64,000 nt of DNA, taken from contig NC_090709.1 in assembly GCF_040954835.1 (NCBI RefSeq), positions 47,066,429 to 47,130,428 on the forward strand, given 5' to 3'. Positions 1-64,000 of the stretch are shown here, piece by piece; the stretch's first letter is position 1, and every line of letters starts with the position of its first letter. A program made the position numbers and the translations under genes. The stretch is from Lepisosteus oculatus. Taxonomy: Eukaryota; Chordata; Actinopteri; Semionotiformes; Lepisosteidae. The notes under the pieces are model-generated. The model was not told where the DNA came from, searched no databases, and was given only the letters and a program-made list of their open reading frames with translations.

Positions 1-46
1 AAAAAAAACTACCTGTCTCCCCAGCATTTAACGGTGCTGTTGTTTT
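1..46 (-). pseudogene. tRNA-Asp 3' remnant (low confidence)
   Basis: On the minus strand, a GGGGAG end is followed by ACAGGTAG and a T run. The same 3' flank follows the better preserved tRNA-Asp remnant at 45758-45828. Only the last part of the T arm and the acceptor could be present, and it is cut by the window edge. Confidence 0.3.
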
Positions 47-341
47 GATTTTACATATTGTTAGCATTTTAATGAATTGTTAAAAGATTGATACACAAAT
101 CGCTAAATAAGAAAACGTAAAAACCCTAGCTTTAAGCAATTGGCCATTCATATTCCTGAATTTTAAATCCCTGTGTTTTTCTGTATCCGAATGCCTGGTG
201 CAGCTAATTTGAAAGCAGAGTCTACCATTTACAGAAGCGTATTGTTGCACCAAGGAAAAAAAATCCTGAGTTTACAGGAGTAAAGAGGAAACAAATGCAA
301 ACACCGTTTAGAAAAAACACACACGTCTCAGGCCTTAACCA

Positions 342-395
342 TGACAAGGATAGGATTTGAACCTAGACGAGCAGAGCACAATGAATTAGCAATCC
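342..395 (-). pseudogene. tRNA-Ser(GCT) 3' half
   Basis: The minus strand reads GGATTGCTAATTCATTGTGC, then a long variable arm, a T loop (GGTTCAAATCC) and an acceptor 3' strand ending CTTGTCA. This matches the 3' half of vertebrate tRNA-Ser(GCT): anticodon GCT, class II variable arm. The expected acceptor 5' strand and D arm are not found upstream, where the sequence turns A/T-rich. The gene therefore lacks box A and cannot fold as a cloverleaf. It lies outside the palindrome. Confidence 0.7.
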
Positions 396-479
396 AAAAA
401 GTGACTCCTGTTTAATTTTCTTTTCGCTTGCTCGATTTGTAGTACGCTCCTAAATCCTTACAACCGATAGACAAAACGG

Positions 480-985
480 CTTCATGTGCCACAGCATTCT
501 GCTGCAGGTACGGTTTGCACCGTGTATTAGGCGAACCCGAATTAAATATTTCAAATATGTGAAGAATTTCATGAAACCTGAAAAAAGATCACAGCCAATG
601 TCAGCAATTCAGAGCCTGTAGGCAGCTTCAACAGAACAAAACGATCTGAAGCCGCAATAATTTCATAGAGTGTATTGTGACACTCTAACCACGTTGTTGC
701 TATTACTGCTACTTCTGCTGCCGTTGCTTTAAACTCTACTCAGCGGGCAAGTAAAGTTGTACAAAGAATAGACTACTTTGAGCCGTCCAAATTCCATTAT
801 GTGAATTTAAGCTTTTTTTTTTTTATTAATAACAGCATTAGTAATACAATGCGTGGTCAGAAACCTTACTTATTAGCTTATGAAGCAATAGTGTTTTGAC
901 AATTTGCGGTCTTCAAAAAGTAAACGCTGAAGTTTTTATACTTCCTTGTGAGCAGATCACCTTTGATTTAGAAAAGGAAAACTTA
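480..985 (+). repeat. tRNA-associated module C, diverged copy
   Basis: Resembles 32330-32890 on the same strand and 23830-24400 on the opposite strand. Shared landmarks are the start near TTCATGTG.CAGCATTC, the block ACGATCTGAAGCCGCAAT, and the end near TGTGAGCAGATC. Divergence is much higher than between the palindrome arms, so this copy is older. No coding potential is evident. Confidence 0.65.
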
Positions 986-1674
986 CTCCCCTGTTGCTTT
1001 AATTGCAATATCTGAATCGAGACCCAAGCGCTAAGAAAGCTGAAAAACTCAGAAGTCATAAACCCGATTTTAATTTAGACACACATTTTCTAATGCAGCC
1101 TTCATTACAAGACAGTCTATTTCTCGAAAGCGTGTTATGTAAAAAAGAGAAAAACGAAAATATATGGCTGACTATTTAAAAGCTTAAGATTTTACTTTTG
1201 AGAAACTGTCATTTTATGTATCTAGACGCTTTTCAACCACTGCTTTTTGAACTTTGCTGTGCTTCCTGAATCATTTTCAGCGTTATAAACTGGGTGTGGA
1301 AGTAGCGCTCACTTTGTAGAGCAGTTGATAGACTGGAGCTGTTCAGACTACTCTTGTTATTTCTCAAATGCTTCCATCATTTTTCTTTCAGGCTAGGACG
1401 CGAGTGTGTACATGTGTTTGGTTTTCGTTTCACTGATTCCCATTGAAGATTTGTGAATTAACAAGGAAAGAATCAGTTGCCTCGGAAAGCAGAAGGTTTG
1501 GTTCTCAACGATCTTGAAGACACGCCCATGTAGAGCAGCGTGTGATGATTCGTACTATAAAAGACCAAGTGCTCAAAGTGACGTCTGTGTTTGCCGTTGA
1601 AACTTTTCATCTCGGGCGCACTTTTAGAAAACAAAGATAGAGCAGTTGTGTTGAATCACACTACGACAGCTGTC
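986..1674. other. Gene-free stretch, palindrome outer edge
   Basis: AT-rich. Homology to 61777-62455 begins near 1060 with GGCTGCATTAGAAAATGT on the minus strand. No tRNA, transposon end or coding region was recognised. Confidence 0.5.
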
Positions 1675-1746
1675 AGCAGAGTGGCGCAGCAGAAGCGTGC
1701 TGGGCCCATAACCCAGAGGTCGATGTATCAGAACCATCCATTGCTA
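1675..1746 (+). tRNA. tRNA-iMet(CAT), decaying left-arm copy
   Basis: 72 nt with the initiator features A1-T72, the anticodon arm GGGCCCATAACCC and an A-rich T loop. Compared with its mirror copy at 61705-61776 it has about nine changes. One acceptor pair is lost (A6 opposite A67), one becomes G-T, and the last T-stem pair is T opposite C with an altered T loop (ATCAGAA instead of ATCGAAA). The initiator GGG/CCC anticodon stem is intact. It may be a weak gene or an early pseudogene; the right-arm copy is the better candidate for the working initiator gene. Confidence 0.85.
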
Positions 1747-2291
1747 TACACACCGTCAGTCTAATGAAGTGAATTTAAACTGATCTTTTTCTCTCGTGTA
1801 TGTGCAAGCTTCACACTTACTGTATTCGTTAATCTTTACCAATAGCAGATGCTCAAATGTATCTTTGGTTGTTCTGCGATCCTTCATAGTTTCCTCAATT
1901 CCTTCAAATGAACATCCACATCAAAGCAATTATATATATATATTACAATTAAGGTACATATTAAAAATATCAACGCACATTTCTATAATGCTCATTTAAT
2001 AATGATTGTCAAGGATTGTCAAGTTCTCCAACAAATCTGTGTTCTAATTTTAAAATATTTTTGCTAAGGATACAACGGGTGTATAAATGAATTCTCCCAA
2101 CAGCCAGTTAAAGAAAAATTCCACACGTGAGGATGGTTTTCTTGGACATTGACTTAGGTACTGAATTGTTTACTTGTTTTAGTTGCACACGAGTAAAACA
2201 CGAAGATTTCCTGCAACATTCAAGAGGGTTTGCGAAGAAACCCCTTCAATTTTTAGCGGAGATTATGTTTACATCATCACAATCTGAAGCA
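1747..2291. other. Gene-free stretch with module B remnant
   Basis: Mirrors 61142-61704. Near 2000-2150 it carries the sequence also seen at 22770-22885 (landmarks ACACAGATTTGTT and GGGAGAATT), a module that recurs beside tRNAs. The short open frames here are not kept in the mirror copy and are not coding. Confidence 0.5.
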
Positions 2292-2345
2292 CGTCCCTGA
2301 GTGCGTTTGACCCACCAGCCCTTTGTTTAACAGCTGCAGAGGGAC
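2292..2345 (-). pseudogene. tRNA-Asn(GTT) remnant with deleted D arm
   Basis: The minus strand starts GTCCCTCTG, then jumps to CAGCTGTTAAAC (anticodon arm with GTT), then GCTGGTGGGTCAAACGCAC (T arm) and AGGGAC (acceptor). The acceptor ends still pair, but the D arm and part of the anticodon stem are missing, leaving 54 nt instead of about 74. The mirror copy at 61088-61141 has the same gap, so the deletion predates the palindrome. Confidence 0.65.
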
Positions 2346-3364
2346 ACATTCCCGTTGCTTTTCACAAATCACTGGCATTTTTTTGCAGCATTTCTTCTGT
2401 CCTGAGAAGCAAGATTTGTATTTTATCTTTCAGAAGTTGTATGAATTTCTTGAAGTTCAAAAACAACTTGTTCCTGAAAAGAAATGAACACTTGCTTCAA
2501 AGTAAATCAAGACGTATGTGTCTCTTGCTGTGTGTGCTCTTATCTGTCCATCTCTCTCTCCTCTTCTCTCTGGCAGTCTGTGTAGAGTATCTGAAGGGGA
2601 TGTAACACCACTTGGAAAAGAAGAAAAATTATCAGGAAAAATTCTCAGGAAAATTCTCAGGCAGAATAAAAAATCATTATTCTTTTCTCAGTCAGATTCA
2701 TTGCTCAGACTCACACTCAGACAGGATCTCAACTCCGTACTGCTCTCTATCCTCACAATCCAGAACCAGAAGATATTCAGACAATCAGTGCTGCTACATG
2801 AACAATATCAGACAGAACAGCCTGGACTCATGTCACATTTCCCCCTTTTATCCTTCCTCCCAGCCCTCTTAGAGACATAGAAAAGCCCCTGGTTCTCCTC
2901 TCTGTGAACTGGGCTCAGGGGTCACTGATCTGGCAGTTGTGGGCTCTGTTCCAGGTCGAAAGCAAGAAGGTTCTATTAACGCTTTCCAGGACTTCCAGCC
3001 CTTCAGTATTACTTTCTTTACTGTATGTCAGCCTCCCAAAATGTTTATAAATGTTTTATAACACACATGAGTGTGGAATTATCTTATTATTTATATATAG
3101 TATTTATGTAATAAACACCAGTAGTGACAATATGATCAGTATATTGATTATTTGTAGCCGATTGTCCGATGGTCGTGTCTACAATAGTGACCATTTGACC
3201 AGTCTGTAGCTCTGGGCAGTGGGATTCAGATCACACAGAAGACCTGTCTGTGTGTGATTCCACACCAGCCCTGGGATTCAGCTACTCTCACAAATGTCTC
3301 ACAGACTGTCTTATAAATTTACAATTAGATGAAGTCATGTAACAGTTTTACAGATAATTTAAAT
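2346..3364. other. Gene-free stretch
   Basis: Mirrors about 59890-60850. A 120-codon open frame at 2518-2880 is interrupted or shifted in the mirror copy, so I do not call it a gene. It contains CT-rich tracts and AT-rich DNA. Confidence 0.5.
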
Positions 3365-3720
3365 AATCAGACAGCAGTTTTGGCAGTGGATACATCTCCA
3401 CATGGGGGAAAGGGACAGTAAAATAGTAAGGAAAATACAAAAGAAGAAACTGAAATATATGCGCTCACTGTAAAGTACGAAGAGGTGGTCAGACAAGCAA
3501 AACAGCTTTGCGGATAATGTGAAGTGACATTGTTTTGTGTCAATCAGCTCATGGATTCAGCTTCATGTGCCTTAAGCTGTGCATGCCTTCATGAAGACTC
3601 TCTTTAAGATGATTGCACCTTTCATTGTCAAATCGCCTTCTTTGGATACAAAAGTTGCACCAATACTAAGAGAAAGGATGAGGAATGGCTTTTATCAAGC
3701 GATTGCAGTGTTTGTTTGAC
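3365..3720 (+). repeat. tRNA-associated module A, copy 1
   Basis: Landmarks in order are CATCTCCACATGGGGGAAAG, GAGGTGGTCAGACAAGCAAA, GTCAATCAGC, CATGTGCCTTAA, and CTCTCTTTAAGATGATTGCA. The same order recurs at 21590-21990, partly at 22870-23170 (minus), 33330-33620 and 34370-34680 (minus), and in mirror at 59560-59890. No coding frame is shared. It is a non-coding unit carried along with tRNA genes. Confidence 0.7.
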
Positions 3721-4431
3721 TGAGGATCCTTGTGTGCTGAACTGGCCTCTGGAGAAGTGTAGTGCAGTAAAACAGAAGGTTTGTGTCACTCAAGATTGTT
3801 ACAGAACAGAACAATACAATTACAATACTTTTGTGAGAGTAAATATTACTGGTGCATCACAGTTCTTATAATGGTGAAAACAGGAGCACCTTCTCTACAT
3901 TTTTGACTGAAGTATTTAAACGGAAAGAAATACTATCACTATGCAATTCATAAATGCAATTGAGCTCCTATAAAAGTTCTAGTCTGAAGAAACAATGTAT
4001 AGAATTAGGTGACAATATCGGAATTCATTCAAATGCACAAGATTAATTTTCAGCAACAAAAAAAGTGCTCGGAAATATTTTACAAGAATGAAACCTTACA
4101 TTCACCTAAATAAGCATTCACCCTCTACATTAGCAGAGAACAGTAGGACAGAAGGTTAGTGTCACTGGACACTGCATCAGAGAGGCCGATCTCTTCTCCC
4201 TCATTATGCAGGCTTACCCACTCATGATGAACTGTCCTCCAGCGATACTCAGCTGCCATCATCGACTCAGACATGACGTTCATGTACATATTATACCTTA
4301 ATATGGCACTGCGTTACAATAATTTGATCAAAACAACTGGTGAATAAATAATAATCAAATATTTTTTCCTTTCTTTTAGTAGCTAAAGACCAAAAAAGAA
4401 GCATTTATTCTTTTCCTCTCCTACCAGCCCT
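3721..4431. other. Gene-free stretch
   Basis: Mirrors 58813-59559. AT-rich, with no recognised element. Confidence 0.45.
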
Positions 4432-4513
4432 TACAAGTCACCCAGTTTTTAGTTTAGAGCTGGATTAAAGCTCCAGTCTCTTTGAGGGTTGAGTTGGAAT
4501 CCCACAGCTGCCA
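4432..4513 (+). pseudogene. tRNA-Leu(AAG)-type pseudogene, anticodon now AAA
   Basis: The 3' two thirds read CTGGATTAAAGCTCCAG (anticodon arm), a class II variable arm, the T-arm end GGAATCCCACAGCTGCCA and the acceptor 3' end, matching vertebrate tRNA-Leu(AAG). The anticodon loop gives AAA instead of AAG. The acceptor 5' strand and D arm are unrecognisable. The mirror copy at 58731-58812 is decayed in the same way. Confidence 0.7.
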
Positions 4514-5026
4514 AATATCTCCAACTATCTCAGTGTTAAGAAGCAAAAAAACTCACATTTGCTGCAGAAGGAACAGGAGAATTCGTGCCATTCAGCCTTA
4601 TAGCGTGATGTCATTTTCTCATTCTCGTTTTTAGATGCTTGTGATCGAATCTATGATACTTATGAGTGTGGTCACCCTCCATAAAGGTAGCACAGATACA
4701 ACGTGCCACGTTTTCAGAGAATCACATTAATTACAGGTCAGAAGAAGGCGACAAAGTGTCCGCTAGGCAGTCCAGCGATTTCAATGGTGTTCTCTGTTGT
4801 TTAGGTCCAGAATGACACCCGTTACAACCAGGAAACACACAGTGTCAGGCATCAAAAAGACTTCCCAAAACCCTGATCCTCTCCTTGATCCGGTGATGGC
4901 ATCCAGACATTTCCTGCAACACACACAGGATACAGTCTTCAACAACACGAGTGAAAAGCTAATTCCCAACCTTTGCAATCCTTTGCAAAGAAGGACCACA
5001 TGTGCTCAGTGTTAAATGCACTGTTC
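4514..5026. other. Gene-free stretch
   Basis: Mirrors 58216-58730. Open frames of about 72 codons on both strands (near 4781-5015) are mutually overlapping shadows with no family resemblance. Confidence 0.45.
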
Positions 5027-5549
5027 ATTATTAATAATAATAATAATCTTTACATTATATAGCGCTTTTAAAGGTGGCTTTTCAAAGCACTTTACAGAAT
5101 GACAACAATAAAGTTAAAAAAATACACAAGATAAGCAGGATGAGAATACACAGTTAGAGGAGACAATAGATGGTGGTATAAAATACAGTAGGAACAGAGG
5201 GGTAAAGAATAGTGCATTAAAAGCTCTTCTAAAGAAGAGGGTTTTGAGTCTGGATTTGAAGGAGTTTAGAGAAGGTGACTGATATCCTTGGGGATAAAGA
5301 TCCAGAGCTTTGGGGCAAAACAGGAGAAGGCCCTGTCACCCATAGAGTGTAGTCCAGATGGACTGGGGGACAGATAGGAAAACACAATTAGAAGAGCGAA
5401 GGTTGTGAGGTGGGGAGTAGGGCGATAACCCAGACAGGTACTGAGGTGCCAAGCCATGGAGAGCTTTATAGCTGAGCTTGAGGATTTTGAAGTTGACAGG
5501 AAGCTAGTGCAAGGACTCCAGGACAGGAGTGATGTGATCACAGTCCAGT
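5027..5549 (-). mobile_element. L2-type LINE, 3' fragment
   Basis: 5'-truncated LINE on the minus strand. Decayed frames (5266-5541) encode the C-terminal tail typical of fish L2 reverse transcriptases, with motifs such as YKALHGLAPQYL (seen in the mirror copy), MGDRAFSCFAPKLWIF and IPKDI. The 3' end reads GTAAAGTGCTTTG, then GCGCTATATAATGTAAAG and an (ATT)n tail at about 5027-5050. It lacks the endonuclease and the RT core and is shared with the right arm (57690-58215). Confidence 0.8.
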
Positions 5550-5658
5550 GCTAATTTCTTTCTTGTGGCTGCTGGTTCATTTTCAACTGTGGACTCTTAA
5601 GAAGTCCTGTATTTGACTTGATCAACACCAATCCCTAGAGGATTTAGAAAGGTTCAAT

Positions 5659-5663
5659 AAAAA
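5659..5663 (-). terminator. Pol III terminator of left tRNA-Arg
   Basis: A run of five T on the minus strand, about 8 nt past the tRNA 3' end. A run of this kind ends RNA polymerase III transcription. The right-arm copy has the same run at 57579-57583. Confidence 0.7.
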
Positions 5664-5670
5664 TGATACA

Positions 5671-5763
5671 TGACTCTGGTAGGACTCGAACCCACAACCT
5701 TTGAATGACTTCATTCTATCAAGGCTTAGAAGTCCAACGCGCTCTCCATTGCACCACAGAGCC
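5671..5763 (-). tRNA. tRNA-Arg(TCT) with intron, left arm
   Basis: Class I tRNA with the 7-bp acceptor GGCTCTG/CAGAGTC, an anticodon stem TTGGA/TTCAA around CTTCTA, and anticodon TCT. An intron of about 20 nt lies after position 37, as in vertebrate tRNA-Arg(TCT). Box A is TGGTGCAATGG and box B is GGTTCGAGTCC. It differs from the right copy at three sites in 92 (for example T-stem CCTAC versus CCCAC, still paired with a G-T wobble). The terminator follows at 5659. A Tc1 terminal repeat touches its first base, so its 5' flank is transposon DNA. Confidence 0.95.
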
Positions 5764-5961
5764 AGCTGTATGAAAAAGTGTTTGCCCCCTTCCTGATTTC
5801 TTATTTTTTTGCATGTTTGTCACACTGAAAGTTTTAGATCATCAAACAAATTGAAATATTAGACAAAGATAACACAAGTAAACACAAAATGCAGTTTTTA
5901 AATGAAGGTTTTTATTATTAAGGGAAAAATTAAACCTACATGGGCCTGTCTGAAAAAGTGA

Positions 5962-6210
5962 TTGAGATTTATCAGTCTGGAAAAGTTTATAAAGCCATTT
6001 CTAAAGACCAAAATTATCCCAAGAGCACAGCGAAGACTCATCCAAGAGGTCACAAAAAACCCCACAACAACATCCAAAGAACTGCAGGCTTCACTTGCCT
6101 CAGTTAAGGTCAGTGTTCATGACTCCACCATAAGAAAGAGACTGGGCAAAAATGGCCTGCATGGCAGAATTCCAAGACGAAAACCACTGATGAGCCAGAA
6201 AACATCTTGA
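5962..6210 (+). pseudogene. Tc1 transposase, N-terminal piece
   Basis: 82 codons, starting MRFISLEKFIKPF. They contain the end of the first helix-turn-helix (about residues 1-30) and the second DNA-binding helix region ([20 protein letters not shown]). The expected first 30 or so residues of the family are missing upstream. The frame then breaks: the next conserved block (HLDDPQDFW, then the catalytic [10 protein letters not shown]) is read in another frame near 6206-6280. Confidence 0.8.
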
Positions 6211-6533
6211 TGACCCCCAAGACTTTTGGGAAAATACTCTGTGGACTGACGAGACAAAAGTTGAACTTTTTGGAAGGTGTGTGTCCCATCTGGCGTAAAA
6301 GTAACACAGCATTTCAGAAAAGGAACATCATACCAACAGTAAAATATGGTGGTGGTAGTGTGATGGTCTGGGGCTGTTTTGCTGCTTCAGGACCTGGAAG
6401 ACAAGCTGTGGTAAATGGAACCATGAATTCTGCCGTCTACCAAAAAATCCTGAAGGAGAATGTCCGGCCATCTGTTCGTGACCTCAAGCTGAAGCGCACT
6501 TGGGTTCTGCAACAGGACAATGATCCAAAGCGG
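6207..6533 (+). pseudogene. Tc1 transposase, catalytic middle piece
   Basis: The conserved block [20 protein letters not shown], then [17 protein letters not shown] and [10 protein letters not shown], carries the second catalytic Asp. The first Asp (WTDET) is present in a neighbouring frame at about 6240-6260, so at least two frame changes separate the parts. It is cut by the LINE immediately after DNDPK. Confidence 0.85.
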
Positions 6534-8287
6534 GCAAACTTCTATGCCCACTTTGATGCTCTGAACAAGGGCAATGCTGAGAAGACCCCAAGTGTGCAGG
6601 GCGAGTTTGATCTGAAACTCTCAGAGCAGGACGTGCAGAAGACTCTGAGCAGGGTGAAAATCCGTAAGGCTGCAGGGCCTGATGGGATACCACCTCACGT
6701 CCTGAGGACATGTGCAGCCCAGCTGACCACAGTGTTTACGGACATCTTTAACTCCTCCCTGTCACAGTCCATGGTCCCCACCTGCTTTAAAAAAAACACT
6801 ATTGTTCCAACCCCCAAAAAGACAAAAGTGACATGCCTGAATGATTACTGCCCAGTAGCATTAACATCTGTGGTGATGAAATGCCTGGAGAAGCTGGTGT
6901 TGTCACACATCAACTCCTCCATCACAGAATCCCTGGACCCCTTGCAGTTCGCCTACCAGAACAACAGAGCAGTGGATGATGCTGTCTCCCTGGCTCTGCA
7001 TACAACCTTGGAACACCTGGACACTAAGAACTCGTATGTGAGAATGCTGTTTGTGGACTACGGTTCAGCATTCAATTCCATCATACCCAGTCAACTGGTG
7101 ACAAAGCTCAGGGGATTAGGTCTGTGCAACTCTGTCTGCAACTGGCTGCTGGACTTTCTTATTGAGAGACCACAGGTGGTGCGGATAGGCAATAAAACAT
7201 CAACACCACTCACCCTGAGCACTGGAACCCCACAAGGCTGCTGTCTGAGTCCAAGGTTGTACTCCCTATTTACTCACGACTGCACAGCAAGACACAGCAA
7301 CAACCGCATCATTAAGTTTGCCGATGACACCACTATAATAGGACTGATCAGTGATGATGACAAGTCCACTTACAGGGATGAAGTTGTACAGCTGCTTAGG
7401 TGGTGTCATAGCAATAACCTGGACTTGAACATAAAGAAAACGAAAGAGCTAAAAGTGGACTTTCGGAGACACAGGCCATACACTCACAGCCCACTCAGTA
7501 TTGATGGAACGGAAGTGGAAACAGTCACCAGCTTTAGGTTTTTGGGAATTCACATCTCTAAAGATCTAACCTGGACTGTGAACACTGACTCTATCATGAA
7601 GAAGGCTCAGCAGCGCCTTTATTTCTTGAGGTGCCTCAAGTGATGGGGGATGCCAATACATGTGTTGGTGAACTTCTACTGCTGCACCATCGAGAGCATC
7701 CTCACCAACGGGATCACTGTGTGGTATGGTAACACCTCTTCGCGAGAAAGAAAGGCACTACAGAGAATGGTCAATATGGCCCAGAAGATCATCGGCTGCA
7801 GTCTCAACGAGATTAAACAGCTCTATGAGGACCGCTGCCGTGGTAGAATTCTGGCCATCACAGAGGACAGTCACCACCCCGGGCATGAGCTCTTCACCCC
7901 ACTGCCCTCAGGCAAGAGAAATAAGAGCATACGGACACTTAACACTAGATTCTTCAATGGCTTCTATCCACAAGCAGTGAGACTGGCGAACAAATTTAGC
8001 CATCCCCCTCGGACCACACCTACACCATCACCATCTACCTCTTTATGATTTCTTATCTATTGCACATCTCCAGTCATTGTTTACACGTCTGTATTGTTTA
8101 CATTCAAACTGTCTACATGTTTACTTGCACATTGTCTATTGTTTGTTTGTACATTGTCTTGATGCACTGTTTGCACTTTGTCTTGTTTTTTACACTTGTT
8201 TTACAATCGAGAGACTTTCTGTAAGTAAGAATTCCATTGTACCAATACCGGTTACATATGGCAATAAAGTTCAAGTTCAAGTTCAAA
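6530..8287 (+). mobile_element. 5'-truncated CR1/L2-superfamily LINE (Rex1-like) inside the Tc1
   Basis: Enters the Tc1 transposase gene after the DNDPK codons and ends with AATAAA (8263-8268) and a short tandem tail of TTCAAG units (8268-8287), after which transposase sequence resumes. It encodes the RT and C-terminal region but no endonuclease. The insertion is at the same site in the right arm (54993-56706), so it is older than the palindrome. The subfamily name is an inference from the RT motifs. Confidence 0.85.
6537..8048 (+). pseudogene. LINE reverse transcriptase, left copy
   Basis: Motifs in order: RKAAGPDGIPPHVLR (finger), LNDYCPVALTSVVMKCLEK, FAYQNNRAVDDAV, MLFVDYGSAFNSI (motif A), GTPQGCCLSP (motif B), IKFADDTTIIG (catalytic FADD), and the C-terminal block TVWYGNTSSRERKALQRMV to LPSGKR. 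One in-frame TGA at 7641-7643 splits the frame (6207-7643 and 7650-8048 are in the same phase). The right copy has lost 42 bp that include this stop. Motif A has FVDYGSAF where the family usually has a Phe-Ser after the Asp. Confidence 0.88.
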
Positions 8288-8330
8288 ACACACCAGCAAG
8301 TCCACCTCTGAATGGCTTAAGAAAAACAAA

Positions 8331-8567
8331 ATGAAGACTTTGGAGTGGCCTAGTCAAAGTCCTGACCTGAATCCGATTGAGATGTTGTGGCATGACCTTA
8401 AAAAAGCGGTTAAGGCTCGAAAACCCTCCATAGTGGCTGAATTACAACAATTCTGCAAAGATGAGTGGGCCAAATTTCCTCCACAGCATTGTAAAAGACT
8501 CATTGCCAGTTATCGCAAACGCTTGATTGCAGTTGTTGCTTCTAAGGGTGGCCCAACCAGTTATTAG
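8331..8567 (+). pseudogene. Tc1 transposase, C-terminal piece
   Basis: 78 codons starting MKTLEWPSQSPDLNPIEMLW, holding the third catalytic residue (Glu of PIEMLW), then the family ending FCKDEWAKF and VVASKGGPTSY followed by a stop. It is separated from the rest of the gene by the nested LINE. Confidence 0.88.
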
Positions 8568-8580
8568 GTTTAACTAAATG

Positions 8581-9289
8581 TTATCCACAACTTCAAACAC
8601 CTGTGAGAAACGGGCAACTGCAGTGTTTCGCCTGCTGGCTCCACAGATAATCCTTTTTTGAAGTTTAAGGAGAGGATTTCTTTGTCAATTCAATTAAACG
8701 TTTCAGAAATGCTGAACTATTGATGTGTTTCACACGCAGCACGGGCTCTCCTTTGCTTACAAATATTTTTTTTACACCAATTTACTCAACTACGATTTTG
8801 CTGAGCATTTTGTTTGCTTGCTTCCTATTGTATACTGCTCTGATTTCTGTATTGTTCAATTTCCCTGTTGATTTTAATTTCTTGTTTTCTAAGACAATCA
8901 GACCAGCTGTTCTGACCTTACCCTGCACTGGAGCCACTCTTTTCTTTCCAAAGGCGTGGAGAGAGATACTACTGCAGGTAACACCCCATGAGAAACATCA
9001 TGAGTTTCTGGAAAAGCTCTCTACCTGCCCGCTCCCCACACCGACGTGTGTGAGCAGGGATTTAAAGGGACATTCTGAAGTGTAGAAACATTTTATCGTT
9101 ACATACTTTTTCTGTGCAGTTAGTTCTCCTTCAACTCCGCCCGACAACAGAGGTCGTTTTTAATACAGGAGTAAAGGCACACTGCACATCTGCAAAACAT
9201 CACGTTAAGGTTTAGGGAGAGCGACATCAGTGATTGGAAGGTACAGATGCAGCCATTCAAAGTGCGCAGTACAGACACATACCGGAGGT
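8581..9289. repeat. tRNA-associated module E, copy in left arm
   Basis: About 8970-9250 recurs, diverged, at 30316-30560 in the spacer on the same strand. Landmarks are GGTAACACCCC, AAAGGGACATT, TAGAAACATTTTA and CGCCCGACAAC followed by GGAGTAAAGGCAC or similar. It is mirrored at about 54010-54310. A 121-codon open frame at 8720-9085 differs in frame from the mirror copy and matches no family. Confidence 0.6.
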
Positions 9290-9425
9290 AATTGGCTACG
9301 GCGTCGCGCATTGTGACGCGCGATGACGCAAAATACCGCGGTACGTGATTGGTTGACCGACAGGGGCACTCGTAGTCCGTTGGTCGGTCGTAGAAAGATT
9401 TACAGTAAATGTCTTTACTGTGCAC
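9290..9425. promoter_or_regulatory. CpG-rich patch with CRE- and CCAAT-like sites
   Basis: About 16 CpG in roughly 96 bp (9299-9395), while flanks are AT-rich and CpG-poor. On the minus strand it contains TTGCGTCATCGCG (CRE/ATF-like) and CCAATCACGTACCGCGG (CCAAT plus E-box-like). There is a 7-bp inverted repeat GACCGAC (9355-9361) / GTCGGTC (9383-9389). It is kept in the right arm (about 53890-54010). Promoter function is inference; no downstream gene is recognised. Confidence 0.35.
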
Positions 9426-9609
9426 ATTTTAGCATTGAATATTCATATGGAATTTTACCACTGAAGGGAAATCTTAGTACCTGAGCATAAAAAGAATAGG
9501 AGCATACTGTAACGCGTGTGAAGGCCATAAACGATATTAATTTTGGAACATAAACATACAGTATATGGCTGGTCTCTGTACTTTAAATAAAAAATACACA
9601 CCAGTATTC

Positions 9610-10440
9610 CATTTCTCCCTTAACATTTTAAGCTTCGAAGTCTTTAACTAATGTGATACTGGTGTCAACAAGCATACTTTTAGAATTTGATTAAAAGGGA
9701 ATATAATATGGAATTGCGTATCTAAAGAAATTAATAACGATATAATTATATTCATGTACCGCAACACAAGAATAGTACACGCTGTACATTGTCTGTTGAT
9801 AATGTTTCTGTAGTGCTTTTTCAGCACTCTGCATGTGACCTTGCTGGTGGCACTGTGGGTTAGGCTCCTGACTCCTACCTCACATGCTGTGTGTTTGAAT
9901 CCTGCTGGAGTCATGACTTTTTTTTCAACAAACATTTCTTTGAAAAAATAAAACATTTCCCTGGGTCAGAGATTAAATAAAACCTCACTCGCACCAAACA
10001 AATTTATATTTCTAAATATCACAACATGATCGAATTTAAGTCATTTTAATAACGATGAATAGTCACCTATGTGTTACAATATAAACATTTATATTGATTT
10101 AAATCGCGTTTTGATTTAAATCACAAACGCAGGTTTAAATATATGTGTTTTTTGATTCACAATCAGACAAATGCAACATAAATTGATATCTTTGTCTTCT
10201 AAGTATCTTAATAAACTTTCAGCATAGCATTCTCCCCGTTTAGATTTATTTTTCTTGGGATCCTGGGATCAAACATGGAAAGATTAGATTGTAATCGTTT
10301 TTTTTTTTTAAATACATTTTAGAAAAGTGTAATCTATACTAAAAAGTTGTACACCACCTGCTATAAAGATACATATTGTAATACTTTCGGGTTCGGATAG
10401 GACAGACACGAGAACTCAGACTTGCGGAGTTAAAGCAAGT
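9610..10440 (+). repeat. Module F, left-arm copy
   Basis: Present three times: here, mirrored at 52850-53690, and again at 48200-48850 in the right arm in this orientation. Landmarks are CTCCCTTAACATTTTAAGC, AAATTAATAACGATAT, ATCACAACATGATCGAATTT, and ACTCAGACTTGCGGAGTTAA at the end. AT-rich and non-coding. Confidence 0.75.
9832..9915 (+). repeat. tRNA-derived SINE-like fragment
   Basis: Reads TGGTGGCACTGTGGGTTAG, then CTCACATGCTGTGTGTTTGAATCCTGC in two parts, resembling the tRNA-derived head of a dispersed fish repeat (GGTGGC.CAGTGGGTTAG then GTTCGAATCC). Box A- and box B-like blocks are spaced as in a tRNA, but the stems do not fold. Mirrored at 53360-53445. Confidence 0.45.
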
Positions 10441-10540
10441 TAAAGCCTTGATTTTATATATCACCTTTAAAAGTGGCATCTCAAAGCAAAGTAAATACCC
10501 AACACTGATTGTACCAATCTGTCATGCTAATAAAGCACCT

Positions 10541-10590
10541 TGAATTGAGAGAGAGAGAGAAGGGGAGGGCGAGCAAGCGAGAGAGCATAG
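10541..10590 (+). repeat. GA-rich simple repeat
   Basis: Short GAGAGA-rich tract; its mirror is at about 52690-52740. Ordinary microsatellite. Confidence 0.6.
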
Positions 10591-11074
10591 CCAGGACAGA
10601 CAGGCAAATAAGATACACTCCACAGACATTCACAACAGCGACATATCATAAAACATTTGCACATATAGTTAAATTATTATTTGTTTTTCAGGAAGTTAAA
10701 AAAAAAACACTTGAATTACTTATCCAGTCTCTCGAAATAAAATTATTTTTCAAGCAATGCAACTAACGTCGGGCAATGTGTCTTTTTTAATCCAACATTG
10801 ACAGCCACATCTTAAATCTTGTCAGTCAGCTCTTTTTTCTCTATTTGAATTGTGGCAATTCAAACAACCTGGGATAACAAGTGGTCTCAAAGTCACAGAG
10901 CTCACAGAGCTTTCACAACAGATGACAATTCCCTTAGTCCTTCCTTAGTCTTCCTGAAATTGTCAGATTATGAGTGAACAAAAACATTTTATTAAAAATT
11001 TAATAAAAATTATTTTTTAATCGCATATCTAAGGAAATAGCAGTATAACCTTGTTCATGCAGTGGCATGTTACA
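10591..11074. other. Gene-free stretch
   Basis: AT-rich, mirrored at 52200-52690. Nothing recognised beyond A and T runs. Confidence 0.45.
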
Positions 11075-11445
11075 TTATTAATTTGGGTGTCTCCTCTTGC
11101 CAGAAAGCTCTAAATTGCATTTTGAGTTCGGTTTTTGACTTTTTTTAAATTGCAACCCATAAATAAAGCTGATACTGTTTAGACTTTTAATTATTTTAAA
11201 CTGTATTACAGCAGCACAATGCAACGTAAATTGCAAAAATGCACTTGGAATCTGTCCAAGCCCTGCTTTGTCAGGCATTTTCTTTTACTGTAATGGACAT
11301 AAAAACTCCCTTGCTTTTAACAGAGTGTTTTATAATATCTAACTACGAAAATTATTTAAACTGCTACACTTATCATTCAACCAGAGCTCAAAATATCACA
11401 AGGATCCTCAAGAGCACAGCAAAGACTGTATTAAAAGTATACTAG
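11075..11445 (+). repeat. Module G, left-arm copy
   Basis: The part from about 11240 to 11440 (ACTTGGAATCTGTCCAAGCC, through AACTACGAAAATTATTTAAA, to AGAGCACAGCAAAGACTGT) occurs again at 47865-48065 in the same orientation and inverted at 51858-52050. Non-coding. The copy near 51858 received an LTR insertion at its ACAG/CTGT. Confidence 0.75.
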
Positions 11446-11469
11446 TGACAAATTAGTATACTTTAGATC

Positions 11470-11945
11470 TTTTTTTCTGATACGGGGAAAATCTGATCAT
11501 GTTTCTCTATAACAATAAAAAAAACATTATTTTACATATCACCTTTATGTGATATCACCTTAAGGACAGCACATACAAGTGTAAATTGCACAATGGACCG
11601 CGCATATAAATTTAAAATAGTCTTCTTTAGGTGTGAGGGCAGGAGTGGATCGCAGAAGGCATAATCAGCAAATTAGGAAAACAAAGAACAGGACAGGTGA
11701 GACGTGTATCCAGAGAGCGGGTGATCAGAAAAAGGAACAGCTGTTATGCCCAGGTTTTACGCTCTCTCTGCTGAATGAATAAAAGCATTTTATTAAAAAT
11801 TATTAAAGCGTTTGTCTGGGTATTTACTTTGTAATCTGTGGTTTCCATCTACTGTATTGCTTTGAGATGCCACTTTTAAAGGTGATATGTAAAATAAAGT
11901 TTTTTATTATTGTTATAGAGAAACATGATCAGATTTTCCCTGGTT
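11470..11945. repeat. Fold-back of two L2-tail fragments
   Basis: About 75 bp at 11470-11545 (GAAACATGATC-rich, then TATCACCTTTA) is inverted at 11875-11945 (AAAGGTGATATGTAAAATAA, then GAAACATGATCAGATTTTCC). The loop is about 330 bp. The arms include the L2 LINE tail consensus (GAGATGCCACTTTTAAAGGT), so two tails seem to sit head to head. Mirrored at 49885-50360. Confidence 0.6.
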
Positions 11946-12649
11946 CAGAATAAAGACGATTAAAATCTGTAATCTTTCCACTTGTATGTCATCGGAAAAT
12001 ACAAGAAGTTTCTGCTTTGTGTAAGGATTGTATCAAAAAGTAATCTAACTGGTGAGAAAGCTGTGCTGCTCAAAGCGCTTTACAGGATAAAAACAATAAC
12101 AACAATAGTGTTAGGCTGGGCAAACGATTTTTTTATTGAAATACAAAATGAGATATAATGATGTGTTCCGGCTAAGACATTAACAAGTACAACCCCCCTC
12201 TCTGCGGGAGTGCTGGCTGTGACGAATTAAACCGGTTTCACAGGTATTTTCAAAGTAGAAGGGGGCAAGATTTCCAGCGAAAGACACCTCCCCCCTCCAA
12301 AAGTACATTACTTACTAGTTAAGAAAGCTAGGCTCCTCAATGAAATCGCTTTAACATGCTAATGCGTTGGTGTAACAGTCCGGGCGTGGCAAGCTTCTAA
12401 TGTCAACCCGACTACGGCAAAAGGAACCCTTCTTTCATTGGAAGACAATGAACATATTCTAGCCCTAACTGAATTAATAGCAAACATGGTTTACATAAAA
12501 TACATTTTTCCAAGAAAGTTTAGTCTTTGTCACTAATGAAACCACTAAATAAAGACATAAATATATTTTCATTCCTTCCAGAGGAGCGCATGAAAACGAG
12601 TTTCCATCTGCGCCATTCTCACTCCTTCTCTGCTATTGTCACAGCTCCT
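11946..12649. other. Gene-free stretch up to Gypsy element
   Basis: Mirrors 49263-49860 plus 45600-45687. It contains another L2-tail-like piece (CAAAGCGCTTTACAGGATAA at about 12070). Around 12565-12580 the two right-arm parts, 3.6 kb apart there, are directly joined. Confidence 0.5.
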
Positions 12650-15600
12650 CCTTGTGCACGACCAACACAAGGAGGCGCTGGCACACTCTGGCGAAGACCT
12701 GGGATTCGAAGTTACGCCCCTGGTCACTGTGTAACTCCTCCGGCACCCCTAGCCTGGCAAACATCCCCTCCAGCAGTGCATCGGCCACGGTGGGGGCACT
12801 CTGGTCCGGGAGGGCATAGGCCTCCGGCCACTTTGTAAAATAGTCCACCACCACCAGGACATAGCAGTTTCCAGCCTCAGTGCGCGGAAACTGGCCCAAA
12901 ACGTCAACCCCCACCTGCTCCATAGGAGTCCCCACCTGGTGTTGTTGGAGGGGGGCTCCTTCTGGGCCACGGGCACCGCACACGTTCAGCAATACCGCTC
13001 CATGTCCCAGTGGCAAAGACCCCAATAAGAAGTTTTTTTTACAGCCGAAATGCCCCACGCCCGGCTGGCCGTGCACCACTCGTGCAGGACCTCCATCTAT
13101 CACACCATCTGCCCCTCTGGCTCCTTAAAGTGGAGCAGCCAGGTGAGGGACACATGGTCGGTCCTCAACTGGAATTGGGTCCTGAACAGGCACGGCCTGA
13201 AGTGGCGGACCGCCACCATCACCGCCAGCAGCTCACGACGGGTCACGCAGTAGTTCCGTTCAGCCTTATTCAAAACCCGACTGTAGTAGGCAACTACCTG
13301 CTCCCCATCTGGCCCCTCCTGCGCCAACACCGCGTCCAACTCCGAGACACTCGCGTCGGTATCCAGGATATACGGTAACCACGGATCGGGGTAGGCCAGC
13401 ACGGGGACCCCCACCAGAGCTTCACGTAACCGGCTGAAAGCCATCTCGCAGCCCGAGTTCAAGTCGAAACGGCGGCCCTTATCGGTGAGGCGGTGCAGCG
13501 GGGGAGCGATGCTGGCAAAGTCCCGGACAAACCTCCGGTAATACGAAGCCAACCCCAGAAAGCTGCGCAGCTCCGCGACAGTGCGGGGGGTCGGCCAACC
13601 CCTCATTTAGGCGACCTTACCTGGGTCTGTAGCCACCCCTCACAGTCCAACAACATGTCCCAGGAAGGTCACCTCCTGCCTCAGGAGCTCACACTTGCGG
13701 GGATTGAGCCTCAGGCCAGCACGGCGGATGCAGGCCAGCACCGCCTGGAGGTTCGTCAAGGCCTGGTCGAAACCCTGGGCATGAACCAGCAGATCGTCCA
13801 GATACAGCACACACTGGTTCCACGGGACCGATGCCAGCACCCTCTCCATCAGCCTCTTGAAAGTAAACTGCCAGAGGCTTCGAGCGAGTGGTACCTGCCA
13901 GTAGCCACAGCGGAGGTCAAGGGAGCTGAACCAGGTCGACCCGGTGATGTAGTCCTTGGCATCGTCTATCCTCGTCAGGGGGTAGGAATCCTTCCAGGTG
14001 ACCTCGTTCAGCTTGCGGTAGTTTACGCAGAACCTCCACGAGCCTTCTTTTTTTTGGACCAGTACAGCTGGCGCCGAGGGCTCGCAGAGGGCTTAATCAC
14101 TCCCGCTGCGGCCATCTCCCGGATCTTTTTCTCGGCGGCGGTCCGCTTGGCGTGAGCCATGCGTCCAGTTGGGATGCGGATGGCAGAGGGTCTCCAGTCT
14201 CGATGTCGTGTTGGTAGAGGTCCTCAACGCCGCGCCTCGCTTCCACGCAACCGCCGCCGCCGACTCAGGGGCAGGATCCGGCACGCTCGCTCCCCGGCTC
14301 ACAGGCCCGGTCTGCCACCGCCGCCACTGACTCTTTTTCCCCCGGCTCCGGCAAGCCCGTGTCCCTCAGCCTTCGCCGGGTCTGCCCTCCACCTGGTGAA
14401 GTTGCTCCCCCTGCCACACCAACTCCTGCCGGCCCAAGTCCAAACTGGCCCCCACTCGCTGCAGTAGGTCCAGCCCCAGAATGCAGTCCTCCTGGATGGG
14501 TGCGAGGTAGCAGGGGTGGCGCACCATCGCTGCACCTAGATGAAAGGCAAGCACCTGTTTCCCCCGCACTACGGCGAGCTGTCCCATCACAGTCCTTAGC
14601 CGCAGGCTGGAGGCCTCTCATCCTGGGGGGTTGGTGCCCTCGGTGTCGGGGAGGATGCCCGGCCGGAGTAGGGTTACCGATGAACCCGTGTCGAGCAGGG
14701 CCAGGCAGGGTTGGTCCTCGATTCGTTTCGGCACTGGAGGTACAGGCTATAGCCGACTCGCCCCACAGTGGTGTGAGGGGTGCCGGTCTTCACAGCGCTC
14801 TCCGGAGAGGGGGTTGAGGTGTTCAAGGGCGGCCGTCCCCGCGCTGAGCCGACCCGTTCCCGTTTCCCGACACTGATCGCAGAGTGCGAGGTTTGGGTGC
14901 CCAGCAGAACCGGGCTCAGTGTCGTCTCTTCCCGCTGCGGTCGCAAAACAGCGTGCGGGGCTGTTCCGCGGGGGTTGCTGCACGGGCTGGCTTCTCTTCC
15001 CCCTTGCTGGACTCCTCCGTCTGTGTGGGAATCGCTGGTCAGCTCTGGCAGGGAGGGTATCTTCTCTTTGGGGCATCCACTGGGCGGGAGTAGCAGGCAG
15101 TCGCCCCAATTCTACCGGCATGTCCACTACTGGATAGCCCTGGTAAGGGCTGTGGCCACCTGTCGCACCCAGGAGTTGCTCAGGCTCCCTATGTGCGCTG
15201 CCGATGGGTTCTGTCTCTTTTAGAGTCAGACAGCACTTGACAGAATCGGCTAATGTCTGCCAAGATTTGTCCATCCTGCCCGCTTCTGACACCAATGTAG
15301 CATTTACAGGTTTTTCTCAGAACAAAGGACCAGTGGAGATGCATTTAACAAACCAAGCAATAGCTTTATTCTTTAACAACCACAAAACCAAACACAGCAT
15401 ATACATGCACATGAGGAGACTGACAGAACACGTACACATCTTTAGGGTGGTAATTACTTAACAACACGCTATATACTTATAAGACTACACAGGGCACTAG
15501 AACTACTAGGACATTATTTACACAGGTAGGGTCAGCCGCTGGTCACCGTGCTGACCATCAGACTCTCCCCGGCTACAACTCCCAGCATGCCCAGCGGTAC

Positions 15601-15650
15601 TATGCACGCCTAGGGGCGCTTCCTCCTCACCACCAGGCGAGGGCGTTACA
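12640..15650 (-). mobile_element. Ty3/Gypsy element, left copy, fossil
   Basis: Fossil LTR retroelement on the minus strand. One LTR is at 15296-15650. Pieces of gag and protease (LLDTGS-type, about 14690-14720), reverse transcriptase (about 13640-13980), RNase H (about 13100-13600) and integrase (about 12640-12960) follow in the order of a Ty3/Gypsy pol. It is GC-rich against AT-rich surroundings. It is incomplete at its 3' end, has no second LTR and has several breaks. The same element is in the right arm, so it was inserted before the palindrome formed. Confidence 0.92.
15296..15650 (-). repeat. Gypsy LTR, left copy
   Basis: 355 bp beginning TGTAACGCCCTCGCC and ending AATGCTACA on the minus strand. 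It is followed by TTGGTGTCAGAAGCGG, the usual place of a primer-binding region. An AATAAAG signal lies inside. Mirror copy at 40614-40968, same length. Confidence 0.88.
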
Positions 15651-17289
15651 ATATATATTTATATTTTTTCTCTGGTTCTCAGCAGTATCATTGGGCTGAA
15701 CTCCAGTTAAATGCTTGTCTTAGAAAGATCAAAAGTGAGCGAGGGAAGATGGGTGGAGATTAATGGAAGTTATAAAGGCAATGGGTTGGCTCTGCTTAAG
15801 CTTCATTCAGACCTTATTAGGGCAAACTCTATGGGTCAATTGCATCGAACTGAAAGTAGCATACTAACAGGAGTTCAACCCGTGCTTAGAACGCAGATGC
15901 CGTCTAAACTTGTGCTCCACCTTAAGTCCAATTGCAACAAACTTTGCTGCTGTGCTTAGTCCGCAGTGCCGAACTTAACCTGTTCTCAATTGCAATGAAC
16001 ACAAAGTAACAACTGCAGCACTCCAGAGTAACTAATGTAGCGGACTAATTTAAACTGTCTTCATATGGCTTAGCACCGTACTCAGTGTAATGCAGGATTG
16101 CATTAGAAGGCTCACAAATATAGTGGAAATAATCCGTTGCTTGGAAATGTATTGGAATATTAATTAAAATTGCTTTACACTCATACCATATTTATTAATA
16201 ATGAAGTTTATTAATGTGTGTATTTACAGAAGTGTCATTTACTATTTATGTTTAATGTCAATCATTACTAGTAGCTGTGAGCTTTAAGATATGCTAGGAA
16301 GTGAAGAGAACAGAACAGAGCAAATGGTTATATAAATAGAGTGGGAGCTTTTAATATGTTCTATAAAATTTGGGAGTCAACTGAATAGATTTGCTAAGTA
16401 TTTTATTGTGATGGGTCTCTGTATTTGTGGTTATCAGTGGAAAGCAGGGATAATAAGGAAATGGGTGGCACCCAAGCACATGTTAAAGAAAAAAACTTGG
16501 CTTCTTAAAAGTGATTATGATAGCCACAGGACAGAAGAGACAGTGCACTGTGGTCCAATAATGACTGTGTTGAAACAGCCAGAGTGTGCTGCATGCCATG
16601 GAGATGGAAAAGGTAGCTCATCCCAGTCAATCGCAAGGTTGTGTAGGACTGCACATGACCTGATGATGATGGTGCTGGCTCTTGATGGACTGGTATACAA
16701 ACCAAATGACAGCCAAGCAAAGCGTTAGTTGTTTTACAATTCCGAAAGATTGTTCAAAGTGGCTTCTTGCATTTTTATGACTCCTGTTATAGTGCTTCTC
16801 TTGTAATGTTGTAGGATTGTGCACAGGTGTCAGAAGATATAGTCATAAAGAATAACCACAGGCAAAACAACATGCCAGCTTGCTCTTCCCTACTTTGAAA
16901 GGAAGATATTGGAACTGATTAAAGAACTTAACTTGAAATGTAAGCTCCTACTGACACAGGAGAGAGAGTTCTGAAAAGTAAGCACAAGGCACACTGTGGA
17001 TAAATAAATGTATTAATTTAAAAAAAGAAATACTGAGAAGGTCAGAGGAACAATAATTGTTGTATTTATTTGCTCAGGTAGTTTTATAAGTTTAACTTTC
17101 AGTAAAGTTCTGTTAAAAATAAAACTGGTCATTAGTTGGCGTCTTTTGTAATGATTTAGCAATAGTGACATGTCGGCTTGTTCGACTGGAATGTTAAACA
17201 AAATTAATACAGTAGCGTCCTGTCTCAAGTGTACAGCTGCAGTTCTCGTTTGTTTCGTGACTAATTGCAATTGCATTAGTCTGTGTAAA
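15651..17289. other. Non-coding block, nearly identical between arms
   Basis: Mirrors 38976-40613. Over 15711-15959 I find no difference from the mirror sequence, against several percent elsewhere. Open frames of 82 and 106 codons occur, but frames also run on the other strand and match no family. I see no element here. Confidence 0.55.
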
Positions 17290-18165
17290 AAAAGACTTCT
17301 GCAGCTCCAGTGGTGCGATCGAACTCATGCTGAGATTGAGTTCAAGCCTCACCTGGAGCAGTGTGGCCTATATTTTCAACTATTTAAACTAACTGACCAG
17401 TTTAGGTCCTGTTAAGTATTTGCTGGAGATCAGGTCTAAATTAACATGAAAGGAACAAGTAAAGGTTTGTTCCTTGTCAGACCTGAAGAAGGCTCCAAAG
17501 CTCAAACATTGTTTGCTTCTCTTTTCAGCATGGAATAAAATTTTACTTGTTCCTATGCAGTCCACACATGCTGACACAGCTCCCTACTTAAATTACCATC
17601 AGCAATGGACCTCCAGCAGACCTATACACAAATATATGAGAGAGGTCTACTGAAACGAGAGGAGCACGATGGAGTACCGAAGACTTGAAAAAGCACTCAC
17701 TTTTCTGTGTTTTTGTTGTTACCCAGATTTGTTTTTAATGTTCTTTTTCTCTTTGTTTTGAAGTTGTTCTGTTTTTTTTTTCTTTTTTGTAGGTGTTAGA
17801 CTACTACAGGGATTTACCTAGGTTCTATTAAGACTTCTTTTATCAAAACATATTTTATTAATAAAAGCGTGATTTCTTAATAATCAACTTTAATGTTATC
17901 TTTATTAGTAGCTGTATTACAGGTAATGCATGCACAGCCTTTATTATGCTATAGTGAATTTTCAGGTATCCCATGGAGGGAAGAGAACTGAAATTAAGGA
18001 AATACTTATTTAAAGGGGTCTTAAAGTCTTAAAAGTGTTCTGTCACATCTGGGTGTTAATTGAATAGATTTGTTGTATTATTTCATATGATTTGACTCTA
18101 CACTTGTGTTTCTCAGGAGACAGCAGTAATATTGGGGATTTGCGGGTACAGATAATAAATTATAC
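17290..18165 (+). repeat. Inner inverted repeat, copy A
   Basis: Starts at the anticodon-less tRNA-Ile and runs to the block ATATTGGGGATTTGCGG. It is inverted at 20455-21535 in the same arm and appears in the right arm as 38100-38975 and 34735-35815. Landmarks are ATATATGAGAGAGGTCTACT, CCCAGATTTGTTTTTAATGT and GGTAATGCATGCACAG. The four copies form a nested palindrome. Confidence 0.82.
17304..17360 (+). pseudogene. tRNA-Ile mini-copy lacking the anticodon arm
   Basis: 57 nt. The acceptor GCTCCAG/CTGGAGC with its A73 and the T arm (TTCAAGC loop) match tRNA-Ile(TAT) at 21430-21523, but about 35 nt covering part of the D arm, the 5' anticodon stem, the anticodon and most of the intron are gone. 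It is identical to its mirror copy at 38904-38960 over all 57 nt. Box B survives and box A is partial. Confidence 0.85.
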
Positions 18166-18173
18166 TATACAAG

Positions 18174-19563
18174 TGTAGAGGTTTGATGGGTTTACTGAGA
18201 CAATTATTAATTGTAGCAGTAATCACGAGGTTGTTCGTTGTGGTTTTTAGAAAATCAATCGTCAGAACAACTAACAACGCACACACGGGTTCAATACACG
18301 AGATACATTTATTCATATAAATTGTGCACCAAACATATACTAGTCTGCCTGGATACGAGCAGCAGACCTTACTGTGAGGGTTATCAATATACAAAGTATA
18401 TAATCTCGAAGAGATGCAAACACAAAGAGATACACAACAGAGAATATATGTCAATATATATCGTTCGGTTACCAAATCGCTAATCAGTGTTATTACCCAC
18501 TGTTACTCTAAACTCGGAAGTAAATACATTACTCATGAATTAAATTGATAACAACTTGTGTTGAGGTACAATTGAATTCTCAAGACGCAATGTAGAACAT
18601 GGGGTTTACTTATCCACTGTGTATGGATTTGGAATTTCCCAACACAAACACCAAACCAGCTGACAGGCTCTGTTGCAGCCTCAGTCCCAGCGGTTGTCCA
18701 ATGGGCGTTGTCCCGGCGTCCTCTGGCTACTGGCCAACCAGTCGAGGTGCAGCTCGGAGTAGGACGGGCGGAGGAATCTGACTGCGGCGCGCAGGGCAGT
18801 CGTTGCTCCGAGGGGATCTACCAGCAGTCCGGCTGGCTGGTAGAAAGTCTCTATGCACTATGCACTCTATGCAGTGTGACGGCTAGTCCTCACAAGTCAC
18901 TCTTTTGCCCAGGAAGAAGCTGGTTCGTTCCCGGTCCAGCGCTGCTTCTGAATAAGCTATTCAGGTTGTCGACGAGGGTCCAACTGTGGGCTGCCGTTGA
19001 TCAAGCGGAGCGTTCACGTTGGTAGAATTCTGAGTACGTACAGGATCCTCGGCCCCGCGCTTAGAACAAAGTCCAAGTCCCTTTGCAGACAACAGCCTTT
19101 GTCACGTGATTGTCTCTGAGGATGCGCGAAAATGGCCAAGGAGAGCCCTGATCTGAGCTTGCGCTCCCTTTTTGACCAAGACACAGATGTGTTCTGATTG
19201 GTTGAGAGTTTGGCGGGCATTGGAGACCCACATGGTGTTACCACACCCTGCCAGTCTCTAATTGGTTGATCAAGGTGAGATACGAGTCACATACTCCTGA
19301 CACTTAGGAATGCAGTCCAGATGTCCATTTGGCACTCCCTAGACAGATAGGCGCCAATGGATGACCATTGATCATGATAGCCAGGCTTATCTAAGTGCAT
19401 CCCCGTTTGGGAGCTGTCCCTTATCAAAAGAAAACATCTTAAATCAGCCTGCATGAATACTTTCTCTGTGGCTGAACCACAGAGATGGAGAGTGAGATGG
19501 GGCCTCATTAAGGAAAGTACAGCAACGCTTAATTCTGTCTTATTACCAAGCATTGCTGCTACA
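18174..19563 (-). repeat. Large solo LTR-like element, left copy, fossil
   Basis: 1390 bp on the minus strand starting TGTAGCAGCAATGC and ending AACCTCTACA. It is related to 50411-51857 and mirrored at 36699-38090. No internal retroelement genes lie beside it, so it looks like a solo LTR. The family is unassigned, and I see no clear target duplication. Its inner end lies within 10 bp of the inner inverted-repeat boundary. Confidence 0.75.
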
Positions 19564-20454
19564 ACTGCTTAAATTCAAACTAAACAGGACTATGGGAATG
19601 AGATTTGATTTCGAACTGGGTTTTAAATAAATAGGACCGCTGCACTACATTGTGCTTTATGTAAGACAAAAGGTGGGCTTCCTGTGTTTTCGATAACTCA
19701 GTTGTAAGAGCGGAGGAATATAGTGGAAACAGCTGGGAACTCTTTGTTCTCTGGTTTGAATTTGGCTGGAAGAAAGCTGTTTTTTATGTTCTTTAATCAA
19801 AAAGTGAAAATTTGTCGTTCACTTAGTTGTCTTATTTTCTAGGCTTGTAGACTCCTCACTCTTCCTAAAAGAAAGTGCTGCAGATAAAGATACAGTAGTT
19901 GTCGGAAGTTTGTTCAGTGGTAGAGCACATACAGGCTGTATGTGGTTGTTTTCAATCGCCGGCGTCTCCACTCTGGATTTCTTCCTAAGCGCGATATCTT
20001 TCCTTACTTGTGTGTGAATTTCAGCGCGACACATAAACCCCTTTGTCTGTTTTATAAAGATTATATTTTAAATCAGTTAAAACAAAAAAGTACCTATTAC
20101 ATACACGTAGAAAACACATGTATCTAATTTGAAAATTTGGGCAATGTATTACTAGTAGTGGAGCTGAGCTCACAGAAGAGCAGTTGATATTGTTAAACCA
20201 CGTATTATTTTTAAATGACGCTACTAAGCACTGGCACGGTGTTAGTGCAGTCCTACCCAAGCTTTCTATCGACTGGATGAGTCTCCTGTTCCATCTCCAA
20301 TTCTTTCCGCACATTTCGCCTGTTTCACCACCATTATGATTAGACTATAGCCACTAATACGAGAATACTGTTCTGAAAGACTGTCTTAAATAATAATGTT
20401 GAAAAGGGTAATGATAAGAGTTTTTTTTCATTAAGGTAACCATACATTTGCCTG
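19564..20454. other. Non-coding centre of the inner inverted repeat
   Basis: Mirrors 35816-36698. It contains a tRNA-Ala-like remnant at 19903-19970. The open frame at 20021-20314 is kept in the mirror copy with a few replacements, but it reads through AT-rich DNA, has no family resemblance and I do not call it a gene. Confidence 0.5.
19903..19970 (+). pseudogene. tRNA-Ala-like remnant
   Basis: TTCAGTGGTAGAGCACATAC resembles the D arm and anticodon 5' stem of tRNA-Ala, and TTCAATCGCC then GGCGTCTCCA its T loop and acceptor end. The acceptor 5' strand is not recognisable and the T stem does not pair. The mirror copy 36291-36358 is worse. tRNA-Cys is a possible alternative. Confidence 0.4.
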
Positions 20455-21535
20455 TATAGTACAACTTATTATCTGTATCCGCAAATCCCCAATATTAATG
20501 CTGTCTCCTGAGAAACACAAGTGTAGAGTCAAATAATATTACAACAAATCTATTCAATTAACACCCCTATGTGACAGAACACATTTAAGACTTACACCCC
20601 TTTTAAATATGTATTTCCTTCATTTCAGTTCTCTCCCCGGGATATCTGAAAATTCATTATAGTATAATAAAGTCTGTGCATGCATTACCTGTAATACAGC
20701 TACTAATAAAGATAACATTAAAGTTGATTATTAAGATATTACACTTTTATTAATAAAATAAGTATTGATAAAATTCCTTGTGAATAATTGTAGTGTCTGG
20801 AAAGCAATTGTTCATTACTTAATGACGATATTATTTCCACTACATTCAGGACAGTTCCAATGTAATCTATTGTTCCACTTCATCTGCTTAGTCTCCTACT
20901 TTAGTAACATCTAATGGGGAGCAGCTGTTATTTTAGGTTTGTTGCAATTGAGAACAGGTTTGCTACAGAGCTGCTGACAAATTTCAGCAGCCAGTTTGTT
21001 GCAACTGACCCGTTGTAGCTACCAATCAGAAAAAAAACCAAACGCAACAACTTCAAAAGAAAAAGAACATTAAAAACAAATCTGGGGAACAACATAAACA
21101 CAGAATCTAATGCGAGAGCTTTATCAAGTCTTCAGTGCTCCTCTTGTCTCAGTAGACCTCTCTCATATATTTATGTACAGGTCAACTGGAGGTACACAGC
21201 TGATAGAAATTTAAGTAGGGAGCTGCATCACAGCATGCGTGGGCTGCAAATGGAAAAGTATAGGTTTATTCCATGCTGAAAATAGAAGTAAACACAACGT
21301 TTCAGCTGTGGAGCCTTCTTCGATTGTGACTCGAAATAAATCTTTACTTGTTCGTTTGATGTTAATTTATCTCCATCAAATACCTAACACTATCTAAACT
21401 CGAAAGTTGCTCTCAGTAGCTAAGGACACTGCTCCAGGTGAGGCTTGAACTCACAACCTCGGCATGACTCCGCTGTGCACTGCTGTATAAGTACCGCGCG
21501 CTGACCGATTGCGCCACTGGAGCTGTGCAAGTCGT
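20455..21535 (-). repeat. Inner inverted repeat, copy B
   Basis: Inverted partner of 17290-18165, running from CCGCAAATCCCCAATATTA to the tRNA-Ile(TAT) gene at its outer end. It is more complete than copy A because it keeps the whole tRNA. Mirrored at 34735-35815. Confidence 0.82.
21430..21523 (-). tRNA. tRNA-Ile(TAT) with intron, intact left copy
   Basis: 94 nt with the acceptor GCTCCAG/CTGGAGC, discriminator A, D arm GGCGCAATCGGTCAGC, anticodon stem CGGTA/TGCCG, anticodon TAT and T arm GTGAG/CTCAC. An intron of about 20 nt follows position 37, as is usual for vertebrate tRNA-Ile(TAT). All stems pair. No run of four T lies within about 30 nt downstream, so the terminator is not obvious. The mirror copy 34744-34837 has lost its acceptor stem. 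Confidence 0.95.
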
Positions 21536-21589
21536 GCTCCTCATACAGACTGACGCTGCAGAAACACAGGGTGAAAACGGTTTCGGTTC

Positions 21590-21990
21590 TGGATCCATCT
21601 ATACATGGGGAACACTAAAATAGCAAGGAAAATACAAGAAAAGAAACTGAAAGAATTGTGCTAACAGCAAAGGGGAACCGAGGGAGGTGGTCAGACAAGT
21701 AAATCAGCCTGGCAGATTATTTGTATCGACATTTTTTGAGTCAATCAGCAAACAGATTTCTCTTCATGTGCCTTAAACTGTGCAGTTTGTATCTTCGCTG
21801 TAGATAGGTTTCTTCAGAAGTCCAGTAAACTGACAATAATGGAGAACTAGCTGACGCACCCCGTCGTGAAGACCCTCTGTAAGGTGATTACACGTTTCAA
21901 TTTCAAGTCGCCTCCTTTACACTCAATTGCAGCCCCGAAACTGAGAGAAAGCATGAGAAATGGCTTCAGTTTCAATGTGAAAGTGCAGTA
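21590..21990 (+). repeat. tRNA-associated module A, copy 2
   Basis: Same landmark order as 3365-3720: ATGGGGAACACTAAAATAGC, GGAGGTGGTCAGACAAGTAAA, GTCAATCAGC, CATGTGCCTTAAACTGTGCA, GACCCTCTGTAAGGTGATTA. It lies 70 bp beyond tRNA-Ile(TAT). Mirrored at 34330-34690. Confidence 0.7.
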
Positions 21991-23120
21991 CAGGCTCGAT
22001 GGCTTCACATCTCCCATCAATCACATAAAATTGCAGTAAAGCGATCTAAATATGACTCTTAAGTACTTGGAAAGATGATTATTTTGAGCGTGCCTCCAAG
22101 GGTCTGCTACGAGGCTGAAGTTACAGTAGCTTCTTATTCACCAGCTTCTTATGCGTGTTTTTCGTTCCACCTTAAATGGTGCTGCTGTGATGTTATGTCG
22201 CCTTTCGCCTGTAGATGGCTCTCTTCGATCAGTACTAATCCGGCTGGAATACTGTAGACATCTTCACTGAAAAGGAATTTCCAAATAAATAGCGACTGTC
22301 CAAATTATATTTTTGTATGGAATATATTTCAGAAAATCGCAAACCAATTTTAAAAACTCACCACAACACGGACTTACACTGGGAAAAGGTAACTGCACTT
22401 TCTGCTTATTGCTACGGCCTTCCCCCCGATTATGAAAATGTCTCACAGTTCTGACACCGCCGTGTGAAAGACAATGTAACAGACTATCAAAATCCTGAAG
22501 TACAAGAAATTTTAATGCACCAGTTTTTTAAATATGACCCTCTGATCCTGGCATGTCAGTATACATTTCGAAAAAGTATGGCACCAATCGCACGAATTGC
22601 AATGGCACAAATTGTTGAGAATATCACTGACCTTGCCGATATTTGCAGGGGATACGAATGTTTTGCACATGTTGAACTACAACACGTAAAAATTGAGCTT
22701 CTTAGTCAATATCATTGGGAATGTCCAATAATGACGAACATCAGTAACTTCAAGGAAACTTTGACTCGCACATGGAGTTTTATCTTCAAATGGAGGGTGG
22801 GAGAATTTATTTGTACTCTCGTTGCTCATTAGCTAAACTATTTTAAAAATATGACACAGATTTGTTCGAGAAACTTGTAACCGCCTTAAAGAGAGTCTTC
22901 TTGAAGATGTGCACCAGCTAGCTCTCCACTGTCAATTGACAGGACTTTAGGAGAAACTGTTCTCATACAACCAACATACAAATTACACATCTTAAGGAAC
23001 ATGAAGAGAAATCCGTGTACTAAATAACATAAAATTGTCATTGCAAATTATCACCAAGCTGTTTCATGTGTCTGACCACCTCTTTCCTACTTTGCAGCGA
23101 GCACAAATCTTTATGTTTCT
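21991..23120. other. Gene-free stretch with modules B and A
   Basis: Holds module B at 22770-22885 (compare 61290-61410) and part of module A on the minus strand at 22880-23120. A 122-codon open frame at 22464-22832 starts with a Met but resembles no family; the right arm lacks about 230 bp of it, so it is probably chance. Confidence 0.5.
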
Positions 23121-23614
23121 TCATCGCAATTTTACTGTCTCTTTCCCCCATGTGGAGATAGATCCACAGCTGAAACTTTAGGTCAGTTCCTGTTACTCTG
23201 TCCGATTGAAAGAGCTGTATTAAAGGCACTCCCATCTCTGCAGGAAAGTTATTGCTGCTCTCAACACAATATACTGCAGCCAAATATAGCGATACTGTCA
23301 CTGCCTGTGGGCCACGTGTTCCTGCTGGCAGTCTATTATGTCATGTTCATCCACACCCAGAAACATTACTTCATCGCTATTTTACTGTCCCCCATGTGGA
23401 GATGGATCCACAGCCGAAACTTTAGGTCAGTTCCTGTTACTCTGTCCGATTGAAAGAGCTGTATTAAAGGCACTCCCATCTCTGCAGGAAAGTTAATGCT
23501 GCTCTCAACACAATATACTGCAGCCAAATATAGCGAAACTGTCACTGCCTGTGGGCCACGTGTTCCTGCTGTCAGTCTATAATGTCATGTTCATCCACAC
23601 CCAGAAACATTACT
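23121..23614 (+). repeat. Tandem duplication, units of 250 and 244 bp
   Basis: Unit 1 is 23121-23370 and unit 2 is 23371-23614, both starting TCATCGC and ending CCAGAAACATTACT. They differ by one 6-bp indel and a few substitutions. The right arm has a single unit at about 33115-33370, so the duplication happened in the left arm only. Confidence 0.88.
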
Positions 23615-23628
23615 GCTGGAGCACAAGA

Positions 23629-23702
23629 GTTATATAGGCGCAGTCCATAGAGCAAGAATCTCTTAATCTCAGAACTGTGGGTTCAGCCCCCACATTGGGT
23701 CC
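23629..23702 (+). pseudogene. tRNA-Lys(CTT) pseudogene
   Basis: ATAGAGCAAGAATCTCTTAA gives the D-arm end and the anticodon loop with CTT; GTGGGTTCAGCCCCCAC is the T arm, with one base shifted in its loop; TTGGGTCC is the acceptor 3' strand. The acceptor 5' strand is unrecognisable. The mirror copy 33033-33106 has the same decay, so it died before the palindrome. Confidence 0.75.
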
Positions 23703-23829
23703 CTCTGTGTCAATTTCATCCCCCCAATCCTCCTAGCATGACCTGATGGCGTAACAGTGATACCCAGTACCCAGCGTAATTCAGCTTTCTTTCCACTTGA
23801 TTCAGATTTTGATCTGAAATCATCAGCCG

Positions 23830-24400
23830 AACAAGAGTTTGTCTAAATCGAGGGAGATCTGCTCACAAGCAAGTATTAAACACTTCAGCATTTTCTGTTC
23901 GAATACCACACTTTGTCAAAACACTGCCGTTTCTTAAGCTAATAAGTAAGGGTTTTTGAGCACGCATTGTATTGTTAATGCTTATATTAAAAAAGCATAA
24001 ATTCACATAGTGGAATTTGGACTGAACAAAGTAGTCCAGCCCTTTTACAACATTACATACCCACTGATTAAAGCTTTAAACTACAGTAGCAGGAGTAACA
24101 ATAATGGCAACAACATGTTTGGAGCTCGGCATTTTATTTATTCTGCGGAAACGTATCGGAATGAACTGCCCGAGATAAAAGAGTAATTGCGGCTTCAGAT
24201 CCTTTTTACAGAGCTTTGCGTTGTTCTGTTCATGCTGACTACACGCATTACATTTGTCATTTACTGCAAGCGTTGCTTTTCCAGGTTTTTCTGAAATTCC
24301 TCGCATTTGAGCCAGCACTAAAATATTTCATTCCCGTCGCTGAATACATCGTGGAAACGGTATTTGGAACGGAATGCTGTCACTCATGAAACCTCTTTGT
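23830..24400 (-). repeat. tRNA-associated module C, left-arm copy
   Basis: Inverted relative to 480-985, mirrored at 32330-32890. Landmarks on the minus strand are TGTGACAGCATTCCG (right copy), ACGATCTGAAGCCGCAATTA and CTTGTGAGCAGATC. Confidence 0.7.
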
Positions 24401-24720
24401 TATTCGGCTCTGAAGTTTGAAAATGAAAATAAAACGGGGGTCACTTCATAGGCTTGAAAGAAGTCCAAGCAGCATAAAAACCCGCGAATTCTCACAAAGG
24501 CTGCACCTTTCTTCTGCTGCTGTTATAAATCAGCCTTAAACATTTGAATACATACCTTACTGCTGCTAATCACATTCACGTGTTTACGAAGCTTTTTTCT
24601 GTCCGTTATGTTTTTGCTAAGCAGTTTCTCCGTTTTCCTCGTACTGTGATTGTCAGCGAGCACAACGAGACTGAAACAGTGTAAAGGCAGGTAAAAAAAA
24701 GACAGGGTAAAACGCCTGAT

Positions 24721-24828
24721 TGTCGGGAGTGGGATTTGAACCCGTGCCTCTATTTGGAGATCGAAACACAAAGCTTAAAAGACACTAAGCTGTGAATTTG
24801 CTGTTTTAAACCGCTTGACTATCCTGAA
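24721..24828 (-). pseudogene. tRNA-Leu(CAA)-type pseudogene with intron-like insert
   Basis: The minus strand has TCAGGATAGTCAAGCGGTTTA (decayed acceptor and D arm), a long insert after the anticodon region, then ATCTCCAAATAGAGGCACGG (variable arm) and GGTTCAAATCCCACTCCCGACA (T arm and acceptor). This is the layout of intron-bearing tRNA-Leu(CAA), but the anticodon region reads AAATTCACAG and the acceptor does not pair. Mirror copy 31907-32013. Confidence 0.65.
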
Positions 24829-24899
24829 AAAAATGGTACTGATTGCACCAGTCGCATCCGATTTTCCGTAACTTTAGAACGATTGATACGACTGGACGA

Positions 24900-25398
24900 A
24901 CACAATTTATGGCGTTTAGCATGACATGGAAAACGGTACCGGAGCATTCGGGTCCGGACTACCAGACTCAGAAACAGTTTTTACCCCCGCACTATCAAAC
25001 TATTAAACTCCCAGCCTCTCTCACTCTCTCCTCACCTCTCACCTGTGATCTGAACCTCACAGTGCCTTCTTTCTTACCAAAAACCCAAACACACATTGAA
25101 AATCTACCTCTACCATACATGTCAAAAGCTCACTCCCCATCATTTCTATCCTTTTATTTCATTCTTTTGATGCATGTTTTTGCACATAACCTGTTACCTT
25201 TTTGTTGTTTTTTACACTGCCTGTTGTTGTTTTTTGCACATCGGCTGTTGTCTTTCTTTTGTTATACAATTGTATTGATGTTGTGTTTTTTTCTTTGTAC
25301 TACTTATGTCCGAGAGCTAGCTAAATAGCATTTCGTTATACCATATACCTGTGTATGAGTATAATGACAATAAACTTGGACTTGAACTTGAACTTGAC
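24900..25398 (+). mobile_element. LINE 3' end with TTGAAC tail
   Basis: 5'-truncated LINE. Decayed coding near 24950-25030 resembles the RT C-terminus (phase-shifted FYP..IKLLNS-type ending). A long T-rich 3' UTR then ends with AATAAA (25369-25374) and tandem TTGAAC units. The right copy (31556-31886, minus) lacks about 220 bp of the 5' part. It is a different copy, with a different tail, from the LINE at 6530-8287. Confidence 0.75.
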
Positions 25399-25765
25399 AT
25401 AGTCTTGCAGGCAGTATATTATTTTATCGTTTACTCGTATAAAAAAACACGGTCTTCTCGTTCCTAAGTCAGATTTTTAGTGCTTTCAAACGTTACTTCC
25501 AACCTGGACTGACGGCTCACCAGATCTGTTTGTGATCAGACCATGAAGTCGGGGGCTGTACCAAGCACACGTTCCTGCCCAATGCTGAGGCGACCATTCG
25601 GAAGATGGGTGTAAAGAGAGATAAGCTTTGTCGACTAAAAAACAAGGCAGGATATGGAAGAATACTTATCACTGGCGAAAGTTATGTTCTCTTACTATTG
25701 AGATCCCTACATTGCGAGTTTTTTTAAGACTTTGAAACTAAAGGAAAGCGGTGACAAATGAAACA
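25399..25765. other. Gene-free stretch
   Basis: Mirrors 31212-31555. AT-rich flank between the LINE tail and tRNA-Thr; nothing recognised. Confidence 0.45.
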
Positions 25766-25836
25766 GGCACGGGTGGGGCTTGAACCCACGCTCTTTGGTT
25801 TACGAGACCGACGCCTTACCACTTGGCCACCGCGCC
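25766..25836 (-). tRNA. tRNA-Thr(CGT), left copy
   Basis: 71 nt with the acceptor GGCGCGG/CCGTGCC (one G-T pair), D arm GGCCAAGTGGTAAGGC, anticodon loop CTCGTAA (CGT) and T arm GTGGG/CCCAC. One mismatch in the anticodon stem (C opposite A) departs from the vertebrate consensus. No T run lies directly downstream. Likely functional or recently so; the right-arm copy is clearly dead. Confidence 0.9.
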
Positions 25837-26089
25837 TTCGAGTAAGCATGGGAATAAGGTTGTTCAAATTATTTTTTTCTGAATCTGGTTTACATCGCCA
25901 AATGTAAACCGGAGGCAGCAACAACAATAAAAGGGATACTTGTCCTTAAACTCGGACGTGATGTTCTGCAGACATGTGCACAATGTCCTGTTTTCTTGCA
26001 GTGTAGACATTTTGCTGTTCACGCTCCGCATTCATCTGCTTTGTGCGTTATTAGTCCGCACCTGTAACATGTAATGTCAGCCGTCCCCT

Positions 26090-26990
<901 letters not shown>

Positions 26991-27125
26991 TTTAGCAGGA
27001 CTTCTTGTTGCAGTTGAGCTCAAAGCTGGAGATGATCTCCATATTCTACCGCAGTAACTAGTCCGAAACGTAGTACACAGTACACACTTTTTAAGTGAAG
27101 TCAGGTTGTTAAAAAATTAAACCAG

Positions 27126-27197
27126 CGCCCTGTCACAGAAACGTACCCCAGTCTCCCGCGCAACAAGCGTGGGTACTCAGCACTATACTAACGAGGA
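27126..27197 (-). pseudogene. tRNA-Asp-derived pseudogene, anticodon reads GTT
   Basis: The 5' part TCCTCGTTAGTATAGTG and the anticodon 3' stem GCGGGAGAC match tRNA-Asp(GTC), but the anticodon loop is TTGTTGC and the T stem and acceptor do not pair. 72 nt. Confidence 0.75.
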
Positions 27198-28267
27198 GCA
27201 CTTGTCCGCAGCTGAGCGTCAGCTCTGTTTACTGTCAGCAGTCATTTCCTCATTTCCAAAGACTTTTTCACCTGCTCTCAGCTTTTAAAGACGGTCATAA
27301 ACGCTCAAGAAGTAATTCATGTCAGTTTGAAGTCTGTTTCTGTTGTCTCAGCTCTTGATAAAGAAAAGCCGTGCGTGGGAGACTCCCTCTCTGAAGAAGT
27401 TTGCCGTCAACCTGCGAGAGAGAAGAGCCATCAATCACCGAGGCAACCACTGAGACAGTTAACATTAAACACGTGAAATGCGAGATGTTGTGATTTTTTT
27501 CCCGCTTAAGGCTTCTATCGTTTCTTCTCTAAGGAGAAAGAACTCTTTATTAGCAGTTAGATTTTAACAAACGTCTCCAGGGTTAACTGCGACCTGAACA
27601 CAACGCCTTAGACCAACAGCCATCTTACCTGTGGTACTTAGAGCAGCGCTCAATAAAAATGATCAGAACCTGAAAGCGCTTCTTATGCGGATCAGTATAT
27701 TCCGATTCCACTGGTTCTGCAGAAGAAATAAGAAAAGCCGAACTCAAACCACTGTTTTGCCATTACGGGTACTCTGTCTGCAGCTGCTTTAAGATCTACT
27801 CACACCGTGTTGCCATTAAGGCTACCTAGTTAAAAAAAAAACTTATCGTCATCTTTTTGAACGTGATTATTAGACATCCGTTAAATCTCAACCGAGGTTT
27901 CTTGAGAGATCGTTCAGCGAGCGAGTATTAAAAAACTACGTCGCTTCCAACCTCTGCTCTCACTGTAAACTCAGACGTGATGTTCTGCAGATGTACAGTG
28001 TGCCTTTCCTCTTGTCGTATTCAAGAGTACTCACTGTGTGAGCTCCTCACTGCGTGTTCTGTACTCTACTGTGATTTAATTTAGATGATTACGTGGAGTA
28101 GAGTGACAAGATCTACTTGAACATTTTCAGTTTGTGAAATGAAACACTAAATACAGTACTGTAAATACAAGTAATGGACATTTAAAATAACCACAGTACA
28201 GCTAGAACAGTGAAAGATAAAAGACTATTTAGAATGACATTCACAATAGATTTAAGAACAGCACATC
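27198..28267. other. Gene-free stretch of spacer
   Basis: No recognised gene. At 27960-28020 a short block (CAGACGTGATGTTCTGCAGA then GTGTGCCTTTCCTC) recurs at about 54065-54120 and, diverged, at 25950-26000. Confidence 0.45.
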
Positions 28268-28340
28268 CGCCCGAACAGGGACTTGAACCCTGGGACCTCA
28301 GATTAAAAGGCTGATGCTTTACCGAATGAGCTATCCGGGC
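28268..28340 (-). tRNA. tRNA-Lys(TTT)
   Basis: 73 nt with the acceptor GCCCGGA/TTCGGGC (one G-T pair), D arm TAGCTCATTCGGTAAAGC, anticodon loop CTTTTAA (TTT) and T arm CAGGG/CCCTG. One mismatch closes the anticodon loop (C31 opposite T39). Box B is GGTTCAAGTCC. Single copy in the spacer. A TTTT lies about 55 nt downstream. Confidence 0.92.
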
Positions 28341-29430
28341 TCCGAAAGAAGGTCGACACTGTCGGGATCCTCGCAAGTCACGTGTCTCTTGTGCCGAGGA
28401 GCAGTCATACCTGACCCGTCTGGAATGACCACTGACAGACTTTAACCAGAATCGACGGCACCACTCCCAGTAGAATGAGTAAGAAATACAGCATGACATG
28501 GGTAGTTAAGGGGCTCCCACAATCCATCTTTCCTCACATTACTGATTTTTTTCAATAGCATTTTGACCTTTTTTCACATTCAGATTTTTTTCTCATTTAA
28601 TAAAATCTTTTAATCAACAACATTAAAAAGAAAACAAATGGAACATTTTTTGGAACAATAATTAAAAAAAAATCTTTCAATGCCTTGGTTGTATATGTGT
28701 GCACACCCTTTATAAAGGGAGTTGCAACAGTGCTGAAATGTAAAGAGCATTTCTGTAGAGAAAACAGCATTTTTTCTGCCTTGATGTTAAGCTTAGGGAG
28801 CCTGTCTTTTAGAAATTCTATTTCTTCACACCCTGCACAGCCTCCCGACAGACTAACGAATATTTTTGGGAGAAATTGGCTCACACACCGGAAGACACTA
28901 ACGTTTATTTACGTTAGAGTATGTGAATAACAGTTTAACCGAAAAAGTTTGTAATTGTGATTTTGTTAAAATTTAATAAATCGTCTATCATCAGTAAGTA
29001 ATTATTAAGAAATTGTTTTATTTCATAAACTATAAGACAATTTAGAGAGTTTATAGGTCATAAACGTCGCTTATGTTCTTTTAACTCTAGCGTTCAGGAT
29101 CCAAACCCAGGTGCGGACGGTTGTGTTTCTTGAATCTCTTGTAATCATCAAAAGTCGATGTGTAGTCCTTGAGTACTTTCTCGAGTTGTGCCATGGATAT
29201 TTTATACGATCAATACTTGTCATGCTCTTTTGCATTTTCCTTAACTAAATTAGTTCAAATAATTTAGGATTTAACAGAACTAAATGAGGTACATTTAAAA
29301 CAGCAGCGCAACTCTGCAGCACGTCGAGTGAGCCTGCATTTAATTGTGTAAACCTGGCTCTCTCTGAACACGAGCAAAGAGTTCTCACTCAACAGAAGAT
29401 TGCAATGTGAGTACTGTAATATAAAGCACC
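28341..29430. other. Spacer stretch with module D copy
   Basis: 28755-28890 resembles 46950-47060 and 63770-63855 (landmarks TTTTTCTGCCTTGATGTTAA and GACAGACT). Otherwise AT-rich with no gene seen. Confidence 0.45.
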
Positions 29431-29502
29431 TGGAGATGCCAGGGATTGAACCCGGGACCTCATACATGCGAAGCATGCGCTCTACCACTGAGCTACATCC
29501 CC
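29431..29502 (-). tRNA. tRNA-Ala(CGC)
   Basis: 72 nt, very close to vertebrate tRNA-Ala(CGC): acceptor GGGGATG/CATCTCC with a G-T pair, D arm TAGCTCAGTGGTAGAGC, anticodon loop CTTCGCA (CGC), T arm CCGGG/CCTGG. Discriminator A. It looks intact. Single copy in the spacer. Confidence 0.95.
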
Positions 29503-29710
29503 GATGAAAAAATTAATGGAACAGACTTAGAGATGTGCAAATGCTCACTGATCACACCACTCACGAAGAATGCCTGCAGTTTCCCACTTTCGCGTTTCTT
29601 CTACTACAGAGTAAATTCAAAGGAATGAAAAAATAAGGAAGGAAAAATAATCGCATCGAAGCTTCAAGAGGCTGGGCACAAATTAATCTGTTATTTTTGC
29701 ATCCAAAACG

Positions 29711-29734
29711 GTGGTTGATTCCCATACGGGGGAG
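29711..29734 (+). pseudogene. tRNA-Asp 3' scrap
   Basis: GGTTGATTCCC and ACGGGGGAG followed by a run of seven T resemble the T arm, acceptor end and terminator of tRNA-Asp. The rest of the gene is not visible. Confidence 0.3.
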
Positions 29735-30299
29735 TGCTTTTTTTCTACCTCCTTACTCGACTGTCCTTCAATTCTATTTTATTTGAAACCTATTTGCATC
29801 TTTTAAGTGCTCTTGATAAAACTATGCATAGAAAAAACAGCAGTACTGATGATTTAACGTAAAAGGGTGAAACAACGCCCCAACCACAGGAATGGTAACA
29901 GGAAGGATCGTGTTCTTATTTAATATGTCCTTTTGAGATGTCTTGTCAATGCACACAGGCGGTAGAGCTGAATAATTTACTTTTAGTTCTTTCTATACCA
30001 GGAAGAAAGGAGCAGACTTTAACTTTAAGAGGAAAAAATGACACCTTGTCAAAGCTAATATTTATTAAAATGACATCACAACAAAAGAGTGGAGCCTTGA
30101 GTGAATAAAGCCTTGAGTGGAGCCTTGAGCTTTCATTGGATGTCTGTGTCTCCATAACTTTGTAGGTGAGAGAGAGGATTGTGATAATTTGCAGGTGCTT
30201 CTCGGGAGTGCGTTGGTGGTACAGGCGCCTTCCAAATAATTGAGTCAGTTTTTTAATCCCAGCCAGTGCAAACCCAAATCTTTTCAAGATAATCTGTGG

Positions 30300-30760
30300 T
30301 CCGCTAACACATCTTTTGAAACACTACAACAGGTAACACCCCGTGTGAAACATCATGAGCATCTATTAAACCTCTCTACCTACCCGTTCCTCACAGAGAC
30401 ATGACGAGGGTCTAAAGGGACATTTTGAGCCATAGAAACATTTTAGCATTCCGTACTTTCCTGTGCAGTCAGGCCAGTTCCACTTTAACTGCGCCCGACA
30501 ACGGAGGTCGTTTTGAAAACTACGAGAGTAAAGGAAGAGTAAAGGATTGGAAGCTAGGGAGTTTCAGGTCTGTGTTTTTATTATAGGTTCTCAAATCTGA
30601 ATACCTTTTCAAGAAGTATTTCAGAATCCCAGTCAAATCCAGTACGAATGCTGCATAGATCTGCATTGTACAATTAGTATACTGTTTGTCCGTTGAATCA
30701 AACACGCCTTATGAAGCATTTCTAAAACAGGAGAGATTGTTAGGGAATGCGTCTTCCTGT
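30300..30760 (+). repeat. Module E copy in the spacer
   Basis: The first half matches 8970-9190 (GGTAACACCCC, AAAGGGACATT, TGCGCCCGACAACGGAGGTC). The second half (30560-30760) is the inverse of 47370-47600 (TACCTTTTCAAGAA, TTTCAGAATCC, AAATCCAGTACGA). It links spacer, arm and the right-arm-only block to one repeat family. Confidence 0.65.
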
Positions 30761-30947
30761 AAAAATAAAATGACTTCAAGGGCACTATAAGCAGAGGTGC
30801 TCTACAGAAGAACTATAGCCAGAGATGCCAAAGAGGTCGAGATTTCACCACGTGAGAGAAAGCATCTCAGAAAACGAAGTTGCGGTCATTTCCACGCCTC
30901 ATAAAACCACTAGGTCAAACAACAAGAGCCGAAGAGCCGCTGTTGAG

Positions 30948-31029
30948 AGTAACACGGCCGAGCGCTCTAAGGAGCTGGCTTAAACCTCCAGCCTCTTCAG
31001 GAGCAATCTGTTGGAGTCACACTGCTACA
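30948..31029 (+). pseudogene. tRNA-Leu(AAG)-derived pseudogene, anticodon AAA
   Basis: Full-length class II layout: ACGGCCGAGCGCTCTAAGG (D arm), GAGCTGGCTTAAACCTCCAG (anticodon arm with AAA) and CTCTTCAGGAG (variable arm). The T loop and acceptor are degenerate. It ends 4 bp before the inner edge of the right palindrome arm. Confidence 0.75.
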
Positions 31030-31140
31030 GTGTATCTCCTTGTTAAGTATCCCTTTTATTGTTGTTGCTACCTCCAGGCGATGTAAACCAGATTCAGAAA
31101 AAAAATAATTTGAACAACATTATTCCCACTTTTTTTCGAA

Positions 31141-31211
31141 GGTGCGGTGGCCAAGTGGTAAGGCGTCAGTCTCGTAAATCGACGATCGTTTTATCAAACC
31201 CCACCCGTGCC
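31141..31211 (+). pseudogene. tRNA-Thr(CGT), dead right copy
   Basis: Mirror of 25766-25836. Acceptor, D arm and anticodon CGT remain, but the T stem is GTTTT opposite CCCAC and box B is ruined. The anticodon stem has one A-C mismatch and one G-T pair. Confidence 0.85.
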
Positions 31212-31555
31212 TATTTCGAAGTCTTCAAAAAAACTTGCAATGTAGGATTCTCAATAGTAAGAGAACATTACTATCGCCAGTGATTAGTATCCGTGCATAT
31301 CCTGCCTTGTTTTTTAGTCGACAAAGCTTGTCTCTCTTCACACCCATCTTCTGAATGATCGCCTCAGCATTGGGAAGGAACGTGCGCTTGTTATAGCCCC
31401 TGACTCCATGGTCTGATCACAAACAGATCTGGTGAGCTGTCAGTCCAGGTTGGAAGTAACGTTCGAAAGCACTAAAAATCTGACTTAGGAACGAGAAGAC
31501 CGTGTTTTTTTAAACGAGTAAACGATAAAATAATATACTGCCTGCAAGACTATGT

Positions 31556-31886
31556 CAAGTTCAAGTTCAAGTTTATTGTCATTATACTCATACACAGGTA
31601 TAAGGTATAACGAAATGCTATTTAGCTAGCTCTCGGACATAAGTAGTACAAAGAAAAAAACACAACAACAATACAATTGTATATCACAAGAAAGACAGAG
31701 ACAACAGCCGATGTGCAAAAAACAACAACAGGCAGTGTGCAAAACAACAAAAAGGTAACAGGTTATGTGCAAAAACACGCATCAAAAGAATGAAATAAAG
31801 GGATAGAAATGATGGGGAGTGAGCTTTTGACATGTATGGTAGAGGTCGATTTTCAATGTGTGTTTGGGTTTTTGGTAAGAAAGAAG
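31556..31886 (-). mobile_element. LINE 3' end, right copy
   Basis: Mirror of 25067-25398 with the same AATAAA and tandem TTGAAC tail. It joins directly to CAATCAGCA near 31887, about 220 bp shorter than the left copy, with a 2-3 bp microhomology at the junction. Confidence 0.75.
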
Positions 31887-31906
31887 CAATCAGCACACAT
31901 TTTTTT

Positions 31907-32013
31907 TCAGGATAGTCGAGCAGTTTAAAACAGCAAATTCACAGCTTCGTGTCTTTTACGCTTTGTGTTTCACTCTCCAAATAGACGCACGGGTTCAAAT
32001 CCCACTCCCGACA
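31907..32013 (+). pseudogene. tRNA-Leu(CAA)-type pseudogene, right copy
   Basis: Mirror of 24721-24828 with the same decayed anticodon region (AAATTCACAG) and a preserved 3' end (GGTTCAAATCCC, CTCCCGACA). Already dead before the arms formed. Confidence 0.65.
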
Positions 32014-32329
32014 ATCAGGCGTTTTACCCTGTCTTTTTTACTTGCCTTTACACTGTTTCAGTCTTGTTGTGCTCGCTGACAATCACAGTACGAGGAAAAC
32101 GGAGAAACTGCTTAGCAAAAACATAACGGACAGAAAAAAGCTTCGTAAACACGTGAATGTGAGTAGCAGCAGTAAGGTATGCATTCAAATGTTTAAGGCA
32201 GATTTATAAAAGCAGCAGAAGAAAGGTGCAGCCTTTGTGAGAATTCGCGGGTTTTTATGCTGCTTGGACTTCTTACAAGCCTATGAAGTGACCCCCGTTT
32301 TATTTTCATTTTCAAACTTCAGAACCGAA

Positions 32330-32890
32330 TAACAAAAATGTTTCATGTGTGACAGCATTCCGTTGCAAATACCGTTTCCACGATGTATTCAGCGACGGGA
32401 ATGAAATGTTTTAGTGCTGGCTCAAATGCGAGGAATTTCAGAAAAACCTGGAAAAGCAACGCCTGCAGTAAATGACAAATCTAAAGCGTGTAGTCAGCAT
32501 GAACAGAACAACGCAATGCTCTGTAAAAACGATCTGAAGCCGCAATTACTCTTTTATCTCGGGCAGTTCATTCCGATACGATGTTTCCGCAGAATAAATG
32601 AAATGCCGAACTCCAAACATGTTGTTGTCATTATTGTTACTCCTGCTGCTGTAGTTTTAAGCTTTAATCAGTGGGTATGTAATGTTGTAAAGGGGCTGGA
32701 CTACTGTGTTCAGTCCAAATTCCACTATGTGAATTTATGCTTTTTTAATATAAGCATTAACAATACAATGCGTGCTCAAAAACCGTTACTTATTAGTTTA
32801 AGAAGCGGCAGTGTTTTGACAAACTGTGGTATTCGAACAGTAAATGCTGAAGTGTTTAATACTCGCTTGTGAGCAGATCTCCCTCGATTT
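32330..32890 (+). repeat. tRNA-associated module C, right-arm copy
   Basis: Mirror of 23830-24400 and a diverged cousin of 480-985. A 152-codon open frame (32414-32872) is broken in the mirror copy and absent from the diverged one, so I do not call it a gene. Confidence 0.7.
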
Positions 32891-33032
32891 AGACAAACTC
32901 TTGTTCGGCCGATGATTTCAGATCAAAATTTAAATCAAGTGGAAAGAAAGCTGAATTACGCTGGGTACTGGGTATCACTGTTACGCCATCAGGTCATGCT
33001 AGGAGGATTGGGGGGATGAAATTGACACAGAG

Positions 33033-33106
33033 GGACCCAATGTGGGGGCTGAACCCACAGTTCTGAGATTAAGAGATTCTTGCTCTATGGACTGCGCCTA
33101 TATAAC
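33033..33106 (-). pseudogene. tRNA-Lys(CTT) pseudogene, right copy
   Basis: Mirror of 23629-23702, with the same lost acceptor 5' strand and shifted T loop. Confidence 0.72.
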
Positions 33107-33114
33107 TCTTGTGC

Positions 33115-34735
33115 TCCAGCAGTAATGTTTCTGGGTGTGGATGAACATGACATAATAGACTGACAGCAGGAACACGTGGCCCACAGGCAGTGACAGTATC
33201 GCTATATTTGGTTGCAGTATATTGTGTTGAGAGCAGCAATAACTTTCCTGCAGAGAGTTTGGAGTGCCTTTAATAAAGCTCTTTCAATCAGACAGAATAA
33301 CAGGAACTGACCTAAAGTTTCGGCTGTGGATCCATCTCCACATGGGGGAAAGAGACAGTAAAATAGCGATGAAGAAACAGAAAGATTTGTGCTCGCTGCA
33401 AAGTAGGAAAGAGGTGGTCAGACACATAAAACAGCTTGGTGATAATTTGCAGCGACAGTTTTATGTTATTTAGTACATGGATTTCTCTTCATGTTCCTTA
33501 AGATGTGTAATTTGTATGTTGGTTGTATGAGAACAGTTTCTTCTCAAGTCTTGTCAATTGACAGTGGAGAGCTAGCTGGTGCACATCTTCAAGAAGACTC
33601 TCTTTAAGGCAATTACAATTTTCTCGAACAAATCTGTGTCATATATTTTTTAAATAGTTTAGCTAATGAGCAATTCATGCAATTCGTGCCATACTTTTTC
33701 GAAATGTATTCTGACATGCCAGGATCAGAGGGTCATATTTAAAGAAACTGGTGCATTAAAATTTATTGTACTTCAGGATTTTGATAGTCTGTTACATTGT
33801 CTTTCACACGGCGGTGTCAGAACTGTGAGACATTTTCATAATCGGGGGGAAGGCCGTAGCAATAAGCAGAAAGTGCAGTCACCTTTTCCCAGTGTAAGTC
33901 CGTGTTGTGGTGAGTTTTTAAAATTGGTTTGCGATTTTCTGAAATATATTCCATACAAAAATATAATTTGGACAGTCGCTATTTGGATATTCCCTTTCAG
34001 TGAAGATGTCTACAGTATTCCAGCCGGATTAGTACTGATTGAAGAGAGCCATCTACAGGCGATAGGTGACATAACATCACAGCAGCACCATTTAAGGTGG
34101 AACGAAAAACACGCATAAGAAGCTGGTGAATAAGAAGCTACTGTAACTTCAGCCTCGTAGCAGACCCTGGGAGGCACGCTCAAAATAATCATCTTTCCCA
34201 GTACTTCAGAGTCATATTTAGATCGCTTTACTGCAATTTTATTTGATTGATGGGAGATGTGAAGCCATCGAGCCTGTACTGCGCTTTCACATTGAAATTG
34301 AAGCCATTTCTCCTGCTTTCTCTCAGTGTCCGGGCTGCAATTGCGTGTAAAGGAGGCGACTTGAAAATGAAACGTGTAATCACCTTACAGAGGGTCTTCA
34401 CGACGGGGTGCGTCAGCTAGTTCTCCATTATTGTCAGTTTACTGGACTTCTGAAGAAACCTATCTACAACGAAGATACAAACTGCACAGTTTAAGGCACA
34501 TGAAGAGAAATCTGTTTGCTGATTGACTCAAAAAATGTCGATACAAATAATCTGCCAGGCTGATTTACTTGTTCGACCACCTCCCTCAGTTCCCCTTTGC
34601 TGTTAGCACAATTCTTTCAGTTTCTTTTCTTGTATTTTCCTTGCTATTTTAGTGTTCCCCATGTATAGATGGATCCAGAACCGAAACCGTTTTCACCCTG
34701 TGTTTTTGCAGCGTCAGTCTGTATGAGGAGCACGA
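33115..34735. other. Gene-free stretch with modules A and B
   Basis: Mirrors 21535-23614 but with one tandem unit instead of two and without about 230 bp of the 22605-22830 region. The open frame 33666-34118 is not kept on the left. Confidence 0.5.
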
Positions 34736-35815
34736 CTTGCACAGCTTCAGTGGCGCAATCGGTCAGCGCGCGGTACTTATACAGCAGTGCACAGCGGAGT
34801 CATGCCGCGGTTGTGAGTTCAAGCCTCACCTAGTGTCTTTAGCTACTGAAAGCAACTGTTAAGTTTAGATACTATCAGGAATCTGATGGAGATAAATTAA
34901 CATCAAACGAAGAAGTAAAGGTTTACTTCGAGTCACAATCAAAGAAGGCTCCACAGCTGAAACGTTGTGTTTACTTCTATTTTCAGCATGGAATAAACCT
35001 ATACTTTTCCATTTGCAGCCCACGCATGCTGTGATGCAGCTCCCTACTTAAATTACTATCAGCTGTGTACCTCCAGTTGACCTGTACACAAATATATGAG
35101 AGAGGTCTACTGAGACAAGAGGAGCACTTAAGATTTGATAAAGCTCTCGCATTAGATTCTGTGTTTATGTTGTTCCCCAGATTTGTTTTTAATGTTCTTT
35201 CTCTTTTGAAGTTGTTGCGTTTGTTTTTTTTTCTGATTGGTAGCTACAACGGGTCAGTTGCAACAAACTGGCTGCTGAAATTTGTCAGCAGCTCTGTAGC
35301 AAACCTGTTCTCAATTGCAACAAACCTAAAATAACAGCTGCTCCCCATTAGATGTTACTAAAGTAGGAGACTAAGCAGACGAAGTGGAAGAATAGATTAC
35401 ATTGGAACTGTCCTGAATGTAGTGGAAATAATATCGTCATTAAGTAATGAACAATTGCTTTCCAGACACTACAATTATTCACAAGGAATTTTATCAATAC
35501 ATATTTTATAAATAAAAGTGTAATATCTTAATAATGAAGTTTAATGTTATCTATATCAGTAGCTGTATTACAGGTAATGCATGCACAGACTTTATTATAC
35601 TATAATGAATTTTCAGGTATCCCGGGGAGAGAACTGAAATGAAGGAAATACATATTTAAAAGGGGTGTAAGTCTTAAATGTGTTCTGTCACATAGGGGTG
35701 TTAATTGAATAGATTTGTTGTAATATTATTTGACTCTACACTTGTGTTTCTCAGGAGACAGCATTAATATTGGGGATTTGCGGATACAGATAATAAGTTG
35801 TACTATACAGGCAAA
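34735..35815 (+). repeat. Inner inverted repeat, copy C
   Basis: Mirror of copy B (20455-21535). The decayed tRNA-Ile(TAT) lies at its outer end. Inverted again at 38100-38975. Confidence 0.8.
34744..34837 (+). pseudogene. tRNA-Ile(TAT), dead right copy
   Basis: 94 nt. D arm, anticodon TAT, intron and T arm equal the left copy, but the acceptor reads GCTTCAG against CTAGTGT, so most acceptor pairs are lost. Six of 94 positions differ from 21430-21523, five of them in the acceptor or discriminator. Confidence 0.88.
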
Positions 35816-36698
35816 TGTATGGTTACCTTAATGAAAAAAAACTCTTATCATTACCCTTTTCAACATTATTATTTAAGACAGTCTTTCAGAACAGTATTCT
35901 CGTATTAGTGGCTATAGTCTAATGATAATGGTGGTGAAACAGGCGAAATGTGCGGAAAGAATTGGAGATGGAACAGGAGACTCATCCAGTTGATAGAAAG
36001 CTTGGGTAGGACTGCACAAACACTGTGCCAGTGCTTAGTAGCATCATTTAAAAATAATACGTGGTTTAACAATATCAACTGCTCTTCTGTGAGCTCAGCT
36101 CCACTACTAGTAATACATTGCCCACATTTTCAAATTAGATACATGTGTTTTCTACGTGTATGTAATTGGTACTTTTTTGTTTTAACTGATTTAAAATATA
36201 ATCTTTATAAAACAGACAAAGGGTTTATGTGTCGGGCTGAAATTCACACACAAGTAAGGAAAGATATCGCGCCCAGGAAGAAATCCAGAGTGGAGACGCC
36301 GGCGATTGAAAACAACCACATACAGCTTGTATGTGCTCTACAACTGAACGAAACTTCCGACAACTACTGTATCTTTATCTGCAGCACTTTCTTTTAGGAA
36401 GAGTGAGGAGTTTACAAGCCTAGAAAATAAGACAACTAAGTGAACGACAAATTTTCACTTTTTGATTAAAGAACATAAAAAACAGCTTTCTTCCAGCCAA
36501 ATTCAAACCAGAGAACAAAGAGTTCCCAGCTGTTTCCACTATATTCCTCCGCTCTTATAACTGAGTTATCGAAAACACAGGAAGCCCACCTTTTGTCTTA
36601 CATAAAGCACAATGTAGTGCAGCGGTCCTATTTATTTAAAACCCAGTTCGAAATCAAATCTCATTCCCATAGTCCTGTTTAGTTTGAATTTAAGCAGT
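35816..36698. other. Non-coding centre of inner inverted repeat, right arm
   Basis: Mirrors 19564-20454, including the tRNA-Ala-like remnant. Confidence 0.45.
36291..36358 (-). pseudogene. tRNA-Ala-like remnant, right copy
   Basis: Mirror of 19903-19970. The D arm is further decayed (TTCAGTTGTAGAGCACATAC on the minus strand). Confidence 0.35.
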
Positions 36699-38090
36699 TG
36701 TAGCAGCAATGCTTGGTAATAAGACAGAATTAAGCGTTGCTGTGCTTTCCTTAATGAGGCCCCATCTCACTCTCCATCTCTGTGGTGCAGCCACAGAGAA
36801 AGTATTCATGCAGGCTGATTTAAGATGTTTTCTTTTGATAAGGGACAGCTCCCAAATGGGGATGCACTTAGATAAGCCTGGCTATCATGATCAATGGTCA
36901 TCCATTGGCGCCTATCTGTCTAGGGAGTGCCAAATGGACATCTGGACTGCATTCCTAAGTGTCAGGAGTAAGTGACTCGTATCTCACCTTGATCAACCAA
37001 TCAGAGACTGGCAGGGTGTGGTAACACCATGTGGGTCTCCAATGCCCGCCAAACTCTCAACCAATCAGAACACATCTGTGTCTTGCTCAAAAAGGGAGCG
37101 CAAGCTCAGATCAGGGCTCTCCTTGGCCATTTTCGCGCATCCTCAGAGACAATCACGTGACAAAGGCTGTTGTCTGCAAAGGGACTTGGACTTTGTTCTA
37201 AGCGCGGGGCCGAGGATCCCGTACGTACTCAGAATTCTACCAATGTGAATGCTCCGCTTGATCAACGGCAACCCACAGTTGGACCCTCGTCGACAACCTG
37301 AATAGCTTATTCAGAAGCAGCGCTGGACCGGGAACAAATCAGCTTCTTCCTGGGCAAAAGAGTGACTTGTGAGGACTAGCCGTCACACTGCATAGAGTGC
37401 ATAGTGCATAGAGACTTTCTACTAGCCAGCCGGACTGCTGGTAGATCCCCTCGGAGCAACGACTGCCCTGCGCGCCGCAGTCAGATTCCTCCGCCCGTCC
37501 TACTCCAAGCTGCACCTCGACTGGTTGGCCGGTAGCCAGAGGACGCCGGGACAACGCCCATTGGACAACCGCTGGGACCGAGGCTGCAACAGAGCCTGTC
37601 AGCTGGTTTGGTGTTCGTGCCGGGAAATTCCAAATCAATACACAGTGGATAAGTAAACCCCATGTTCTACATTGCGTCTCGAGAATTCAATTGTACCTCA
37701 ACACAAGTTGTTATCAATTTAATTCATGAGTAATGTATTTACTTCCGAGTTTAGAGTAACAGTGGGTAATAACACTGATTAGCGATTTGGTAACCGAACG
37801 ATATATATTGACATATATTCTCTGTTGTGTATCTCATTGTGTTGGCATCTCTTCGAGATTATATACTTTGTATATTGATAACCCTCACAGTAAGGTCTGC
37901 TGCTCATATCCAGGCAGACTAGTATATGTTTGGTGCACAATTTATATGAATAAATGTATCTCGTGTATTGAACCCGTGTGTGTGCGTTGTTAGTTGTTCT
38001 GACGATTGATTTTCTAAAAACCACAACGAACAACCTCGTGATTACTGCTACAATTAATAATTGTCTCAGTAAACCCATCAAACCTCTACA
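36699..38090 (+). repeat. Large solo LTR-like element, right copy, fossil
   Basis: 1392 bp from TGTAGCAGCAATGC to AACCTCTACA; mirror of 18174-19563. Fossil LTR of an unassigned family, present before the palindrome. Confidence 0.75.
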
Positions 38091-38099
38091 CTTGTATAG

Positions 38100-38975
38100 T
38101 ATAATTTATTATCTGTACCCGCAAATCCCCAATATTACTGCTGTCTCCTGAGAAACACAAGTGTAGAGTCAAATCATATGAAATAATACAACAAATCTAT
38201 TCAATTAACACCCAGATGTGACAGAACACTTTTAAGACTTTAAGACCCCTTTAAATAAGTATTTCCTTAATTTCAGTTCTCTTCCCTCCATGGGATACCT
38301 GAAAATTCACTATAGCATAATAAAAGCTGTGCATGCATTACCTGTAATACAGCTACTAATAAAGATAACATTAAAGTTGATTATTAAGAAATCACGCTTT
38401 TATTAATAAAATATGTTTTGATAAAAGAAGTCTTAATAGAACCTAGGTAAATCCCTGTAGTAGTCTAACACCTACAAAAAAGAAAAAAAAAACAGAACAA
38501 CTTCAAAACAAAGAGAAAAAGAACATTAAAAACAAATCTGGGTAACAACAAAAACACAGAAAAGTGAGTGCTTTTTCAAGTCTTCGGTACTCCATCGTGC
38601 TCCTCTCGTTTCAGTAGACCTCTCTCTTATATTTGTGTATTGGTCAGCTGGAGGTCCATTGCTGATGGTAATTTAAGTAGGGAGCTGTGTCAGCATGTGT
38701 GGACTGCATAGGAACAAGTAAAATTTTATTCCATGCTGAAAAGAGAAGCAAACAACGTTTGAGCTTTGGAGCCTTCTTCAGGTCTGACAAGGAACAAACC
38801 TTTACTTGTTCCTTTCATGTTAATTTAGACCTGATCTCCAGCAGATACTTAACAGGACCTAAACTGGTCAGTTAGTTTAAATATTTGAAGATATAGGCCA
38901 CACTGCTCCAGGTGAGGCTTGAACTCAATCTCAGCATGAGTTCGATCGCACCACTGGAGCTGCAGAAGTCTTTTT
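38100..38975 (-). repeat. Inner inverted repeat, copy D
   Basis: Mirror of copy A (17290-18165). It ends at the anticodon-less tRNA-Ile. Confidence 0.8.
38904..38960 (-). pseudogene. tRNA-Ile mini-copy lacking the anticodon arm, right arm
   Basis: Identical to 17304-17360 over 57 nt, with a fully paired acceptor and T arm. Confidence 0.85.
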
Positions 38976-40613
38976 TTACACAGACTAATGCAATTGCAAG
39001 TAGTCACGAAACAAATGAGAACTGTAGCTGTACACTTGAGACAGGATGCTACTGTATTAATTTTGTTTAACACTCCAGTCGAACAAGCCGACATGTCACT
39101 ATTGCTAAATCGTTACAAAAGACGCCAACTAATGACCAGTTTTATTTTTAACAGAACTTTACTGAAAGTTAAACTTATAAAACTACCTGAGCAAATAAAT
39201 ACAACAATTATTGTTCCTCTGACCTTCTCAGTATTTCTTTTTTTAAATTAATACATTTATTTATCCACAGTGTGCCTTGTGCTTACTTTTCTGAACTCTC
39301 TCTCCTGTGTCAGTAGGAGCTTACATTTCAAGTTAAGTTCTTTAATCAGTTCCAATATCTTCCTTTCAAAGTAGGGAAGAGCAAGCTGGCATGTTGTTTT
39401 GCCTGTGGTTATTCTTTATGACTATATCTTCTGACACCTGTGCACAATCCTACAACATTACAAGAGAAGCACTATAACAGGAGTCATAAAAAGACAAGAA
39501 GCCACTTTGAACAATCTCTCGGAATTGTAAAAAAACTAACGCTTTGCTTGGCTGTCATTTGGTTTGTATACCAGTCCATCAAGAGCCAGCACCATCATCA
39601 TCAGGTCATGTGCAGTCCTACACAACCTTGCGATTGACTGGGATGAGCTACCTTTTCCATCTCCATGGCATGCAGCACACTCTGGCTGTTTCAACACAGT
39701 CATTATTGGACCACAGTGCACTGTCTCTTCTGTCCTGTGGCTATCATAATCACTTTTAAGAAGCCAAGTTTTTTTCTTTAACATGTGCTTGGGTGCCACC
39801 CATTTCCTTATTATCCCTGCTTTCCACTGATAACCACAAATACAGAGACCCATCACAATAAAATACTTAGCAAATCTATTCAGTTGACTCCCAAATTTTA
39901 TAGAACATATTAAAAGCTCCCACTCCATTTATATAACCATTTGCTCTGTTCTGTTCTCTTCACTTCCTAGCATATCTTAAAGCTCACAGCTACTAGTAAT
40001 GATTGACATTAAACATAAATAGCAAATGACACTTCTGTAAATACACACATTAATAAACTTCATTATTAATAAATATGGTATGAGTGTAAAGCAATTTTAA
40101 TTAATATTCCAATACATTTCCAAGCAACGGATTATTTCCACTATATTTGTGAGCCTTCTAATGCAATCCTGCATTACACTGAGTACGGTGCTAAGCCATA
40201 TGAAGACAGTTTAAATTAGTCCGCTACATTAGTTACTCTGGAGTGCTGCAGTTGTTACTTTGTGTTCATTGCAATTGAGAACAGGTTAAGTTCGGCACTG
40301 CGGACTAAGCACAGCAGCAAAGTTTGTTGCAATTGGACTTAAGGTGGAGCACAAGTTTAGACGGCATCTGCGTTCTAAGCACGGGTTGAACTCCTGTTAG
40401 TATGCTACTTTCAGTTCGATGCAATTGACCCATAGAGTTTGCCCTAATAAGGTCTGAATGAAGCTTAAGCAGAGCCAACCCATTGCCTTTATAACTTCCA
40501 TTAATCTCCACCCATCTTCCCTCGCTCACTTTTGATCTTTCTAAGACAAGCATTTAACTGGAGTTCAGCCCAATGATACTGCTGAGAACCAGAGAAAAAA
40601 TATAAATATATAT
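38976..40613. other. Non-coding block, nearly identical between arms
   Basis: Mirror of 15651-17289; no gene or element recognised. Confidence 0.5.
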
Positions 40614-40968
40614 TGTAACGCCCTCGCCTGGTGGTGAGGAGGAAGCGCCCCTAGGCGTGCATAGTACCGCTGGGCATGCTGGGAGTTGTAGCCGGGGAGA
40701 GTCTGAGGGTCAGCACGGTGACCAGCGGCTGACCCTACCTGTGTAAATAATGTTCTAGTAGTTCTAGTGCCCTGTGTAGTCTTATAAGTGTATAGCGTGT
40801 TGTTAAGTAATTACCACCCTAAAGATGTGTACGTGTTCTGTCAGTCTCCTCATGTGCATGTATATGCTGTGTTTGGTTTTGTGGTTGTTAAAGAATAAAG
40901 CTATTGCTTGGTTTGTTAAATGCATCTCCACTGGTCCTTTGTTCTGAGAAAAACCTGTAAATGCTACA
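40614..40968 (+). repeat. Gypsy LTR, right copy
   Basis: 355 bp, TGTAACGCCC to AATGCTACA, followed by TTGGTGTCAGAAGCGG. Mirror of 15296-15650. Confidence 0.88.
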
Positions 40969-41074
40969 TTGGTGTCAGAAGCGGGCAGGATGGAAAAATC
41001 TTGGCAGACATTAGCCGATTCTGTCAAGTGCTGTCTGACTCTAAAAGAGACAGAACCCATCGGCAGCGCACATA

Positions 41075-41292
41075 CAGTGCCTTGCGAAAGTATTTGGCCC
41101 CCTTGAACTTTTCAACCTTTTGCCACATTTCAGGCTTCAAACATAAAGATATAAATTTTTTATTTTATGTGAAGAATCACCAACAAGTGGGCACAATTGT
41201 GAAGTGTAACGAAATCTATTGGATTTTTGAAACTTTTTTAACTAATAAAAAAATGAAAAGTGGGGCGTTATTATTATTCGGCCCCTTTACTT
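41075..41292 (+). repeat. Tc1 left TIR
   Basis: About 218 bp. Outer end CAGTGCCTTGCGAAAGTATT; inner direct-repeat site near 41262-41292 (GTGGGGCGTT then CGGCCCCTTT). Confidence 0.88.
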
Positions 41293-41463
41293 TCAGTGCA
41301 GCAAACTCACTCCAGAAGTTCAGCGAGGATCTCTGAATGATCCAATGTTGTCCTAAATGACTGATGGTGATAAATAGAATCCACCTGTGTGTAATCAAGT
41401 CTCTATATAAATGCACCTGCTCTGTGATAGTCTCAAGGTTCTGTTGAAAGCGCAGAGAGCATC

Positions 41464-42483
41464 ATGAAGACCAAGGAACACACCAGGCAGGTCCGTAATA
41501 CTGTTGTGAAGAAGTTTAAAGCCGGATTTGGATACAAAAAGATTTCCCAAGCTTCAAACATCCCAAGGAGCACTGTGCAAGCGATCATCTTGAAATGGAA
41601 GGAGTATCAGACCACTGCAAATCTACCAAGACCTGGCCGTCCCTCTAAACTTTCAGCTCAGACAAGGAGAAGACTGATCAGAGATGCAGCCAAGAGGCCC
41701 ATGATCACTCTGGATGAACTGCAGAGAACTACAGCTGAGGTGGGAGAGTCTGTCCATAGGACAACAATCAGTCTTACACTGCACAAATCTGGCCTTTATG
41801 GAAGAGTGGCAAGAAGAAAGCCATTTCTCAAAGATATCCATAAAAAGTCTCGTCTAAAGTTTGCCACAAGCCACCTGGGAGACACCCCAAACATGTGGAA
41901 GAAGGTGCTCTGGTCAGATGAAACCAAAATCGAACTTTTTGGCCACAATGCAAAACGATATGTTTGGCGTAAAAGCAACACAGCTCATCACCCTCAACAC
42001 ACCATCCCCACTGTCAAACATGGTGGTGGCAGCATCATGGTTTGGGCCTGCTTTTCTTCAGCAGGGACAGGGAAGATGGTTAAAATTGAGGGGAAGATGG
42101 ATGCAGCCAAATACAGGACCATTCTGGATGAAAACCTGTTGGAGTCTGCAAAAGACCTGAAACTGGGACGGAGATTTATCTTCCAACAAGACAATGATCC
42201 CAAACATACAGCAAAATCTACAAAGGAATGGTTCACAAATAAACGTATCCAGGTGTTTGAATGGCCAAGTCAAAGTCCAGACCTGAATCCAATCGAGAAT
42301 CTGTGGAAAGAGCTGAAAACTGCTGTTCACAAACGCTCTCCATCCAACCTCACTGAGCTCGAGCTGTTTTGCAAGGAAGAATGGGCAAGAATTTCAGTCT
42401 CTCGATGTGCAAAACTGATAAAGACATACCCCAAGCGACTTGCAGCTGTAATCGCAGCAAAAGGTGGCTCTACAAAGTATTAA
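41464..42483 (+). CDS. Tc1 transposase, 339 aa, apparently intact
   Basis: Binds the terminal repeats and moves the element by cut-and-paste into TA. Residues 1-55 form the first helix-turn-helix (KKISQASNIPRSTVQAII), a GRPS motif near 58-61 links to the second helix-turn-helix (about 65-112), and the DDE domain spans about 145-285. Catalytic residues are D152 (WSDET), D243 (QQDNDPK) and E278 (PIENLW), with 34 residues between the last two. A glycine-rich GGGSIMVW box is at 187-194. Length is that of full Tc1 transposases (about 340). The ATG at 41464 gives the usual MKTKEHT start, and the frame ends at TAA 42481-42483. No stop or frameshift is seen. Confidence 0.96.
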   Translation: MKTKEHTRQVRNTVVKKFKAGFGYKKISQASNIPRSTVQAIILKWKEYQTTANLPRPGRPSKLSAQTRRRLIRDAAKRPMITLDELQRTTAEVGESVHRTTISLTLHKSGLYGRVARRKPFLKDIHKKSRLKFATSHLGDTPNMWKKVLWSDETKIELFGHNAKRYVWRKSNTAHHPQHTIPTVKHGGGSIMVWACFSSAGTGKMVKIEGKMDAAKYRTILDENLLESAKDLKLGRRFIFQQDNDPKHTAKSTKEWFTNKRIQVFEWPSQSPDLNPIENLWKELKTAVHKRSPSNLTELELFCKEEWARISVSRCAKLIKTYPKRLAAVIAAKGGSTKY

Positions 42484-42486
42484 CGC

Positions 42487-42703
42487 AAGGGGGCCAAATA
42501 ATTTTGCACGCCCCACTTTTCATTTTTTTATTAGTTAAAAAAGTTTCAAAAATCCAATAGATTTTGTTCCACTTCACAATTGTGTCCCACTTGTTGGTGA
42601 TTCTTCACATAAAATAAAAAATTTATATCTTTATGTTTGAAGCCTGAAATGTGGCAAAAGGTTGAAAAGTTCAAGTGGGGCCAAATAATTTCGCAAGGCA
42701 CTG
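42487..42703 (-). repeat. Tc1 right TIR
   Basis: About 217 bp, inverse of the left TIR with small differences (for example GAAATTATTT against GAAAGTATTT at the outer end). It begins 3 bp after the transposase stop. Confidence 0.88.
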
Positions 42704-45290
42704 TAGGGAGCCTGAGCAACTCCTGGGTGCGACAGGTGGCCACAGCCCTTACCAGGGCTATCCAGTAGTGGTCCTGCCGGTAGAATTGGGGCGACTGCCT
42801 GCTACTCCCGCCCAGTGGATGCCCCAAAGAGAAGATACCCTCCCTGCCGGAGCTGACCAGCGATTCCCACACCGACGGAGGAGTCCAGCAAGGGGGAAGA
42901 GAAGCCAGCCCGTGCAGCAACCCCCGCGGAACAGCCCCGCACGCTGTTTTGCGACCGCAGCGGGAAGAGGCGACACTGAGCCCGGTTCTGCTGGGCACCC
43001 AAACCTCTCACTCCGCGATCAGTGTCGGGAAACGGGAACGGGTCGGCTCAGCGCGGGGACGGCCGCCCTTGAACACCTCAACCCCCTCTCCGGAGAGCGC
43101 TGTGAAGACCGGCACCCCTCACACCACTGTGGGGCGAGTCGGCTATAGCCTGTACCTCCAGTGCCGAATCGAATCGAGGAACAACCCTGCCTGGCCCTGC
43201 TCGACACGGGTTCATCGGTAACCCTACTCCGGCCGGGCATCCTCCCCGACACCGAGGGCACCAACCCCCCAGGATGAGAGGCCTCCAGCCTGCGGCTAAG
43301 GACTGTGATGAGACAGCTCGCCGCAGTGCGGGGGAAACAGGTGCTTGCCTTTCGTCTAGGTGCAGCGATGGTGCGCCACCCCTGCTACCTCGCACCCATC
43401 CAGGAAGACTGCATTCTGGGGCTGGACCTACTGCAGCGAGTGGGGGCCAGTTTGGACTTGGGCAGGCAGGAGTTGGTGTGGCAGGGGGAGCAACTTCACC
43501 TGGTGGAGGGCAGGCCCGGCGAAGGCTGAGGGACGCGGGCTTGCCGGAGCCGGGGGAAAAAGAGTCAGTGGCGGCGGTGGCAGACCGGGCCTGTGAGCCG
43601 GGGAGCGAGCGTGCCGGATCCTGCCCCCGAGTCGGCCGGGGGGCCAGACAAGGCGGCGGCGGTTGCGTGGAAGCGAGGCGCGGCGTTGAGGACCTCTACC
43701 AAAACGACATCGAGACTGGTGATTAAGTGATTAAGCCCTCCGCGAGCCCTCGGCGCCAGCTGTACTGGTCCAAAAAAAAGAAGGCTCGTGGAGGTTCTGT
43801 GTAAACTACCGCAAGCTGAACGAGGTCACCTGGAAGGATTCCTACCCCCTGACGAGGATAGACGATGCCAAGGACTACATCACCTGGTCGACCTGGTTCA
43901 GCTCCCTTGACCTCCGCTGTGGCTACTGGCAGGTACCACTCGCTCGAAGCCTCTGTGGCAGTTTACTGCCTTTGGCCTGTGCAATGCCCCGGCGACTTTC
44001 AAGAGGCTGATGGAGAGGGTGCTGGCATCGGTCCCGTGGAACCAGTGTGTGCTGTATCTGGACGATCTGCTGGTTCATGCCCAGGGTTTCGACCAGGCCT
44101 TGACGAACCTCCAGGCGGTGCTGGCCTGCATACGCCGTGCTGGCCTGAGGCTCAATCCCCGCGAGTGTGAGCTCCTGAGGCAGGAGGTAACCTTCCTGGG
44201 ACATGTTGTTGGACTGTGAGGGGTGGCTACAGACCCAGGTAAGGTCGCCTAAATGAGGGGTTGGCCGACCCCCCGCACTGTCGCGGAGCTGCGCAGCTTT
44301 CTGGGGTTGGCTTTGTATTACCGGAGGTTTGTCCGGGACTTTGCCAGCATCGCTCCCCCGTTGCACCGCCTCACCGATAAGGGCCGCCGTTTCGACTTGA
44401 ACTCGGGCTGCGAGATGGCTTTCAGCCGGTTACGTGAAGCTCTGGTGGGGGTCCCCGTGCTGGCCTACCCCGATCCGTGGTTACCGTATATCCTGGATAC
44501 CGATGCGAGTGTCTCGGAGTTGGACGCGGTGTTGGCGCAGGAGGGGCCAGATGGGGAGCGGGTAGTTGCCTACTACAGTCGGGTTTTGAATAAGGCTGAA
44601 CGGAACTACTGCGTGACCCGTCGTGAGCTGCTGGCGGTGATGGTGGCGGTCCGCCACTTCAGGCCGTGCCTGTTCAGGACCCGATTCCGGCTGAGGACCA
44701 ACCATGTGTCCCTCACCTGGCTGCTCCACTTTAAGGAGCCAGAGGGGCAGATGGTGTGATAGATGGAGGTCCTGCACGAGTGGTGCACGGCCAGCCGGGC
44801 GTGGGGCATTTCGGCTGTAAAAAAAACTTCTTATTGGGGTCTTTGCCACCGGGACATGGAGCGGTATTGCCGAACGTGTGCGGTGCGCGTGGCCCAGAAG
44901 GAGCCCCCCTCTAACAACACCAGGTGGGGATTTCTATGGAGCAGGTGGGGGTTGACGTTTTGGGCCAGTTTCCGCGCACTGAGGCTGGAAACTGCTATGT
45001 CCTGGTGGTGGTGGACTATTTTACAAAGTGGTCGGGGGCCTATGCCCTCCCGGACCAGAGTGCCCCCACCGTGGGCGATGCACTACTGGAGGGGATGTTT
45101 GCCAGGCTAGGGGTGCCGGAGGAATTACACAGTGACCAGGGGCGTAACTTCGAATCCCAGGTCTTCACCAGAGTGTGCCAGCGCCTGGGGACCTCTAAGA
45201 CGCGGACCACCCCGCTGGATCCCCAGAACGACAGGTTGGTGGACCGGTTCAATTGGACTTCAATTGGTTTGAAGAGTTCTGCTGTGTTTT

Positions 45291-45359
45291 TGTGGTTAAG
45301 GCGATGGACTTGAAGTCCATTGGGGTCTCCCCGCGCAGGTTCAAGTCCTGCCGACTACG
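45291..45359 (+). pseudogene. tRNA-Ser(TGA) without its 5' end
   Basis: TGTGGTTAAGGCGATGGACT, anticodon loop CTTGAAG (TGA), a class II variable arm, the T arm GGTTCAAGTCC and GCCGACTACG match tRNA-Ser(TGA) from the D arm to the 3' end. The first 14 or so bases are replaced by unrelated T-rich DNA. It lies about 50 bp after the end of the Gypsy fossil. The left arm lacks it: about 410 bp between CAGCGCCT and GTTGGTCGTGCAC are missing there. Confidence 0.85.
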
Positions 45360-45757
45360 ACAATCTCCTTATGTCATCGTGTGCCTGCATAAAAATGGAA
45401 ATGCACTGCTCTACTTTTAAAGCGCAAAATTGCTTGAAACCGCTGCCTTGGAAACAAATTCTTCAGCGTCCACGAATGACATTTCGCAGCTGAAAGCAGA
45501 TAAGGATGCTTTTAGTGTTCGTGTGTCTTGTGCCCTACTTCCAGCCCTTGAAAACCTAATTAGTAAAGCTGAAAGAACCGACTCCATGGGTGTTGGTCGT
45601 GCACAAGGAGGAGCTGTGACAATAGCAGAGCAGGAGTGAGGATGGCGCAGATGGAAACTCGTTTTCATGCGCTCCTCTGGAAGGAATGAAAATAAAAGTC
45701 GAAACCCAAAACAGTAGTAGCCATAAGAGTAAATGCCTCCTAACAGCTAGCAAGCGC
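45360..45757. other. Gene-free stretch
   Basis: Up to about 45687 the last part matches left 12565-12650; beyond that begins the right-arm-only block. Overlapping open frames on both strands, none recognised. Confidence 0.45.
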
Positions 45758-45828
45758 TCCTAGTTAGTGTCATGGTGTGTATCCCTGCCTGAAATGCGGG
45801 AAACTGGGGTTTGATTACCGACGGGGAG
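45758..45828 (+). pseudogene. tRNA-Asp-derived pseudogene, anticodon GAA
   Basis: TCCTAGTTAGTGTCATGGTG, the anticodon arm CCTGCCTGAAATGCGGG, the T arm GGGGTTTGATTACC and the acceptor CGACGGGGAG align with tRNA-Asp(GTC). The anticodon now reads GAA (Phe type). The acceptor TCCTAG against GGGGAG is partly paired. A run of six T follows about 12 nt downstream. Confidence 0.78.
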
Positions 45829-46619
45829 ACAGGTAGCTTTTTTACAATCAGATTCCAATCTCTAATGCTGTGTGTGAGAGTTTACGTAACTTTCCTTTTC
45901 TCACATTTTCTGATGACTATTCCAAATGGGCGCCATGTCAACTCCTAATACTTTTCAAAAACATGCCTGCATGTTTGATTATTTTAATTTTTAAAAAGTT
46001 CAATATTGATCATAACTAAAGAAATTAATGATCACGAACCAAAAAAAGGGCTGAAGATGCGAGTCACTCTTGAATTAGAGCTGGGTGACACGGGGTTCTG
46101 TTCTGATATGGTTGTACGAGAAGCAAGAGGAATCTCTTCTCTCCTATGGAGCATGAGCTGAATCAGGAGTGAGACATTTCGCGTGTTCGTGCATATGTCA
46201 ACGCATGACCTACATCGTAAAACTAAAACTAAATTAAAAACTAACATTAAGTTATCAGAGACATTAAATTATATACAAACAAGAGACAGGCAAAGTAATA
46301 ATTCTACATTAAGTGTCCTAACTAATTGAAATGACCAAACTAATTGAAATGGTCTGATTCAGAGCCTGTGCAGTTTGTGTAGAACGACACCAGTACTGAA
46401 CCCTCAGCACCATACTGAGCACAAGTTGAGCTGCTCTCCATCTTTGCTACCCACGGGATTTCATTCCAATGGAGCTCAGAGAAGGAGCTGATCTCCAGAC
46501 AGTAGTGTTAAGTTGTCTGCAGCCTCATGCGAATTTCGACAATTTACCCAAAGTGTTTTCTATAGCTTTAAGGTGCAGTTAATTTATATAAAGGAAGGTA
46601 AATCGTTTTAACGCAACAA
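45829..46619. other. Gene-free stretch
   Basis: AT-rich, right-arm-only block. Nothing recognised. Confidence 0.4.
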
Positions 46620-46690
46620 AAGCCAGGCAGGAGTCAAACATACAATTTCCTGATCTTAAGTCAGACGCGTTATCCATTATGCCATTGGTC
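46620..46690 (-). pseudogene. tRNA-Arg(TCG)-derived pseudogene, anticodon TAA
   Basis: The minus strand GACCAATGGCATAATGGATA, then CGCGTCTGACTTAAGATCAG, resembles tRNA-Arg(TCG/CCG). The loop CTTAAGA gives anticodon TAA. The T arm (TGTTTGACTCC) and the acceptor no longer pair. Confidence 0.65.
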
Positions 46691-46779
46691 TTACATCGCT
46701 CAATTGCACCATAGTGACCTCAGTGCCACTAATAGTAATACATACTGTATTTCTGATTGAGCACTGAGTGCAAAGGTTG

Positions 46780-47060
46780 AATAAGCTTTGCTCCTGCCAT
46801 CGATTCGGCGTGAAAAAACACAGCATTAAAGTTTCACAGACAAATGCAGCATGCCGACAAAACCAATTTTAAAAACAACTACGGCACACTACGATTCGCA
46901 CTGACTCTGAAAGTGATCACGGCAGATGTTGTTCCCTGCATAACGCTGAAGGGACCAAAGAGCATTGCTGTTGGGAAGACAAAATGAGGCTTTTTTTTGC
47001 CTTGATGTTAAGCTAACAAAGACTATCTTGAAACACCTAATTCAGTCTCTCAACAGACTG
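46780..47060 (+). repeat. Module D, copy 1
   Basis: Matches 63590-63855 on the same strand: ATTCGGCGTGAA, GCACACTACGATT, GTTCCCTGCATAACGC, TTGCCTTGATGTTAAGCT, AGTCTCTC then AGACTG. A third partial copy is at 28755-28890. Confidence 0.72.
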
Positions 47061-47121
47061 TCAAGCAAAGTTTTTACCCATTGAACTCGCAATAGAAGGA
47101 TGGTCTTAACCCACAAACACT

Positions 47122-47203
47122 TAGCAGCAGCGAAATTCAAACCTACCCCTGCGAAGAAATTGGAGCACAAACCCAGCACCTTAGACCACCCAGCCACACT
47201 CCC
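47122..47203 (-). pseudogene. tRNA-Leu(TAG/AAG)-derived pseudogene
   Basis: The minus strand has GTGGCTGGGTGGTCTAAGG (D arm), GCTGGGTTTGTGCTCCAA (anticodon arm, now TGT), a variable arm TTTCTTCGCAGG, GGTTTGAATTTC (T arm) and GCTGCTA. Stems are partly lost. Right-arm-only block. Confidence 0.7.
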
Positions 47204-47864
47204 AACACCTTACTTTTTTCAGAGGACGCCGGGTTCAGCTCTTGGTGTCCGACGCTTGAAAACGACAGCACCTTCGTTTTCCGAGATGTTTCCTATCACT
47301 TCTTTGTCAGCTCTGAATATAGTTCTTCTTTGGAGCAGGCTTCAGACCTTTTATTTAATGTATAAAGGAGGGCGCATTCCTAAACGTGTAATTCCTGTTT
47401 TAGAAATGTTTTGGGCGGTGTGTTTTATATAGTATTCTGATTGTATTCAAAATAACAGTATTCTGATTGTATTCTGTAGACCTGTGTAGCAATCGTACTG
47501 GATGTGACATGGATTCTGAAATGTTTCTTGAAAAGGTATTTAGGGTTGCTTGAATCTATAACAAAAAAAGTGACCCGAAACTTCCTACAGATGCAGCCAT
47601 TCAAAATGGGTGGGGTATTTCGCGTTATAAATTTTGAGCTTTTAAATTTAAACTGTGTATTACAGCATGTTAATCATCAGTCATTAAAAATTTGGTATAT
47701 TTTATGAAAGCAAGATTGCTCAGTTGGACAAAAGTACACAACCTACCTTTATCAGAAATATTTATGCATCAAAGCCTTTACCGAAGATATTACTAATAGT
47801 ATTAATAATGAATGACTTTGGACAAGCTGTAAACTCAAAGTATAATTTCTTTAGCACATTTGTA
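47204..47864. repeat. Module E remnant and AT-rich DNA
   Basis: 47370-47600 is the inverse of 30560-30740. The remainder is AT-rich, with no gene. Confidence 0.5.
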
Positions 47865-48080
47865 CAAGCACTTGGAATCTGTCCAAGCCCTACTTTGTCA
47901 GGCATTCTCTTTTACTGCAACGGACATAAAAACTCCCTTGCTTTTTAACAGGGCGTTTCATAATTTCTAACTACGAAAATTATTTAAACTGCGACACTTA
48001 TCATTCAACCAGAGCTCAAAATATCACAAGTATCCTCAAGAGCACAGCAAAGACTGTATTAAAAGATACTTGTATCAGAT
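47865..48080 (+). repeat. Module G, extra copy
   Basis: Matches 11240-11440 in the same orientation. With module F following at 48200, the order G-F is the reverse of the left arm (F-G), so the block is a rearranged duplicate and not a simple carry-over. Confidence 0.75.
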
Positions 48081-48199
48081 ACATGATAATCCAGGCTTTT
48101 TTATCAACGCTTTCTTTTCCGTATACCAGATATTATGGAACCACTTCAGAAGGATGTCAGCCAGCCAGATTCCAGGAATCGGTACTTTAAAGAAAAAAT

Positions 48200-48850
48200 A
48201 CTCCATAATATTCCATTTCTCCCTTAACATTTTAAGCATCGAAGTCTTTAGCTAACATGTGAAATAGCATGTTAAAAAGTGGTAGTTTTAAAGCTTTTCT
48301 GCTAATATAATATGGAATCGCGTATCTAAAGAAATTAATAACGATATGATTATATTCGTGTACTGCGACATTTCTTTGAAAAAATAGAATAGCAATATTA
48401 TGGACAATTAATTGACTTTTATATTTCTAAATATCACAACATGATCGAATTTAAGTCATTTTAATAACAATGAACAGTCACCTATGCGTTACAATATAAA
48501 CATTTATATTGATTTAAATCGCGTTTTGATTTAAACCGCAAACGCGTGTCTAAATATATGTGTTTTTTGATTCACAATCAGACAAATGCAACATAAATTG
48601 ATATATTTATCTTCTAAGTATCTTAATAAACTTTCAGCATAGCTTTCTCCCCGTTTAGATTTATTTTTCTTGGGATCTTGGGATCAAACGTGGAAAGATT
48701 AGATTGTAATCGTTTTAATTTTTTAAATACATTTTAGAAAAGTGTAATCTATACTAAAAAGCTGTACACCACCTGCTATAAAGATACATATTGTAATACT
48801 TTCGGGCTCAGATAGGACGGACACAAGAACTCAGACTTGCGGAGTTAAAT
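48200..48850 (+). repeat. Module F, extra copy
   Basis: Matches 9610-10440 in the same orientation, with an internal deletion that removes most of the 9760-9920 part, including the SINE-like head. It ends at GCGGAGTTAAAT, exactly where the skewed tract begins. Confidence 0.78.
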
Positions 48851-49190
48851 CTCAACAAAACCACAACAAATCTCAATATCTAGTATGAATTATTTGTAAT
48901 ACAAACCAAATATAGCCCGCAAACTCACTCAAATTCCTCCAATTATCATAATCTCGCTCCTTATGCAAAACCAAACCCTCCTCCCATCCCAGTTTATCCT
49001 CTTTATCATAAACTAAATCCAGCTCAATTTTCAACATAAAGCATTACACAAAATCAATACGTCAACACTCTATACTCAACAACGATAATTCACAAACAAC
49101 CAAAACATGTAACTCCACATTCCCAAATAGACCTAATTTCCATAGCCCCATCCCCTAATGCAAAACCAACATCCCTCCCCTGTTCTCTCT
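48851..49190 (+). other. G-depleted, C- and A-rich tract
   Basis: My count over 340 nt gives 17 G (5%) and 109 C (32%). Flanks are ordinary AT-rich DNA with balanced strands. The motif ATGCAAAACCAA occurs twice (about 48963 and 49158) beside CCTCC-rich stretches, suggesting an internal repeat of about 195 bp. No coding, tRNA or element match. It has no partner in the left arm. Confidence 0.85.
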
Positions 49191-49262
49191 CTCCGCTGGC
49201 GTTTGTAATCGTTTTTATTTTTAAATAAATTTTAGCAAAGTCATGTATTTTTAAAATCTTAA

Positions 49263-50410
49263 GATTTCTATATTTATGTCTTTATTTAGTGGTTTCATTA
49301 GTGACAAAGGCTAAACTTTCTTGGAAAAATGTATTTTATGTAAACCATGTTTGCTATTAATTCATTTAGGGCTAGAATATGTTCATTGTCTTCCAATGAA
49401 AGAAGGGTTCCTTTTGCCGTAGTCGGGTTGACATTAGAAGCTTGCCACGCCCGGACTGTTACACCAACGCATTAGCATGTTAAAGCGATCTCATTGAGGA
49501 GCCTAGCTTTCTTAACTAGTAAGTAATGTACTTTTGGAGGGGGGAGGTGTCTTTCGCTGGAAATCTTGCCCCCTTCTACTTTGAAAATACCTGTGAAACC
49601 GGTTTAATTCGTCACAGTCAGCACTCCCGCAGAAAGGGGGGTTGTACTTGTTAATGTCTTAGCCGGAACACATCATTATATCTCATTTTGTATTTCTATA
49701 AAAAAATCGTTTGCCCAGCCTAACACTATTGTTGTTATTGTTTTTATCCTGTAAAGCGCTTTGAGCAGCACAGCTTTCTCACCAGTTAGATTACTTTTTG
49801 ATACCATCCTTAATTAAACAAAGCAGAAACTTCTTATATTTTCTGATGACATACAAGTGGAAAGATTACAGATTTTAATCGTCTTTTTTCTGAACCAGGG
49901 AAAATCTGATCCTGTTTCTCTATAACAATAATAAAAAACTTTATTTTACATATCACCTTTAAAAGTGGCATCTCAAAGCAATACAGTAGATGTAAACCAC
50001 AGATTACAAAGTAAATACCCAGACAAGTTTTTAATAAAATGCTTTTATTCATTCAGCAGAGAGAGCGTAAAACCTGGGCATAACAGCTGTTCCTTTTTCT
50101 GATCACCCGCTCTCTGGATACACGTCTCACCTGTCCTGTTCTTTGTTTTCCTAATTTGCTGATTATGCTTTCTGCGATCCACTCCTGCCCTCACACCTAA
50201 AGAAGACTATTTTAAATTTATTTGCGCGGTCCATTGTGCAATTAACACTTGTATGTGCTGTCCTTAAGGTGATATCACATAAAGGTGATATGTAAAATAA
50301 TGTTTTTTTTATTGTTATAGAGAAACATGATCAGATTTCCACGTATCAGAAAAAAAGATCTAAAGTATACTAGTTTGTCACTAGTATACTTTTAATACAG
50401 TCTTTGCTGT
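49263..50410. other. Gene-free stretch with fold-back
   Basis: Mirrors 11450-12565, including the L2-tail fold-back at about 49885-50360. Nothing else recognised. Confidence 0.5.
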
Positions 50411-51857
50411 TGTAGCGGTGAGGCTTATTAATAAGGCAGAATTAAGTGTTTCTGAGCTTTCCCAAATTAGGCCTAATTTCTCTGTTCATCTCTGTGGTGC
50501 AGCCACAGAGAAAGAATTCATGCAAGCTGATTTAAGATGTTTTCTTGTGATAAGAAACCAGCTCCCAAAGGGGGATGCACTTAGCTAAGCCTGGCTATCA
50601 TGATCAATGGTCATCCATTGGCGCCTATCTGTCTAGGGAGTGCGAGTTGGACATCTGGATTGCATTCCTAAGTGTCAGGAGTAAGTGACTCATATCTCAC
50701 CTTGATCAACCAATCAGGGACTGGTAGGGCCGAGTAACCCACGTGGGACTCTGATGCCCATGGAACTTTCAGCCAATCAATGAGCTGAAGTTCCTCCAGG
50801 TAAAAACAGGCAACACAGAGATTCAACAAGATTCAGAAGGGATTCTGGAGAGGATTCTGTGGACTGTTCTAAAGGGAACTCAAAGGAGAATTCCAGGGCA
50901 GGACGGCCCAGGAGCAGAAGGCTCCCAAGGGCAGGACATCCTCGCAGCGCGCCTCCTGACCATCCTGAGACTCAGCCCGGACAACCACGGAACGGCCAGT
51001 GTGTCCGAGTGCCAGAACTTTCCTTTGTTCTAAGAGTCTAGAGTGGAGGTTGCCAGAGAGTATCCAGCAGCAGGCCTCGTGAACAGGTCGGAACTGTGGA
51101 CAGCTGAATCACTATTCAGAACTAGCTCTTCATCAGGAACGAACCGGTCCTCTTCCTGACTTGCTGGGACCCACAGTCATCTTTTCTCCTGTGCACAAAC
51201 TGTGCTAGTTAAACAACACCAACTAGCCGGTCAGTGAGCATCAGCAGCGCACCGTCGCAAGCCGCACAGCACAGCCTGGCACGGAGCCAGAGAGCGTGGA
51301 TTGGACAGCAACAGCCTGCAACTGTTTATTTGTGCCCGCAGGAGATCTGAATCCCCAGAGATTGGATGAGTATTCAACTTCAATGCATTACAGCTCGAGA
51401 ATTCAATTGTTATCCAAACCAGTTGATATCAATTTAATTCCTAAGAGTTATGTACTTGTTTGAGTATCTAATGTAGAAGTTGTAACCAAGTTCACTTTAC
51501 GAAACGGTCTTAATGAATGATATACTGAACGTATGTCCTCTTGATATGTGTAACTCTTTGTAACTGACCGAATATATCTTTTGTATTCTGATAACCCTCT
51601 CGATAAGATCTGTTAGGTTTATATGCATATTCTATGTATTAATAATTGTATCCTCGTGTATTAGTACCTGTGTGTGCGCGTTGTTTGAGTTATGTCGCAT
51701 GGTTGGATTCTAAAGCCATCAAAAGAATCAACTTTGTGATTTACTGTTACAATTAATAATTGTCTCAGTAAATGCCCAAACCCTACAAAACTGGTGCCTT
51801 CAGAGAGCCACTAACATTACATATTTGGCGTCCCTGAAACGGCTATGAATCACTACA
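50411..51857 (+). repeat. LTR insertion, right arm only, fossil
   Basis: 1447 bp from TGTAGCGGTGAGGC to TCACTACA, flanked by a 4-bp CTGT duplication (50407-50410 and 51858-51861). The left arm has the empty site with one CTGT (minus strand, near 11410). It is related to the 1.39-kb LTRs at 18174 and 36699 but extends about 70 bp further at the 3' side, where it contains TTTGGCGTCCC. No retroelement genes are attached, so it is probably a solo LTR. Confidence 0.85.
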
Positions 51858-53359
51858 CTGTGCTCTTGAGGATCCTTGTGATATTTCGAGCTCTGGTTGA
51901 ATGATAAGTGTAGCAGTTTAAATAATTTTCTTAGTTAGAAATTATGAAACGCTCTGTTAAAAGCAAGGGAGTTTTTATGTCCGTTACAGTAAAAGAAAAT
52001 GCCTTACAAAGCAGGGCTTGGACAGATTCCAAGTGCATTTTTGCAATTTACGTTGCATTGTGCTGCTGTAATACAGTTTAAAATAATTAAAAGTCTAAAC
52101 AGTATCAGCTTTATTTATGGGTTGCAATTAAAAAAAAGTCAAAAACCGCACTCAAAATGCAATTTAGAGCTTTCTGGCAAGAGGAGACACCCAAATTAAT
52201 AATGTAACATGCCACTGCATGAACAAGGTTATACTGCTATTTCCTTAGATACGCGATTAAAAACATATTTTTTATTAAATTTTTAATAAAATGCTTTTGT
52301 TCACTCATAATCTGACAATTTCAGGAAGACTAAGGAAGGACTAAGGGAATTGTCATCTGTTGTGAAAGCTCTGTGAGCTCTGTCACTTTGAGACCACTTG
52401 TTATCCCAGGTTGTTTGAATTGCCACAATTCAAAGAGAGAAAAAAGAGCTGACTGACAAGATTTAAGATGTGGCTGTCAATGTTGGATTTAAAAAAACAC
52501 ATTGCCCAAAGTTAGTTGCATTGCTTGAAAAATAATTTTATTTCGAGAGACTGGATAAGTAATTCAAGTGTTTTTTTTAACTTCCTGAAAAACAAATAAT
52601 AATTTAACTATATGTGCAAATGTTTTATGATATGTCGCTGTTGTGAATGTCTGTGGAGTGTATCTTATTTGCCTGTCTGTCCTGACTGTGCTCTCTCGCT
52701 TGCTCGCCCTCCTCTTCTCTCTTTCTCTCAATTCAATTCAAGGTGCTTTATTAGCATGACAGATCGGTACAATCGGTGTTGGGTATTTACTTTGCTTTGA
52801 GATGCCACTTTTAAAGGTGATATATAAAATCAAGGCTTTAACTTGCTTTAACTCCGCAAGTCTGAGTTCTTGTGTCTGTCCTATCCGAACCCGAAAGTAT
52901 TACAATATGTATCTTTATAGCAGGTGGTGTACAACTTTTTAGTATAGATTACACTTTTCTAAAATGTATTTAAAAAATAAAATCGATTACAATCTAATCT
53001 TTCCACGTTTGATCCCAGGATCCCAAGAAAAATAAATCTATACGGGGAGAATGCTATGCTGAAAGTCTATTAAGATACTTAGAAGACAAAGATATCAATT
53101 TATGTTGCATTTGTCTGATTGTGAATCAAAAAACACATATATTTAAACCTGCGTTTGTGATTTAAATCAAAACGCGATTTAAATCAATATAAATGTTTAT
53201 ATTGTAACACATAGGTGACTATTCATTGTTATTAAAATGACTTAAATTCGATCATGTTGTGATATTTAGAAATATAAATTTGTTTGGTGCGAGTGAGGTT
53301 TTATTTAATCTCTGACCCAGGGAAATGTTTTATTTTTTCAAAGAAATGTTTGTTGAAAA
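51858..53359. other. Gene-free stretch with modules G and F
   Basis: Mirrors 9900-11410. Modules G (51858-52050) and F (from 52850) are in inverted orientation. The only other recognisable item is the GA/CT simple repeat near 52690-52740. Confidence 0.5.
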
Positions 53360-53445
53360 AAAAGTCATGACTCCAGCAGGATTCAAACACACAGCATGTG
53401 AGGTAGGAGTCAGGAGCCTAACCCACAGTGCCACCGGCAAGGTCA
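53360..53445 (-). repeat. tRNA-derived SINE-like fragment, right copy
   Basis: Mirror of 9832-9915. Confidence 0.42.
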
Positions 53446-53889
53446 CATGCAGAGTGCTGAAAAAGCACTACAGAAACATTATCAATAGACAATGTACAGC
53501 GTGTACTATTCTTGTGTTGCGGTACATGAATATAATTATATCGTTATTAATTTCTTTAGATACGCGATTCCATATTATATTCCCTTTTAATCAAATTCTA
53601 AAAGTATGCTTGTTGACTCCAGTATCACATTAGTTAAAGACTTCGAAGCTTAAAATGTTTAGGGAGAAATGGAATACTGGTGTGTATTTTTTATTTAAAG
53701 TACAGAGACCAGCCATATACTGTATGTTTATGTTCCAAAATTAATATCGTTTATGGCCTTCACACGCTTTACAGTATGCTCCTATTCTTTTTATGCTCAG
53801 GTACTAAGATTTCCCTTCAGTGGTAAAATTCCATATGAATATTCAATGCTAAAATGGGCACAGTAAAGACATTTACTGTAAATCTTTCT

Positions 53890-54010
53890 ACGACCGACCA
53901 ACGGACTACGAGTGCCCCTGTCGGTCAACCAATCACGTACCGCGGTATTTTGCGTCATCGCACGTCACAATGCGCGACGCCGTATCCAATTACCTCCGGT
54001 ATGTGTCTGT
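53890..54010. promoter_or_regulatory. CpG-rich patch, right copy
   Basis: Mirror of 9290-9425. CRE-like TTGCGTCATCGC, CCAATCACGTACCGCGG and the GACCGAC/GTCGGTC pair are kept, and CpG density is similar to the left copy. Confidence 0.33.
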
Positions 54011-54704
54011 ACTGCGCACTTTGAATGACTGCATCTGTACCTTCTAATCACTGATGTCGCTCTCCCTAAACCTTAACGTGATGTTTTGCAGATGTGCAGT
54101 GTGCCTTTACTCCTGTATTAAAAACGACCTCTGTTGTCGGGCGGAGTTGAAGAAGAACTAACTGCACAGAAAAAGTATGTAACGATAAAATGTTTCTACA
54201 CTTCAGTCCCTTTAAATCCCTGCTCACACACGTCGGTGTGGGGAGCGGGCAGGTAGAGAGCTTTTCCAGAAACTCATGATGTTTCTCATGGGGTGTTACC
54301 TGCAGTAGTATCTCTCTCCACACCTTTGGAAAGAAAAGAGTGGCTCCAGTGCAGGGTAAGGTCAGAACAGCTGGTCTGATTGTCTTAGAAAACAAGAAAT
54401 TAAAATCAACAGGGAAATTGAACGATACAGAAATCAGCTCAGTATACAATAGGAAGCAAACAAACAAAATGCTCAGCAAAAATCGTAGTTGAGTAAATTG
54501 GTTTAAAAAAAAATAGTTGTAAGCAAAGGAGAGCCCGTGCTGCGTGTGAAACACATCAATAGTTCAGCATTTCTGAAACATTTAATTGAATTGACAAAGA
54601 AATCCTCTCCTTAAACTTCAAAAAAGGATTATCTGTGGGGCCAGCAGGCGTAACACTGCAGTTGCCCGTTTCTCACAGGTGTTTGAAGTTGTGGATAACA
54701 TTTA
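54011..54704. repeat. Module E, right-arm copy
   Basis: Mirrors 8576-9289. The 162-codon open frame at 54066-54554 (minus) differs in frame and ends from the left copy and matches no family. Confidence 0.5.
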
Positions 54705-54711
54705 GTTAAAC

Positions 54712-54948
54712 CTAATAACTGGTTGGGCCACCCTTAGAAGCAAAAACTGCAATCAAGCGTTTGCGATAACTGGCAATGAGTCTTTTACAATGCTGTGGAG
54801 GAATTTTGGCCCACTCATCTTTGCAGAATTGTTGTAAATCAGCAACATTGGAGGGTTTTCGAGCCTTAACCGCTTTTTTAAGGTCATGCCACAACATCTC
54901 AATCGGATTCAGGTCAGGACTTTGACTAGGCCACTCCAAAGTCTTCAT
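54712..54948 (-). pseudogene. Tc1 transposase C-terminal piece, right copy
   Basis: 78 codons, starting MKTLEWPSQSPDLNPIEMLW and ending GGPTSY; a few replacements relative to 8331-8567. Confidence 0.86.
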
Positions 54949-54992
54949 TTTGTTTTTCTTAAGCCATTCAGAGGTGGACTTGCTGGTGTGTT

Positions 54993-57274
<2,282 letters not shown>

Positions 57275-57478
57275 TCACTTTTTCACACAGGGCCATGTAG
57301 GTTTGGATTTTTTTTTCCCCTTAATAATAAAAACCTTCATTTAAAAACTGCATTTTGTGTTTACTTGTGTTATCTTTGTCTAATATTTCAATTTGTTTGA
57401 TGATCTGAAACTTTCAGTGTGACAAACATGCAAAAAAATAAGAAATCAGGAAGGGGGCAAACACTTTTTCACACAGCT

Positions 57479-57571
57479 GGCTCTGTGGCGCAATGGAGAG
57501 CGCGTTGGACTTCTAGGCCTTGATAGAATGAAGTCATTCAAAGGTTGTGGGTTCGAGTCCCACCAGAGTCA
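57479..57571 (+). tRNA. tRNA-Arg(TCT) with intron, right arm
   Basis: Acceptor GGCTCTG/CAGAGTC, anticodon TCT, a 20-nt intron after position 37, box A TGGCGCAATGG (57486-57496) and box B GGTTCGAGTCC (57550-57560). All stems pair; the T stem is GTGGG/CCCAC. It is slightly closer to the vertebrate consensus than the left copy. Confidence 0.96.
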
Positions 57572-57578
57572 TGTGTCA

Positions 57579-57583
57579 TTTTT
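57579..57583 (+). terminator. Pol III terminator of right tRNA-Arg
   Basis: Five T about 8 nt after the tRNA end. Confidence 0.7.
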
Positions 57584-57689
57584 ATTGAACCTTTCGAAAT
57601 CCTCTAGGGATTGGTGTTGATCAAGTCAAATACAGGACTTCTTAAGAGTCCACAGTTGAAAATGAACCAGCAGCCACAAGAAAGAAATT

Positions 57690-58215
57690 AGCACTGGACT
57701 GTGATCACATCACTCCTGTCCTGGAGTCCTTGCACTGGCTTCCTGTCAACTTCAAAATCCTCAAGCTCACCTATAAGGCTCTCCATGGCTTAGCACCTCA
57801 GTACCTGTCTGGGTTATCGCCCTACTCCCCACCTCACAACCTCCGCTCTTCTAATTGTGTTTTCCTATCTGTCCCCCAGTCCATCTACATTCTATGGGTG
57901 ACAGGGCCTTCTCGTGTTTTGCCCCAAAGCTCTGGATCTTTATCCCCAAGGATATCAGAGAGTCACCTTCTCTAAACTCCTTCAAATCCAGACTCAAAAC
58001 CCTCTTCTTTAGAAGAGCCTTTAATGAACTATTCTTTACCTCTCTGTTCCTACTGTATTTAATACCACCATCTATTGTCTCCTCTAACTGTGTATTCTCA
58101 TCCTGCTTATCTTGTGTATTTTTTTAACTTTATTGTTGTCATTCTGTAAAGTGCTTTGAAAAGCCACCTTTAAAGGCGCTATATAATGTAAAGATTATTA
58201 TTATTATTATTAATA
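57690..58215 (+). mobile_element. L2-type LINE, 3' fragment, right copy
   Basis: Mirror of 5027-5549. HWLPVNFKILKLTYKALHGL and APQYLSGLSPYSPP are readable, then MGDRAFSCFAPKLW and SLNSFKSRLKTLFF. The tail is GCGCTATATAATGTAAAG plus (ATT)n. Confidence 0.82.
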
Positions 58216-58730
58216 ATGAACAGTGCATTTAACACTGAGCACATGCGGTCCTTCTTTGCAAAGGATTGCAAAGGTTGGGAATTAGCTTTTCACTCGTGTT
58301 GTTGAAGACCGTATCCTGGCTGTGTTGCAGGAAATGTCTGGATGCCATTACCGGATCAAGGAGAGGATCAGGGTTTTGGGAAGTCTTTTTGATGCCTGAC
58401 ACTGTGTGTTTCCTGGTTGTAACGGGTGTCATTCTGGACCTAAACAACAGAGAACACCATTGAAATCGCTGAACTGCCTAGCGGACACTTTGTTGCCTTC
58501 TTCTGACCTGTAATTCATGCGATTCTCTGAAAACATGGCACGTTGTATCTGTGCTACCTTTATGGAGGGTGACCACACTCATAAGGATCATAGATTCGAT
58601 CACAAGCATCTAAAAACGAGAATGAGAAAATGACATCACGCTATAAGGCTGAATGGCATGAATTCTCCTGTTCCTTCTGCAGCAAATGTGAGTTTTTTTG
58701 CTTCTTAACACTGAGATAGTTGGAGATATT
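58216..58730. other. Gene-free stretch
   Basis: Mirrors 4514-5026. Confidence 0.42.
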
Positions 58731-58812
58731 TGGCAGCTGTGGGATTCCAACTCAACCCTCAAAGAGACTGGAGCTTTAATCCAGCTCTAAACTAAAAACT
58801 GGGTGACTTGTA
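58731..58812 (-). pseudogene. tRNA-Leu(AAG)-type pseudogene, right copy
   Basis: Mirror of 4432-4513, with the same AAA anticodon and lost D arm. Confidence 0.7.
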
Positions 58813-59559
58813 AGGGCTGGTAGGAGAGGAAAAGAATAACTGCTTCTTTTTTGGTCTTTAGCTACTAAAAGAAAGGAAAAAAATATTTGATTATTATTTT
58901 TTCACCAGTTGTTTTGATCAAATCATTGTAACGCAGTGCCATATTAAGGTATAATATGTACATGAACGTCATGTCTGAGTCGAAGATGGCAGCTGAGTAT
59001 CGCTGGAGGACAGTTCATCATGAGTGGGTAAGCCTGCATAATGAGGGAGAAGAGATCAGCCTCTCTGACGCAGTGTCCAGTGACACTAACCTTCTGTCCT
59101 ACTGTTCTCTGCTAATGTAGGGGGTGAATGTTTATTTAGGTGAATGTAAGGTTTCATTCTTGTAAAATATTTCCGAGCACTTTTTTTGTTGCTGAAAATT
59201 AATCTTGTGCATTTGAATGAATTCAGATATTGTCACCTAATTCTATACATTGTTTCATCAGACTAGAACATTTAGAGGAGCTCAATTGCATTTATGAATT
59301 GCATAGTGATAGTATTTCTTTCCGTTTAAATACTTCAGTCAAAAATGTAGAGAAGGTGCTCCTGTTTTCACCATTATAAGAACTGTGATGCACCAGTAAT
59401 ATTTACTCTCACAAAAGTATTGTAATTGTATTGTTCTGTTCTGTAACAATCTTGAGTGACACAAACCTTCTGTTTTACTGCACTACACTTCTCCAGAGGC
59501 CAGTTCAGCACACAAGGATCCTCAGTCAAACAAACACTGCAATCGCTTGATAAAAGCCA
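58813..59559. other. Gene-free stretch
   Basis: Mirrors 3721-4431. Confidence 0.42.
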
Positions 59560-59890
59560 TTCCTCATCCTTTCTCTTAGTATTGGTGCAACTTTTGTATG
59601 CAAAGAAGGCGATTTGACAATGAAAGGTGCAATCATCTTAAAGAGAGTCTTCATGAAGGCATGCACAGCTTAAGGCACATGAAGCTGAATCCGTGAGCTG
59701 ATTGACACAAAACAATGTCGCTTCGCATTATCTGCAAAGCTGTTTTGCTTGTCTGACCACCTCTTCGTACTTTACAGTGAGCGCATATATTTCAGTTTCT
59801 TCTTTTGTATTTTCCTTTCTATTTTACTGTCCCTTTCCCCCATGTGGAGATGTATCCACTGCCAAAACTGCTGTCTGATTATTTAAATTA
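59560..59890 (-). repeat. tRNA-associated module A, right-arm copy
   Basis: Mirror of 3365-3720. Confidence 0.68.
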
Positions 59891-61087
59891 TCTGTAAAAC
59901 TGTTACATGACTTCATCTAATTGTAAATTTATAAGACAGTCTGTGAGACATTTGTGAGAGTAGCTGAATCCCAGGGCTGGTGTGGAATCACACACAGACA
60001 GGTCTTCTGTCAGAGCTGTGTAGCTCTGTCCCACTGCTCAGGGCTACAGACTGGTCAAATGGTCACTATTGTAGACACGACCATCGGACCATCGGCTACA
60101 AATAATCAATATACTGATCATAGTGTCACTACTGGTGTTTATTACATAAATACTATATATAAATAATAAGATAATTCCACACAAATGTGTGTTATAAAAC
60201 ATTTATAAATTTTGGGAGGCTGACATACAGTAAAGAAAGTAATACTGAAGGGCTGGAAGTCCTGGAAAGGGTTAATAGAAACTTCTTGCTTCTGACCTGG
60301 AACAGAGCCCACAACTGCCAGATCAGTGACCCCTGAGCCCAGTTCACAGAGAGGAGAACCAGGAGCTCTTCTCTGTCTCTAAGAGGCTGTGAGGAAGGAG
60401 AAAAGGGGGAGATGTGACTTGAGTCTAGGCTGTTCTGATATAATTCATGAAGCAGCACTGATTGTCTGAATATTTTCTGGTCCTGGATTGTGAAGATAGC
60501 GAGCAGTATGGAGTTGAGCTTCAGTCTGAGTGTTAGTCTACACTGTGAATCTGAATGAGAAGAGAATATTGATTTTTTATTTTGCCTAAGAGAATTTTTC
60601 TTCTTTGCCAGGTGGTGTTACATCCCCTTTAGATACTCTACACAGACTGCCAGAGAGAAGAGGAGAGAGAGAGAGATGGACAGATAAGAGCACACGCAGT
60701 GAGAGAGACATACGTCTTGATTTACTTTGAAGCAAATGTTCATTTCCTTTCTGGAACAAGTTGTTTCTGAACTTCAAGACATTCATACAACTTCTGAAAG
60801 ATAAAATACAAATCTTGCTTATCAGGACAGAAGAAATACTGCAAAAAAATGTCAGTGATTTTTTCTCATTTTAACGAAATGTGCAGAAAAACAACAGCAG
60901 TGCATCTCCATCGTCTTGATTTAGCTTAATACAAGTATTCACTCCCTTTAATGAAAATAAAAACCTGTGAAAGATGAAATAAAGTTCTTGATTATTCTTC
61001 GTCAGTGCAGAAGAAGTACTGCCAGCTGGCAGGAAAATGCCAGTATTTTATTTTCTTAAACTGCAAACGTATGAATGGTGAAAATGT
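59891..61087. other. Gene-free stretch with short internal repeat
   Basis: Mirrors 2346-3364 and a little beyond. The phrase GAAAGAT-AAATACAAATCTTGCTTATCA followed by GAAGAA.TACT occurs near 60795, again diverged near 60970, and near 63050. No gene recognised. Confidence 0.42.
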
Positions 61088-61141
61088 GTCTCTGTGCAGC
61101 TATTAAACAAAGAGCTGGTGGTTCAAGCACACTCAGGGACA
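61088..61141 (+). pseudogene. tRNA-Asn(GTT) remnant, right copy
   Basis: GTCTCTGTG, CAGCTATTAAAC, GCTGGTGGTTCAAGC and AGGGAC. The D arm is deleted as in 2292-2345, and the anticodon is ATT here. Confidence 0.65.
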
Positions 61142-61704
61142 TGCTTCAGATTGTTATGATGTAACATAACCTTCGCTAAAAATTGATGGGCTTTCTTCCC
61201 AAACCCTCTTGAACTTCGCAGGAAATGTGCGTTTTACTTGTGTGGAACTACAAGTAAAGAATTAAGTACCTAAGTCAATGTCCAAGAAAACCATCTTCAC
61301 ATGGGGAATTTTTCTTCAACTGGCTGTTGGGAGAATTCATTTATACACCCGTTGTATCCTTAGCAAAAATATTTTAAAATTAGAACACAGATTTGTTGGA
61401 GAACTTGACAGTCCTTGACAATTATTATTAAATAAGTTTTATACAAATGTGCGTTGCTATTTTAAATATGTACCTTAATTGTAATATATATAAACATAAT
61501 TGCTTTGATATGGATGTTCATTTGAAGAATTTGAGGAAACTATCAAGGATCGCAGAACAACCAAAGATACATTTGGGCATCTGCTATTGGTAAAGATTAA
61601 AGAGTACCATAAGTGTGAAGCTTGCATACACACGAGAGAAAAAAATAGTTTAATGCACTTCATTAAACGGATGGTGTGCTTATCAATCGTGCATAAAATG
61701 TACA
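61142..61704. other. Gene-free stretch with module B
   Basis: Mirrors 1747-2291; 61290-61410 is module B. Confidence 0.45.
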
Positions 61705-61776
61705 TAGCAGAGGATGGTTTCGATCCATCGACCTCTGGGTTATGGGCCCAGCACACTTCCACTGCACCACTCTGCT
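61705..61776 (-). tRNA. tRNA-iMet(CAT), right copy, likely intact
   Basis: 72 nt with the acceptor AGCAGAG/CTCTGCT, A73, an anticodon stem with the three G-C pairs of initiators around CAT, and the T arm GATGG/CCATC with the eukaryotic initiator loop ATCGAAA. The D stem has G-T pairs in place of some C-G pairs. TTTT follows about 10 nt downstream. It is better preserved than 1675-1746. Confidence 0.95.
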
Positions 61777-62219
61777 GACAGTTATCTTAGTGTGATGCAA
61801 CACAACTTTTCTATCTTTGCTTTCGAAAAGTGCGCCCAAGATGAAAAGTCTAAACGGTTAACGCAGACGTCACTTTGAGCACTTGGTCTTTTATAGTACG
61901 AATCATCACAAGCTGCTCTACATTGGCGTGTCTTCAAGATCGTTGTGAACCAAAGCTTCTACTTTCCTAGGCAACTGATTCTTTCGTCATTAATTCCCAA
62001 ATCTTCACTGAGAATCAGTGAAACGAAAACCAAACACACTCACTTCCTAGCGCGAAAGAAAAATGAGTGAAGCATTTGAGAAATAGCAAGAGTAGTCTGA
62101 ACAGCTCCAGCCTATCAACTGCTCTACAAAGAGATCGCTCCCTCTATACCCATTTTATAACACTGAAAATGATTCAGGAAGCACAGCAAAGTTCTAAAAG
62201 CAGAGGTTGAAAAGCATCT
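61777..62219. other. Gene-free stretch, outer edge of right arm
   Basis: Mirrors 1240-1674; nothing recognised. Confidence 0.42.
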
Positions 62220-62268
62220 GAAAAAAAATAAAATAAAAAAGAAATAAATAAAAATAATAATAAAAAAA
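62220..62268 (+). repeat. A-rich simple repeat
   Basis: AAAT/AAAAT-type run of about 49 bp, absent at the mirror position near 1230. Confidence 0.7.
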
Positions 62269-63589
62269 GCGTCTGGATACGTAAAATGTCAATTTATCTA
62301 AGTAACATCTTCAGCTTTGAAAGATTGTAATCCATATATTTTTGTTTCACTCTTTTTTACATAACAGGCTTTCAATAAATAAACTGTATTGTAATGAAGG
62401 CTGCATTAGAAAATGTATATCTACTGTAGCATTGTTAAATAAAATCGGGACATGTGCCAGTCTCGAATTAATCACTCTTTGCAGGCACACTACGGAAACC
62501 TGCAGATGTTCGTTGGGAGAAGTGACTCCTGCAAAGAGTGTTAATCGTCGAGAAAAGCACTCCTCTCGGGAATATATTTCCAATTTCTGAAGAGCCGATT
62601 TTCACGATTTTTTCCCCGATATTTATTTTCCGGTGCGGTTATTGATCGCGTTCGAAAGATGATTTTCATAATGGACGTGTTACCTGCAAAGTCACAGTTA
62701 AACTGTTAATGGCGAAAAGATTCAGAATATTTTTTTTTAGAATACCCATTTAATTTTTTATCATTCTTACAAGCAAATTGTTTATGGAAACGCTAGTGTA
62801 AATTACAGTGTAAATAGACAGGAGCTATTACTATTTTAAACACTAGTTGTGATAGCTGTAGCTCTTATCTGCATCTGAGTTCCCGGTATGAATACTATAG
62901 GTTATAATTTATCTGCTCGGGCTAGGATACGTTCCTGTTTCTCAGTTTGATCAAATATGTATATTGTTAAACCCTGCGAATTGAAAAAAACGGTGTCGGT
63001 GGCTCTGCACTTTAATCATTTAGCGCTATCTATACAGCTTGCGAAAGATGAAACACAAATCTTGCTTATCAGTGAAGAAGAGTTACTCCCAGCAGGCCAG
63101 CTAATACAGCAAAGTTTTTTTTCACCCTGACCCAGAGAATGGAGAAAAGAGAGGCGCCTGTGGCTCTGCAGTTTAATCAATTTGTGAGTTCGGCGGTTAA
63201 CTGAAAGAATGGTAAACGGAGCTCGCCCCAGCCAATCCTTATTCTTTTAAAGAGGAGAAAAATTAACTTTGCCGGCATTTTTACAAGCTATAAAAGATAG
63301 CACAGAAAAAAAACACTCTACAGATTATTTTTTGGAGCCGAAGCAGCGATGTCCTTTCCGATTCAATTGATAAAGCTCACCCAGTGAATACTGTTAACAG
63401 AATGTGAAAGCATGGTCAACTTTGTAACTGCAACCACAGGAAAAACAGCAAGAAGCAGACTCCATTCTCCATTTAAATCTGTCGTGAGAGGTATGTTTTT
63501 TGAATGCATGAAGTCAATCCCACGATCGCTTTTGAACTTGGACAAAGTACTTCCAAAGGAGCGCTGTATGCAAAGATTTAACAAGCTCA
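62269..63589. other. Gene-free stretch beyond the palindrome
   Basis: Arm similarity ends near 62455. Overlapping 60-87 codon frames on both strands match nothing I know. Confidence 0.42.
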
Positions 63590-63860
63590 ACCCCCGCCAA
63601 TGATTCGGTGTGAAGAAGCAGAACATTCAAGTTTCACAGACAGAAGCAGCACGCCACCATAACCAACATTAAAACGAAGGGCACACTACGATTTGCATTG
63701 ACACAAAAGTGATCTCGGCTGATGTCGTTCCCTGCATAACGCAAAAAGTGGCAAAGCGCATTTGGGTTGAGAGGACGCAAGTAGGTTTTTGTTTTCTGCC
63801 TTGATGTCAAGCTGACAAAGTATCTTTAAACACTTTGCTTAGTTTCTCGAGAGACTGCTG
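63590..63860 (+). repeat. Module D, copy 2
   Basis: Partner of 46780-47060 on the same strand (ATTCGGTGTGAAGAAGCAG, GCACACTACGATTTGCA, GTTCCCTGCATAACGC, TCTGCCTTGATGTCAAGCT). Confidence 0.72.
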
Positions 63861-63872
63861 AACAGCGTAGGA

Positions 63873-64000
63873 TCTACACACACATGAGGAGACTGATGGA
63901 ACACGTACACATCTTTAGGGTGGTAATTACTTAACAACAGGCTATACACTTATAAGGCTACACAGGACACTAAAACTACTACGACACTATTTATATATGG
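63873..64000 (-). repeat. Gypsy LTR fragment at window edge, fossil
   Basis: Closely resembles 15400-15540 (shared: GAACACGTACACATCTTTAG and GGTGGTAATTACTTAACAAC). It is part of an LTR of the same Gypsy family, running off the window. Confidence 0.8.

Follow-up and report, generated by a model that had tools for sequence, protein, structure and literature searches.

Large palindromes are commonly explained by the genes that they protect, yet the arms of the palindrome analysed here carry transposons and tRNA gene copies, several of them decayed, and still appear to combine a homogenised core with old rims. How did the arms of such a structure come to be so alike in their interior? The question was addressed in one window, the whole stretch of 64,000 nucleotides of Lepisosteus oculatus contig NC_090709.1. 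Comparison of the given sequence with itself by BLAST revealed a stretch of 61 kb in which arm A matches arm B in colinear, inverted order on either side of a central spacer. The presence of a palindrome in the given sequence is thereby confirmed, with the following parts.

1076..25941, + strand: arm A of the palindrome (24,866 bp), inverted and colinear with arm B, sharply bounded
31045..62423, - strand: arm B of the palindrome (31,379 bp), inverted and colinear with arm A, sharply bounded
25942..31044, no strand: spacer, 5,103 bp

A sequence-only reading of this DNA had claimed arms of 24.9 and 31.4 kb around a 5.1-kb spacer, with edges at 1060 and 62455, and the self-BLAST agrees with it within a tolerance of about 35 bp. 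The 23,607 aligned sites lie in eight colinear blocks and contain 664 unevenly spread differences (2.8%), which corresponds to an identity of 97.2%; the best block reaches 98.2% over 7.4 kb. Chance similarity of the arms was rejected on account of these blocks, their length and their identity. Within the spacer only one inverted self-match with an E value of 1e-3 or better was observed (about 143 bp at 65.8%), and short weak matches between spacer and arms are present. The outer ends are seen over 1,075 and 1,577 bp only, and beyond insertions there the homology could restart outside the window.

The arms differ in length by 6,513 bp. Large private indels mostly consist of additional sequence in arm B, and the arms also contain shared transposon pieces and a smaller nested repeat.

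41075..42703, + strand: Tc1-type transposon, arm B only, TA on both flanks, unoccupied site in arm A, 350-aa frame from stop to stop
50411..51857, no strand: 1,447-bp solo-LTR-like element, arm B only, TG...CA ends, CTGT on each side, empty site in arm A
45695..49268, no strand: 3,574-bp segment, arm B only, containing a weak tRNA match (46619-46691) as well as copied stretches of nearby arm sequence
45187..45585, no strand: 399-bp piece within a gypsy-like element, arm B only, with a tRNA-like remnant at 45276-45355
12639..14092, - strand: gypsy-like pieces in arm A (reverse transcriptase, RNase H and integrase by Pfam), arm B counterpart found by DNA alignment
24847-25065: 219 bp of A-only sequence, either inserted in A or lost from B
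part of 22632-23365: A-only sequence
23144-23614: 244-bp repeat, present twice in A and once in B
17304..21523, no strand: nested inverted repeat in arm A, halves 76-89% identical, arm B counterpart at 34744-38960

The four B-only pieces total 7,049 bp and thus more than cover the length difference, with A-only sequence partly offsetting them. The 399-bp piece presumably became private to B through a deletion in arm A. When ten frames were scanned with Pfam, clear matches were of transposon type only; two frames also match ALKBH8_N beside reverse transcriptase. Of six short motifs from repeat ends that were looked for, just one matched, and this one had been derived from the window. Inside the nested repeat, a tRNA-Ile remnant at 17304-17360 mirrors the tRNA-Ile at 21430-21523, and the nested repeat present in each arm is older than the palindrome-scale duplication.

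Divergence between the arms falls into distinct levels. Penalised segmentation yielded three segments, with 10.1, 2.07 and 12.6% divergence.

1076..2885, + strand: arm A outer rim, 10.1% divergence from arm B (176/1,750)
2886..25549, + strand: core of arm A, 22.7 kb, 2.1% diverged from its partner (444/21,500)
25550..25941, + strand: inner rim of arm A, 12.6% diverged (44/350; 10-13% across methods)

With a second aligner (blastn), values of 9.8, 2.0 and 10.4% were obtained for outer rim, core and inner rim, and the outer change point was placed at 2888 (profile interval 2884-2992). None of 300 homogeneous shuffles passed the penalty with a single split. Seven of the eight most diverged of 47 alignment windows (500 sites each) fall among the eight terminal ones (hypergeometric 1e-6, for a set picked after the profile had been seen). 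Both divergence steps sit within single alignment blocks. In 200-bp steps the outer rim shows a plateau of 6.5-12.8%, followed by 4.5% and then 0.5%. The rise toward the inner rim is itself stepped, and when one split is fitted to A 15000-25942 the change falls at 21321 and not at 25550. With 350 sites the inner rim is also short, and parts of it are difficult to align. In the middle of the arm (A 3138-24071), 390 of 20,000 sites differ, with a longest identical run of 683 compared to a shuffle mean of 331 (0.0004 of 5,000 shuffles) and a variance-to-mean ratio of 1.74 (0.0026); the count of identical runs of 200 or more, 11, is not unusual (0.095 of shuffles). Divergence in 15300-21200 is lower than in 3138-15300 (76/5,900 versus 251/12,007; Fisher 1.4e-4, post hoc). 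Just 15 of the 56 gaps inside alignment blocks are 1 bp long, a spectrum taken as unlike long-read error, and read error was rejected as the main origin of the differences. GC contents of 40.1% (arm A without the gypsy part), 41.5% (spacer), 37.1% (left flank) and 40.0% (right flank) give no clear sign of GC bias. An arm interior less diverged than the homologous rims is what an inverted repeat with arm-to-arm conversion would show, and the contrast supports the exchange between arms that had been suspected earlier.

The sequence-only reading had also named a fold-back of two haplotypes as the main alternative. More broadly, two haplotypes or two related loci might have been joined head to head during assembly. 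The structure is known from assembled sequence, with short outer flanks, and alleles, too, can differ by private transposon insertions. A simple fold-back, however, would pair up to the fold and out to the contig end, whereas here 5.1 kb of spacer is unpaired and, as far as the short outer flanks reach, the homology stops sharply on both sides. Nor is a divergence of 10-13% confined to the two ends of the homology expected of alleles, and the window is free of N. The simple form of the fold-back thus fits poorly, and we regard an assembly artefact of any form as quite unlikely; we infer that the palindrome exists in the living genome.

The rims could alternatively owe their divergence to the tRNA genes, of which the following were found.

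1675..1746, + strand: tRNA-Met copy, arm A, 37.0 bits, picked up by one tRNA scan only
61705..61776, - strand: tRNA-Met copy, arm B, 49.7 bits
5671..5763, - strand: intron-bearing tRNA, arm A, read as Arg-TCT, 50.7 bits, no isotype by ARAGORN
57479..57571, + strand: intron-bearing tRNA, arm B, read as Arg-TCT, 58.8 bits
21430..21523, - strand: intron-bearing tRNA-Ile-TAT, arm A, 55.2 bits
34744..34837, + strand: tRNA-Ile-TAT, arm B, 37.1 bits, 5 bp deleted from the 3' acceptor strand compared to arm A
25765..25836, - strand: tRNA-Thr-CGT, arm A, 61.9 bits
31141..31212, + strand: tRNA-Thr copy, arm B, 30.7 bits
28268..28340, - strand: tRNA-Lys-TTT, single, spacer
29431..29502, - strand: tRNA-Ala-CGC, single, spacer

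The cargo of tRNA genes and transposons claimed earlier is thus present in the arms. The four pairs (Met, Arg, Ile and Thr) stand in mirror order on opposite strands, and we take the two tRNA-Met copies to be of the initiator type. The surroundings of tRNA genes can mutate fast, and each rim contains a tRNA gene. If a true inverted duplication had never undergone conversion, its rims might differ through local mutation rate, for instance near tRNA genes, or through alignment trouble. Consistent with this, 14-15% of sites differ in the 100 bp next to tRNA-Met, and the flanks of tRNA-Thr differ at 17% and 9%. In the core, 13 of 100 sites differ on one side of tRNA-Ile, and divergence over the 300-bp surroundings of Arg (2.9%) and Ile (3.5%) lies slightly above the core mean. 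On the other hand, the outer rim holds its plateau and is still 9.7% diverged (106/1,088) once tRNA-Met and its 300-bp flanks are left out, and its share of CpG transitions (30/176) is no larger than that of the core (103/444). Without tRNA-Thr and 100 bp on either side, 12 of 120 inner rim sites still differ. We rejected tRNA-centred mutation as the sole cause of the rims, with a small local contribution being possible; a duplication without any conversion is unlikely.

Mammalian Y palindromes are thought to preserve testis genes, and selection might likewise have kept this palindrome to hold its tRNA genes intact. The four mirrored pairs would fit, as would the greater similarity of the two core pairs, Arg (3 of 93 sites differ) and Ile (2 of 89 plus the 5-bp deletion), compared to the two rim pairs, Met (9/72) and Thr (11/72). 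However, the copies diverge about as much as their surroundings, the two members of every pair differ in score by 8 to 31 bits, and the arm B tRNA-Ile lacks 5 bp of its acceptor strand. The view of the tRNA genes as maintained cargo is thus unsupported; nothing in these comparisons shows selection keeping the copies, and we consider such an origin very improbable. Several copies are damaged, and much of the arm-specific tRNA decay described before would be explained by an overwritten core: Met and Thr are the pairs of the rims, Arg and Ile those of the core.

Taken together, we consider it probable, though well short of certain, that an old inverted duplication had its 22.7-kb core later overwritten by arm-to-arm gene conversion, which left the old edges. 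An inverted segmental duplication in a transposon-rich tRNA cluster would have created the two arms and the 5.1-kb spacer. The arms would then have drifted apart to about 10-12% divergence before conversion overwrote the core and spared the rims at both ends, either as one copy of about 22.7 kb resembling break-induced replication or as several overlapping shorter tracts. About 2% of renewed divergence and the private insertions and deletions would have followed. Conversion as the overwriting process is what we infer from the two divergence levels; the same pattern may result from another overwriting of the block, or from rims exchanging with other copies. In the excerpted text on the human Y palindrome P6, conversion tracts have a mean minimum length of 2,068 bp and the longest exceeds 9 kb (PMC3723533). 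The core is longer than this longest reported tract that we encountered, which counts against the conversion reading. The small inverted repeat bounded by tRNA-Ile and nested inside the 61-kb palindrome is the basis of a wider and rather doubtful reading, in which a tRNA cluster grows by repeated inverted duplication and its arms, free of any protein gene to protect, are renewed by conversion tracts as long as about 22 kb. If the conversion history is true, the mechanics of arm-to-arm copying are separable from selection on genes, and the divergence strata would serve as a relative clock for the last copying over each part.

Among the matches listed from the open-licence literature, searched by title and start of abstract, none described a palindrome with tRNA cargo or a fish palindrome of comparable kind. 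As far as the excerpts of the cited papers extend, parts of the structure have counterparts elsewhere. Region 2 of zebrafish Chr4R and the stickleback genome share the dense clusters of tRNA genes and pseudogenes (PMC11075544, PMC2888827), in zebrafish within repeat-rich DNA (PMC11075544); the term 'palindrom' has no occurrence in either paper. Neighbouring tRNA pairs in Danio are nearly all parallel (PMC2888827), whereas those described here are mirrored. The willow W-chromosome palindrome W.P1 resembles the present locus in having arms of some 20 kb around a short spacer, in its transposons and indels, and in its limited conversion, but the willow palindromes are gene-bearing and female-specific (PMC7023750). 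With the palindromes of mammalian X and Y chromosomes, including human Y P6 and those of ape sex chromosomes, the locus has in common large inverted arms, a spacer, arm homogenisation and kilobase-scale tracts (PMC8981503, PMC11168930, PMC3723533). Large palindromes are defined in PMC11168930 by arms of at least 8 kb, an arm identity of at least 98%, a spacer of at most 500 kb and a repeat content below 80%. Arms of 24.9 and 31.4 kb and a spacer of 5,103 bp lie within the limits on length, whereas the identity over ungapped sites (97.2% for the arms as a whole, 97.9% for the core) lies below the 98-99% used there. Additionally, the clear Pfam matches in the ten frames are transposon-type only, in which the locus differs from the mammalian palindromes. 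This large mirror-image duplication with ageing tRNA genes and transposons is an unusual case of an already known structure.

The large imperfect palindrome proposed in the sequence-only reading was borne out by self-comparison of the window and is a real feature in the sequence. Two inverted halves, arm A (plus-strand sense) and arm B (read inverted), enclose a spacer:

1076-25941, plus strand, arm A (self-comparison)
25942-31044, spacer (self-comparison)
62423-31045, inverted, arm B (self-comparison)

Both homology edges are sharp. About 30 matching bases (one mismatch) at the inner edge and about 28 at the outer edge are followed by unrelated sequence. A sensitive search found no colinear similarity at E < 0.1 past the outer ends, where the flanks measure only 1,075 and 1,577 bp. 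The window contains no N bases. Within the spacer, a weak inverted match (28167-28309 with 29078-29220, 65.8%) overlaps part of the tRNA-Lys gene.

Divergence between the arms was measured in eight colinear blocks by MAFFT alignment, counting ungapped sites and leaving out the large pieces found only in arm B as well as A 2351-2365, A 22601-23369 and A 24847-25065. Inside the second of these A intervals, A 22822-23369 matches B at 95.3%. The arms differ at 664 of 23,607 ungapped sites (372 transitions, 292 transversions), and 15 of the 56 gaps within blocks are 1 bp long. Segmentation resulted in an outer rim far from the spacer (A 1076-2885, 10.1% diverged), a core (A 2886-25549, 2.07%) and an inner rim adjoining the spacer (A 25550-25934, 12.6%); a blastn-based alignment gave 171/1,750, 432/21,493 and 37/356, respectively. 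When 47 windows of 500 sites were ranked, the eight most diverged were numbers 0-3, 40 and 44-46. The outer change is narrowly placed at 2888 (interval 2884-2992, blastn-based alignment), and in 200-bp steps divergence is 4.5% at 2876-3275 and then drops to 0.5%. On the inner side it is stepped, with 1.3% at 15300-21200, 3.2% at 21200-22600, 3.1% at 23370-24300, 4.2% at 24300-24846, 2.6% at 25066-25500 and 11% beyond; a single-split fit of A 15000-25942 preferred a change at 21321.

One old inverted duplication would have created the arms, and their interior would have been overwritten later by conversion, sparing the rims. This is the simplest history, because both the outer and the inner divergence step fall within single alignment blocks. 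Conversion requires homology on either side of a break, so the rims are expected to escape. Alternatively, the rims could have exchanged with other copies located elsewhere. Mutation linked to tRNA genes was also considered as their source: divergence reaches 14-15% within 100 bp of tRNA-Met, and one flank of tRNA-Ile differs at 13 of 100 positions. However, the outer rim still differs at 106 of 1,088 sites (9.7%) once tRNA-Met and 300 bp per side are removed, and the inner rim at 12 of 120 (10%) once tRNA-Thr and 100 bp per side are removed. Such mutation may therefore add to the rims but is not what makes them. The sequence-only reading had named a fold-back of two haplotypes as an alternative, and erroneous scaffolding is able to yield artificial palindromes (PMC7953838). 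An unpaired 5.1-kb centre, sharp outer ends and rims diverged by 10% are not what a plain fold-back of two alleles yields; a mis-join of a more complicated kind in the assembly may yield them. The best interpretation of the palindrome is that of an old inverted duplication whose core has undergone conversion.

Rfam and ARAGORN gave four mirrored tRNA pairs and two spacer singles. The most different pairs, Met (9/72; presumably of the initiator type) and Thr (11/72), are situated in the rims, and Arg (3/93; the isotype Arg-TCT is our own reading of the sequence) and Ile (2/89 plus a 5-bp deletion in B) in the core. The lower-scoring copy is in A for Met and Arg and in B for Ile and Thr, thus decay is not confined to one arm. 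Divergence of the tRNA copies is similar to that of the sequence around them, which does not support selection maintaining them. A further weak tRNA match lies at 46619-46691. Within a gypsy-like element, 45276-45355 weakly matches the tRNA-Sec model (30.4 bits, gathering score 47); we take it to be a tRNA-Ser-like remnant. Additional remnants and insertions are:

17304-17360, tRNA-Ile remnant (BLAST only)
19914-19970, tRNA-Ala remnant (BLAST only)
41075-42703, Tc1-type transposon, arm B only, TA at both sides
50411-51857, 1,447-bp TG...CA element, arm B only, CTGT at both sides

Empty sites for both insertions are visible in arm A, and both came after the last copying at their sites. The Tc1-type transposon, which carries a Sleeping-Beauty-type domain, may be young. 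It also contains an uninterrupted 350-aa stop-to-stop frame at 41431-42483. Because a reverse-transcriptase element (Pfam in each arm) and gypsy-like pieces (Pfam in A, DNA match in B) are common to both arms, these are older or were carried along in copying. Three stretches of arm A, 9575-9766, 10003-10434 and 11241-11475, recur in the B-only piece 45695-49268, rearranged in order and in the opposite orientation to their regular counterparts in arm B (about 95% over 432 bp, 80-94% for the others).

Nested in each arm lies a small, older inverted repeat, which in A spans 17304-21523. The four inner copies of this repeat cluster by position, A1 with B1 (1/334 differ) and A2 with B2 (7/321), against 24/321 for A1/A2 and 28/321 for B1/B2; the small repeat therefore existed before the large arms were last homogenised. 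Between its halves (18174-19568 and 36699-38090), both arms hold a relative of the 1,447-bp element, which it matches at about 86% across 370 bp and at 65% across roughly 500 bp. At 23144-23614, arm A carries a 244-bp tandem duplication that is present as one copy in arm B.

Conversion tracts of over 9 kb are reported for human P6 (PMC3723533), compared to which a single 22.7-kb tract would be long; patchiness within the core leaves room for several tracts rather than one. Clustered tRNA genes, which the window has together with an intron-bearing tRNA-Ile, are described for zebrafish Chr4R (PMC11075544) and stickleback (PMC2888827). Taken with the Tc1 element and its Sleeping-Beauty-type domain, these two tRNA traits would hint at DNA from a teleost fish. 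Large palindromes have been defined by a threshold of 98% identity (PMC11168930), of which this palindrome falls short, so that it works like a large palindrome more than it qualifies as one. It is best read as a known kind of structure with an unusual cargo.
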